Source: Liolophura sinensis
Lineage: Eukaryota > Mollusca > Polyplacophora > Chitonida > Chitonidae
Assembly (NCBI RefSeq): GCF_032854445.1
Contig: NC_088304.1
Span: forward strand, 27,349,732 to 27,413,731
Direction: 5' to 3'
DNA: 64,000 nt
Shown: positions 1-64,000 of the stretch, in pieces
Layout: every line of letters starts with the position of its first letter
Position numbering within the stretch: position 1 is the first letter of the stretch
The notes under the pieces: generated by a model
The model's database searches: none
Told to the model about the DNA's origin: nothing
The model's input: only the letters and a program-made list of their open reading frames with translations
Position numbers and translations under genes: made by a program

Positions 1-950
1 AGTCGTAAAAATGTACACCTAACAGTTGTGGACATGATGCTACACAAGAAGCATAGAAAAAGATAGTACACGTAACAGTTTGGAAAAAGATTTGTGTAAC
101 TTAAACCCACGCATGAATTTCTTGACGTTCAACGAGGTAAATATTGCCACGACTGTGGTACAAGCAATTTGTTTTGATAATTTCTAACTACTTATCTAAG
201 CTTACAATGTTAACTTGGCCGATCTCAAATCAAATATAAGTTTTAAACAGAAAATTTACATTGTTTCGTGCAGCAGAGATCAAATTCCGGTACTGTTTCT
301 TGCAACACAGATCAAACATTCGATATTGTTTCGTGCAACAGAGATCAAAGACCGGCATTGTTTCGTGCAACAAAGATCAAATATCGGCTTGTCATTATAT
401 AAACTATACCTCATAGAGGTATAGTATAGAGTACACAAAAATGTTTTAGGTACACACTTTAGTCACACTTTTTTTTGAATTCTTGGGGGTATTTAAATTG
501 AAAATGTTCGCCGCATATTTGCTTTGTCGGAAATTGCATCCATCATTGTTACCTGTTGTCATATCACAAGGAAATCCTATCACAAATGGGAAAAAGCATT
601 ACTTTGCCAACTATTTAGTAGAAATACTCTCAGTTCTTGTCTCCCAAATTTGGAGAGAGGACCAATCATTTGATTCCCAAGAACCACATCTACCACGTGT
701 GCCTTGGGGCGTCCGACTGTGGAGGGCTACAAACTGGATGCAAAGGGACATGGGTGAGTAACAGCATGGTGTTAAGTTCTCCAGAGTAAGTATGTCCAAA
801 ATAAAAAAAAATCATTAACATATTCAGTATTTGGTTATTTTAGTATGCATTCGAAGGATGCAGAAAATGTTAAACTTTGATGAACTGAGGCATCGTCTCC
901 AGCTGCGAAGGTTGCTAGCTGATATTTGACAAAGAAAATAATTTTAAAAA
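1..950. other. left flank, no gene recognised
   Basis: AT-rich sequence outside the inverted duplication. The longest open frame (483-761, 92 codons, + strand) shows no motif I recognise and no supporting splice structure. The only clear structure is the short tandem array at 262-390. Confidence 0.5.
262..390. repeat. 32-33 bp tandem repeat, 4 copies
   Basis: Four diverged copies of a unit beginning TGTTTCGTGCAACAGAGATC follow one another with a period of 32-33 bp. They create a spurious open frame on the + strand. Confidence 0.8.
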
Positions 951-2349
951 TACTAATGCATGTTTCAGTTACCAAAACTTGAAGTTCCATTTGAATTTAT
1001 ATCCTATCAATCAGTTATTTATAATGAGATTTTGCTCCTACATACTACTACAGGTTGTTGGCTTACATGCCTGGGTGCCCGAAAAGAGCCCATATGACTG
1101 GGAAGCATCGCGACAAGTACGGCATTGAAGAGTAGAACAATGCGCTGGTCAGTGAGAGGGTGTCTGGACAGAGCGGTAGTAGAATTGAATTCTAGTTGTT
1201 GCCAGCGGTTGAATTCACGTAGTCCAGCATGAAAACTTATACAGTAATGTGTAATCTGTGGAGCAGTTACAGGAAATGACCACCTTTCTCAGAACTGAAT
1301 GTTCATTAGAAACCTTCCCTCCCTTAATGATTCCGGACCAGCTGTGTAACCTATTGTTCATTAGTGTCTTTGTGATGATAGTTGGAAACAATACTCAGTT
1401 AGCGCCCATAACCAAGATACGCATGGCGCCTTCTGGATGTTGTCTATGCGAAGGTAACTCAGCGGCATAATTCATTGAGTTATATCACTGTGTGATGAGT
1501 TACATCACAGAGTTATTTAACTTTGACAACATCCAGATGGCGCTGTTTGGGCCAAGGGTCATAACCAAGTATTGCTTCTCAATCGTAGGCAAAGAGGTAG
1601 CACAATCCTCATGTACTGCTAAACATCCGACGTGGGCATGAGTCGCTATCGCTCAGGAAATGACACTCCATTTTCTGTACACGTCTAATACACCTTCTCC
1701 CAAATAAAATTATGTACAGCTGAATTGAGATTTAATTTGCAGGAGCAACTACAATTGCTAGGGAGGACAGCTTTCTGGGCAGTTACTGTGGCCCAAAATA
1801 TGGTCACGCAAACAGCGCAGGAATCACGCGAGACTGGCGGACAGAGTAACACGTCGGGGCGGCTCACAAAGAATCGGCGTGACTACAGAGGGCTTTGGAG
1901 ACTTGCCGGTATTGTGGCTCTACCAGATAATCCCGCGTCGTCAGTATGTACCGACCTACTAACACCTTTAGACTGTCAACTTGAAAATGTGTCAGGTTAC
2001 GTCTGGAAGGTGTAAATGTACGAAGGTGTATTGGCTTCACATTTAAAGGATACTTAAGGCTCGTGCAGGCTTCCTCTACGGCCTTTAATACGGAGTGTAT
2101 GACGTGGCAATAAAGCTTCTTAGTTTTCCTTGTGGCGTTAACGCAATCCTGTAGAATGCATCATGTTTACGACCTTCTTCCGAACAGGGAATTGGAAAAC
2201 CCGGTGATCAACCTTCTGACCTTAAGCCTCAGCCGAACCAGCGACGGCTGGGTTCGAATCTTCAATTCCAAAGATGAGGGGAATATCTGCTACGGGAGAG
2301 CAACTCTTTGGCTGGGCGCAGATCTACCATGCTCCATGACAAAAAATCC
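951..2349 (+). other. upstream region of gene A, shared with gene B
   Basis: No gene is seen. Blocks here match gene B's upstream side: about 960-1560 against 58720-58040, 1715-2050 against 57990-57650, and 2190-2350 against 55930-55770. The last block contains a tRNA box-B-like string (GGGTTCGAATC near 2250) and may be an old SINE. Confidence 0.7.
1424..1545. mobile_element. MITE-like element with terminal inverted repeats, copy A
   Basis: About 120 bp bounded by near-identical inverted ends: GGCGCCTTCTGGATGTTGTC on the left, and the reverse complement of GACAACATCCAGATGGCGCT on the right. Internal palindromic ACTCAGTTATATCA-type strings are present. There is no coding capacity. A homologous copy sits at the mirrored site in the other arm (58046-58166), so insertion predates the duplication. 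No clear target-site duplication was seen. Confidence 0.65.
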
Positions 2350-2459
2350 CCATATTAATTTTTTGTTGTAATCCGCATCGCTCACCGTACTTTGCATTAT
2401 CTTAGTGACAAAGGCTTTAAAATATTTCAACTTGAATATAGAATTCTCAGTCTGTGACC
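2350..2459 (+). promoter_or_regulatory. putative core promoter and 5' UTR of gene A
   Basis: The 110 bp before the start codon align with the same region of gene B. A shared block (CTCACCGTACTTT then CATTATC and AGTGACAA) lies about 60-80 bp before the ATG. Where gene B has TATAAAA, gene A has a degraded ATATTAATTTT. The start site is not experimentally known. Confidence 0.5.
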
Positions 2460-2560
2460 ATGCTTCAGTCAGTCTGGTACTTCTCTACTCTCCTCCTGCT
2501 AGTGGCGGGAGCAGAAATCCGCCTGTATGTGTCTCCCTCTGGGTCAGACACCAACAATGG
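2460..2560 (+). CDS. gene A exon 1 (signal peptide)
   Basis: Encodes residues 1-34 (part): hydrophobic signal peptide with a TLLLLVAGA core, then EIRLYVSPSGS. Donor GG|GTAAGC. Ends in phase 2. Confidence 0.92.
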
Positions 2561-5500
2561 GTAAGCCTACAAACATATATCAGAGCATTTTTCTCTACTT
2601 AGTTTGATCGGAGACTTGACTTCCTCTCATGGTGGTTCTGGCATCGCTTTTGTGGTCTAATGGTTAGGGAGTCCACCGCAAAGCCCGGGTCAAACCCGCG
2701 TCGGTTAATACTAAAGATTTTAAAACTGACACTGGTTTCTGCTTCGCTTGGCGCTCAGAGTCAGTATAATGTGACTGGGTGGGATGTCATGTCTGGTGTC
2801 TTCGGTATGGCACTTCAATGGCTGCAGCATTCTGGAGGTATGAAGTTGTTCTGCCAGCAGAAGACACAGTATATGTACACATACCTAATGACTTGTCGTT
2901 GTCATATGAATGAAAAATTTATATGTAGGTGGCAAAATCCAAGGATACATACATATATACATACTAATAAATTTCAAAGTATTTTTCTGTAATCAATTTG
3001 ATCGGACACTCGAATCCCGCTCATAGAGCATCGGCTGCCGTGTGAGAAGTTTGCAGTTTAAAAGTGACTTTCTGTGGCTTTCCTTGGACACTCCGGTTTT
3101 CCCCATCCAACAGGAGGATACTGTCATATATGAGGGAATATTTCTTGTGTTATGGTGTTATATACCAACGAAATCGAAATAACATTTGTAATACATTAGA
3201 CGCTGAAATTAATCGCGTTTACACCGAAAATCAGGCCATTTTAATGTAAGGATATCTACGAAAATATTTTTCCTCATTGTTCCTCTGTCGGTGCATGCCA
3301 CTGAGACTTTGTGACGAGTGTTATTTGTAGTAACTTGTCTACGGTTATAGACAAAAGTGAAGGGTAGATTTCGAAAGGTGTGAAATATATGTGAATCTCA
3401 CGTTTCAGCATTAGTTACAGTTCCAGCTGAAGCTGTTAACATATGAGTCAATAAAGTTTACATTAAACGTATTGGCGTTTCTTGATAGAGGGGAACTTTT
3501 TTAACAGAGGGGAACTGTTTCTCGATAGAGGGAAACTGTTTCTTGATAGAGGGAAACTGTTTGAAAGTTAAATGCTGCTTCATAATTTGTGCAGAGAAGA
3601 AAAGGCTGCAAGAAGCAAACAAGTGGTATTGTACATACCATACGGAATGAGAAATGCTGTCCACCTAAAATAAGTTGGTTGAGGCGGTGCACTATTTCTA
3701 TAAAAGATGTAGTTCACAAGAAGTCACAGAAGGATGTGCTTTTACCCAATTTGTAGCGGGCTTGTGTAGGCGGGAAATGTAGTCCGATCACACCCATTCA
3801 TATTCATAATGTGCAAACCATAATTTCAGACTGACCCTGTCAAGTCCTTTGAAATCCATTCAAAAGGCGGTTTCCCGACTGAATGACCCAGACGTCGCTG
3901 GAAGTGGTAAGATCCATACGAGATATTAATTCTTCAGTGCGTAGAATCCAGAGCTGGCATCCTGTACACTTCTGTGTCATTACCTGATGACCTTCCTTAC
4001 ATACACCTCTAACCGAAATGACTTCAAACACACGACACCATTGGACAATGGTGTGATGATCACAGAAATCCAACTTTTAATCTGCTGAATCAACGATATA
4101 GTTACAGACGCACAGCATGGACAGTAAAACAAGAGCATCGACGACGGTGTGATAGCTGGCAAATGGTCATAAGTAACCGGTGAAATACGGTCGCTTGTCA
4201 ATTTACCTCAGCCAGGGCTTTGTTCAAACTGACCATGTAAATGCATACATAGTAGCAATTTACACGCTCCCTAACACCATGGCTTAAGCTTAATTAGGCA
4301 AAAACAAACATGCAGTGATGCTGAATGCAATTTGTAAGACGTCACTGGTCTAGAAATGTTCAAAATGCTATGTTGTCATCACATTTAACATACAATCACA
4401 TTAAAACAAGTCAAAGGGAGTGTCCACCAGGAGAAGTCCTCCCACCAGCAGAATGCGACATTCCTGATGTTATGTAAAATGATGAATGCCGCGAAACAAC
4501 GATAAGTGTGTAGCGAAGAGACTTGTGTCCAACATACTTAGATACAGCACTATCAAAATCTGCCACTGTGTGTAATGGATTTCTGTCGTTGAAGTTTAGG
4601 GCCTCTGTGGCCTAGTGACTAGTGTGCTTGGAGAACACAATGACCCATTAGCCCATTACTACTACGTGAAACTCTCTGGTGGTACGTAAATAGGTCTGAC
4701 AGGAACCTGCGGATGTTCGTGGAATTCCTGTCGTTTCTGTAATCTTTCCTTCCATCATATTGATGGTCGCCGTTGTACAACTGAAATATAAGTTTGAGTT
4801 CGGCTTATACGAATAAATAAATAAGGGTATAGTAAATATATTGCTAAGGAAATGTTAGTATGGTTTACTTCAAAGCAGAAATCATATTTAACCAGAATAA
4901 ACATTGAGAACGTTAGCCACCCCCACAGTAAATGTGCTACTACGGGGAAATACTCTGCATTTGTGTAAAGCTACCCACAAAGTTCCATCAAAACCAGTGC
5001 ATAACGTTTTCCGTTAACTGGTTCACGGAGAATAAGATAGAATATGGTGAGAACTGGCTTAATGAAGTGCGAAATATATGTATATTTAGGAATCAGCACA
5101 AAAATGTAACGGACAGGTGCTTGGACACCAAGTCGGGCTTGATCGTTAGTCGCAACCAAAATGAACTGGACTTGTGCCTGACTAAAAACCAAAAGTTTCT
5201 TCAAAGTTTTCCGTTTCCGTCATACATTTGTCAAAGATAAAGATTCGTTTCAAACTTTCTATGATCTGGATCGTGATTTATAAGACCAACACATTGTAAT
5301 GTATTGGTAATGAAGCCATTCTAAGCAACAAACTTTCCCTGTCTGTCCATATCTTGTTTAAAGTTGCTGACAGAGTTACACACAGACAGACATTTATTTA
5401 TACATCTGATGAATGTTTAACATCGAGATGAAGAATTCCTACCTTATTTGACGGCGGTCAGGTATATGGGCGAAGAAACCGTAGTGCCCGGAGTATACCA

Positions 5501-8500
5501 TCGACCTTCGTCAGACACCTTACAAGCCTAGTTACAGTGGAAGCCGAAACAGCGAAAGCTGGATTTGAACACGCGACCACGAGTTGGAGGGTCGCAGTGA
5601 GCCTAAAGAGACAAAGGGCAGCTAAAGTAACGAGGAAACTGAACACTATATCCAGGATTATTTACCTCTCCTTCACACACTGTGCTAATAACCTTTGCCC
5701 TTCGCTGTGCAAAGAAACCCATGTACACGTGTAACCTTGTAAAGATGTGATAAGCCTTTCTGGGACATGCGACTATGTCATTGTCCCTTATTTACTATTA
5801 CGCTACTGTCCGTCTACTACTAGAGTGCAGTGAAAGTAGTTTAGGTCCGGGAGGTAGCATTGCAATGTGTGCGACCTTTGTGTAGCGATAAGATTCAATA
5901 CACGTATGATAACAAAAACTACAGCCCTTTGTACAAAACCAGATCAGCGACGACAGATAATAATAATTGGCAAATGGTCATACATAACCGGTGAAATGCA
6001 GACTCTTGTCAGTTTACCTCAATTAGAGTATACTGTAAGTTTTCATATAAATGCTTAAAATAGTAGCAAATTACACGTCTCCTAGCACAACGGCTTAAGC
6101 AGAGAAAATGTCAAAAAAAATGAGAAGTTTTGCCCCAATCTGTCTCCCATAGCTTCTTTCTTTCGGTGAAATCCAGATATGGGAAAGAACCCAGGTGTTT
6201 TGTTTGTGTTGCAGATGTTAACATTGAACTGACACAAGGTTATCATGACCTGAGCCAATCCGTCACACTGAGCAAGAATTACGGACATCGGTTGACCTTC
6301 AAAGCGTACAACGGACAGGAGGTTCACGTGGTAAGCACTCATCAAGAATTGGGATCTTCAGTTTGTACGATTTGCAGCTTAATCAACCGTAACGAGGATG
6401 AACTATTCAATATATCTCTAAAATGAAAATGTGGACAGCTGCCTACAAATTTACAGATGGATTTTATGTTTTAATGTAGTTGTGTTCTCATGAAAAAACA
6501 CCACTGGAAGCTTTCTAAGATTTTTGATCCTTGGCGGATCGTTTTGATGTTGGGAATCCCACAAATGTATTAGCCACCTACTCATGTCAGGTTATTATTT
6601 TAATCTAAAAAAATCTTTAGACCACTGATTATTCTGCAGTATGATTTTTATAAAACTTAACATTTTAATAAACAAACAATCGACTGATTGCTCTGTTTTA
6701 CAGTATGTTCAATCATCAATTTTCTGTGCCAATAATACATCCATAAACTGATCGCCATAGAAGAAGTGAAAGGGTCTTGAGTATGGCGTTAAAATCAGTC
6801 GAGTGGAGACATAATTCTTTTTAAATTCATTTTCCCGATATTTTTGTTTCCATGTAGAGCCAATTCTTTACATATTCTCTGGTTTCCAGACAGGTGGTAA
6901 ACGACTTGGAAACCATTTGTTCCATCCGGTCAAAGACCCACATGTATTACAGACACTGCCTACAACAGCTCATAATAAGGTAAATCTTAGAGCAGAGGAC
7001 ATATTTATCAGCCGTCTCAAGACTGAAGTCAAATATTCAAACACAGCTACAATTAAAATGTTTTGCTCATAGGAATTTAATTTGTGTACACTGATTCCTT
7101 ATTGCAGAATAATGTACCAAGCACAGAGTCCATTCGTATTCTGAATTTTCTTATTTAGGCACTTGTAATGTATGATTTAAGCTTGAAGTTGCTTGATAAA
7201 CAGGGCCCCATGAGTATGCCAAAATGGACGGCAGTTATAGACGAGTAAGTTAAGTACCACATGTACTTTACTGTCATAGAGGTCTCCTGTCCCGTGTCTG
7301 AGGAATTGTCAGCTTTGAGTCCTGCTCCGTCTGGACTGGCTAAGACCTTTGGTCGGGCAATTTGTAGATTGGGTGCAGTTTCCTAAACCTGAATTGCGTC
7401 ATTCTAGTGAATACAGTAGTTAATATCGCCGAGAAAGTAAAGATGTAAACTGGAGTTAAATAGTCAATTCATGGATACACTCTTTACCATTATAGGAAAA
7501 CAAAAGTAGTGTATAGGGAAAAAAAATCACAGCAGCTGCCACAGTGTGAATACAGTAGTTAATATCACAGGGAAAGTAAACATGTAAACTGGGGTTGAAC
7601 AGTCAGGTTTGGTTCTCCTAATCCAATTCATGGATACACTCGTTGCCATTATAGGAAAACAAAAGTACTGTACAGGGAGAAAAAAAGCATAGCAGTGGCC
7701 ACAGTGTGATACAATTGTCCATGGGAAACGGTCACAAGAATTACGGGTGAAATCTAATCGTTTGTCCGTTTACCTCAGCTACGGTTTAATTCACCTACAG
7801 AGCTTACAACTATTCAGACAATACGAACAGTGATTTCTCGGAAATTTGATCTTTTCTTCAGTTTTTATTGTTCCACGGTTATTTCTGATTACATTTTTGC
7901 TAGACTAGAAGTCTCTGATCCTGTCAATATTTCACATTACTCTTTCATCCAGGTGCTCCAGTTAAAATTAACGGAAGCTGGTATTCCATTGACTCAATTG
8001 GGACACTTGGGTAAGTTTGGATTTGGGGTGCAGCGCACAGCTCCACTGGAGGTGTTCTACAACGGCAAGCCTCTCCGTTTGGCAAGGTGGCCAAATGACG
8101 TAAGTATTCGACTGAGTGAGTGAGTGTTTGGGACTTAACGTCGTGGTTAACAATGTTGCAGTCATATGACGACAAAGGAGTCCTGTTAGGGCATTTAATA
8201 TGTTTCTTTTTTGCAGGACGAATTTTTTTTATCTAGTGCTGAGTCACAGAGACGACTTACCAAAGGCAAGTAGGCTGCCCCGCCCGAGCAATAATACTTT
8301 TACGGGTCAACCAGTCATTCCACTATCCCCTTAATGCTGATCACCAAGCGAGGAAGTTGCACTTTCCCCTTTCTTTTTTTAATGTCTTCGGTGTGACCCG
8401 ACCCAGAATTAACCCTGGATCTGCCGGCCCCATATTGGACGCTCTACCAAATGTGCTATCGGAGCCAGTAGTATTTGACTGAGGATAAAGTCTCAGCTAT

Positions 8501-11500
8501 GTATGAGCGTTATTCACCATGCTTCTGCCTTCTTCTGTAAATGGTTAAACGTAAATTGTTTTATCCTATGAAAGTTAGATGAAGGAAACTTTGTTGGGAT
8601 TTTGTTTTAAATTATCGACAGTTGTTGCGGTCCTTATTTTTAATCTTTTAAGTAACGTTCTGTTGTATCCGCTTATATTAAAGACACAAGCATTGTATTT
8701 CACCTAAATTCCGGTCAGTAAACAGGCGCTTTCAGAAGCACATAAAAGTATTAAAATTCTACTTTTGTCGACAATAGTTTTTTCACATGAGAAATGAGCT
8801 CACAAACTCTTACGCGGCCATGTAAGAGGTATGAATAAATCAGAAGTAAAATATATCTGCTGAAAAATACTAAACTTTAGGTGAAATACCGTAGATATGT
8901 TTACATTAGAATTCAGAATCAGCATGGTTATAATCACCGAAAGTTTTCCTCTGGACAGCTTTGTTTCTATAATGCAGGGTTCCTACAAGAACGTTATCAC
9001 AACGCCAGATGGTCCCCGGGGTCATAGGTTTACATACCATCATTCTTCTGTTGGTTCGAGAGCACAAAAGTGGGCACAAGAGAAAGATCTGTGGGTGTAT
9101 GGATTTTGGTAAGTCGAGTATTTTTATGGACCTCAGATTTCGTGTATTAAAACTTATGCAGATTGCTTACTATTATGTTTGATGTCTTTAGCTTACTATT
9201 ATGTTTGATGTGTTTAGTTATCAGTAGATCAAATGGTCTGAAATCGAAAGCCAAACAATGAAAGTTGGTTGGATCTGTAAGCTCCTCAAATATTGCTAAA
9301 TGATCAGATTGTACTACCAAAGAAATCAGACGCCAAATTGTCTATATGTGACCTTATTTATGATATATCGCTATCAATCGGTGTTCTAGGTATTGGGATT
9401 GGGCGGACGAATCAGCCCATGTTGCTAAAGTGGACCCATCTAACTACATGATCACACTGAGCACCAAACTACATTATGGCATGAGACCAGGTTTGTGTTC
9501 ACGTCACATCGTCTTAGTTTAGCGCGACGTGAAACACTAGAATGCTGTTTGATTATCAAATATGAATATATAACCGAACCCAATATCCGTTACCCACAGT
9601 CATGCTTTAATAGATTAGATACATGCCTGTCTCTTCCAAGATACGTCCGTGCATGTTTGTCTCTGACAAGATACGTCTGTACATGTTTGTCTCTGACAAG
9701 ATACGTCCGTACATGTTTGTCTCTGACAAGATACGTCTGTACATGTTTGTCTCTGACAAGATACGTCTGTACATGTTTGTCTCTGACAAGATACGTCTGT
9801 ACACGTTTTCGTATTAATTCACACATCATAGCCTCGGTCATTCTCTTACATTCTGATTATACATGTTTTTTGTTTTATTGTCAACACAGATATTTACCGA
9901 TTTCTGTTCTTCTTTTCTTGCGAATGGCGTAAAACGTCCAGTAAGTAAACACATTTGTTCTTTCAGGACATATTACTGAGGGTGCACATGCTGGATACAC
10001 CAGCCAAGGCGCATACTTCAACGTGTTCAATGCATTGTCAGAACTAGATCAACAGGTATGTATTGTGTTATTTACATACCTTTTTTAATGTATGGGTTAG
10101 TTTGATCTTCAGAGTGAGCATTTTGTCACATATTCACCTGAGTTTGATTCCAGAAAACATGTTTTTGTTTGGTTTAAGTAATAAAACTTAATTAAAATGC
10201 ATAATTCGTGGTGTCCGAAAATGAATTTGTGACAAACTTTTCGTTGTATGTCATTTAGTAACTGCTTGCAATTTTAAGATCAATTTATCCAAAATAAATG
10301 TTAATTTCCATTAGCTGATTTAAACACATCAGCCCCATAAATAGCAAAATGTTAAACTTCGCTATAACAAATACACATTTCTACAAAAACAGTAAATGTA
10401 TAGATTCAAATTGACTTAATACTTTTTTTGAGCGAATAACGCTTGATAACAGTTTACAAAAACCTAGAATCGGAGTCGTTGTCACAAATAATTGTAAGTT
10501 TCTGTTTATCTAAGGGAGAGTACTACGTCGATAAGGAGACCGGTATTCTGTACGTTTGGCCTCCCGAGCATAACGGACAGGTCGAGACGAGCGATATCAT
10601 CTACGCTTCCTTGATTAATGATTTGTTCCAGTGAGTCATCATTTTTACTTTGTTTCCCTAAAGTCATACTTTGTATAGTTGATTCCTGTGTATCTGAAAC
10701 ATTTCCGTATTTTATGCTTGTTCTCGGTAGGTGCACTTTGTTGTTGACGTACAGGTTTCTCTTTAAGTTAAGACGATCGCTTCTTGATCACATTAAAGCG
10801 AATTTTTCGTTGAATCAGCTCCATCGCTATTTACCACACATGTGGCAAGATGCTGTGGATTTTTCTGTTCAGTGTCTAGATTTCTCTCTCTTTACACATA
10901 ACCCCGTCCAAAATGTAAAATATTTTAAAGTAGATGGAACAAAAATCAAGCATAAGACCCAAGTTAAGGAAGTATGAACTATTTTGTTTACAGATTTTCA
11001 AACGTGTCGTCAGTAACAATGGAAGATCTTATACTGGAGGACTGTCGACATAAGGCGATAGCTGGAGACCATCTGGACAACGTGATTCTGCAAAGGCTAG
11101 AGATCAAGAATACGGGTGAACTTTTTGCCTGGATATCAGTTGTTTATTGTTCATTGCTTCTTGCCCGGTACAGCTAACTATTTTTTACTTGTTTATCATA
11201 TTTTTCTAATTTGCGATAGGATGATGGGATTGGATGATTTCATAACACAAATGAAGTGATGCAAGATTTAGTTTCGGTTGACAACTTTCAGAGTTTTACG
11301 TACATCTCATGCAGTGGAAATCTGTTCCAATTCGGCGAGATTCGAATTTGAAGTTCTTTTCCTCCAGGTTCTTACGGGATGACGGTGAAGTCCAGTAAAC
11401 ACGTGACTATTCGTCAGTGTGAAATCCACGACACAGACGGAGGAATAGAGATCAATGGTACAATATGATATCACACATCATGATAAGTGATCTATATTGT

Positions 11501-14500
11501 AGACTACCCTCTCTGTAAATGTTGCCAATGACTAGGCCAATAAGTTAATAAGCTCATGGCAATGCTGTCTGTTTCTCCAGATCGACCAAGGACAGTAAAA
11601 GGCAACGGTGGCCTAATTCCGCGTCTAAGGCGGGAGGCCTGAGCTCAAATCCGGGTCGGGTCATACCAAAGACTTCAAAAATGATACCCCTTGTTGCCTT
11701 ACTTGGCGACTGGGTGTCAGGGCTGGTGTCTTCGGCATGATGCTTCAGTGGCGACAGCACATTGGCGGCATACACTCGCCCTACCAAAAAATGACACAGT
11801 TTATTTATTATTTCTTTGGTTGCTTTGATACGGGGATTTGAATCCTGGGCGTAACATTTTAAAATCTCGATGTACCGTTATCGACCCGTAGAAAATGAAA
11901 ATCTCAATTTACCTCAATCACGATTTCAATCTGACTGTTCATGTAAATGCATGAATAATAATATTTTACACGCCCTTTTAATCAGAATTAGGTAAAAAAA
12001 AAGGCAGAGATGTTAATTAGACGTAACTAGTCTAGAATTGCCCGTGTATTTTCCCTTGTGCCATCTACCTCAGGTGGTGAGAGGAAGACCCTGACACCAT
12101 CGGGCAACCTGGTGGAAAACAACCACATATGGAGTTTCTCTCGGGCTGGTGCTGTGGGTCAGCACGGCATCAGTGTCACAGGGGTAGGGGCAGTGGTGCA
12201 GTTCAACCACATCCATGAGGGACGGTATACGGGCATCTGGTGGATGGTAAGTCAACGGGAATCACGTCCAGGTCACATAAGCTCAGTTATTTTCCTTACT
12301 ATTTATGGAGTAAATTATCAACTTCAACTCCAGAATACACATGCCTTTACACCTTCACGTGGTAGGGAAAATATTCCATACCATCACATGCTGCTTGAAC
12401 TTTTACCTACAATAAGTAAAAAATCAACTTAACATGACTGCGTTGTTTGCTATGGCTTTTTTGCATAAAGTCATTGCATTCTGTGACTTTGATAACCTTC
12501 GGGGTGGTGAGTGATAGCTTTGGGTTTTTAGATGTATCCAAAGCAGACAAATTTTTGATGCATTCTAACTCGGTGTTAAATAACGGTGCAGAAATTTACA
12601 CTCAAGAACCTGAAATGTTTGCGTGACAGTATTCTCTGGCAAACATTTGAACCAATTACGCACGTGTAACCTCAAGAAGAGTTCTCGCAGTGGTGAGCGG
12701 GAGATTTAATTATCGCAATGGTAAACGAAACAACTTGGACTTATTCCTGTACCTAATGGACTGTACCTGCCGGTGAAGGAGTCAGGAGGAAAACACCCAC
12801 CTGGCGAACTGACAGACTTTCTGACGTGTGGCAAACCTTTTGTTTTACCCGCTGAGCTACCTTCAAGTATGAACCATACTGGTGATAGAACACTGGCCTT
12901 TAAAAAATACTTTACGTCAGACGAGGAAGACGATAATAAGACTTTTAACGAACGTATATAGTTAGCAACGATAATGGGGCGGCCAATCCCACCACCAATT
13001 CCCTGTTCCCATACAGGCATTGTAATAACAGATGTGTTACCTGCCCCTTTGACGCTTGAAACAATAAGAGAGGACGGAAGTGTTGAATGCTCAGCTGTGA
13101 GTGTACTGTCACGGTAGGAGGTGTCATGTGTGGCGTCTTTGTCACGGCGCTTCACTGAGACAGCACAATAACGTTACTTTGTCAGTATTTTAAACGGTCT
13201 ACTATAAGGAGACATTAGTGAGATAAAAAAAAAGTCAAAAGAAATTGTCATTATGCATTCATTCCGAAATGTTAAAATGATTCGGTAGGCGATATTTACA
13301 GTTATTGCAAACACTACCTGTCTGAAGTTTCACGAATGGACATCAGTTGGTATAACGTTTTTAAACTGCATTCTGTAGTTCTGCATTACGTATTAATAGC
13401 GAGTACAGCACAGAAAACCATCCACACGAGTCTTTTCTAGAAGCCTTATAACCTCCAGGGTGTATTTCTGGGAAGTCATAATACGACTACATTGTTCTGA
13501 AATACAGGGAATTGGAAATTTGTAAATTGGAAGATTTTGTGAAATCTAGTGTGGTTTAAACACCGCTTTTCTCTCCCTCTGTCTTCTCCGTAGGGTAATG
13601 ATCACATGATAAGGAAAAATCACGTACATCATTTGTGCACGGGAGCCTCGGACTGTGGCGGGATTCACACTGGACGGGACTGGACATGTGTAAGTTAACA
13701 GTTGGTAAAAACAACTATTCCATTTAGCGTGAAAGGAACCATAGTTCTGTGCTAGTGTGGTCAGAAAAAGCGATAGATCTGAGTTTAATCCGCATTTATA
13801 GCTTATGTTTCAACGTTCATAAGTGCAATGCTTCCTTGGCTGGGTGTTAGTTTGCTCTAAATTAGTGAAATCTCATTTTTGGTGTCATCGGCATGGCGTT
13901 TCAGTTAGGCAGCGTAATGTCTGCGATATACCACCATTCGAATAGGCCTCATAAATGGTGACGCCCTCGTGTTATATCTGTGATAATGTTAAATACCATC
14001 TTTGAAACCACTTCATAACAAGCGGACTGCAATTCAAGTCTTAGAAGAAGTCTCAGATGAATGAATGGTTTTGGCTTGACATCGCTGTGTCATTATTTAA
14101 ACCATATCGTGGGAGGTGGTGTATCTTCAACTCTAGCATGTGCGCATGTGGTTTCAAAGCACAAAGATCGAATCCACAGACACCACAGTGAACAGCTTGT
14201 ATGACGCTGGTCATCAATAATTCTGACAAAACTGATTCTGGTTTAAAAACATAACATGCAAACTATACATTTTGCAGCATAACGATAGCGTGTTATTTTA
14301 AGGAGAAAAAAAGAATTGTAAAATGCCATGGTAACAAATGTGATAATATTCAGTAGGACACGAACATCTCTCCAAGCATTCAAATTGGATGAAATCTATT
14401 ATGCGTTGTGCACCGTATTGAACTTTTACCACGGAATGTGTTTCAGTCAGTGAATTAGTCCCCTTAATGATCGCTTCTACTTTGTCAGAGAGGAAATGTC

Positions 14501-17500
14501 ATCAAAGAGAACCACATTCATCACGTGCTCCGCTACATGCCTGGTGCGCAAGTTCGGGGAATAATGCTGGACGATCAGTACTCCAGCGTAACGATAGAAA
14601 ATAACGTATTCCACGACGTAAGTCTTGATTTAGTCGGGGAGATATCAATATATGCTACAAGTAGTCTGGTCCACCTTTTTTAAATTAAGACAAAGCAATA
14701 AATAAATAAATCAATAAATGAAGTACAAGAAAGAAACGGGGAGACCATGTGTCGAAAACTATATAAGCATGTATGACAATATATTTTCTGAATACAGCCA
14801 AGTATTGGAAAGGTCTGTGTATTCACGGTTTATTGCGATTTAGAGTGTTATCGTGGGACAACCCTTTCTATATGAATTAAGATGGAAGTTATGCTTGCGT
14901 GTGAAACTAGGAGAAGAATCCATCTGACTACGTCGTTCTCTACGTCCAACATCATCATTAGAGTTGAAAAGATTTTGTGGAAACAAACATGTGAACAAAA
15001 GATACAAAAGTCGAAATAGATTTTGATCAGGATCTGTTTCATCTGATCTCTTTTTTTGAAACTTGAACTTTAAAAGATAATGTTTTCGAAAAATAACTTG
15101 ATCATTTTTTTTTTGGTGGTGTTGCCGAGAGAACAAGTCTGATGCTTTAGTGCTTTCTCTTGTTGTTCAATAAGCCCTTTGCTCAGTTTCACAAAATATC
15201 ATACGCTTAGTGTTCTGAGTAACTGGGTTACTAGTATGCTAGAGGGTAAACTTAGATGTGATTGAGAACCACGTAATTCTGAAGGCCTGTGCAGTTATTT
15301 AACGACAAGCTGTTTCCTTTCAGAATGATTTACATATGAACATCGGCGGAGGCAGAGACAACATTGTCCGCTACAACGTGTTTTACAATGCTATGAACGC
15401 AGCTGTCGGAGTGGATGCCCGTGGAAGGGGGAAAGGAAACTCTGGGGTCTTGTTTGAGAGACTAAAGGTTGGTAAGCAGTTTAGTTTTAAAACATGTACA
15501 TGTAATTGTTCAAAATGTTAGTCAATCAAATCGACCGTATTAGTGAGAAGCTTCTGGATCATTTCACCGCGCTGGTGTGCTAACTACATCGGCTACATAG
15601 CCCATTCAGATTGCTTATACATGTATACGAAATTCCTGTTACAATGCCACCAAGACCCATGTATAAAATTGTAAATCATATTCTCTTTACTGCTGTTGGC
15701 GGTCATGGTCTCCAAAACCCAGCCCCTTAGTTTGTCTGAACGTTTGATTGGACATATTCATCAACTTTTGCTTTCATTAGGCAATGCCGTACACAAATGC
15801 CCTCTGGACTAGCCGTTATCCTAAGCTAGCTCGCATAGACAGCGACGAACCCAACTTACCCAAAGGTAAATAATTATTTAATCATTAATTACATTTTAAG
15901 GAGGCTTGTGTCTTTATTCAACACATACGATTATTCTCCACCTCGAAGATCAAATATGTTTACTTTAGAGAAATCCAAACGTCCTTATTGATTTGAAAAA
16001 AATCAACATCATCGGAAATCGAAACACAGATACAAAATGCTTTGTGTCTTAAGAGCCTTTCGGATTGGGATCCGAATATTTAAAGAACCGGCGGTTTTTC
16101 AACCACAGACAAATAAATGCTGCCTCAATGTATCTGTTAACTGAATTATTGCTTACTGGCTGATGACATATGTACTCTTTTCGGTAGGAAACGAAATTTA
16201 CCAGAACGTCTTCTATGGAGGATCGTCGTCTGTATTTGTGCCTTTAACAGGTTATGACAGAACTGACTGGTATAACGTGCATGGTAACTACCTGGTAAGC
16301 TGAGAATCACGAATATGTTAATCCTAACAGTTCCATTTAGTCATGGACATGTGTTACAAAGAGATGGCTTGTTCGAAATACACGACGGTATATCCGCACT
16401 AAAAAAAGTAACCAAAAACCAGCAAATTTTATTTCTAACAATTTATTAGGTTTAACAAGAACAGATGACAAGACTTATACAAATACTAATGTACTTAAAT
16501 TTAACAAGAAAGGATAGCAATATCTATACAAATACTAAAGTACTTACATCTACAACGGTGTCCAAACGGACGCATATATTCCACAATGTTGAAAACCACA
16601 CAGGCATAAATGCACAGAGGCAATATTCACAAGAGCGAAAATCCACAGTATAACTGAGTGTATGAAGAAATATACACAAAATTACAGAGACAGCGTCCGT
16701 GTACTAATAAGCACTGTGTACACAAGAGCACAAATTAAATATACTAGTTCAGACTGAACAAGTGCTCGGTGGAGATATGATAAAACAAAGCGAGAAGCTA
16801 TAAAGACACCAAAATTCAGCACAAAAGGCCTGCTAAAGTAACACACAGCGAAAGTATCCAAAACTCTCAATAATTCTCCTTTCTCCACCTTTTGACCAGC
16901 TTTCATAGGTCTTATATAGATTGGTGGAATTTTCTAGAATAAGAAAATTCTTGAACACTTGTTGTAAACAAATAGGCCCCGAACTGAGCGTATTCTGGGA
17001 CATTCTAAGGCAGAGGCAGACAGCAGGCCCTGAACTCAGCATATGTAAACAGTGGCAAGCTAAATTTAGAATCTAACGGCAGTTGTTCACATAACATATG
17101 TTTGTGTTTCATACTGAAATATCCATGGCTCAAATCCTCAGGAGGTAAATTTTAGGTGTCAGAGGACGTGTTACACTACGAAAATGTTACCCAAGTAAAA
17201 CAATAAAGAACGATTTTCTGATCATGTTTCCTCCAGCCATAAAGCTGACGGACCTCGTATTAGGGAAAAATTCTCGAGTAATCTAAATCAAATCTTTTAT
17301 ATATTAATTGAATGTAAATGAGATTTTATAGGGACCAAGTATCGGCAGCCGTGATCTTGTGTTGTTATGTCACGATCGTAGATACAGACTGTATCTTCTG
17401 AAATTAACTGTATTGGTTTAGTGGGACAGGATGTAAACAGTTTGAAAACAAGTATTGCCACCATTCTTCATGAAGTCGTAAAGGAAAGACAAAAGAATAG

Positions 17501-20500
17501 GGAGATACCTCTGATTATTTACACCGCTTGTTCTTTGGATATAACTCAAAACAGAAAAAGGGCGTGGATCTCGGAGAACTTACACGACGTCGATTGTATA
17601 TCTTGTAAGAATTGTGCCGATTGTAAATTTAAAATTATTCGGAATGAGTACGATAAGTAAGCGTGTTGTGTAAACATGTAAACTAGGCATTTCCGCCTGT
17701 CCGTGTTTGAAACATGCAGCCTTTGAGAGAGTATGAGACTGGTGGTAATTAAACTGAGATAGCCTCTGACTTTAACTGCAGCTGGATTCACAACACTCCT
17801 TAACCTTTTGTGTCTTTATTTCGCAGTATGCTAAACCTACTGATTTTAACCACCAACGATCTGGAGATTACCGAGTGGTATGCCAAGCTGCTCAATGGGC
17901 AACCGCACAAGGAATCTCTCAACCACCAACTCTAAACGAAATCGGTCCACATCTGTCTGTTGGTCCATCCTTTAAACATAGTAAGAATTGCAAGACATAC
18001 TATTTTACATGTATCTTTATACTGACAATGGAAATGGATTTTACATTCAAAATATTATTCTGTTAATTCTTAAATAGAACATTTGTTGTCTGAGTGATGC
18101 TAGAATATATTTCGTTATTATAACACAATACTGGGTGCCTCTGTGGCCGAGGTGATTAGCACTCCAGCACGGCGCAATGATCCAATGCGATCGCTGTGAG
18201 TTCAAGTCCAGCTCATGCTGGCTTCCTCTCCGACTGGACGTAGGAAGGCCTACCAGCAGCACCAATCAAAAAAATAAATAAACAAATATAACAGAATACT
18301 CTGTCATAATATCCGAAGTCTATGCGCAGCGTTTGGAAAATTACGGTCAAAACAAACATGTCGAGCAAGGAACACGTGGATGGCAGAAACAGTGACAGTG
18401 TGATCTTGCTATCTTTCCTAGTCAGCCTGTGAATCCCTGTGAGTATCATACTGAATATACACATTACACCATAAATGGCATAAAATAAATAGAGGAAGCT
18501 GGGCTAAAAATGATACGCATAATAGAGTTTTAAAGCTTGCTCGACATCTCCATGCTGGGGCCCTTTTTCTTTCTTTCTTCAATGTACTCCACCGATCAAA
18601 CTGACCACTAATTACTACTCTATACTTGTTTCACAACCTGTCGAGGTCTTTTTACGCCCCTTTTTGGCCGACCCTCTCCCCAGTGAACCGTAGGTGCTTT
18701 TTTTACGCGTGTAATCAGCCATGTTTGTTTTATAAGAAGTTTACGGAGCGCTTTGCGCATGCTCCATTTCCACTGAATTGACAGACCTTATTTAAATATT
18801 CTGGCACACTTTTCAGTTTTCAATTTTTGGGTTATTTTTAAACATTCACTTAACGTACAATGCTAGGGGTGGGATTAACGAAAAGCTTGTAACTTTCACT
18901 TCTTGTGAAAAATATCAGCTACTCTTGTTATTCTGTAATAACGCCAGAATACCTAATATTTGAGCAACCGTGCCGCTGTAACAGAACAATATGTTACAGT
19001 AGCATAACACATTCTAACATTACTCCGACGACAGACTTTCTGTTAAAATTAACAGACTAATTTTTTGAGTGTATATTCTACCAAATGAAATGCATACGTG
19101 GCAAATGGTGGTGATGAACCCACTGGTCACCCGGTGTCACTTCTGAATAATTTTCTGACATTCTAGCTTTCTAAAATTAACCTATGGGATTAATTTTTGA
19201 CACTGTAATTCAAGTATTGAAAAGAGAACTGCGATAGGACAGTCGTTTAACGACATTCAACCTTATTCTGATTTATAATGGTCAAGGTCGTCCCTTCTAC
19301 CCTACTACCACTGCAAAATATACATATTAAATGTAGATGACCGTGCGAACGGCATCGAGTCTGTTACGCAATTAACATCCAGGCAGTAAGAAGTCATTAA
19401 AAAGGATTTGAACTTTCCGTCTTTTTCTTTTTCGACTTTTGGGATTTTTTGGGGAGATTTATGTAAAGGTGAAATATTATGTCAGATATGTGTTATATAG
19501 CATTGTTTATAGATATTACTTTAGTTTTTACATAAAGCTTACATTAAACCGTTAAACCTTCGCTGGCATTATAGTGTACGTCTTGATTATTCAACGTTTC
19601 AGGTGCGTTATCCACGAAGACGAATATACCATTAAGAACGAACTGTGTGATTACGACTGAAGCTCCCTCAACCAAAGTCCTGCGGCCACAGGTTGTGAAC
19701 GATGGAAGCCAGCCCAATACACTGACTGATACAACTGGTAATCACGAACTCGTATGCATCTAAAACTGATATTTATCTATTCATTTCTTCTACATATACT
19801 AAATAATACAGTGTAGCATTTGTAATTGGCTACAGGACAGAAGTTTGTTCATTTATTTATCCATTAATTTATTCACTTCATTGCTGTTCACGGTCGAGAT
19901 TGAACCGAACCTCTTAACAAAAATGTATGACATGGTTGCACGGTATGCAGTACCACGAATATTACACAAGATATGAGGTTTGTTTAAGGAAATAAATATT
20001 AATACAACCCTCTACGACCTCTAAGTAATCCCGAATAGCCTGCTGACCTGCTGGTTAAAATCACTGAAGGTAAGAAAAGTCCTTCTGTATCTTGTGACCT
20101 GTTAAAAATGTTAGGCCAGTAGTTTTGATCATATTTCGTAGCACATCTGTAACAAAGTCGAGCNNNNNNNNNNNNNNNNNNNNNNNNNNNNNNNNNNNNN
20201 NNNNNNNNNNNNNNNNNNNNNNNNNNNNNNNNNNNNNNNNNNNNNNNNNNNNNNNNNNNNNNNNNNNNNNNNNNNNNNNNNNNNNNNNNNNNNNNNNNNN
20301 NNNNNNNNNNNNNNNNNNNNNNNNNNNNNNNNNNNNNNNNNNNNNNNNNNNNNNNNNNNNNNNTTCGTAGCACATCTGCAACAAAGTCGAGCAAAAAGTT
20401 ACTTAGAGTAACTGATGGCCTAAACATTCGTGAAATTAGAAGTTTCTAATAGAAAGAGGTGGCATATGAAAAGTTGCCTAACATTTTTCACAATTCACCT

Positions 20501-23381
20501 TATACAGCTGGACTGTTTTTGCCTGTATCGACAAAAATAGTTCGAACCCGAAGCTACCCGGGGGGCCTCCGTGGCTCAGCTGGTTAGCGCGCTAGCGCAG
20601 CCTAATGACCCAGGAGCCTCCTACTAATTCGGTCGCTGTGAGTTCAAGTCCAGCTTATGCTGGTTTCCTCTATGGCCGTATGTGGGAAGGTCTTCCAGCA
20701 ACCTGCGGATGGTCGTGAATGTCCCCCAGGTTCTGCCCGGTTTTCACCCACCATAGTGCTGGCCGTCGTCGTATAAGTGACATATTCTTGAGTACGGCGT
20801 AAAACACCAATCAAACAAATAAATAAATCGACGCTGCCCTATTCGCTCAAACCATAAGTCGCTGCATATAAACTTACACAAATCAGTAGGCACACAGATT
20901 TTCTTTTAAAACAGTGTTTGACAGATTAACTACAGAGACTTCACATGTATATGACAAACAATTCTTGGTCGTGAGTTCGAAACCAGCTCTCGCTGATTCA
21001 GCTGTAACACAAATGCCATCAATACGCGTTTTCTTAAGTACTGAAGTCAGCTAGATTTTATTCATTCTTGGCAGGTTGCTGGCTGATCATCGACGGATGT
21101 CCACAGGAGCCAGAGCTCGCTGGAAAACGCCGGGACACCGAGGGGGAGAAGCATCATGGCGCACTGACTGACGAGGACGCCTGTTTAGCCCGTGCTGCTG
21201 TACAGTGGAGAGCTTGTGGTCAATCGTATTCTCATACCGTCAAAGCGGTGTTCGGACCCACAGGTACAGTGCTATTGAAACGTAACTAGTTCCTTGTACG
21301 AAAGCACCATACTGAGACATAAAGGTATGTAGGATAACTTCAATGCTCAGTGTATGCTCACGTACAAAGATGCTTTAGCAGTATTTTAAAATGACTGGCA
21401 ATTCTTTCAGTACCTCTTTCCGCGTAATAGATATTTTTGTACAAGCGGAAATGGCCATTGTTTTGTTGTGTGTGCATAAGTATCAAGTCTACCCAAAGCG
21501 TTACAACAAAGACAAGAATGGACAATAGGCATGAAGTTCTTTAGGCGGGATAGTTTACCCGTTGAAGGTACTTTCTGCACCCAGTGCTGTTTTACATGAA
21601 CCGATTGGGCAACACAATGCAGACAAGTGCAGTACTGTGACATAAGATCTACAAATAAGTTTTAATTCACTGCTTGTGCTGTTGTAAGTAAATATTTATG
21701 TATTTATTGTCAGATCTTTTTAAAGAAACAAAACATAGTTTGACTATAATATATGGGATGTGGTAGTTGAAATATATACAAACATAAGTCAGGCCTGGGG
21801 CGTCGGTAAACAATGACAGATTCTTGCTTATAAATTAAAAAAAGATTACACAGTGTGTTCACAGTTTTATTCATGAATAAGTTACATTGTCGGTGAAAGC
21901 GAAGAAACGTTTTTACCCTCTGGAATATATCGTTATCCAAGTGGCCTCAATACCAGACTATGCAATGAAATTCGTCACATCATATTTATGTGGCATATTC
22001 GCAAGTGTCGTTGATCATATATAATGACACTTTGCTCTGCTGGGCTATTATTTTCAAACAATGATTAAACCTGCATATCATAAATAAATCGTTCTCTGTG
22101 CGCAGGCGCGTGGACGGTGGCGGGCCAGGGTTGTTTCATGGGCAGTTACGGCTGCCCCTCACATGGCCAAACCAATGAGGGAAGCTTGGATAGGGATGGA
22201 TATGCCGAGGCTCACGGTGGACTGACCAATGAAGCGGCTTGTTTAGGTCGTGCGGCTGGACAGTGGGTTTACTGTGGGTCATCACTGGACAATCCAGTAG
22301 TCAGCATCTTCAGACCCACAGGTTGGTGCTGGACAGCGAGTCTCGTTCTGATAATATCCGAACTCTTCTAAGAAGGAGGAAATATGTTAACCTGAAATTT
22401 CTGAAATGAAAATTGAAATACATTGTTTGCATTATTCATTCTCACTTTTTCTCATTTAATACATTTATGTGAACGAATTTTAATCAGCATTCATTTCCAA
22501 TTCATATCACTTAGCAATTATACCCAAATGGTCATAGAGCATGATAAATACAACAACAAAAAAGTAACAAGCAAAACATGGAAAACTGGATTTGTTTTCG
22601 GTCCAGGAGCCAGAAGGTTTGCAGGCTATGGCTGTTGGATAAAGGTGCCGCATTGCCCTAAAGACCCCACTGTACCCCACATGTTCTTTGATGCCTGGGG
22701 TGACACCAACAGAAACACAGGTAATATTCTCAAATCGTCCGTGTTGACGCGCTAATTGGTGATTGTGACTATAATCTCATCATCGTTTGTCGAAGATGAG
22801 GCTCATATTTTTCCTAAGTCCATGTATATATCCATTTGAACTGATCGCTCTGTATGATATTGTTGCATGCTTTAAAATAAACCATTAGGCCCTGTTTTAT
22901 TTTATAAAAAAATTGTTGCCTTTAAATTCATATTTTGGTATATAATATAATCAAGCTTCAACCTAAACAAAATGGTAATCGTCCGGAAGGTAGAATTGTA
23001 AGGTGGCCTATCACATTACTATGGTGTGGGGAGTGGTTTTGCACGGTGTGTGTCTGTTAGATTATAGTTCAACACGTAGAGAAAGTTACCGCTGGATGAC
23101 GCAAATGCCATAAATCATGATCATCATCACTAAATTGTTATGCTGGGTGTAATGGAATGGCGGAGGTATGCTACAACTGTACTATTGTTTAGCTAATGGT
23201 GCACCGCTAACAAGTCGGCTTGTTACAGTACAAAGTTTATCTGTTCTGTTTCGGTCCAGGATTCAGCAAAGACAACTGCTTCAACCGCGCCCAGGACTAC
23301 TGGGACCAGTGTGGGTCCAACAGTTCTTATCCCGTCACAGTGCAGTTCCGCCCTGAGGGAAGATCGAAAACTGTACCATAA
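2460..23381 (+). CDS. gene A: secreted right-handed beta-helix protein with C-terminal four-Cys repeats (23 exons)
   Basis: Twenty-three GT-AG exons join into 2844 nt, 947 residues, with no stop. Residues 1-18 are a signal peptide (cut after VAGA). A YVSPSGSDTNNG start (23-34) follows, as in many parallel beta-helix proteins. Residues about 130-185 hold a PLEVFYNGKPLRLARWPND motif. Residues about 323-638 hold repeated short strands of the type NHIHHV, NNVFHD, YNVFYNA and QNVFYGG, typical of parallel beta-helix rungs. A Thr/Ser-rich linker (690-735) leads to Cys-rich repeats at 735-798, 798-870 and 870-947. The protein should be secreted. This fold is used by polysaccharide lyases and several glycoside hydrolase families, so carbohydrate binding or cleavage is plausible but not shown. 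The start codon is chosen because it opens the signal peptide and is conserved in gene B. No gene symbol is known to me. Confidence 0.9.
2640..2885 (+). mobile_element. SINE-II copy, intron 1 of gene A
   Basis: A tRNA-like head (GTGGTCTAATGGTTAGG as box A, CCGGGTCAAACCCG as box B) is followed by a body containing GGTGTCTTCGGTATGGC. A mirrored copy lies in intron 1 of gene B (55195-55475), so it predates the duplication. Confidence 0.7.
3475..3561. repeat. about 21-24 bp tandem repeat, 4 copies
   Basis: Imperfect copies of TTGATAGAGGGAAACTGTTTC in intron 1 of gene A. Confidence 0.75.
3830..3906 (+). CDS. gene A exon 2
   Basis: Residues 34-60, including SSPLKSIQKAVSRLNDPDV, the amphipathic helix that usually follows the YVSP start in this fold. 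Acceptor TTTCAG|AC, donor GTG|GTAAGA. Confidence 0.9.
4599..4830 (+). mobile_element. SINE-I copy, diverged
   Basis: The head GGGCCTCTGTGGCCTAGTGA resembles the tRNA-like head of the SINE at 20562. The body keeps AACCTGCGGATG, and the copy ends in an AATAAATAAATAA tail. Lies in intron 2 of gene A. Confidence 0.6.
6215..6330 (+). CDS. gene A exon 3
   Basis: Residues 60-98. Begins DVNIELTQGYHDL and ends NGQEVHV, early beta strands. Acceptor TTGCAG|AT, donor GTG|GTAAGC, ends in phase 0. The most diverged exon between the two copies (11 of 39 residues). Confidence 0.9.
6890..6979 (+). CDS. gene A exon 4
   Basis: Residues 99-128: TGGKRLGNHLFHPVKDPHV then a LPTTAHNK end. The FxPVxDxxVLxxLP pattern is common to this protein class. 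Phase 0 at both ends. Donor AAG|GTAAAT. Confidence 0.85.
7409..7708. repeat. tandem duplication of about 145 bp in intron 4
   Basis: Two consecutive, diverged copies begin at GTGAATACAGTAGTTAATATC (about 7409 and 7548). Both contain GGATACACTC and TTATAGGAAAACAAAAGTA. Confidence 0.85.
7953..8099 (+). CDS. gene A exon 5
   Basis: Residues 129-177, ending with APLEVFYNGKPLRLARWPND, the strongest family motif. Phase 0 at both ends, 147 nt, so it can be skipped without changing frame. The matching exon of gene B is broken. Confidence 0.92.
8225..8475 (-). mobile_element. probable tRNA-derived SINE fragment, intron 5
   Basis: On the - strand a tRNA-like head (GGCTCCGATAGCACATTTGG near 8466) is followed by GGGTCGGGTCACACCGAAGAC, the junction seen in SINE-II copies. 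Boundaries are approximate. Confidence 0.45.
8978..9108 (+). CDS. gene A exon 6
   Basis: Residues 178-221, from GSYKNVITTPDGPRG to KDLWVYGFW. Acceptor ATGCAG|GG, donor TTG|GTAAGT, ends in phase 2. Confidence 0.92.
9390..9490 (+). CDS. gene A exon 7
   Basis: Residues 221-255, WYWDWADESAHVAKVDPSNY onward. The YWDWADE block is aromatic and acidic and is kept in gene B (YWDYADE). Donor CAG|GTTTGT. Confidence 0.92.
9622..9805. repeat. 30-bp minisatellite, 6 copies, intron 7 of gene A
   Basis: Unit CATGTTTGTCTCTGACAAGA plus TACGTCTGTA, exactly 30 bp per copy. It produces open frames in several readings that are not genes. The same array occurs in intron 7 of gene B. Confidence 0.95.
9967..10055 (+). 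CDS. gene A exon 8
   Basis: Residues 255-284, GHITEGAHAGYTSQGAYFN then a VFNALSELDQQ end. Acceptor TTTCAG|GA, donor CAG|GTATGT, ends in phase 0. Confidence 0.92.
10515..10630 (+). CDS. gene A exon 9
   Basis: Residues 285-323: GEYYVDKETGILYVWPPE, a turn typical of the domain just before the helix, then ETSDIIYASLINDLFQ. Acceptor CTAAG|GG, donor CCA|GTGAGT. Confidence 0.92.
10994..11115 (+). CDS. gene A exon 10
   Basis: Residues 323-364, FSNVSSVTMEDLILEDCRHK onward, the first regular beta-helix rungs. Acceptor TTACAG|AT. Donor is the first GT of CGG|GTGAAC. Confidence 0.9.
11368..11457 (+). CDS. gene A exon 11
   Basis: Residues 364-394: GMTVKSSKHVTIRQCEIHD then TDGGIEIN, one clear rung pair. 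90 nt, phase 1 at both ends. Confidence 0.92.
11598..11812 (+). mobile_element. SINE-II copy, intron 11 of gene A
   Basis: tRNA-like box B (CTCAAATCCGGGTCGGGTC), then GGTGTCTTCGGCATGATGCT and a tail near ACCAAAAAATGACAC. A mirrored copy is in intron 11 of gene B. Confidence 0.65.
12074..12246 (+). CDS. gene A exon 12
   Basis: Residues 394-451, with rungs LVENNHIWSFSRA, GISVTGVGAVVQFNHIHEG and an RYTGIWWM end. Longest exon of the helix core (173 nt). Confidence 0.93.
12730..12865 (-). mobile_element. tRNA-like SINE fragment, intron 12
   Basis: On the - strand the head GGTAGCTCAGCGGGTAAAAC has a good box A, followed by a CACACGTCAGAAAGTCTGTC arm. SINE-II-like body sequence (GTGGCGTCTTTGTCACGGCG) follows on the + strand at about 13130. 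These are remnants, not a functional tRNA. Confidence 0.5.
13594..13689 (+). CDS. gene A exon 13
   Basis: Residues 452-483: MIRKNHVHHLCTGASDCGG then IHTGRDWTC. Donor placed at TGT|GTAAGT. The last residue is Cys here and Ser in gene B. Confidence 0.9.
13720..13990 (+). mobile_element. old SINE-II-like fragment, intron 13
   Basis: Keeps GGTGTCATCGGCATGGCGTT and GGCAGCGTAATGTC. A mirrored fragment is present in gene B at 43510-43790. Confidence 0.45.
14489..14617 (+). CDS. gene A exon 14
   Basis: Residues 484-526, rungs GNVIKENHIHHVLRYMPG, VRGIMLDDQYSSV and TIENNVFHD. Differs from gene B by one residue. A distant version survives at 61032-61162. Confidence 0.93.
15324..15467 (+). CDS. gene A exon 15
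   Basis: Residues 527-574: NDLHMNIGGGRDNIVRYNV then FYNAMNAAVGVDARG. Donor AAG|GTTGGT keeps phase 0. The alternative four bases downstream (GTAAGC) would shift the frame. Confidence 0.9.
15781..15865 (+). CDS. gene A exon 16
   Basis: Residues 575-603: AMPYTNALWTSRYPKLARID then PNLPKG, a loop between rungs with a WxxRYPxLxxI pattern common to the family. Donor AAG|GTAAAT. Confidence 0.92.
16188..16294 (+). CDS. gene A exon 17
   Basis: Residues 603-638, NEIYQNVFYGGSSSVFVPL then WYNVHGNYL, the last clear rungs. Donor CTG|GTAAGC. Confidence 0.92.
16352..17096 (-). mobile_element. solo LTR, 745 bp, intron 17 of gene A
   Basis: The segment begins TGTTAC and ends ATAACA. It is missing from gene B, where the flanks join as GGACATGTTCGTG. 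It is bordered by CATG (16348-16351) and TATG (17097-17100), a one-mismatch 4-bp target duplication. Read on the - strand it has CTATATAAGACC near 16917 and AATAAA signals near 16435, in the order expected of U3-R-U5. No coding sequence. Confidence 0.7.
17827..17980 (+). CDS. gene A exon 18
   Basis: Residues 639-690: FNHQRSGDYRVVCQAAQWA then NEIGPHLSVGPSFKH. Caps the helix. Donor ATA|GTAAGA, ends in phase 1. Confidence 0.9.
18133..18290 (+). mobile_element. SINE-I copy, internally deleted, intron 18
   Basis: Head GGGTGCCTCTGTGGCCGAGG, box B GTGAGTTCAAGTCCAGCTC, then a jump to the ACCAATCAAAAAAATAAATA tail. Confidence 0.75.
19603..19737 (+). CDS. gene A exon 19 (Thr/Ser-rich linker)
   Basis: Residues 690-735, low-complexity linker with STKTNIPLRTN and TTEAPSTKVLRP. 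Phase 1 at both ends. Likely a flexible, possibly O-glycosylated spacer before the Cys repeats (inference). Confidence 0.88.
20134..20394. other. 200-N scaffold gap flanked by a direct repeat
   Basis: N runs from 20164 to 20363. The 29 bases before it (ending ACATCTGTAACAAAGTCGAG) recur just after it with one change. Either a tandem array is collapsed here or two contig ends overlap unmerged. It lies in intron 19 of gene A and does not touch an exon. Confidence 0.95.
20562..20828 (+). mobile_element. SINE-I, near full length, intron 19
   Basis: tRNA-derived head with box A (GTGGCTCAGCTGGTTAGCGC) and box B (GTGAGTTCAAGTCCAGC), body with CCAGCAACCTGCGGATGG, and tail ACGGCGTAAAACACCAATCA plus AAATAAATAAAT. 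Best-preserved copy in the window. Confidence 0.85.
21075..21263 (+). CDS. gene A exon 20 (Cys repeat 1)
   Basis: Residues 735-798: GCWLIIDGCPQEPELAGKRR, then GALTDEDACLARAAVQW, RACG and a VFGPTG end. Four cysteines. 189 nt, phase 1 at both ends, so it is a portable module. Confidence 0.92.
22106..22321 (+). CDS. gene A exon 21 (Cys repeat 2)
   Basis: Residues 798-870: GCFMGSYGCPSHGQTNEG, then GGLTNEAACLGRAAGQW, YCG and a FRPTG end. Same four-Cys pattern as exon 20. 216 nt, phase 1-1. Confidence 0.93.
22607..22720 (+). CDS. gene A exon 22 (Cys repeat 3, first half)
   Basis: Residues 870-908: YGCWIKVPHCPKDPTVPHMF then FDAWGDTNRNTG. The translated peptide is identical in gene B. Confidence 0.93.
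23260..23381 (+). CDS. gene A exon 23 (Cys repeat 3, second half, stop)
   Basis: Residues 908-947: FSKDNCFNRAQDYWDQCG then PVTVQFRPEG, ending KTVP and TAA at 23379-23381. Here the repeat is split by an intron, unlike repeats 1 and 2. Confidence 0.93.
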
Positions 23382-23423
23382 CAAGAAACCGGAAAGCTGT
23401 ATTCGTTGTTTGGCAGCTATACT

Positions 23424-23429
23424 AATAAA
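23424..23429 (+). terminator. polyadenylation signal of gene A
   Basis: AATAAA 43 bp after the stop codon. The equivalent AATAAA is kept 43 bp after the stop of gene B. Confidence 0.7.
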
Positions 23430-23484
23430 TACACATGAGCTATTTACTTGTTTTCATGCTCGATATGTTCAATTTTTTTGGTCA

Positions 23485-23735
23485 CATTTATTTGATTTAT
23501 TTATTCGATTGATGTTTTACTCCCCCTGCAAGAATATGTCTCTTATATTTCGATTGGAAGCACTATGGTAGGAGAAAACGGGGCAGAGAGGTTCGGAAAT
23601 TAACGACCATCCATAGTTTGCTGACAGATCTTCCCACGTCCGACCGAAAAGGCAGCCAGCTTGAGCTTATATCGACTGCATTGGTGAAAGGCTCCTGAAT
23701 TATGGCTGACATTAGTAAAAACGGTTATTTTTAAT
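23485..23735 (-). mobile_element. SINE-I copy downstream of gene A
   Basis: On the - strand it shows GTGGGAAGATCTGTCAGCAA and ATTCTTGCAGGGGGAGTAAAA, ending in AATAAATAAATC. A mirrored copy follows gene B (31245-31425), so it was present before the duplication. Confidence 0.7.
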
Positions 23736-24003
23736 GCTGCGTATCACACCAGAATTAATTAATGTGGATTGTGCATCTTGTACACGAATGACTTATATGA
23801 AAGAGTCATGTGCCGTTCCTTCGTAAAATTGCATTGATGTTGTTTTCAACTTGATTGACAGTATATAGGTAAACGCTTAAGTATTGGTCCTCCCAAAAAC
23901 AATAAATGTCACTCTGACCACATTCTGACAGTATACGCTTGAGCAGAAACACACTGCAAAAACGTTTCAGGAACATACATCTTCTCCATCTCAATTAATT
24001 ACA

Positions 24004-24220
24004 GAGGCCACCGAGTGTTAAGGATGACATCCCAACACAATGGCTTAGGAACATCCCTCCAATGGTATCACTCAGAGGTCAAATCCAGCAACCTCTGAAT
24101 GAGCCTATGTTTCTCCCAGGCCGTGCTCGGTTTCCTCCTACCATAATTTTGGCCACCACTGAGTAAGAGAAATATTCTTCCCTGTGACGTATAACACCAA
24201 CCAGAAAGATAACTAATTGT
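24004..24220 (+). mobile_element. SINE-I copy, diverged, at the spacer edge
   Basis: Head GAGGCCACCGAGTG, box-B-like GAGGTCAAATCCAGC, tail GACGTATAACACCAACCAG. Marks the inner end of the left arm. Confidence 0.55.
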
Positions 24221-24434
24221 TTATTGATTTCTTTGTTTCTTTGATTGTTAATCTATTTGTCTGTCTAAAAAATTACGTTGAACACACGCAGTCTTGAGTA
24301 AGAACAAATAACGTTTGCAAGTGGAAAAGATTCATCGGTCGAAGGCTCGTTTTCAACGTGACTCGATATCGTCAAATCCAGACACCAACTCTCAAAACGA
24401 TGTTCAACACAAAGTACCCAGGAACTAATTATAA

Positions 24435-24603
24435 TGTCTTAATTATTTGTGAATAGACAAATAAAAACATTTTGGTGACACACTTGACGGCTGTATTCGG
24501 GCTTCTTCACATGATAGCGGACTCCCCTCTTGTTACCATGGAGACGGACTAGCTCATGTTACATAACCAGTAGGGGGTACCGATACGGCCTAAAACTTAG
24601 ACA
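24435..24603 (-). repeat. 3' LTR of the outer retrotransposon
   Basis: 169 bp, about 90% like the copy at 29910-30081 by eye. Both keep GTTACCATGGAGACGGA and GATACGGCCTAAAACTTAGA. Adjacent inside (24604-24630) is a T-rich stretch that reads as a polypurine tract on the - strand. Confidence 0.85.
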
Positions 24604-24979
24604 TTACATCCTTCGTTTTTTTTTGTATAACTGATTAACCCAAATTACTCTTTGAACTATACTAATATTTACAAAATCTTTTGGAACTTTAAAATTAAAA
24701 AACCATGAGGTTAGAGTGTAACCTGTAGTCCGTAATAATGTATTCTCCGCACATTAAAGAATTCAATGCGTTGATAGCGCCCTTTACAGTAACTTGAACA
24801 CAATTAATATTATTTTGCGAACAGTCAAAACAAATGCACTTGATCTAAACAGTTCACACTAAAACTGTCAGCATAAAACTCAGTAATTAAAATATTTGAA
24901 AAGTTCAAATGAATTGAACACACGCATTTCACTCGATGTAAAAAAAATAAATTTCACTAAGGAAATTCACATTCCAACA

Positions 24980-26240
24980 CATCACACATAGGCAGACAGA
25001 TACGCGAGCTGGATGTGATTTCTAGTTGGGAAGCGTCTCGGAATATCCTGCTGGTTCGGTTCTGACGGAAGGTCCTGATCATCGTAAGGATCGTTGACTT
25101 CAGGTAGGTTCATTCTCGTAATTTTCTTCAGATCCCGTTCGTGCTGTTCACCGTTAGAACCCTGGACGATTACCATCGATCTTTTTTTGGAGACCGCTTT
25201 GAATGGGCGTTTGTCAATTTGGTTGACAGTTTATTTTCACGTTTGGCTGCTAGCAGGACTGTATCCCGTGGTTTAAAGTTAGAGACACTGGCACCAGATT
25301 TTGCGTCCGAGCGAGCTTTCATTTTCAACTTGGCTTGTCCTTGTCACTTTTGTTTTGTAGATTGATGTTTCTCGTTGCACGAGGAGCTTACAGGTTCTGA
25401 CAATTTGGCCTTGATTGGCCGCGAAAAGAGCAGCTCGGCCGCAGATACACCTGTCGTTGAATGTGGGGTTGCTGAGTAATTCAGCAGAAACTGGATGAGA
25501 TCTTTCTCCCACTTTCTCTTTCCAATGAAAGAGGATCGAACGGACTTTTCTAAGGTTCGCATAAAGCGTTCTGCCTCGCCGTTATCTCTGGGCCAGTAAG
25601 GAGTTACGTGTCTGTGCTTGAAGCCTTGAATTTCCCGCATCACCATTGAATGGCGGGCTATTGTCAGTTTTAAGTAGGTCGACAATGCCATGTGTGTAGA
25701 AAATTCTGTCAAATTTGGGAATTACATGTGCGACTGATGTCGATTTCACTTCATCTTCCGGGTAACGGGAAAAAATCATCGATGACAACCAGGAAGTAGT
25801 CACTGTTTGGGAAAGGTCCCAAAAATCGGTACTAACATGACTACAGGGCTTGTCAGGCATTTCGGTCATATTCAGTGGCCCTGGTTTTGGGGATTGTCCG
25901 TTGCTTGACAGGGAATACATTGACCAATTAAAGTCTCTGTGTCCTTGTCGATACCTGGGTACCACTCTTTTCGCGCCACAATAGCTTTGTTTTCACGATG
26001 CCTTGATGTCCTTCATGGGCAAGTTTAAGGAAGTGTGTTAGCGTTTGTGGAATGATGATATGCGATCCGCGAATAAGAATGCCTCTAGACGGTGTCAGAC
26101 TTAGTTCCATTTCTTATTTTGTAGAACTGCTGTAGGTCTGGATTATGTTTGTCCCATTTTCCAGATGAAACAACTGTCGCGAGCTTTGTCATAACCTTGT
26201 CCTGTTTGGTTGCATACGCGCGCATTCGTCTCAGCATATT
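24980..26240 (-). pseudogene. integrase remnant of the outer element
   Basis: Reading on the - strand from about 26240: a linker, an LTPSRGILIRGSHIIIP zinc-binding lead-in with HFLKLAHEGHQGIVKTK, then STDFWDLSQ (first Asp), LKTDNSPPFNGD (second Asp) and NGEAERFMRTLEKS (Glu), ending with the C-terminal tail near 24982. The pieces lie in different frames, so it is inactive. Confidence 0.8.
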
Positions 26241-26246
26241 TTGGCT

Positions 26247-27259
26247 TGTTACGGTAGTGAAAACAGCAACAGAAAACAGACTCAGTGACTCAATATTACA
26301 ATGTAAACAATGGCTTTATATATAAAATGAGACGTACAGTTTTACAGACAGTTCAACAACAACAACATAAAAAAAACATACACATCAGTATTACCGGTCT
26401 TTAAAAGTTTCCAGTTCACCTTTGCATCCCAAGGAACGAATTCCAGGAGATCCAACGTAAAGACCATGGGATAAACACACACTTCACACAAGTCACAAAT
26501 TGTTCCAGACAGGTACTTCGCTAGGTTAGCGAACGCGAACACAGTACACAGGTTACACAGAACTGGAACAGTCAAGCCTTTGAATGACGTCACACCCGCA
26601 GAGCACAACACAGGGTAAATACAGGCATGGAGGTATAATCCACTTTAAAACAGTCAGCTCCCACAGAAACTCACAAACGAGCCGTTCAGAGACGTAGAGT
26701 AATGTCACCTTGTGGCAGAACGAACGTCCTTTGCCAAAACTGAAAACTTCAGTTTAGAGTCCTTGACGACCTTGTCGGTCAGGTGAGGTCATCGTGTTAA
26801 ACAAATTACACAGTCCACACTGTATAATCATAATAAAGATCCGAACACCAATAAACGTGACTTCCGCAGAAATTCACATAAACCAGACATCAGTACTACT
26901 GTGGTACACAAACGGTGCCGGCATAAAAATCTGTCCTCCCAAATGAAACTGGCATCACCAGCTCATATAAACATAATGGACTCTATACGAGAGCGTCGCA
27001 CACTCTCCTGGCTCCCAGTGGATGCAGCAAAAATACCTCCTCTCTGCACAGAAAACACGGCTTATATACGCTCCAGGTAGATTCAACTATTTTTAGACAC
27101 AGAATTAACATCCAATGAACAGCCAGTTAAATAAACAAAGCATTAAACAAGGTGCTTTCGGCCAGGTCCGCGCTGTACATATATAACAGGGCCTGTTATG
27201 CTTTCACAAAGGTCCGCAGACTAACAGTACATGAAAACGTTAAATAGTCATACATAACA
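26247..27259 (-). repeat. 3' LTR of the nested element
   Basis: 1013 bp, TGTTATG to CCGTAACA on the - strand. Closely matches the solo LTR at 62394-63404. An 89-codon open frame inside is preserved in both copies but looks like chance in a recent repeat. Confidence 0.88.
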
Positions 27260-27369
27260 CCCCCACCCTTCAGGGAAAGAAAGTTTTGCATAAAACTTTC
27301 TTTAACATATTCATAATCATGAATAATAATAACGTTTACCACAGTCTTTAAAAACAAAGCTGCAGAAAA

Positions 27370-27990
27370 CCAACTAGACACGTGACAAACAATCAGGAAT
27401 CACATTATCTTTCCCTTTTATGTGTCTAATCTCTTGCAAAATTCTTGCAAAAGCAAACTCCACCGTAACAATCTTCGGTTTTTACCTTTTAGTTTGTGCA
27501 AGAAGGTCAAGGGATTGTGATCTGTATACACAACAATGGGGTAACTTGACGAAGTCACATATACTTCAAAATGCTGTAATGCTAGAATCAAGGACAGACA
27601 CTCCTTTTCTATTGTCGAATAATTTCTCTGGCACTTGTCAAATTTGCGAGAGAAAAAACATACAGGGTGATCAACGTGATCTGTTTCATTTTCTTGTAAC
27701 AAAACTGCCCCAGCAGATATATCACTAGCATCAACAGCTAGCTTAAATGGTAAACTAAAATCAGGTGCTACAAGTATGGGGCCGCTGCTTAGCATGGCCT
27801 TTAATCTATCAAAAGATCTCTGACACTCAATGGACCACAAGAATTTAGCACCTTTCTTTAACAGCTGAGTTAATGGCTCACTAACAAATGAAAAGTTCCT
27901 ACAGAACTTACGATAATAACCTGCCATGCCCAAAAAAAACGCTTTAACTCTCTCTTACAACTTGGCACTGGAAAACAAGAGATAGCAACT
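27370..27990 (-). pseudogene. RT C-terminal part and RNase H of the nested element
   Basis: RT thumb pattern FPVPSCKRELKRF then LGMAGYYRKF (one frameshift between them). RNase H shows LAVDASDISAGAVL, YSTIEKECLSLILAL and VYTDHNPLTFL, and ends with GKDNVIPDCLSRV before a stop. A second frameshift lies just before GKDN. The RT catalytic core is missing. Confidence 0.8.
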
Positions 27991-28690
27991 CCACTAGGAT
28001 GTACAACATTGAGATCAGTGCTATCTCTGTCTACATATGGCTTTAACATGTTAATGTGACAAAGTTGTCTAGATTTGCGCCGATCAGGAGTGAAAATAAT
28101 ATAATTAAGATCACTTAGCCTCTTGTCTACTACATAAGGTCCAAAATAACGAGCTTCAAGTGGCTTACCACTAACTGGAAGTAAGGCCAGTACCTTCTGA
28201 CCAACTTCAAATCTGCGTCTTACTGTCTCTTTGTCATACTTAGTTTTCATCCTCTTCTGAGAAGCTGTAAGATTCTCTCTGGCTAACTCACATACTCTGT
28301 TGAGCTTAGTACGAAAACTTGACACATACTGTAATAGGTTAACATTGTCACTATCACCAGACACAAACTTTTCCTTGAACAACTGTAGTGGACCACGCAC
28401 AGTATGGCCAAACACAAGCTCAAATGGACTAAATCTAAGTGACTCCTGTACAGACTCTCTTACAGCAAACATTAACAAAGGTACACCCTCGTCCCAATCT
28501 TTCCCTGTCTCAAAGCAGTAAGTTCTTATCATACTTTTCAGTGTCTGATGGAATCTCTCTAGTGCTCCTTGACTTTGTTGTGATGCGTGATCATTTTTCT
28601 TCACTGTCGGGAGTTTATCAACCGATGACAGAGGTTGTTGTGGTAGGGAACTATTTTTGTTCTCTGTGAGGAGTTTACCCTGCTTGTTTA
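27990..28690 (-). pseudogene. integrase C-terminal half of the nested element
   Basis: One long frame (start near 28727) carries SQGALERFHQTLKSMIRTY (catalytic Glu region), FSPFELVFGHTVRGPL, and a GPY/F module (ARYFGPYVVDKRLSDLNY), ending INMLKPYVDRDS before running into the RT end. The first two catalytic Asp regions are gone. Confidence 0.8.
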
Positions 28691-28734
28691 TCACTGAATG
28701 GAGATTGAGGCATAAACTGTCTGCCACTGTTTGA

Positions 28735-29050
28735 TAAGTTCTAGCTGTGTATATGTCTCAAAACCTAACAAGGAACCTGGATTTTGATCCACCACATAAA
28801 AACAGGTGACCACGTTTTCTCTCACGTTTCTATGTATGCCTCAAAAGTATCCATAACATGTAGAGGGGTTTTGGAACCAAAGACACATATTTTTTTATTT
28901 TGGATTGGCGAGTAGGACTTTTTTGTGTTTCGTTATTACTGTGTAACATGATTTATCTAACACGTTCACTGACTCGCCACTATCAACTAGGATTGGAACC
29001 GCTGTGCCTGCTATTTTGACTGCAATTTTGGGCACTTTAGTGGGAAAGTT
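28735..29050 (-). pseudogene. aspartic protease remnant of the outer element
   Basis: The - strand frame reads VKIAGTAVPILVDSGESVNV, with the DSG active site, and then in another frame PGSLLGFETYTQLELI, the protease-RT linker, where the nested element cuts in. Confidence 0.65.
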
Positions 29051-29139
29051 TACACTGCTGCTTTTGTCACAAACGGTAAATACATACTCATCCCCTGATG
29101 ATGAATCAGTGTTACTCTCTTCTGCATGTATTTGGTTAA

Positions 29140-29907
29140 ATTACTTTTTGGTTCGACTTTGTGAGCTACGACACACTCTAGCAAAATGGTTGAGTTTACC
29201 ACAATCCCCACATGTTTTACCAGTAGCTGGACAACTTGTATTTCTATGTGGCCTAACACCCCCACAATTTCTACACTCATTGTTTCTGTGTGGTTTGTTT
29301 TGGGGTTTTGGAAAAGGTGTATGCTTTTTGCTTTTGTGTCTAAATTCGCCTGGCCTGTTTGAGAGATTGCTTACCGTGACTGGGGCTGGTTCTGACTTTA
29401 CTTCCATTTTCTGACTTTGGAGTTCAGATGTTTCTGTGGCTCGGCCAATGTCAAAAATTTTTATGTAATGTCATATCAAATTCTCTCAACAGTCTGCGTT
29501 TGAGATGGGTTGATCTGCACTTTTCCACCACTTGATCTGCGATGGCGTCGTGACGAACTGTGCCATCGTTTCACCCTCCTGTTGCTTTGCATCCATGAAC
29601 ATGTACCGTTCGTAGCGCACATTTTGATTTCGGTAAGAAATATTCATTTGCCGTTTCAAAGTCATCACCAGTGCCTTTGAGTCTTTGGAAAACGTCTTGA
29701 ACGGACTCACCTGCCAGATATATCAGCGCGCGTTTCTGTTTGTCGTTGTTGATACCAGTTGCATTTACGTACAGGTCAAATCTCTCACGCCATTTGTTCT
29801 ATCGTGTGGCGAACGACGTCTGATCAGTGTCCGCTTGGAAGGTAGGAATTCCCGGTATGTTCAGCGCTTGAGCAATCGTTTGGATTGTCCACCTCGTCGC
29901 CAGATAT
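29140..29907 (-). pseudogene. Gag remnant of the outer element
   Basis: The - strand pieces include WRERFDLYVNATGINNDKQK and LIYLAGESVQDVF (capsid-like), then a nucleocapsid with two Cys/His knuckles: CRNCGGVRPHRNTSC and CGDCGKLNHFARVC. Several stops and frameshifts. Confidence 0.78.
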
Positions 29908-29909
29908 AA

Positions 29910-30081
29910 TGTCTAAATTATTTGTGAATAGACAAATAAAAAAGTTTGTTTGGTAACACACTAGACGGCTGTATTCAGGCTTCTTTACATGATGGTGAAC
30001 TCCCCGTTTGTTACCATGGAGACGGAATAGCTCATTTTACATAACCAGAAGGGGATATCGATACGGCCTAAAACTTAGACA
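29910..30081 (-). repeat. 5' LTR of the outer retrotransposon
   Basis: 172 bp, TGTC...TTAGACA, direct repeat of 24435-24603. Confidence 0.85.
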
Positions 30082-30900
30082 TTCCACTAATAAAGTACAT
30101 TAAGTACAACATTAAGAAGGATGCGTGCAAAGAAAAGTCAACAGTTTTTAATGATGCTGGAAAGAGGTAACGGATATTATCAATAGGGGATTTAACGAGA
30201 TCGATATTAAGTTGTTTACCATGCTAGTGTGTAAGTTCTCTATAATCAAAGTATGTATCTCTGTTGCACAGTGATTGCACCTGTTCATATATCAGCTTTA
30301 TCAACAGTCTGTTTCGTGGCAAATACAAAACCTCAATCCCCGGGGTGAGCGGAGTTAGTCCACTCTATACACTTATACATGCTCATGCATTTGATTGATT
30401 GGTGTTTTACGCCGTACTCAAGAATACTTCACTTATACGACGGCAGCCAGCACCATGGTGGGAGGAAACCCGTGATCTGGCAAACTGAACACAGGTACGT
30501 TATAAAATGTGAAACCAGCTACCGTTATCATTGTAAAACGCCAGCAAGTGTATGAAGAATGAACGTTAAACTAAATGTCATTGATGAAATTGAGCCTTTG
30601 ATGATAAGGACATGAACCTCCCACATGTGGGCGGATAGAGGTTTGATTGTGGCGTGACACTAACGACAAGCAATTTCTCCAGCGTGTATGACTGAAGCAA
30701 ATAAAAAGTGGGTGGGTGGGTGGGTGGGGAAAGGAGTGGGCACTATTCCAAAAGAATGAGGCGAGCGTTCAGGTTGTAAACAGAACACCATATTATTACA
30801 AATTACGAGCCAACAACAATAAAAAATAGCTGTGTGTCATTCATAATACAATTAAACGTCTTTTGGTTTCTAACAAAATATGTTTCTCTGGCATATTTAC
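30082..30900. other. spacer between outer retroelement and right arm
   Basis: No gene seen. Holds a SINE-I tail fragment on the - strand (30390-30475, GGTGTTTTACGCCGTACTCA as read on +) and a short GGGT microsatellite at 30709-30729. Confidence 0.6.
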
Positions 30901-31244
30901 CAGTCAGTTATAATGGCCCCTATAGATAATAAATCGAGATGGAGAAGATGTGGGTTCCTGAGACGTGTTTGCGGTGTGTTTCTGTTATTAAAAGGCGAAT
31001 GTTCTCAGCATGCTGACAAAGTGACCTTTATTGTTCTTTGGAGGACCAGTCCCCAAGCGTTCCCCTAAATACTATCGATCAAATTGAAAACACGATCAAT
31101 TTAACTTTCAAAGGAATTGCACGTGACTAAGGCGACAGAACACACAAGTCTTTCATGTAAGTCTCTCGCTTACAAGACGCACACTCTACATCCACTCTGG
31201 TAAGGTGCGCAGCATTACAAATTACCATTTTTCCTAATGTCAGC

Positions 31245-31425
31245 AAGATTTCTCAGTCTATATAAGCTCATGCCGGTCGGAAGGTCAGTCAGCAATCTGG
31301 AGATGGTCGTGAATTTCCGCACGGCTCTTCTCCTGCCATAATGCTGCCCATCGTTGTGTAAGAGAAATATTTCTGAGTGCAGAGAACAACACCAATCAAA
31401 TAAATCTATCAAAAAATATGAAAAA
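31245..31425 (+). mobile_element. SINE-I copy downstream of gene B
   Basis: Keeps AGCTCATGCCGGTCGGAAGG, GAGATGGTCGTGAATTTCC and ACAACACCAATCAAATAAAT. Mirrors the copy at 23485-23735. Confidence 0.7.
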
Positions 31426-31469
31426 AATGGATATATCGAGCAGGAAACCATGCAAATAGTTCATGGGTA

Positions 31470-31475
31470 TTTATT
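31470..31475 (-). terminator. polyadenylation signal of gene B
   Basis: AATAAA on the - strand, 43 bp past the stop codon, at the position equivalent to gene A's. Confidence 0.7.
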
Positions 31476-31517
31476 TTTATATCAACCCATTAACGAATAC
31501 AGCTTTCCGGTTTCTTA

Positions 31518-31639
31518 TTATGGTACAGTTTTCGATCTTCCCTCAGGGCGGAACTGCGCTGTGACGGGATAAGAACTGTTGGACCCACATTGGTCCCAGT
31601 AGTCCTGGGCACGGTTGAAGCAGTTCTCTTTGCTGAATC
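31518..31639 (-). CDS. gene B exon 23 (stop at 31518-31520)
   Basis: Second half of Cys repeat 3, GFSKENCFNRAQDYWDQCG. Two residue changes from A (D to E, V to A). Ends KTVP stop. Confidence 0.9.
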
Positions 31640-31964
31640 CTGAACAGAAACATAAGTTTTTATCACGTGATAGTTCTACTCTCCAAAACTCGCAATTCTA
31701 CTTTCAGTACGATTATAAATTTGTAGGGGTTGAAACTTGATTATATTATATACCACAATGTATCTTCTAAGGAAAACACATTTCTTACTAAAATTAAATA
31801 AGGCCTATAGGTTTGTTTTAAAGCATGTAATAATATCAAACCCATAAGTTTAAATGGATGTATTTTTAGGGTAAAAATCCTAAACAGGGGTCGACAGACG
31901 ATAATGGAATTACTGTCACAAAAACTCAGTAAAGTTGTTAACACGGACGTTTTGAGGATATTAC

Positions 31965-32078
31965 CTGTGTTTCTGTTGGTGTCACCCCAGGCATCAAAGA
32001 ACATGTGGGGTACAGTCGGGTCTTTAGGGCAATGCGGCACCTTTATCCAACAACCGTAGCCAGCAAACCTTCTGGCTC
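31965..32078 (-). CDS. gene B exon 22
   Basis: First half of Cys repeat 3. Peptide identical to A, with only silent changes. Confidence 0.9.
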
Positions 32079-32181
32079 CTGGACCGCAAACAAAACCATT
32101 TCAGACAACATAAAATGCTTGTTTTCAGTTTTTGCTTGTTACTTTTTTGTTGTTGTATTTATCACCAGGACCCTATGACCA

Positions 32182-32233
32182 TGTATATATATATATATAG
32201 ACTTTATATATATATATATATTTTTTTTTTATA

Positions 32234-32310
<77 letters not shown>
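32182..32310. repeat. TA microsatellite, intron 21 of gene B
   Basis: About 125 bp of TA dinucleotides with a short T-run interruption, followed by CACACACA. Absent from gene A. Confidence 0.95.
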
Positions 32311-32315
<5 letters not shown>

Positions 32316-32427
32316 AAATGATTCGAGGGAAATGCAAAAAACAATGTATTTTCTTTGTTTCAGAAAGTTTAGGGTACCATATGTTTCCTCTTTCTCAGAA
32401 CGCTATTACTCGCTGTCCAGTACGAAC

Positions 32428-32643
32428 CTGTGGGTCTGAAGACGCTGACTACTGGATTGTCCAGTGATGACCCACAGTACACCCACTGTCGCGCGGCCCG
32501 ATCTAGACAAACCGTCTCATTGGTCAGTCCACCTTGAGCCTCAGCATATCCATCCCTGACCAAGCTTCCCTCATTGGAATGGCCATGCGAGGGGCAGCCG
32601 TAACTGCCCATGAAACAACCCTGTCCTGCTACCGTCCAAGCGC
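32428..32643 (-). CDS. gene B exon 21
   Basis: Cys repeat 2. Nine of 72 residues differ from A, but all four cysteines are kept. Confidence 0.9.
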
Positions 32644-33354
32644 CTGTGCAAAGAGAATAAATTGCATTTTTGATAGGCAAGTTTAATCATTGCTTGGAAA
32701 TAATAGCCTCCCAAAGCAAAGGGTCATTATATATGATCAAAGACATCTGTAAAAATGTCACATAAATCTCAAGTGACGAAATTCATTGTATAGTCTCATA
32801 CGGAGACCACTCGTATACTATTTCAGAACGTTTCTTCACATTTACCGATTATGTAATTTGATTGTGAACAAAACTGTGAACAAACTGTAATCTTTTTTAA
32901 ATTTAAACAAAGGGGTCTTTTACTGTTCACAGACGCCTCAAGCCTGTCTTATGTTTGCATATATTTTACCTACCGCATCTTATACATGTAGCAAAACCAT
33001 GTTTTGCCTCTTTAACTATGTAAAAAGATCTGACCATAAATACTTAAATATTTATTTACAGTAGCACAAGTAATACTTTTGGAAATCAACTGAAACATTT
33101 TTGTCGCTCTTAGGTCATTACTAAACATGCCTGGCATTGTGCTGCCCAATCAGTTCATCTAAAATAGTACTCGGTGTACAAAATACCCACAATAGGTAAA
33201 CTATCCCCTCCACAGAACTTCAGTTCTAAGCCTGTGCAGTCTATCGTTCATACTTGTCTTGGTGGTAACGCTTCTGGTACAGACTTCGTACCCATGCATT
33301 TACAATAAAACAATGCTTAATTCTCCTTGGACCGGAATATTTATCATTTAACAA

Positions 33355-33993
33355 TACCGATAACGCAACTTTGTACGTGATTGTTGCTAACCCCGTCTTT
33401 AAATATTGTATTATATTTTATTGCCATCCACGGCGAAGTATATTACCGGGTTCAGTGATTTCACGTCATTCAACATCTGTACTCCATTTTCAGTATGTAC
33501 CACTTTCGCCATAAGCTAACTTTTTTGGAGCTTGTATAGCTCTTTGTGCGATTACGTACATTTCATATCATTTCGCCATGCCTTCGTGTATATTTCCGAG
33601 GAGTGAAACACACCGCCTGCTGGACATCAGGGACGCTACTGTCAACCCGTCCCCCTGGAGAAGTTACACCTTTACAGGCAGTTGGAGATCAACTATCATC
33701 AGCGAGCGGTGCTCAATAGAGCTTGTCACTTATTGGACTGTCACTCTTCGATTGGGGAATTCCTGTAGACTATGGATTTTATATTTACGTGGATTGATTC
33801 GCCTTGGAAGCTGGACTATTACATCCGGATTTGGACGCTGTCATCAATAAGACATTATTTGTGTATTTTGTTAAAATATATGTATTGAACTTATTCAAGC
33901 GTCTTCGTGTTTCTTTGTTTGATCTTGTGTATCGCCGATCTGATAGTGGAGCAAGTTACTTGTTTCTTATCTTTACTCTCAAATAGTGTTACC
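33355..33993. mobile_element. unclassified 0.64 kb insertion, intron 20 of gene B
   Basis: The aligned intron of gene A lacks this block. It is flanked by TTAACAA on both sides (33348-33354 and 33994-34000), a likely 7-bp target duplication. Diverged relatives of its sequence (ATTACGTACATTTCA, GCGTCTTCGTGTTTC) occur at 61560-62393. I see no coding domain. Confidence 0.6.
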
Positions 33994-34100
33994 TTAACAA
34001 AGCGATGAAATAATCCTGTGCATGAGCATAGCTACATACCTACCTATCTTAATATGGCGCTTTCGTACAAGAAAAGAGTCACTTTTGAAAAGTACTGTAC

Positions 34101-34289
34101 CTGTGGGTCCGAACACCGCTTTGACGGTATGAGAATACGATTGACCACAAGCTCTCCACTGTACAGCAGCCCGGGCTAGACAGGCGTCTTCGTTGGTCAG
34201 TGCTCCATGATGCTTCTCCCCTTCGGTGTCCCGGCGTTTTCCAGCGAGCTGTGGCTCTTGCGGACATCCGTCGATGATCAGCCAGCAGC
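34101..34289 (-). CDS. gene B exon 20
   Basis: Cys repeat 1. Two of 63 residues differ from A (E to Q, D to N). Confidence 0.9.
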
Positions 34290-35141
34290 CTGCCATGAAG
34301 AAAAATGCGCTTAGATGTTAGGTTACAACCGAATTAGCGAGAGCTGGTTTCGAACTCATGACCAACATTTGTTTGTCATGTGCATGTGAAGTCTCTGTAG
34401 TTGATATGTCAATCATTGTTTCGAAAACTCTGTCATTACAGTCTTCTGAAAATTAATTTCTTGGCGTTAATCTGCCGATCACCTCCAGAAGCTTTCAGAA
34501 GTTTTCAATGATTTTCATGATGCCTACTTTCTGTAGAGACTTTTAATTTCACAAACGTTTAGCTCATCAATTTTCTCAATCGTTCATCAACACCAAGGAA
34601 CTCTTCGTTAAACTTTTTTCAGGAGGGTTCTATTAACATTTCTGGCACGTCACATAGTACAGAAGGACTTTTCTTACCTTTAGGCATTCCAGCACACAGT
34701 AAACAGATCTTTATTCAAGTCATTAATTAGACGTCATATCTTCTTGGGTAATCCTGGCGGTACTGCATGAACGACAGCTATGTCGTACATTCTATCCTAC
34801 ATCCTCTCATTACAGCTTAAACAATGTTTACTCAGAGGTGAGGTTCAATTCTGACCTTATTAAACTGATTATCCTCCTGTACCCCTACCCCATATGCCAA
34901 GGTTAGGGTATCGTGTGACATTAGGTGGTCAACTACTCGATTGTGGCCGTTTTCACCAGTGAGCTGCGTGTATAGCTGTACTCGCTCAAGTGGAAACATT
35001 CGTTATTGAAAAACGGTTTACTAGAAGTATTCTGCTGTCTTCTATTCAGAATAACACCGTAACCAGTGAAAAAAATCTTCTTTTTTTTTAGAGAAATCTA
35101 ATAGGAAAATATCAGTTTACGATTCACGAGTTCGTGATTAC

Positions 35142-35276
35142 CAGTTTTATCAGTAAGTGTATTGGGCTGGCTTCCATCGTTCACAATCTGTGGCCGCAGG
35201 ATTTTGGTTGAGGGAGCTTCAGTCGAAGTCACACAGTTCGTTCTTAATGGTATATTCGTCTTCGTGGATAATGTAC
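35142..35276 (-). CDS. gene B exon 19
   Basis: Thr/Ser-rich linker. Six of 46 residues differ from A. Confidence 0.87.
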
Positions 35277-36734
35277 CTGAAACATTGATTAACCAAGGCA
35301 TATACCCTTGTCATCAAAGGTTAAACGGTTCAAAGTCTACGCCCTAAGCTTGAAGAAAATGTGCAAAAAAAAAACGCATATTTCACACTGCCATTCTCCT
35401 TCGCAGATGTCATGAATTTTTGACTAGTCAGTGGCAAGCGGAGGTGCTGCAGTTGGCCAACATATTGAAACGCTGTATCTGTACGTGTTTGTGTGGAGCC
35501 ATGTCTCACTGTTGCGTGACGTTCGAATGTGCATATAGAATTACAAACTCTATGAACTATATGAAGTAGCACCATTCTCACATAATATTTCACCTGCACA
35601 TAAATCACACAAAAAGATCTAAATGAGAAAAAAATGTTCAATGATCCTTTTAAGCGCACAAATAAACAGCACATTGGAACAATGCATTATTTGGTGAGGT
35701 ACACGTACCAGTCTGCATGTTAATTGCATAACAGACTCCTTGTCGGATAATAACGCTTATATATATTACCTGTGCGTGCCCCGTTTCTGCTGGTGGTTTT
35801 TGACCCCGAGGCGAGACCTCTGCACAATTATACCAATAACTATAAATCACAACACTATGTATAGGACTAACGCTGGGAATAGTGGTGCATGTTCCCAGGG
35901 CGAGTCAATAAATGATTCGTTTGCACTAAGACACATTTCCATCAAAGTATCGGATATATTTGAGAACATTCCAAATATGGACATACCAGTTGTCTTACAT
36001 GTACATCATTTGATACAACCGCCACTTTTATTTCTTCACTGACTGGTAAATGTTATTCTGTTAATTCCTGCGTTAGCTTAAGCTGTATTGCCTCTAACTG
36101 TATTTACTTGGAAACATGCAAGAAGTGTGATCAGTAGTATGTTGGGAAGACCACCCAGAAACTACAGAAATCTACGGTTGAACCGGCACCGTAAGTCCGT
36201 GCCCAATAAACAATAGCTAATAGGCTAGCATTTCTCTACCTCCGACCATGATTGGGACCATTTCAGCATTCAAATAACAGAATCGGTTTATCCATCAGCA
36301 AATGAGACAAATGTCGAATTTGAACGTAAAATAAGTGACCGTGAGCTTTTCTGGATGCTAGAGATTGATTCAGTCTTTCCGTAGGGGTTGAATGATAACG
36401 TTATGGGAATCGGCAATTAACATCCAGCCAACCACATGACTCCATCATAATAAATTTATTCAAATACCATAAACGTAGGCCTCGCAGTCACGGTAGGAGT
36501 AAGTTCAATAGAAACGTGATTCACAAACACGTTACCGTTAGCTATTTAGTCGGATTGTCGTATGACACCAATAGCATGCATGCTCTACCCACAGTATTAT
36601 ATGCTCTGCCATTGAATTTGCTAAAACAGGTAGTTCAAGGCGTGTCCAGTAACATACACAATTTTAAATTCCACCTCACCTTGTACGTCTGTGTCAAGAC
36701 ATATCGTATTTTCGGTTGTATCGCCCTGTAACTA

Positions 36735-39316
36735 CAATTGAAACTCAACACGATCGACTCTCTAAAGATAAAGTATTTAGACAGAGGCCTTGACTTAATT
36801 AACCTACCACGGATCTTTAATGAGTCTGATGTTCGTAGTGCTGTGCCTAATTATTTTAATATCCATGAGCCCCCTAGCATATCCTATGAGTATACAAAGC
36901 CCATCGCTTCCAAAATTTTCAATTATTCCCAGGCCATCAAGGAGTTCGATTTGGCGACGTATACTTCTGGCGGCTATAACTGTGATTGTAAATCCTCAGT
37001 TTTTACCTGCGACAAATTTAAACATGTCCTGACTGGTGACCTTAATATTATTGAGAATCATGATCTAAGGAATCTCTTTGTGAGAGGTCCTAAGTATAGA
37101 GAAAAGAGAAATGTCAACATTTGATCTAACAAAAAAATATCATCTCGGCGCTTGAGGAATATGTTTAAAAATGGTCAAAACGGGAGAAAGTGGATTCTTC
37201 GGTGCTTAACGATTGGCTTGAGATTTTCTTAAAGAAGGTTAGTTTAACTGTTCATCGTATAGACATTGATGCTCTCCCTAAAGTTGAACAGGTTCTAAAG
37301 GGTCCCACTGTTTAAGAAACGCTTGCTGACCTTCATAGTAAATTTGTCATCACTGCAGCAGACAAGGCTCCCAATAATGTCATCTTTATTTTGCAAGCGT
37401 TATTATTATCAAATTCTTGTTCAAGAGCTATGTACATCTACAACAATATCCACGTATTCTGCTACTACATGTAATCTGAAGGAACTATTTAATAAACACA
37501 AAACCTTTCTTAAAGAAATGGGCCTAAATATACCTACCCGTCATACAGAAATACCACAACTTTACTGGATTCCTAAAATGCACAATTCCCTTACAATGCT
37601 CGATTTCTTGCGGGTTCAAGAAGTTGTACCACCAAACTCTTGTCAACCCTACTTACGAGAGCGTTACAAGGAGTAAAGTCATTTTGAAGTATGTATTGCT
37701 GTGCCATAACAAAAATTTCAGGTGTCAACTGTATATGGATTCTTAACAACTCCAAACGTCTTACAGAAGAACTTGATGCTCATATGCATATACCGTACAA
37801 AGACGTATCCACATGGAATTTCTCTACTCTCTATACTACAATTCCTCATAAAGACCTTATTGAAAGAATATCGTCGTTAATTGTCTCGGTATTTACTAAA
37901 ACAGGTCACCGTTACATTAACGTCAAAAGCAATGAGGCTTTCTTTAGTTCTACTATTTATAAAGGTTACAACTCATGTGATGTTACATTATTTATTGAAT
38001 TACTTGAATTTCTCATTAATAACATCTATGTGAAATTCGTAGATACCATTTACCAACAGTGCATAGGTATTCCAATGGGTACCAGTTGTGCGCCTCTTTT
38101 GGCAGACCTATACCTGTTTTCATATAAATACGACTATATGCAGAAATTACTTAAAAGTAATATCCTTAAGGCTCGATCCTTTTCATTTACCAAGCGGTAA
38201 ATTGATGATCTACTCGCGTTAAATAAACCCCATATTGCTGAAGAGGTAAAGGAAATCTATCTGCCTTCATTGGATTTAAAGGAGAAAACAGATAGTCCTG
38301 AGGCTACATCTTATTTGGATCTATATCTGTACAAAGACGAACAAGGTCTCATTTCACGCCGCGTTCACGACAAAAGAGATAACTTCAATTTAGATATTGT
38401 AAATTATCCTTATTTGGATAGCAATATACCAAAGGGACCTACATATGGCGTATACATAATTCGCCTTGTAGCATTTGGCAGATCTTGCGTAAATTGTGAT
38501 GATTTTAATCTGCGTTACAAGCTGTTAGTTCAAAAACTAGTTTGTCAAGGACACTCTATCAAACGCCATCATTCTCAGTTTCTCAAATTTTACAATGAGT
38601 ATAACACTCTAGTTGGCACGTATGGACAGAGGGTTCAGAATCACTTGCGATCTGCATTGTGATCAACAACATAGACGGCGCTGTTATCCTTATGTACATA
38701 TCTATCGAATACATGGCGTTTAACAACATAGATGGCGCTGGTTGACGAGTGCAAGCGTCTATCTTGTAGACAGCTTTTATACAGACAAGCATGTCATTTG
38801 TAACATCATAGATGACGCCTCTTGTAGTATGACATCCTTACATATTAACGGGAAAGACGTAATCGTCCGTTACTTTTGAATCACAATCTGTTTGCTTAAG
38901 TTCTGTCATTTTCAAACTGTATCTAATACCGCTTAACCTGGGGCTAGGGGTTATAAAGGCAGCCATGCTCATTATATCTGCGTGATGCCTTTATGAACAG
39001 TTGCAACCAAAGCGCGACTGAGATACCTTGTTTATTTGTTATTTGACCCGGAACTCATTCATGGACTACGAATTTGAACTTTAATTTGTAATTCGTGCCT
39101 GGAATATCCACTGTCTGCCCGGGATCGTTGGAGACTGATGACCGCTTCTCTCTTGTGTGTTACGGGATTTATTTCGTATTTGTATAATTTCTTACATACC
39201 TTTGTCTGTGGGAGCTAGTGTTGAACGTTTTTTTAGAAATAGATCTTGCGATTATCGACTTGGAACGCCCTTTACGAACTGCGAATGGTATACGAATGTC
39301 GGACATGACGCTCATA
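36735..39316 (+). mobile_element. degenerate Penelope-like retroelement, intron 18 of gene B
   Basis: Broken frames in order: 36738-37124 (N-terminal, with YNCDCKSS), 37323-37676 (YWIPKMHNS), 37691-38200 (WNFSTLYTTIPHKDL and IGIPMGTSCAPLLADLYLF), IDDLLALNKPH just after a stop at 38200, and 38270-38662 (SYLDLYLYKDE, VNYPYLDSNIP). These match the RT architecture I associate with Penelope-like elements; I see no GIY-YIG endonuclease. The 3' region (38660-39316) has three CATAGATGGCGC-type repeats and a TTATAAAGGC box. Gene A lacks the insertion. The 5' boundary is approximate, and intron sequence 35277-36734 shows nothing else I recognise. Confidence 0.65.
37691..38260 (+). pseudogene. reverse transcriptase core of the Penelope-like element
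   Basis: Contains RT motifs: STLYTTIPH (motif A region, first catalytic Asp replaced by Asn in WNFST), GIPMGTSCAPLLAD (motif B) and IDDLL (motif C) after an in-frame stop. Inactive. Confidence 0.7.
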
Positions 39317-39637
39317 TCTACATTTCATATGTATATTTGTCACTGGCAGCAGGGTAGAAGTGACGGCCCTGACCTCTGTAAATGAGTATAAAGTTGAATG
39401 TCTTTTAAGAACAATCCAAGCACAAGTCTATTCTTAATACCTGAACCATGGAGTCAAAAATCAATCTATATAAAATTTGAATGTTAGAATGTTGGAAATC
39501 CATTCAGTTTTACACCAGGTATTAAGTGAATTATCACCACCATTTGCCACGCATGCGTTTGATTTGGGAGTAGGCCTATAACCCAATCATTTCCATTATA
39601 AGTACAAAGGCAATAGAGTATGTCATGCAATATTTAC

Positions 39638-39791
39638 TATGTTTAAAGGCTGGACCAACAGATAGATGTGGGCCGATTTCGTTTAGAGTTGGTGGTTGTG
39701 AAAATCCTTTTCTGGTCGCCCATTGAGCAACCTGGCATATCACTCGGTAATCTCCAGACCGTTGGTGGTTAAAGTCGGCAGGTTTAGTATA
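39638..39791 (-). CDS. gene B exon 18
   Basis: Eight of 51 residues differ from A. Acceptor TTGCAG|TA and donor ATA|GTAAAT intact. Confidence 0.88.
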
Positions 39792-40590
39792 CTGCAAAGT
39801 AAAGATAAAATGGCTAAAAAGTGCTGTGAATCCATCTACAGTTTAAGTCAGTAGCTCTCAGTTTAATCACCACCAGTCTCGTACTCTCACAGGCTTCCAT
39901 GTTGCAAAGATGATAAAGCTAATTTGCCAACGACACAGTCTGCCACCCGCGTCATTAAGCACATAAACAGAATCTAGTCAGCAGATACGTGTTTTTTACA
40001 CAACATCTGTAAATGAAGAATTTCTTTAAAGAAATACAAGCGATGCTATATAAGTTCCCGGAGATCCACGCTGTTTTGTGTTTTGATTTATATTTAAAGA
40101 GCAAAAGATGTAAAAAAAATGAGACGTACCTTTCTTTTCAACTTTTATCGTCTTACGAATTGGTTAGGAATAATGGCTGTAATAATTTTCCAACTGTTCA
40201 CGATGTATCCCGCAAGTCTTATACGGATAATTTGAGAGGACACACTCTCTATTTCTCATCGTTACATAACAACGCAAAATCACGACTGTCGATACTTGGT
40301 CTCTATACACGGCGAAATGTACAATTTAAACACAATTAATGTATAACAGATTTGATTTAGAGTACTCGAGAATTTTTCTTTGTTACGACGTCCGTCAGCT
40401 TTATGGCTGGAGGAAACATGAATAGAAAATCGATATTTGTCGTTTCAATCGAGTCGCATTTTCCGGGTGTAGTATCGGTGTAAATTTACTTCTTGGGGAT
40501 TTGAACCATAGGCCTTTCAGTATGAAACACGAACATGTCCACGACTAAATGGAACTGTTAGGATTAACATATTCGTGATTCTCAGCTTAC

Positions 40591-40697
40591 CAGGTAGTTA
40601 TCATGTACGTTATACCAGTCAGTTCTGTCATAACCTGTTAAAGGCACAAATATAGATGACGATCCTCCATAGAAGACGTTCTGGTAAATTTCGTTTC
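40591..40697 (-). CDS. gene B exon 17
   Basis: Two of 36 residues differ from A (V to I, G to D). The intron after it lacks the 745-bp solo LTR seen in A. Confidence 0.9.
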
Positions 40698-41576
40698 CTG
40701 GAGAAAACAGTACACATGTCATCAGCCAGTAAGCAATAATTCAGTTAGCAGATACACTGAGGCAGCATTTATTTTTCTGTTGAATAACTGTTGGCTCCTT
40801 GAATTTTAAAATCCCAATATGAAAGTCCTTCTGTTTGAGACACGTAAAGCTACTTGTGTCTGTGTTTCGATTTACCCCTGCTGGATGATGCTGTCTTTTT
40901 CACAATAAGGGCGCTTGCAATTCTTTAAAATAAACATAATTCATCTTGTGAGGTTACACAGTACTGAAGAATATACCCACACAAAAGAGTAATCTCATGT
41001 AAAGCCTCGTGAGTCCGAGGCCTGGTTCTTTGTATTGTTTTAATGTGACTGTACGTTAAATGGGATGTCAGCACAGATTCTGAGTTATTCTAGGCCAGTG
41101 ATGTCTAGTAAATTGAAGTTAACATCACTGCATATTTATTTTTTTCCTTAATTCTGCTACAGCCATGGTGTTAGGGGTCTTCTAAATTGCTATTATTTAT
41201 GCATTCACATGAACAGTTAGAATACAACATTAAATGAAGTAAATTGACAAAAGGCCGTGTTTTATCCGTTACGTGTGACCATTTGCCAGTTATTCCACTG
41301 TCGTCGCTGTTCTGGTCTTATTTACTCTGCTGTACGTCTTTATTGTTTGTTTCGATCTACCCCGGCTGGATGATGTTGATTTTTTTATCTTGCATTTGCA
41401 TTTGATACGCCATACTGAAGAAAATATGCTCCAATAAAAGAGTCGAGGAATGGCACACAGAGCCGCTGAAGACCACTACCAACCAGCATGACAGGCTTTT
41501 CAGAGTATGAAGACGAGCACTGAATGATCAGTTTATCTCGGCTCGATTATGGTAAGCAATATTACAGAAGTAATAC

Positions 41577-41661
41577 CTTTGGGAAGACTAGGTTCTTCGT
41601 TGTCTATGCGAGCTAGCTTAGGGTAGCGGCTAGTCCAGAGGGCATTTGTGTACGGCATTGC
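41577..41661 (-). CDS. gene B exon 16
   Basis: Three of 28 residues differ from A, all at the 3' end. Donor AAG|GTATTA. Confidence 0.88.
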
Positions 41662-41992
41662 CTAATGAAAGCAGAAGTTGATAAATAGGTCGAATAAAAA
41701 GTTAAGCAAAGTTTTGCAGACAATAACATGACTGCAAATAAAACTCCAGGGAACATGTTTTACAATTATATAATTGTGAAAGCAATGCACTTGTAAAAAT
41801 ATCTTGTAAAAGCAATACACTTTTCCAGTTCAAAACTTGGGTCAGATATCAAAACAAGTGTTACACGAAGTAAGAAAACATTAGAAGTGGACATCACAAG
41901 GTATAATCTAATAGGACATACATGATATCTCCTTGAAGGTTCTACATTTTCCACAGTTACATACACTGAATTAAAAAGAACTGTTTACCAAC

Positions 41993-42136
41993 CTTTAATT
42001 TCTCAAACAAGACCCTAGAGTTCACTTTCTCCTTCCCACGAGCATCCACTCCGACAGCTGCGTGCGTAGCATTGTAGAACACGTTGTAGCGAACAATGTT
42101 GTCTCTGCCTCCGCCGATGTTGATATGCAACTCATT
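41993..42136 (-). CDS. gene B exon 15
   Basis: Nine of 48 residues differ from A, clustered in the DARGKEKVNSRVLFEKLK end. Same AAG|GTTGGT donor. Confidence 0.88.
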
Positions 42137-42589
42137 CTGAAGGAAAACAGCCTATCGTTAAATAACTGCACAGGCCTTCAGAGTTAAGTTGTTCTCATTC
42201 ACATTAAATTTTGTACACGCTCTATGTACCCAAGGCCCTTAAAATCCGCTTATTTACGGAGAAAATTCAACGTATGATGTTACATGAAAGTTACCGCGTG
42301 TTTTGAACACGTTTAGTTGCTGGGAAAATGAAACTATAATACATGAATACTTTCTATTCATGTATTATACAGTAAAGGTTACTCCACCTTAAAATACTCC
42401 ATGACAAGAGGCTTAACTGACAATGACCCATGTAACACTAATCTTAAAATTCAAATACTTAGTTGTATACAGGGAAAAAAAAACAATATTAAGAAAAATT
42501 CTTACTGATATAGTGTGAGTAGCCTTTCATTTCTTACATTACTAATTAAAAGTTTAATTTACTTAAATGTAAAAAAAATGGAGACTTAC

Positions 42590-42718
42590 GTCGTGGAATA
42601 CGTTATTTTCTATCGTTACGCTGGAGTACTGATCGTCCAGCATTATTCCCCGGACATGCGCACCAGGCATGTAGCGGAGCACGTGATGAATGTGGTTCTC
42701 TTTGATGACATTTCCTCT
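42590..42718 (-). CDS. gene B exon 14
   Basis: One residue (Q to H) and about two bases differ from A over 129 nt, strikingly conserved compared with its neighbours. Confidence 0.92.
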
Positions 42719-43509
42719 CTGACAAATTAGAAGCGACCATTAATGAAAGTGATTAAGTGACTAATACACATTTGGTGGTAAAAGTTCAGTATAGTGCATA
42801 CTGCCTAATAGATTTCCTCCAATTGGTATGAATGCTTTGAGGAATTTTCGTGTTCTACTGAATTTTTAGCTCATTACTTGACATGGAATTTCACGATCCT
42901 TTCCTTCTTCTAAAATATCAAACTATCGTTATGATGCTAAGTGTATAGTTTGCGTGTTAGGTTTCTAAACCAGAACCAGTAACAGAAGACTTTTGAGCTA
43001 TGTCTGGATTGCTGATCACCATACGGCTCCACACAAGCTGTTAGCTGTGGTTTCAATGGATTCGCTCTTAGAGCTTTGAAACCACACGCGCATATGTCAG
43101 AGAAATATTGCCGAACTGAGGTCAAGCTATAATCATTCATTCAACTATGATAGACTTCTGCTAACCTGAGTCGAAACAGATCGGTCTAAGAACTGCAAGG
43201 CCGGTGCCCAAAACGGCGTTTGACACAAACCACCAAAGAGCTAAGAAAGTATATGAAGTACGAAAATAGGACGGAATCATGGAAAGAGAAGCGTTCAGCA
43301 GATTTCAGTGATGTTGGAAAGACAGTAAGTATGTTTTACGTGAATGTGTGAAATCAGTATTTTAATCGAGTACCAAGCTAAAATGTCAGTTGTCGGTTCA
43401 AAAATCCAACCTGGCGATCCAACTCAACACGATGAATGCCCTCTCCCCTTGTCCCGAGTTAAACGGATGTAAAACTTCATTAGCAGTGCGCTTGTTCTGA
43501 CGTGGTCTG

Positions 43510-43790
43510 AATGATTATATTTAACATTATGACAGATATAACACGAGGGTGTCACCATTGATCAGGCCTATTCGAATGGCGATATATCGCAGACATTACG
43601 CTGCCTCACTGAAACGCCATGCCGATGACACCAAAAACGAGGTTTTACTAAATTACAGCAAACTAACACCCAGCCAAGGAAGCATTGCACTTGCGAACTT
43701 AAATCCTAAGTTATAAGTGCGGATTTAACTCAGATCTGTTGCTTTTTTTTCAAGACACTGGCACAGAACTATGGTTCCTTTCACGTTAAA
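43510..43790 (-). mobile_element. old SINE-II-like fragment, intron 13 of gene B
   Basis: Mirror of 13720-13990, with AACGCCATGCCGATGACACC-type sequence on the + strand. Confidence 0.45.
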
Positions 43791-43825
43791 TGGCATTATT
43801 GTTTTTACCAATCTTTAGAACTTAC

Positions 43826-43921
43826 ACTTGTCCAGTCTCGTGCGGTGTGAATCCCGCCACAGTCAGAGGCTCCCGTGCACAGATGATGAACGTGATTTTT
43901 CCTTATCGTGTGATCATTACC
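43826..43921 (-). CDS. gene B exon 13
   Basis: Three of 32 residues differ from A, including the terminal Cys to Ser. Confidence 0.9.
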
Positions 43922-45253
43922 CTACGAAGAAGAAAGAGAAAATAAAATCAGCGTTTAAACCACACTAGATTTCACAATATCTTCTAGTTTATAAATTTCC
44001 ACAAGCCTATATTTCAAAACAATGTGGTCGTTTTATGACTTCCCAGAAATGTATATTGAAGGTTATAATGTTTCAGAAAGCAACGCAAAAGGTTTATGTT
44101 AATGAGTCGTGGGTTATAGTGTTCTGCGCTGGACTCGCTATTAACCAACTGAAGTCATTCGTGAGACTTCATAAAAGTAGTGTTTGCAATAACTGCAACA
44201 TCCACCACCGAATCATTTTAACATTTCAGAATGAATATGGAGAGAAAATTTCCTTAAGCATTTTTTTCAACCATATCGCAGAATTGTCTCCTCATAGTAG
44301 GCCGGTTACAATATTGGAAGCGACTTGGCGATGACAAAGACACCACACATGACACCTTTCATAATGACGTACACCCACAACTTCCGCCCTCTGTTATTGT
44401 CACAAGCGCCATTGGGGTATGCGTAGTTCTAATGCCTGTCTCGAATTGTGGAATTTGTGAGATTTACCTGTCCCCATTGTCTTTGGTTGTAATAAGCGTT
44501 TCTTAGAGCTCTTAAGATCGTTTCCCTAGTGTGACGTAAGATGTTTGTAAGACCAGTTGCTTTTGACCAATATGGTCCACAACTGAAGGTTGCTCACCGA
44601 GTAAAACAAAAGTTTGTCACACGTGAGAAAGTCTGCCAAAACTGATTAACCAGTTCGATGGTTTACCCCTGACTCCCTCACCTACGGTTAGAGGAAACAT
44701 CATATCCAACGTTAAACACCAGTCAAGTTAATATATTGCGTCGTCGAAATACTTCACTGGAACTATGTCGAAGTTGTTTCGTTTACGAGTTTACCGCTCA
44801 CTACGGTGAGAATTCTTCTTGAGGCCACGCATGCGCAATTGATGCAGATGTTTCCCTGACTGAATACTGTCACACAAACATTGCAGTATCTTGACACACT
44901 ATAAATGGCTGCACTGTTATTTTACACCGCGTTAAAATGCATCAAAATTCTGCCTGATGTGGATACAACTATAAACTTCTTGCCCAAAAATGCTCCTCAC
45001 CCCCTAGAGGTTGCCAAGGTGACAAAATGCTATGACCTTTTATGCAAAAAATTCATACCAATTAACGCAGTCATGTTAAGTTGATTTTTTACATATTGTA
45101 GGGAACAATGCCAGCTGCATGTGGTGGTGTACAAGAGTAAAAAGCGAAAACAAGGGCATATGTATTTTGGGGTTGAAGTTGATAATTTACTACATAAAAA
45201 GTAAAGACAGTCAACAGGCCTATATATCCTGGAAGTGATCCCTGTTAACTTAC

Positions 45254-45426
45254 CAACCACCAGATGCCGGTATACCGTCCCTCATGGATATGGTTGAACT
45301 GCAGCACTGCCCCTACCCCAGTGACACTGATGCCGTGCTGATTCATAGCAGCAGCCCGAGAGAAACTCCATATGTGGTTGTTTTCCACCAGGTTGCCCGA
45401 TGACGTCAGTGTTTTCCTCTCACCAC
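45254..45426 (-). CDS. gene B exon 12
   Basis: Six of 58 residues differ from A, mainly RAAAMNQHG for RAGAVGQHG. Ends IWWL rather than IWWM. Confidence 0.92.
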
Positions 45427-46494
45427 CTGTGACAGGTGACGCAGGGGAAAAGACATGAGTAATTCTAGACCAGTGACGACTAATCAACATTACTTCATTT
45501 TTTTTGGCCTAACTCTGATTGTCATGGCGCTAGAGGGACGTGTAATATATTACAATTTATGCATTTACATGAAAAGTCAGAATAAAACCCTGATTGTTGT
45601 AAATTGACAACAGGCCGTATTTCCTGGTGAAGCGTGACCATTTGCTAGTCATCACAGTCGTCACCGCTCTGGGTTCAAATCCCCAAATACCTTCTCTACA
45701 AGCAGATAAGGATTTTGTCCCAACAATAGTTACCAAATACAAAGCCATTCTGGCGTAGATGAAAACTGAGGTAAGAAAAATCACGCATGCCTTGTCCAAT
45801 GAAGACAGCGCTGGTATAGCAGCGTGACGTCACAATGACGAGCCATGGAGTGCACCGTTACAAAACAAAAATGACGTCAGCCGAAGTCGTAATGTTTATT
45901 CCTTGGCAGTAATTCAGCTGCGCAGTTAAACCCTCAATGTAATTTATATAGACAGTAGGCAGTGGCTCTGGCTGTTTAGTTTTATGAGTGCAGATATCTG
46001 GAGATCAGATCAGATCAAACAAACTGCCCTTTGCTGGTTACTGGCAAACATTCCCAACAGACACACTAATATATAGGCAATACTGGTGCAATAGTGGTCT
46101 AAAATCGATAGTGGCCTAAAATCGATTACACCAGCTTCGCTGACCGCTTGTTGTCACCAGATCTTTATGAAAAGTGAAAGCCGTGGAATGGTTTTGATTT
46201 GAATTGCATGTTGAAAATATTGCACCAAAATGGCATGATTAAAGCTCAATAATGAAGGGATGTAAACCACACAAGCAGCCTCACTGCGTAATGAGGGAGG
46301 CAGCATGGATGACCTATACACGGAAATTTAATGACGATGATGCATGAACAAGAAATCTGACCATTAAGAGTTCTCCAGGAAATTGTGACTTCCGGGAAAA
46401 CGAACAACAAAAGACACTATCCTTGGAAACATCCAGGAAACATCCAGCTATGTTCCTTGCCAAATGATATCGAAGAGTCATTAGATGTGTACAT

Positions 46495-46690
46495 AGACTT
46501 TGTCTATTTGTGGCAGGACGAATCCACGCCGCCAAAGGCCTGCCGCCACTGAAGTATCATGTCGAAGACACCAGGCATGAGTTACAATATATGGACACCG
46601 GGCCAACCAAATCCCGGTTCTTGCGACGTCAGTGCGGAAATAAGCCACCCCAGCGGCCTACCGACCTTGGTGGATCAGGACAGACATACA
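46495..46690 (-). mobile_element. SINE-II copy, intron 11 of gene B
   Basis: On the + strand it reads CACTGAAGTATCATGTCGAA then CACCGGGCCAACCAAATCCC. Mirrors 11598-11812. Confidence 0.6.
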
Positions 46691-46782
46691 TCACTGTCAT
46701 TACCTTAAAAATTATTGGTCGAGTCTTCGGCAACATTTGCAGACAGTGTCATCTACTATATAGATCAGTTATCATACTGTAC

Positions 46783-46872
46783 CATCTATTTCTATTCCTC
46801 CGTCTGTATCGTGGATTTCACACTGACGAATGGTCACGTGTTTACTGGACTTCACCGTCATCCCGTAAGAAC
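46783..46872 (-). CDS. gene B exon 11
   Basis: One residue differs from A (N to D at the end). Confidence 0.92.
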
Positions 46873-47039
46873 CTGGAGAAAAGAACTTCAAATTCGAATC
46901 TTAAAGACATGGAACAGTTTTCTGGTATCACTTTATTCGTGTTATGAAATCATTCAAGAAGGGATAATACTACACACATCTCCGTAAAGTAGAAACAAGT
47001 CACTACATACTGGAACACACTTCATCAGTTTTTGTATTC

Positions 47040-47300
47040 GGGGCCTCCGTGGCTCAGTTGTTAGTGTGATCGCGCAACGTAATGACCCAGGAGCCTCTCA
47101 CCAATGCGGTCGCTGTGAGTTCAAGTCCAGTTCATGATGTCTTCGTCTTCGGCCATAAATGGGAAGGTCTGCTGGTAACCTGCGGACAGTCGTGGGTTTC
47201 TTCCGGGCTCCAAGTGCTTACCTCCCACCATAATGCTGGCCGCCGTCGTAAAAGTGAAATATTCTGGAGTACGACGTAAAAAAAAACAAAGAAAGCAATA
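47040..47300 (+). mobile_element. SINE-I copy, intron 10 of gene B
   Basis: Head GGGGCCTCCGTGGCTCAGTT, box B GTGAGTTCAAGTCCAG, body CTGGTAACCTGCGGACAG, tail GGAGTACGACGTAAAAAAAA. Not present in gene A, so it arrived after the duplication or was lost there. Confidence 0.8.
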
Positions 47301-47584
47301 AAGAATTTTTTTTTGTATTCAACATGATCCAATAATAGGTGAGCGTTTTATCCGATTATCGGTTTACTCCAAATAGTTTCACGTGTATGATGTCGCAAGG
47401 GCAAGCAATTGCTTAAAACAGCATAAAAACTGTTATAACCCCCTATTCGAAGTTATTTCATCTCATTCAATTATTCACATCGCCAATTACCAAAATATCA
47501 TTAACACGTAAAAATGTTACCTGTGCCACACGGACGAGGAAGCAAAAAAAGAGTAGAGAACTGATATAAATGCAAAATGTTCAC

Positions 47585-47706
47585 CCGTATTTTTAATTTC
47601 AAGCCTTTGCAGCTTCACTTTGTCCAGATGGTCTCCCACTATCGCCTTATGTCGGCAATTCTCCAGTATGAGATCTTCCATTGTTACTGACGATACATTC
47701 GAAAAT
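47585..47706 (-). CDS. gene B exon 10
   Basis: Four of 42 residues differ from A. Acceptor TTACAG|AT and donor CGG|GTGAAC kept. Confidence 0.9.
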
Positions 47707-48022
47707 CTGTAAACAACAGTGTCCATATTTCTTTAACTTGGACGTTGGGCTTGATATCGTTCCACCTACTGTACGATGTTTCACATTTAGCGTGGTGGAG
47801 ATGTGTAAAATGGACGAAATCTAGGCACTGAGCAGGGGCTACCTTGTCATGTATCGGATGCAGCTCTTCCAGCGAGTGATACACTTAAACTTCGTCAAGA
47901 AGCAATCGTCTTGACGTTAAAAGAAATCAGTGCGTCAACAGCCAAGTCCACCAAGAACAAGCAAAATACTTAAAATAACTTCGACCAAGGAATTGTTTCA
48001 GATAAGCAGGAATAAATCATGT

Positions 48023-48137
48023 TACAATGTATGACGTTAGGAGAAATGGTTACTGCATATATATACAATGTATGACGTTAGAAAAAATGGTTACTGTATA
48101 TATATACAACGTGTGACGTTAGGAGAAATGGTTACTC
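48023..48137. repeat. about 41-bp tandem repeat, 2.7 copies, intron 9 of gene B
   Basis: Unit CAATGTATGACGTTAGGAGA then AATGGTTACTGCATATATATA. Begins three bases beyond the exon 9 donor and is absent from gene A. Confidence 0.85.
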
Positions 48138-48139
48138 AC

Positions 48140-48255
48140 TGAAACAGATCATTAATCAAGGAAGTGTAGATGATATCGCTCGTCTCGACCTGCCCGTTAT
48201 GCTCGGGAGGCCAAACGTACAGAATGCCGGTCTCCTTATCGACGTAGTATTCTCC
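48140..48255 (-). CDS. gene B exon 9
   Basis: One residue differs from A (A to T). Confidence 0.92.
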
Positions 48256-48594
48256 CTTAGATAAACAGTAACTTAAAGGTAATTGCGACAACGACTCTTA
48301 CTGTGGCATTTATAAACTGTTATCAAGTTTTGACATAAATCTTCGTTTTATTAAAATTTGGACTTGTTAATATTTTGATTGGATAACATGTGTTAGTATC
48401 CACTAAGCATTTGGTTCCAGTTGCAAGAAATAAGTCTTGGGTGAACTTGAAATGCAGTCTATACACTCAGTTTTTAAATAGTTTGTATTTATTCATAAAA
48501 AAGTTTAACATTTTATCGGGGTGATGTATTTTTGATCAGCCCATCAAAATTTGAAATTGGAAACAAACATATATGTAAATAGTGCATTACATAC

Positions 48595-48683
48595 CTGTTG
48601 ATCTAGTTCTGACAATGCATTGAACACGTTGAAGTATGCGCCTTGGCTAGTGAACCCAGCATTTGCACCCTCAGTAATATGTC
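48595..48683 (-). CDS. gene B exon 8
   Basis: Two of 30 residues differ from A (H to N, Y to F). Confidence 0.92.
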
Positions 48684-48854
48684 CTGAAAGAACAAATGTG
48701 TTTACTTACTGGATGTTTTACGTCGTACTCAAGAAAAGAAGAACAGAAATCCGTAAATTGTATGAACTGTGTTGACATTAAAACAGAAAACATGTTTAAT
48801 CACAATGTAAGAGAAAGACCAAAGCTATGTTGTGTGAATCAATCAGAAAACATG

Positions 48855-49020
48855 TCCAGACATATGTTATCAGAGACAAACATGCACAGACGTATCTTGT
48901 CAGAGACAAACATGTACAGATGTATCTTGTTAGAGACAGACATGTACAGACGTATCCTGTCAGAGACAAACATGACCAGACGTATCTTGTCGGAGACAAA
49001 CATGACCAGACGTATCTTGA
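48855..49020. repeat. 30-bp minisatellite, about 5.5 copies, intron 7 of gene B
   Basis: Reverse complement of the array at 9622-9805 (unit ACATGTACAGACGTATCTTG plus TCAGAGACAA). Here it is bracketed by a duplicated flank (about 48755-48840 and 49040-49137), which A does not show. Confidence 0.9.
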
Positions 49021-49136
49021 TCTTTACTTATATAGATTAGAAAGACAGAAAGCGGCAAATTTTATTAGCTGTAATGACAGTAAAACAAAAAACTTTTTAT
49101 CGAAATGTAAAAGAAACATTGAAGCTGTGATATGTG

Positions 49137-49846
49137 ATTTTACAATGAGTATAACACTCTCTATGGCGGGTATGGACAGAGCGTTCAGAATCTCTGGCGA
49201 TCTGCATTGCGATCAACCACATAGACGGCGCTGTTATCCCTATGTACACATCTATCACGTACATGGTATTTAACAACATAGATGGCGCTGGTTGCCCAGT
49301 GTAACCGTCTATCTTGTATGTCATGTGTAACATCATAGATGGCGCCTCTTGTAGCATGAGATCTTTACATATTAACGGGAAAGACGTAATCGTCCGTTAC
49401 TTTTGAATCATAATCTGATCGGTTAGGGTCTGTAACGCTCGTCATTTTCAAACTGTATCTAATACCGCTTAACCTGGGGCTAGGGGCCGTAAAGGTAGCC
49501 ATGCTAATCACATCAGCATGATGCCTTTATGAACAGTTGCAATTAAAGCGCGACTGAGATACTTGTTTAATTGTTATTTGACATGGAACTCATTCACTGA
49601 CTACGAATTTGAACTTTGATATGGAATTCATGCCTGGAATATTCATTGTCTGCCCGGCATCATTGAAAACTGATGACCGCTTCTCTCTTGTGTGTTACGG
49701 GCTTTATTTCTTATTTGTATAATGTCTTACATAGCTTTGCGAGTTAGTGTTAAACGTTGTTTTGGAAATGGATCTTGCGATTATCGACTTGGAACGCCCT
49801 TTACAGACTACGAATGGTATATGAATGTCGGACTTGACGCTTATAT
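49137..49846 (+). mobile_element. 5'-truncated Penelope-like element fragment, intron 7 of gene B
   Basis: Matches 38588-39316, from TTTTACAATGAGTATAACAC to the end at GGACTTGACGCTTAT. Only the last RT codons and the 3' region remain, including the three CATAGAYGGCGC repeats. The TTATAAAGG box is altered to CCGTAAAGG. Confidence 0.75.
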
Positions 49847-50278
49847 TAATAAGAATACATATATTTTTAAAATCGATACCAGTATATGCATGCAACGTTG
49901 AACCATGTCTTTGAATTTCATTTCCAGAGGAAACATTGTAAGAGTGCAAACCAATAACTATAGGAGTGTGAGCCAGATTGTTGGACTTGGTAAAATCCAA
50001 ACACAACATTTTTGTCAAAAAAGGATAATGGAAACTTGTGCATATGTAAACTTAATCTGTATTTAAATTCCCGCACGTATACATCGTAAAAGAAACCTAC
50101 GTACCTTGCGAGATGCTCTGGAAAGCTTACCTTCCTGTTAGACGTGGGATCTGTTATAGTGTGGTACTTTGGAAGTTAACGGATATTGGGCTGGGATATA
50201 TATATTCATCTGGTAATAAAATAGCATTGTGGTGTTTTATGTGGCGTTGAAGTAAGATGATGTGACGTGGACACTAAC

Positions 50279-50379
50279 CTGGTCTCATGCCACGATGTAG
50301 CTTTGTGCTCAGTGTGATCATGTAGTTAGAAGGGTCCACTTTAGCAACATGGGCTGATTCGTCCGCATAGTCCCAATAC
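50279..50379 (-). CDS. gene B exon 7
   Basis: Two of 35 residues differ from A (W to Y, Y to R). Confidence 0.92.
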
Positions 50380-50640
50380 CTGAAACACGGATTCACTGCG
50401 ATGTATCATAAATAAGGCCATTTGTGGACAGTTTAGCGTCTGATTTATGTGGTAGTGAAGTCTTGTCATTTCCAGTATTTGCGGAGCTAACAAGTCAGGG
50501 TCAACTTTCATTGCCATTGAATTAATGAACATGTATCTGATTTGGGCATATTTATTATTAAACACATCAAATATAACCGTAAGCAATCTGCGTAAGTTTT
50601 AATACACGAAGTCTGGGATCCATAAAAATACTCGACTTAC

Positions 50641-50771
50641 CAAAATCCATACACCCACAGATCTTTCTCTTTTGCCCACTTCTGTGCTCTCGAACCAACA
50701 GCAGAATGGTTGTATGTAAATCTTTGTCCCCGGGGACCATCTGGCGTTGTGATAACGTTCTTGTAGGAGCC
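50641..50771 (-). CDS. gene B exon 6
   Basis: Four of 44 residues differ from A. Acceptor ATCCAG|GG. Confidence 0.92.
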
Positions 50772-51308
50772 CTGGATTATAGAAACAAAGCTGTCCAGAG
50801 GAAAACGTTTGGTGATTATAACCATGCTAATTCTGAATTCTAATGTAAACATATCTACTGTATTTCACCTAAAGCTCAGTGTTTTTTCAAGTGACTTATT
50901 TTGCTTCTGATTTATTTATCAGAAATAAGAGGGCTGCGTAAGAGTTCGACAAGTTAATTTTTCATCAGAAAAAAACTTTCGCGGACAAAAATTAATTGTA
51001 ATTATTTTGTGTGCTTCTGAAAGTGCGTGTTTATTGACAAGATTTTAGAAATCCAGTGCTTGTGTTATAAATGCAACAGAAAATAGATAAAACAGGACAT
51101 TACTTGCATGGCATAATCTGCTTCTTTCACAGAAAACAGTTAAAAATGAGGACCGCGACAAATGTCGATAATATAAAAACAAAATCCGAACGAAGTTTCC
51201 CACTTTTAACTTACATCGGGTATAAACAGTTTATGGTACAGAAATGCACAAACATTGGGAAAAACGCTCATGAAGGACTGGAACTTTATTTTCAAGTCGA
51301 ATACTCAC

Positions 51309-51456
51309 GTCATTTGGCCACCTTGCCAAACGGAGAGGTTTCCCGTTGTAGAACACCTCCAGTGGAGCGGTGCGCTGTACGTCAATCCAAACTTACTTAA
51401 GTTTTCCCAACTGAGTCAGCGGAATTCCAGCCTCCGTTAACGTCTAACTGCAGGAC
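51309..51456 (-). pseudogene. gene B exon 5, frame-broken
   Basis: Against gene A it has an extra base in TTAGACGTTAACGG, another in CTTAAGTAAG and one fewer in GGATTGACG, net +1 (148 nt). The frame reaches TAA about 60 nt in. The 3' half still matches the NGKPLRLARWPND coding sequence and both splice sites survive (TCCAG acceptor, GTGAGT donor). Confidence 0.85.
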
Positions 51457-52197
51457 CTGGATGAAGAGTTAGTATGAAATATTGAGAGGACCAGAGATTT
51501 CTAATGTAACAAATATGTAGTCAGGCAAAGCTGTGAAACGAGGAAATCTAAGGAAAAGACCAAATTTCTGGGAATTCAATAACTTATTGATTATTAATTA
51601 TGTGAATTGTTTAACTTCTGTAGGTGAATTAAACCTTGGGCTTTGACCACTTGCCATGGACAGCTGTATACCACTGTGGTCACTGCTCTGATTTCAAACC
51701 ACATGCTGTAAGTGTTTTATTATTTTGATAAAGAGTTTATCGGTGAACTGGGTTCGGAGAGCCAGATCTGAATGTCATAGTTTACGCCTTCCCTTTGGTG
51801 TTTCGACTGTGTTTACCAGAACGACGACCGTCAGGTTTTATGAAACTGGACCCTTATCTACAAAGCCCAACTGAACGTCAAAGCCGATCCAGCGGGAGCA
51901 GGATTTAAGGCTGAAAATTCTTGGATAGGGGACAGTGGACCTCCATACCAGTAAAGAACAAGTGGTACTTATCTTTTTATCAAGCAGCTTAAGCCTTTAG
52001 TCATACATTACAAGTGGTAAATAACCAAATTCAGATCAGGAAGGTACTGTGGTTGATACATTATTCTGCAGTTAAAAATTCTGTGTACAAATTTTATACT
52101 CCCAGGAGGAAAACATATCAATTGTAGCTGTGTTGGAATTTTTAACTTCATACGTAAGACGTTTGATTACTATAGCCTCTGTGATCTAGCATTTAAC

Positions 52198-52287
52198 CTT
52201 ATTATGGGCTATTGTAGGCAGTATCTGTAATACATGTGGGTCTTTGACTGGATGGAATAGATGGTTTCCAATCCGTTTACCACCTGT
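52198..52287 (-). CDS. gene B exon 4, weak donor
   Basis: Three of 30 residues differ from A. Donor is AAG|GTTAAA after a T insertion, where A has AAG|GTAAAT, so recognition may be reduced. Confidence 0.8.
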
Positions 52288-53019
52288 CTGGGAACCAGAA
52301 AATATATAAAGAATTGGCTCTACATGGAGACAGAAATATGGAAAAATGAATCCCAAAAAGAATTATGTACTGGGTGGACTGTTATTTAACGCCTACAAAG
52401 GCGACCTAGTTTTACGGGTGTATCTCTGGTATAGAAAATCGATGATTGACGAATCCTGGCGAACAGAGAAATCATTCTGCGTTTGTTTTTTTAAATGTTA
52501 CGTGTCATAAAAGTCATACAGCAGTATGACAGCAATTGGACAGCTATATACCGAAGGGTCCTGCATGTGGCGTGTACATTATCTAGTCGTGTAGCAATTG
52601 TTAGGTTATCAATTTTATTATCAACAACTGACATTCTATCATGGTACGGGATTTTGAATACTGATTTTACTGAATCGCTATAAAATGAAATATGAATGTC
52701 TGTTTCGACGCATAGATACTGCAGTTTCACCAGTGGTCTAAAGGGTTTTTAGATTAAAATAATAACTTGACGTGAGTAGATGGCTAATACATTTGTGGAT
52801 TTCCCAACATTGAAACGGCCCAGCGGGGTTGAAAAAATCTTGAAAAGCTTCCAGTGTATTTTTAATGAGAAACATTAGAACATGAAATCCATCTCGCAAA
52901 AGTTGTAGTGCTGTCCACATGTTTTGTCATAGAATATTTTAAATATTTGAACCTTGATACGACTGAAATCAGCTACAAACCATACAAACTGAAGATCCTA
53001 ATTCGTGTTGTGAGCTTAC

Positions 53020-53135
53020 CACGTGAACCTCTTGTCCGTTGTACGCTCTGAACGTGACCTGTGTCCGAAATTCTTGGTTCAACGTCACGGTTTGGCTCAG
53101 GTCATGATAACCATGTGTCAGCTCAATGCTAACAT
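53020..53135 (-). CDS. gene B exon 3
   Basis: Eleven of 39 residues differ from A, all in TVTLNQEFRTQVTFRA and nearby. Acceptor GAAG replaces GCAG. Confidence 0.88.
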
Positions 53136-54220
53136 CTTCAACACAAACAAAAAACACTCACCTGAGCTCTTTCCCCATATGGCGCTTCACAGGAAAGAAT
53201 GGAAGTTATCGGAGATAGATTGGGGCAAAACTTTCCATCAGTAATTTCTGCTTAAGCCATTGTGCTAGAAGACGAGTAAGTTGCTATAATGAAAGCATTT
53301 ATGTGAATAGTTAGAATAAACTCAAACTGAGGTACATTTACAAGAAGCTCCATTTCAAACTGTCGACGATGCTTTGGTTTTTGGGTCATTATATGCTATA
53401 GGCTTTTATATCATAAGTGCATAGAATCTAGGGATGTCACAGTTAAGGTCGCACACATTCCGTTGCGTACCTCAGACAACTAAACTAGTCTCAACTAGCA
53501 TTCTAATCTGTCTGGTAGTATCATGTAGACAGGCAGTAGTGCGATAGCTACGAGAGGACAATGACATAGTCGCATGCCCTAGAAAAGGCTTATCATATCT
53601 TTACAAGATCACACGTGTACGTGGGTTTCTCTGTACAGCAAAGGGTAAGTTTTTTTGTTACAGCGTGTTAAGAGGAAGTAAATAGTCCTTGTTATAGTGT
53701 TCTGTTTTGCTCGTTCCTTTAGCTGCTTCGGCTGCGATTGTAACGAGGGTTGTCAGTGTCTTGCTAGGTTCGGTGCTTTACTTCGGGCACCACGGTTCGA
53801 CCGGTGCCAAATAAATAAGGAATTCTTCATCTCGACGTTAAACACAAATAAATGCCTGCAACTTGAAAAAAGATAAGGACATATTGGGAAAGGGATAGGG
53901 GGTGGGGACGGATTTGAAGCTGAGATTAGCCATACCACCATTACATCACAATGTGTTGATCATATAATTCACGACCCAGATTCCATAAACGAATCTTTGT
54001 CAAATGTCTGACAGAAAGAAAGTAAAACCTTACAGAAATTTGGGCTTTGACGCAAGCACAACTGGTTTTTAAGAAACTGTGTGGTCGGCTTAACATTGCC
54101 TCAAATACAAACCCACTACAATTAGGTAGTGTTCACAGATTTTCCCGCAGTCGGGCAGGATGTATTACGCCCGGTCTACATTTTACGCCGTGAAGAATTA
54201 ATATTTCGTATGGATCTTAC

Positions 54221-54297
54221 CATTTCCAACCACGTCTGGGTCATTCAGTCGGGAAACCGCCTTTTGAACGGATTTTAAAGGACTTGACAAGGTCAGT
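54221..54297 (-). CDS. gene B exon 2
   Basis: SSPLKSVQKAVSRLNDPDVV. Three residues differ from A. Confidence 0.9.
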
Positions 54298-55101
54298 CTG
54301 AAATCAGTTTTTGCACATTATAAATGTCAATTGTCGCGATTTGTCAACATTTTTCGCCCGTACACAAGCCCGCTTCAAGCTGTGTAAAAGCATATTGTTC
54401 TGTGTCGCAGTGCCTCTGAAATAGCTCTTTGATAGAGATATCGCTGCTATATTTATATAGCAGCGCCTGAATCAATGTTTTTAGGTGGGCAGTCTTTCTC
54501 ATTTCATATTGTTGTCAACCCTCATTATAATACTCCATACTCAATTTTATTGGAAATACACAAACAGTTCAACAAACACCACCACGTTTCCTGTACACTT
54601 TATTCACTTACATGTTATCAGCTTCAGTTGGAACTGAACTTTTTGTTGAAATGTGAGATTCACATATATTTCATACATTTTGAAATCCACCCTTTACTAC
54701 TCTAAGTAAACATAGACAAGTTACTGAAAATAATCACATCGCATGCCCGTCACAGCATATCAGTGACATGCACCGACAGTGGAAGGACGAGAAAAATATT
54801 TTCTAAGGTATAACAGTTTAAATGGCCTGAATTTCGCTGAAAACTCGGTTAAACTTGGCGCTGTATATGTCTGTAGTGCAACTGTTATTCCGGTTTTGTT
54901 ATGTTTTGTTTGGTTGATGTATAACTCAAGAATAATTCCCTCACATGGCAGTGTTCCCATGTTTGTGAGGAGAAAACCGGATTGCCTACGGAAAATCACA
55001 GCCAGTCACTTCAAAACTGCACAGTTCTCCGCAGCGGAGCCACTTTGGACGGGATTCGAATCTCCGATTGAATTGATTACCGAAAAATGCTCTGAAATTA
55101 T

Positions 55102-55132
55102 TATGTATGTATGTATGTATGTATGTATGTTT
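55102..55132. repeat. ATGT microsatellite
   Basis: About seven ATGT units in intron 1 of gene B. Confidence 0.95.
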
Positions 55133-55194
55133 GGTGTTTTATGTTGTATTTACCAGTTTTTACCAGCCATATCGACGAAGAGGAGTTAGGTGTG

Positions 55195-55475
55195 TGCATA
55201 TACTGTGTCTTCATTTGGCAGGTCGAGTTTAAAGAGTTGCCGTCACCAAAGTATCATGCCGAAAACACCAGACATGACACACCACTCAGCCTCATTTTTC
55301 TGACACCGGGCCAACCAGTCCTGTTTCCTTGCTCTAATCTATCAGTGAAGAGCGCAAGAGATGGCAGCAGCAGGTACCATTTTACCAAGTCTTTGGTATT
55401 ACCCAACCTGGTTTTGATCCCGGGTTTCCAACTGCGAGGCGGGTGCTCTAACCATTAGGGCACCGAAGCGGTGCA
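55195..55475 (-). mobile_element. SINE-II copy, intron 1 of gene B
   Basis: The - strand head GGTGCCCTAATGGTTAGAGC (box A) and CGGGATCAAAACCAGG (box B) lead into ATACTTTGGTGACGG. Mirrors the copy at 2640-2885. Confidence 0.7.
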
Positions 55476-55547
55476 TGAATCACTGTGATTAAGTCTTTAG
55501 TCAAAGTTATTAGAGAAAAACACTATGATATACATTAGTAGGCTTAC

Positions 55548-55648
55548 CCATTGTTGGTGTCTGATCCAGAGGGAGACACGTATAGGCGGATTTCTGCCCC
55601 AGCAACTAGCAGCAGCAGGGTAGAAAAGTACCAGGCTGACTGAAGCAT
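55548..55648 (-). CDS. gene B exon 1 (signal peptide)
   Basis: ATG at 55648-55646. One residue differs from A (V5 to A). Same cleavage region VAGA and same GG|GTAAGC donor. Confidence 0.92.
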
Positions 55649-55748
55649 GGTCACTGACTGAGAATTCTCTGTCCAAGCTGAACTATTGTAAAGCCGTTGT
55701 CACTATGATAATGGAAAGTACGGTGAGCCGTGTGCACTACAACAACAA

Positions 55749-55755
55749 TTTTATA
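55749..55755 (-). promoter_or_regulatory. TATA box of gene B
   Basis: TATAAAA on the - strand, about 100 bp before the start codon, next to the CTCACCGTACTTT block shared with gene A. Confidence 0.55.
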
Positions 55756-55929
55756 CGAGTATTTTGTGGCATGCAGTATAGCAGATCAGATCTGCGTTCA
55801 TTGAAGAGTTGTCAGAGATGGTAGTCGATATTTCTCCCATCGTTTGAATTACAGGTTCGAACCCAGCCTTCGATGGTCCGGATGCGGCTTAAAGTCAGAA
55901 AATTAGACACCGGGTTTTCTCAGTTCCTT

Positions 55930-57640
55930 GTACTGAAGAGTGTCGTATAGGTAGAGCATTGTACAGTACTGCGCTGAATGCCAGTGAAAGTCAAGCAAGT
56001 AAATACAACCAAGTCTGTTTACTGTGATACAAGCTGTATTGTTTTCATGTGATATATGTGATTTTCTTTTCCGTCATACTGCTCACAATATATAGGTTCG
56101 ACTACAGAAATTACTGTATTCACATGCAGGTTTATGAAGGCTACACAGCAGACATCGGACAAACTAAACCTGTCAGCTCGTTGAATACATTCCAATATGT
56201 TGACATTCATGGAGACAAACATATAGATAAGCATGTGGCAAACGTCAAGCAGGATCGATATCATAATGATTGCGTGCAGCAATCATGGTATATAGTAAGG
56301 AAATTGGTTGAAATGACCAAAAACCTAACTTTTTGAACATCCCTCTGAAAAGTACCAGATGAGGCATGAGCTACATATATAAATTTGCATATATACAGTG
56401 AACTACATTTGCGTCATTTTGTTATACGTTTTGTGTGTTAAAAGAGAAAAGTAAACACTCGTCCTTAGTAACTTCATGAATACTAAATGCTTGCCTAGGT
56501 AGAATTTGGGGGCAAAAAGATGGGGTAAGTAGGGTAGGCCTGAACGTTGGACGATTACAGTTGAAAAATACATTTACGTGTCGTTTATGTTGGCAATAAT
56601 TTTGTGGCATAACACATATTTTAATAGGTAACGTGCCATTGGCATGGCTTGCCACTGAGGCAGCATGTTGCAATTGTCGACACGATCCGTCAAATTGAAT
56701 TTGTATGAAAATATGACGTGCGCCATTTTTTGCGATTATGTACATTCGATAAATCTCATCTCATCTATGAAAGTGACCTGTATTTTCATTCCGCTTTAGC
56801 ATCAGGACATCAGCTTATTATAGACAATAGTCGGGATCTGACCCAGATTGAAAGCAGTATAAAATCTCAAGCAAAAACAACTTTGTCTGTACACACGACA
56901 CAAGTCCAGACTGCACGTAGATTTATTAAAGTATTGTGGTACAGTCATTTGTTACCCCCTGGGTCTGAAGAAGGCGGTGATACTCGCGGTGGGATCGGAT
57001 CTACTATGGTACCAGTAGTCTGAAGCTCCCTGCAGACAAGATTCCTGAACCACATCTGCAAAAAGCAGAACTTTCCATTCAAATGTTTGGATGGTTTCCG
57101 ACCTACAGGAAAAAAGTGTTAAAAACACATCATTCTCTGTTTAGGTGGAGTTCTACCCCGTCTTCGAACGATACAAGCTTTAGAAGAGGAGAAACCGGCA
57201 ACAGAGGCAGGAATCCTCCGTATCCTGCAAGGCTTCTGTAAAACCTCCTGACGCAAAGTCCCATTCTAAACAACCAAGTTTAGACCCGGACATGTGACCT
57301 TCTAACCCACTATTGTTTCAAGTTAGATCCAGCAACAGGCACCTCTGTCAAGTTTTATGCAGACCATCACATGACTACCGAGAAAAATTGGCTAACTTAT
57401 AAACATCAAACCAAGATATCACCGCAGAGTGGCAGCGAAATAAACGAATCACAGCACTCTTCTAGCAAATACCTTTTTTCACCTACACGGTAAAGAACGA
57501 AGGTTCGCTCTCAATTGTCGTTCTGTCATATAAGCGCAATATTCTTGAGTCTTTTCTTAACAAACAAGATAAATAGGTGGTTTGCCAGACATTTGTATGT
57601 AATCTGCATTTGAATATGCGATGATTTTAAATGTGTAGCG
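55930..57640. other. gene B upstream sequence not matched in gene A
   Basis: About 1.7 kb between two blocks that do match gene A. Open frames are short and unsupported. Probably inserted sequence, type unknown. Confidence 0.45.
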
Positions 57641-58045
57641 AACTCACCTTCGTATATTTACACTTTCCAGACGAGACGTGACCTAGCATATGTTCAGTTA
57701 TCAGTGGACAGCCCACTTGTGTTTATCGTGCCCGTGGGTCGGCTCTGGTAGAGCCACAATGCCGGCACTTGTCCAGAGCCCTCTGTAGACAAGCCGATTT
57801 CTTGTGAGCCGCCCTGACGAGTTCATCTGCCCACCAGACTCGCGTGATTTCTCAGCTGTTTGCGTGGCCATGTTTTGGGCAGCTGTAACTCCACAAAAAC
57901 CAACCCTCACCAGCAAATGTAGTTCCTCCTGTAAGTTAAGTCCAGATTCACAAACCGATATAATTTTATTTAGAAAAAGACATTTTTTTAACCACGGATG
58001 TTGAAATTTTAATCATCTGTTATAGCCCATTGTCCAAATACACTT

Positions 58046-58166
58046 AGCACCATCTGGATGTTGTCAGAGTTAAATAACTCAGTGATGTATCTCGTTACTG
58101 AGTGGTATAGCTCATTGAATTATATCACTCAGTTGTCTTCGCATAAACAACATCCAGAATGCACCA
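58046..58166. mobile_element. MITE-like element, copy B
   Basis: Inverted ends AGCACCATCTGGATGTTGTC and the reverse complement of AACAACATCCAGAATGCACC, with AACTCAGTGATGTATC-type palindromic interior. Mirror of 1424-1545. Confidence 0.65.
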
Positions 58167-58717
58167 TGCGTGTCTTGGTTATTGACCTTAACTGAATATT
58201 GCATGTTTCCCATTGTCATCGCAGAAACAGTAATGAGCAATGGACTCGAATCATTAACGGAGGGAAGGTTTCTAATGAATAGACAGTTATGAGAAAGGTG
58301 GCCATTTCCTGTGGCTGTTCCAATTTTACACATTAACGATATAACTATTTATAAGTTTCCATGCTTAACTATGATGATTCAGCCAATGGCTCAGCTGAAA
58401 TAAAAGGACTTAACTATATACCCGCTGGTCCGTACACTGCCTGGACGGCCTGGTCACGTGGGATCCACCTGCCCTCCATTGCACTGCCGCTTTGTCCAGA
58501 TACACCATCTCACTGACCAGCGCATAGTCATATTCTTCACTGTACGTTTAGCGATGCTTCCCAGTCATATTGGATGCTTTCCAGCATCTAGTTATGATGA
58601 ACGAGCAACCCGTGGGGGAGGGTATTTGTGACCAAAATATCATTGTATATAACTCATTGATGAGGCCTAAATTCAAATGGAATTTAAAGTTTAGGTAACT
58701 GAAACATGCATCAGTGT

Positions 58718-58718
<1 letters not shown>

Positions 58719-58763
<45 letters not shown>
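58719..58763. repeat. TG microsatellite at the outer end of the right arm
   Basis: About 22 TG units exactly where homology to the left arm stops. Confidence 0.95.
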
Positions 58764-58766
<3 letters not shown>

Positions 58767-59486
58767 GTTGCATTGAATTAAATAATAAAATGATTTCTAA
58801 GGTCATGTCATGACAATTTTCATATAAAGTTTTCAATAACCAGTGAGATAAGACGTACGTAAATTTCCATGCTTTTTATTAGCATTCTGGGAAATATGTG
58901 ACCAATTACATCTTGTCAGAAAACATTTTGTAAAATTTATTCTAAGAATGCAGATTTAACATGAACAAAATGTGGTAGGCTTCCAATGAACGAAAAGTCG
59001 GCTGGAAAGGATGCCTCAATTTGTCAAATTTAACTCTTTCTTCTGTCTTTGCCTACATACAACAGCCTCAGGTTATATTATTACCGCTTCCTCTGCAGAA
59101 AGTTGTTATAAATGGAAAGAATACTAAGTCATGCATTGTCTTCACAGAGTCTTCTGTTCGAAAAAAAAATGTGGAAGACACGTCGGAAAGTGGTGTGGAA
59201 TGGGATGCGGGCTGATATACATATATACCTAATAGGAGTTACCAGTTACCAATTATACCAAAATCATCATATTCTTTCAGTTATCTTCTTTAAGAGGGTG
59301 ACTTACCAAAGAGCCTGTTAAAATGTCAAGAGCACTTCCGTCGTTCAGGAAAGGACTTCTGGGAAAGGGCAGAACAAAAAATTCCCCAAATACATAAACA
59401 TTTATCATGAGGACCCCGTAACGCTCCTTCCCGTTTTTATTTACATGTAAGAGGCCCAAAGATATATAGTCTTTTGTTCATTCTTG

Positions 59487-59949
59487 TAGTATGTCAAACT
59501 ACAACACCTGCAGTATGTCAAACTACAACACTTGTAGTATGTTAAACTACCACACCTGAAGTATGTCAAACTTTTGTTGTATTTCAAACTACTACACTTG
59601 TAGTGTGTGAAACTACCACACCTGTAGTATGTCAAAGTACCACTTTTGTTGTATTTCAAACTACTACATTTGTAGTATGTCAAAGTACCACTTTTGTTGT
59701 ATTTCAAACTACTACATTTGTAGTATGTCAAAGTACCACTTTTGTTGTATTTCAAACTACTACATTTGTAGTATGTCAAAGTACCACTTTTGTTGTATTT
59801 CAAACTACTACATTTGTAGTATGTCAAAGTACCACTTTTGTTGTATTTCAAACTACAACACTTGTAGTGTGTGAAACTACCACACCTGTAGTATGTCAAA
59901 GTACCACTTTTGTAGTATGTCAAAGTACCACTTTTGTAGTATGTCAAAC
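59487..59949. repeat. 24-bp minisatellite with 48-bp higher-order period
   Basis: Alternating GTATGTCAAAGTACCACTTT(TGTT) and GTATTTCAAACTACTACATT(TGTA) units form a 48-bp dimer repeated about five times, flanked by irregular 24-bp units. It gives open frames on both strands that are not genes. Confidence 0.93.
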
Positions 59950-60569
59950 GGTATGTGCATGACCCACAAGGCTAGTTATATAAGCAAATGTCTTTTTTTG
60001 GAGGAAAACATAAGTGGATTTCCTGAAGTCAAATGTTTTGATGGCTAATGCTAAATTAAAGTAGAGATGGTGGTAAACAACACCCTACCCATGGGTACTT
60101 TCCTGGGTGGGTCTAAATCCCCAACAGTTTCGGATATCTCGATTTCCATTGTAAGCTGAATATTGGAGTGTCCTGAAATCGATATGGCGGATTTTAGTTT
60201 TGCAAAAAGACATATTTTTCTGAGTTGTGAACTGAATTATCACGATTGGAACCTCATGGTCATTTGAACAATTGACCAAGGCCCTAATATGCCGCTATTC
60301 TAACAGATGACAATATACATGTTCCTGTTACAAAACGCTCATAGATTCCTTCTTCATGGGTTACCAATTGTGTTTAGGTCGTTCTTTAAGTCTTTATACA
60401 AGACTGAAAAACCATTCCAACAACACGGCATTCGGCATTTGTTTCTGAAAATACAGCTTAAAGAGCTCCACTAAACTTAATATTAGATTAATATTTCAGC
60501 TTTTTACATATCTTAAATTCTAAGCTGTGAATGCTAGTTCTGGAGAAGACTTTCACAAAACCTGACTAC

Positions 60570-60714
60570 AGATTAAGCTTCCGAGACAGCGGTTTCCTGT
60601 TGCCGTTGTCTACTTTCAATCCTAGCCCGTCCAGATTGATGGTGCTGTCAGCGGCGTTGTAGAACACGTTATAACGGATAATGTTGTAACGTCCGCCTAC
60701 ACGTGAATTTCATT
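60570..60714 (-). pseudogene. paralog C, exon-15-like piece
   Basis: - strand, acceptor CTATAG|AATGAAATTCA, then after a frame break GGRYNIIRYNVFYNAADS, matching exon 15 of A/B (GGGRDNIVRYNVFYNA). Ends at a stop (SRKLNL). One or more bases are missing near CACGTGTAGGCGG. Confidence 0.75.
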
Positions 60715-61031
60715 CTATAGGGATACAAGTGGATTTGGAACAGGAAAACTCATACGAGTATTATAAATGGGCCACAAAAGGTATTTGCTAACTACAAGTC
60801 TATGGATGCCGGTTAGAGTAAACGACTGCGGAATAACTCCTGCAACATATATGCAAAAAAAGCATTCCAAGATTTGGTTCACAAAGAGGCGAAAAACAAA
60901 AGAAAAAAACATCGCGAATGTGAATCAATTCCCTCCAATCTGTTGTTTGTGCTAACAATTTTACAATTCATCATATCATGATAGATGTACGCTAAATAAA
61001 TACAGGAGCATTTTACGAAGTTTGAACTCAC

Positions 61032-61162
61032 CTGGTGAAACACATTATGTTCAATGGTAACACTTGCGTACTGGTCATCTAACATGATGCCCCTCACAGG
61101 TGCCCCATGGAAATGACGCAACACGTAATGTACGTAATTCTCGTTGATGACGTTGTCAGTGT
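61032..61162 (-). pseudogene. paralog C, exon-14-like piece
   Basis: - strand: DNVINENYVHYVLRHFHG, VRGIMLDDQYASVTIEHNVF then HQ and donor CAG|GTGAGT. About two thirds identical to exon 14 of A and B. Acceptor TTTCAG|AC makes 131 nt rather than 129, so phase differs. No other exons of this copy were found; the 5' side holds repeats. Confidence 0.8.
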
Positions 61163-61559
61163 CTGAAACAGACACGTAAAGATAAGTTACACTCTGTATC
61201 GCAATGACGAAGATAGTTTAACTCATTTATTATCTGGCTCACACTTTCTTTAATAATTAACACTTGTTGCTCAGAACATTGAACGATTTCATGTAAGCTT
61301 TAAGGTTTCTTCAATAGTTAAATCTGATGTTGATCAGAATATATCCGATAAATCAATGAGTGTTATCGGTTTGTTACACTTGGGCACTGACCTGACTAAA
61401 TAAGACGTCGATGACAACTCCGACACACCAACTTTAACTATCATTGGAAACGCCGTTCATTCACGAGCTCAAACCATGCATCTGCTCACATTTTTTTTGT
61501 TTTTGTTTCGTTTTTCTGTCCGTTGATATCAAGGATAAAGTCGTACGCGTTGCTTTATG

Positions 61560-62393
61560 TCACAGATGTTACGAACACATTTTTTAAATATTGTATTATA
61601 TTTTTATTTGTTCTTTAGTAAGTGTCTCACCTACGTTTTTTCAACTTTACACGTTACAGCCTGCACTGTAGTTCAGTCGAGCGTTCTCGAGGTTTCGGTG
61701 TTTGTGAGTTTGTACGTTTATGATCAAACCATCCAGAATTTTCTTTACGCTAATCTATAAATACAAGCGATAGAGTTGTGCAGCTCGCAGTCATTTACTC
61801 AAGTCTTAAGAGCAACGTCGTCCACTGTGGAAGATTTTGCTTTCGGGACATCGCCTTTCACGACATTCGTCATTGGTACTCCGTTTTCTGTACTTAGTAC
61901 TTGGTGAACTTGTGTTTTGCCACTTGCTAATTTTTTGAGACATTATTTAGGAGCTTGTATCGCTTATGGTGTCTTCGTGCCATTACGTACATTTCACCCC
62001 AGTTTTGAGAAGGCAGTCGGGGAAGAATAAACCTTCCTCAGCGTGCCGTGCTCACTACAGCTGGTCACTTATCGGGATGTCATCCTTCGATTTGGGAATA
62101 CCTCTTAACTGTGGTTTCCATTTTTTACGTGGACTGACTCGAATTTGGAAGCCAGAATATTCCACCCAGATTTGGACTACATATTTTTGTAATTATTCTT
62201 ATGGTTTTGTATATTATGGTCAATTGTATTATTTGTCTATTTTGTTCAAATATATGTGTTGAATTTATTATAGCGTCTTCGTGTTTCAACGTTTGGTCTT
62301 GTGTAAGACCTATCGATGATCTAAGGGTTGAACAAGCCAGTTTCTTCTCATCTTTACTTTCCGATAGTGGTACTCTCGGAGACTCTTTGAGAT
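61560..62393 (+). repeat. diverged dispersed repeat, related to the 33.4-34.0 kb insertion
   Basis: Shares TTTAAATATTGTATTATATTT, ATTACGTACATTTCA and GCGTCTTCGTGTTTC with 33355-33993 in the same order. Has TATAAATACAAG near 61757. Interrupted at its right end by the solo LTR. Confidence 0.55.
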
Positions 62394-63404
62394 TGTTATG
62401 TATGACTATTTAACGTTTTCATGTACTGTTAGTCTGCGGACCTTTGTGAAAGCATAACAGGCCCTGTTATATATGTACAGCGCGGACCTGGTGGAAAGCA
62501 CCTTGTTCAAGGCTTTGTTTATTTCACTGGCTGTTCATTGGCTGTTAATTCTGTGTTTAAAAATAGTTGAATACACCTGGGACGTATATAAGCCGTGTTT
62601 TCTGTGCAGAGTGGAGGTATTTTTGCTGCATCCACTGGGAGCCAGGAGAGAGTGCGACGCTCTCGTATCGAGTCCATTATATTTATATGAGCTGGTGATG
62701 CCAGTTTTATTTGGGAGGACAGATTTTTATGCCGGCACCGTTTGTGTACCACAGTAGTACTGATGTCTGGTTTATGTGAATTTCTGCGAAAGTCACGTTT
62801 ATTGATGTTCGGATCTTTATTATGATTATACAGTGTGGACTGTGTAATTTGTTTAACACGCTGACCTCACCTGACCGACAAGGTCGTCAAGGACTCTAAA
62901 CTGAAGTTTTCAGTTTTGCAAAGGACGTTCGTTCTGCCACAAGGTGACATTACTCTACGTCTGTGAACGGCTCGTTTGTGAGCTTCTGCGGGAGCTGTGA
63001 CTGTTCTAAAGTGGATTATACCTCCATGCTTGTATTTACCCTGTGTTGTGCTCTGCGGGTGTGACGTCATTCAAAGGCTTGACTGTTCCAGTTCTGTGTA
63101 ACCTGTGTACTGTGTTCGCGTTCGCTAACCTGGCGAAGTACCTGTCTGGGACAATTTGTGACTTGTGTGAATTGTGTGTTTATCCCATGGTCTTTACGTT
63201 GGATCTCCTGGAACACGTTCCTTGGGATGCAAAGGTGAACTGGAAACTTTTAAAGACCGGTAATACTGATGTGTGTTTTTTTATGTTGTTGTTGTTGAAC
63301 TGTCTGTAAAACTGTACGTCTCACTTTATATATAAAGCCATTGTTTACATTGTAATATTGAGTCACTGAGTCTGTTTTCTGTTGCTGTTTTCAATACCGT
63401 AACA
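62394..63404 (+). mobile_element. solo LTR of the nested (Gmr1-like) family
   Basis: 1011 bp, TGTTATG to CGTAACA, closely matching the LTR at 26247-27259. Flanked by AGAT at 62390-62393 and 63405-63408, a perfect 4-bp target duplication. GTATATAAGCC near 62586 fits a TATA box. An 88-codon open frame (63043-63309) is probably incidental. Confidence 0.88.
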
Positions 63405-64000
63405 AGATCTACTTATCTAAAACCGTGTCAACACGGTGCAATTATTCAGCCAACCCGTAGAATTGGGCTAGTCCAATGAAGAAAAGGACATGCGCTATTA
63501 AACGCGATTGTAGCATTCGACAAAACACATCGCGACTTTATTTCATGCTAAATTAATGCATGACATGGCTGTTTGCTCTTTATTGGACAGTGCGGTCTTC
63601 AGCGATATGGGTCTTTTTGGTCTAACTCTAATCTCACAGTATATGGCTTATAATTTAAAGTAAATTCAAATACAATTACTGATCATTAGTGAATTCTACC
63701 CGATTTTTGCCCCTCTTAAAGCGGTAAATGCCACATCGTCTTTTTCCCTTTAATGTCAACCTCTAGAATATCCCCAACTTCAACTGCAACAAACCAGTAA
63801 AATATCTGTTTAAAGGTAAAAATGAAATAAAAATCTCAAAAGATTTTTCATAATGTGTTACTTCTTGGACTCTGGATTAGCTTGTCCTATCAACTGAATT
63901 TGACATTTTAATAATTGTTGTAAAAAAAAACAAAAAACAACGGAGTATAACACATTTTACACTTAGTGCATTCCTAAGATCATGTTGTTTTTTTCTGTTT
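63405..64000. other. right end, nothing recognised
   Basis: AT-rich, no open frame, repeat or splice structure that I can support. Confidence 0.6.

Follow-up and report, generated by a model that had tools for sequence, protein, structure and literature searches.

A mirror pair of 23-exon genes in Liolophura sinensis belongs to a local cluster of related genes

Introduction

Why would two copies of the same 23-exon gene face each other, tail to tail, at the ends of long mirrored arms? A sequence-only reading of this stretch of the Liolophura sinensis genome (64 kb, hereafter the window) described the arrangement as a giant inverted duplication and expected it to behave as an unstable palindrome. 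We argue that the mirror is just the view that a 64-kb window gives of a cluster in mixed orientation, because a third copy beyond the window is in direct orientation to one member of the pair and is as close to the other as those two are to each other. The locus is very probably an old and ordinary local expansion of a gene family, and the mirror pair is two of its three similar copies.

Results

The inverted pair is real

Within the window, arm A (952-24001, forward strand) and arm B (58715-30927, reverse strand) align as 48 colinear blocks in opposite orientation, and each arm carries one 23-exon gene, with the two genes (A and B) tail to tail (Table 1). The exons match in length and phase in all 23 cases, except that exon 5 differs by 1 nt, and all of the introns are GT-AG. 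So the proposed inverted duplication of two 23-exon genes does exist, and its dimensions were given correctly: the arms, described as about 23 and 28 kb around a 7 kb spacer, measure 23.05 kb, 27.8 kb, and 6.9 kb. Arm-specific insertions in introns were also rightly seen (for example, 3.7 kb in intron 19 of gene B). The protein difference per exon, put at up to 28%, is indeed large, but its maximum is slightly higher: in e3, the most divergent exon, 12 of 38 whole-codon residues (32%) differ, counting on the final exon bounds.

Over 14,446 alignment columns, the arms are 80.7% identical (92.0% in exons and 77.9% outside of them), and the longest exact run is 77 bp. Ks between A and B is 0.24, with Ka/Ks of 0.195 over 22 exons. 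Given these values, A and B are diverged paralogs in a true inverted, tail-to-tail pair, and not a near-identical palindrome.

Table 1. Positions of genes, relics, and other features in the window
Feature	Positions	Strand	Remarks
Gene A	2460-23381	+	23 exons, GT-AG introns, uninterrupted ORF; 953 codons/aa
Gene B	31518-55648	-	From exon models; all 23 exons of A, with exon 5 broken
Gene B exon 5	51309-51456	-	148 nt versus 147 in A and C; three-way alignment and frame views
Spacer between arms	24002-30926	.	6.9 kb; retroelement debris (RNase H and integrase pieces)
LTR-like repeat in spacer	26245-27259	.	Within 24002-30926
200-N scaffold gap	20164-20363	.	Intron 20 of gene A; sole N run in window
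Exon-13-type relic, psi0	664-771	+	tblastn 45% over 40 alignment columns, E 7e-8
Exon-21-type relic, psi0	1050-1184	+	One stop; weak alone (E 0.07, 0.27); mirrored by 58613-58464
Exon-22-type relic, psi0	1736-1990	+	tblastn E 3e-10; four stops in matched stretch, three in exon-22 part
Exon-24-type relic, psiB	56937-57047	-	One stop; tblastn E 2e-4 (protein B), 0.002 (A)
Exon-22-type relic, psiB	57735-57920	-	One stop; tblastn E 4e-8
Exon-21-type relic, psiB	58464-58613	-	One stop; tblastn E 2e-6
Exon-16-type relic, psiB	60620-60697	-	tblastn 58% identity, E 6e-5
Exon-15-type relic, psiB	61035-61154	-	tblastn 75% identity, E 1e-13

Could two haplotypes, or a folded contig, have been wrongly joined? 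The scaffold gap does lie inside gene A, and its edges are a 29-base near-repeat (28 of 29 bases are identical). Nevertheless, the exon series of gene A continues across the gap with its order and orientation intact, and a third copy exists. Divergence between alleles is generally far below a Ks of 0.24 or a non-exonic divergence of 22%. Also, the tail-to-tail junction lies on a gap-free part of the assembly, and a single gap-free stretch holds all of gene B together with exons 21-24 of A. We find an assembly artefact scarcely credible, which agrees with the earlier remark that this is no simple fold-back of one haplotype.

A third copy and a local cluster

A DNA search and an exon map identified a full third copy, C, 11.6 kb beyond B, outside of the window and in the same orientation as B. 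Its gene model is complete (953 aa), with an open frame and GT-AG introns. The three units are nearly equidistant: identities are 80.84% for A-B, 81.43% for A-C (a figure that still includes about 200 columns of a SINE-like repeat near -2121), and 80.85% for B-C, and the corresponding Ks values are 0.240, 0.210, and 0.278. We considered an extension of unit A to a boundary at -2121 and rejected it, as the block there is a common SINE-like repeat with 39 matches of at least 60 bases in 184 kb.

At least six related genes, these copies among them, are clustered in a region of about 160 kb, in the order P1(-) P2(-) A(+) B(-) C(-) D(+); P1, P2, and D are three diverged relatives of A, B, and C. 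In a genome-wide search for the family, with 48 of 138 candidates scored, all 54 of the matches listed were inside C10:27318107-27471498.

Decayed exons travel with each copy

When the window was searched by tblastn with proteins A and B, with the exons of both genes masked, we found relics of exons on the outer side of both genes (Table 1). Those next to A are labeled psi0 and those next to B psiB. Decayed exons of another paralog lie upstream of each of A, B, and C, so the copied unit is a wrecked set of 3' exons plus the gene that follows it, present three times and inverted at A. The regions of the exon-21 relics mirror each other at 75.8% identity (952-1188 and 58715-58475), and the exon-22 relics of the three units have their stops at differing places. 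Thus, the mirrored "upstream region" of the sequence-only reading is present in both arms, although it is made of decayed 3' exons of another paralog.

The repeats give a mixed picture. One repeat family has mirrored copies in introns 2 and 11; its other copies are not mirrored. Both arms have at their inner ends (24129-24203 and 30470-30396) a piece that we take to be SINE-like, and so does C, so mirrored SINEs had been noted correctly to this extent, but the SINE-like repeat at 20562-20827 has no mirror counterpart. No MITE was confirmed. We also rejected a MITE or SINE origin for a conserved block in intron 13: it occurs in just five places genome-wide, three of which are the gene copies, so it is not dispersed. 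Scans of the window with Rfam and ARAGORN found nothing.

Probable exchange among all three copies

An exon mosaic test of A, B, and C (324 sites) gave a chi2 of 116.4, as compared to a mean of 41.9 after shuffling (p 0.0002, the minimum reachable with 5,000 shuffles). In exons e15, e18, and e24, A and B resemble each other far more than they do C; e3 and e10 tie A to C; and e23 ties B to C. The nucleotide tree groups A with B (support 70), whereas B and C come together in the protein tree (89). This patchiness is consistent with old exchange among all three copies, probably by gene conversion, and part of the signal could come from exon-specific changes of rate in one lineage. Because exons favoring A-B, A-C, and B-C all occur, exchange is not peculiar to the inverted pair. 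The suggestion of gene conversion fits the patchy history, but that history is not confined to the two arms.

These exons also bear on the idea of a stand-alone giant palindrome, in which A and B would be mirror images from a single event, kept alike by conversion from arm to arm. The mirror order of gene and upstream relics is what one would expect of a palindrome, as is the closeness of A and B in e15, e18, and e24. Intron 7 of both A and B contains a minisatellite that we did not find in the corresponding intron of C, a hint that A and B are sisters. On the other hand, C is no more distant from A than B is, lies direct to B, and carries upstream relics of the same sort, while e3, e10, and e23 cross the supposed mirror. 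Nor are the arms kept alike: we found neither near-identical arms nor long exact tracts, and as non-exonic identity is 78% and exact runs in the alignment reach at most 77 bp, the arms lack the near-identity that makes palindromes unstable. We consider a self-contained palindrome very unlikely. The old local expansion remains our preferred account.

Gene B has a broken exon 5

In A and C, exon 5 has 147 nt and phase 0/0. In B, it has three single-base indels that are absent from the other copies, all within about 60 bases and with substitutions around them; the frame is lost, and there is an in-frame TAA. The other 22 exons of B are open. By its sequence, gene B may be a recent pseudogene, or exon 5 may be skipped, which could keep the frame given the length and phase of this exon in A and C. 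Alternatively, B could be fully functional and the damage a sequencing error, as the 22 remaining exons are open and constrained (Ka/Ks of 0.195 to A). But three separate indels, along with nearby substitutions, are more than one slip would yield, and we think an error improbable.

We also rejected a further exon (a 24th) at 13823-13942. The sequence there is the conserved block of intron 13, in which A and B agree at about 87%, but it gives no satisfactory open exon that is common to both arms, and the splice phases already join without it.

The encoded protein is probably GH141-like

Protein A matches the Pfam family Beta_helix (4e-20), and its beginning reads like a signal peptide. It is probably a secreted, GH141-like parallel beta-helix protein with Cys-containing repeats at its C terminus, and it may be an enzyme that acts on complex polysaccharide. 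The repeats are presumably an animal addition. A Pfam search with the last 264 residues gave no family up to E 1, and a PDB search gave a single chain, at 0.14.

The link to GH141 runs through a planctomycete relative (L001, from CP087563.1), which is 30% identical within residues 22-614 (E 9e-75). This relative matches BT_1002 (5mqp) at 2.7e-13 and GH141_M at 2e-5 (24.9 bits, where the curated cut-off is 27). When A, C, P2, and the planctomycete protein are combined into one profile, it hits 9rx2 (1.1e-15) and 5mqp (1e-9). Protein A alone has no match to a GH141 model in Pfam (E up to 0.01) or in NCBIfam, and against the PDB it finds only 9rx2 (0.0042) plus an unrelated chain (0.83), with 5mqp unlisted to E 1.

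The putative catalytic residues of BT1002 are D523 and D564, according to PMC10154630. Position 528 of the BT1002 chain, which would be the nucleophile D523 given a chain offset of 5, aligns with Asp471 of protein A, though the match along this stretch is very weak (2.1 bits), and the profile alignment ends before D564. The planctomycete relative has Glu at the site of Asp471.

Scans with two short peptide patterns each, which do not amount to a survey, confirmed one relative from 135 candidate stretches in genome contigs and none from 51 candidate stretches in viral contigs. A search of the host genome with the planctomycete protein gave no match and missed even the known cluster, so it is uninformative.

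Discussion

We propose that a unit made of the decayed 3' end of one family member and its complete 23-exon neighbor came to exist in three copies, by unequal exchange or by replication-based local duplication, with one inversion. The copies have diverged to Ks of 0.21-0.28 while purifying selection acted on them, and they have probably exchanged sequence in patches. A window of fixed size can give a gene cluster the look of a giant palindrome, and the flanking sequence dispels the surprise.

It is the gene family that is interesting, while the rearrangement is ordinary. The family is an animal, intron-rich relative of a mostly bacterial family (GH141 is described as 98% bacterial in the fucosidase review PMC10154630), and among the matches listed it is present here in one cluster only. 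Also, three copies are close enough for studying the exchange of exons between direct and inverted neighbors. We found no animal GH141-like gene in the literature that we searched, which is no proof of absence; one paper places GH141 in the gut bacteria of an isopod, and other animal beta-helix proteins include fibrocystin and CEMIP. It is possible, though we hold the idea only tentatively, that an animal lineage long ago took up a bacterial GH141-like gene for degrading polysaccharides. The gene would then have gained introns, a secretion signal, and Cys-containing repeats, and given rise to a cluster of six genes, private to that lineage, whose copies exchange exons across direct and inverted neighbors.

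Comparison with known systems

The hsp70 clusters of Stratiomyidae (PMC3071340, a paper whose text mentions inverted orientation and gene conversion) likewise have paralogs side by side in mixed orientation. Unlike those, the genes here belong to another family and have 23 exons, and the copies are old (Ks 0.21-0.28) rather than near-identical. Protein A shares with the GH141 enzyme BT1002 (PDB 5MQP) a predicted parallel beta-helix and, by profile match, an N-terminal segment; in contrast to BT1002, gene A is from an animal, is divided by 22 introns, and encodes a protein with a signal-peptide-like beginning and with repeats that contain Cys at its C terminus. The planctomycete protein includes the NALSELD and WPPE motifs, as does protein A, but it ends in a CBM9-like domain where the animal protein has its repeats.

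Inverted arms and their genes

Comparing the window with itself recovered the inverted homology that the sequence-only reading had described: 952-24001 matches 58715-30927 in a colinear chain of 48 blocks (14,446 columns, 80.7% identity). Identity is 92.0% over the 2,860 exonic columns and 77.9% over the remaining 11,586. Because the block order is mirror-true and every block has E <= 1e-3, chance is no concern. Arm lengths of 23.05 and 27.8 kb, with 6.9 kb of spacer, agree with the claimed sizes of about 23, 28, and 7 kb. The two tail-to-tail 23-exon genes are also there, with matching exon lengths and phases except at exon 5 (genes A and B in the table). Exon models came from comparing the arms under common splice phases; the numbering runs from e1 to e24, but e14 was dropped, leaving 23 exons. 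The start of gene A reads as signal-peptide-like. The only run of Ns in the window has 28 of 29 bases in common at its edges, which suggests that the gap is nominal. Since all of B, like exons 21-24 of A, is on gap-free sequence, scaffolding has no bearing on the tail-to-tail order.

Exon 5 of gene B has 148 nt, versus 147 in A; relative to both A and C (a third copy, beyond the window), it has two 1-base insertions, one 1-base deletion, and an in-frame TAA. The remaining 22 exons are open. Over these, A and B differ by Ks 0.240 and Ka 0.047 (ratio 0.195; 0.00 to 1.04 by single exon, with the maximum at exon 20), so gene B was constrained through most of its life and, if the indels are not errors, was damaged recently.

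Features of the window and its flanks, in window coordinates
Feature	Position	Strand	Content
P1	about -25.0 to -35.3 kb	-	part of exons 3-19
P2	-5.3 to -20.0 kb	-	exons 2-19
psi0 relics	upstream of A	+	exon-13-, 21-, 22-type
Gene A	2460-23381	+	GT-AG at all introns; single open frame, 953 codons
Gene B	55648-31518	-	exon lengths and phases as in A, exon 5 excepted
psiB relics	upstream of B	-	exon-15-, 16-, 21-, 22-, 24-type
Gene C	94.6 to 67.2 kb	-	complete 23-exon gene, open 953-codon frame
psiC	97.7 kb; 100.4 kb	-	exon 22 (one stop); exon 19 (exon map)
Gene D	103.2 to 123.6 kb	+	most exons present
30-bp minisatellite	9620-9808; 48848-49019		intron 7 of A; of B
Conserved block	13790-14040		intron 13, non-coding
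N run	20164-20363		intron 20 of A
Spacer-end pair	24430-24608; 29905-30086		same orientation
1-kb repeat	26245-27259; 63406-62394		dispersed
ORFs	36732-38662	+	intron 19 of B
24-bp minisatellite	59484-59949; 99029-98557		beside psiB; beside psiC
Tandem exon-21-type pieces	119732-120361		in gene D

A local cluster

We searched the host genome (609 Mb in 632 contigs; the window is C10:27349732-27413731), and exon 6 found a third genomic place. An exon map of the window plus 60 kb of flank on each side gave the order P1(-), P2(-), psi0(+), A(+), B(-), psiB(-), C(-), psiC(-), D(+). Over 570 common codons, the diverged relatives D, P1, and P2 are 62%, 59%, and 59% identical to A. All 54 matches listed for protein A genome-wide fall inside C10:27318107-27471498; this count is a lower bound, as scoring covered 48 of 138 candidates and the list lacks some exons of the map. 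Within gene D, an exon-21-type piece occurs in about five tandem copies with in-frame stops between them.

The three complete copies are similarly distant. Unit identities are 80.84% for A-B (14,155 columns), 81.43% for A-C (12,710 columns, about 200 of them SINE-like repeat), and 80.85% for B-C (13,414 columns); with exon 5 left out of all totals, Ks is 0.240, 0.210, and 0.278. Of the 9,380 columns aligned in all three, A and C are united by 814, A and B by 782, and B and C by 592. The nucleotide tree joins A and B (support 70), and the protein tree joins B and C (support 89). These relations are close to star-like, which would leave the inverted pair without privilege: C, in direct orientation to B, is as near to A as B is. 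The 30-bp minisatellite, shared by A and B and not found in intron 7 of C, counts against equal standing of the three. The inverted pair very probably belongs to a local gene family that expanded long ago and has one inverted member. The mirror arrangement had been correctly observed, but its interpretation as a giant palindrome was limited by the extent of the window.

The intron-13 block, conserved in all three complete copies (88% and 70% to A), has only two short weak places elsewhere in the genome and is possibly regulatory. The ORFs in intron 19 of B look like a reverse-transcriptase element; none of the three ORFs searched matched Pfam at E 0.01.

Probable exchange among copies

Synonymous distances vary widely by exon: 0.04 for A-B in exon 15 (versus 0.38 and 0.38 for the other pairs), 0.08 for A-C in exon 10 (versus 0.58 and 0.79), and 0.05 for B-C in exon 23 (versus 0.20 and 0.26). 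Site patterns group by exon (324 exon sites; chi2 116.4 versus a shuffled mean of 41.9; p 0.0002, the minimum with 5,000 shuffles). All 2,188 informative sites are clustered too (906 adjacent equal patterns versus 741.7 expected; p 0.0005, the minimum with 2,000 shuffles), and intron misalignment may contribute to this. Because of this variation and clustering, we read the pattern as past gene conversion or exchange; exon-specific rate changes could produce exon clustering instead. The patchiness fits the gene conversion that had been expected of the arms, but exchange would have involved all three copies, beyond the inverted pair.

Upstream relics and repeats

We searched the window with proteins A and B after masking their exons. 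The upstream regions do match in mirror order, as had been claimed, and they hold decayed paralog exons (psi0 and psiB; the A-side exon-21-type match is weak alone, E 0.07). Arm blocks with mirrored relics match at 72-78%, about intron level. The 3' relics share about 33-46% of residues with genes A and B, and the psiB exon-15 and exon-16 relics share 75% and 58%. Stops are present in the exon-21-, 22-, and 24-type relics, at positions that differ between the A and B sides. Together, these features indicate that the copied unit combined the 3' end of a family member with its complete neighbor and that the relics decayed separately after copying.

The minisatellite beside psiB (24 bp, with a 96-bp higher order) has an 82% counterpart beside psiC. 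The spacer-end pair, 88% identical, is probably a dispersed repeat. The 1-kb repeat has at least 41 matches genome-wide (40 of 768 candidates scored), some in pairs on one strand 5-6 kb apart, and appears LTR-like; copy 63406-62394 has ATCT on both flanks, and the other is without them and lies within retroelement debris. The window's repeats may point to a mollusc.

Likeness to GH141

In Pfam, protein A matches Beta_helix (4e-20) and NosD (37.1 bits versus a cut-off of 23.6). Exons 21-24 seem to encode about three Cys-containing repeats, which had no match in Pfam. Both the exon map of the window and flanks and the genome-wide matches listed for protein A show them in A, B, C, and D, and neither detected them in P1 or P2.

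Scanning 135 stretches, each with one of two short patterns, gave a single confirmed bacterial relative, a planctomycete protein (CP087563.1) with 30% identity within residues 22-614. It matches the GH141 glycoside hydrolase BT_1002 (5mqp) at 2.7e-13, and GH141_M below the cut-off. A profile built from the planctomycete protein with A, C, and P2 matches 9rx2 at 1.1e-15 and 5mqp at 1e-9. Residues 1-689 of protein A alone match 9rx2 at 0.0042, and 5mqp was not among their matches up to E 1.

According to a review (PMC10154630), 98% of GH141 is bacterial, and catalysis by BT1002 probably relies on residues D523 and D564. Because the profile alignment places BT1002 chain position 528 (D523, assuming a chain offset of 5) opposite Asp471 of protein A in a stretch that scores just 2.1 bits, and because the planctomycete protein has Glu there, we describe the putative function only as "GH141-like."
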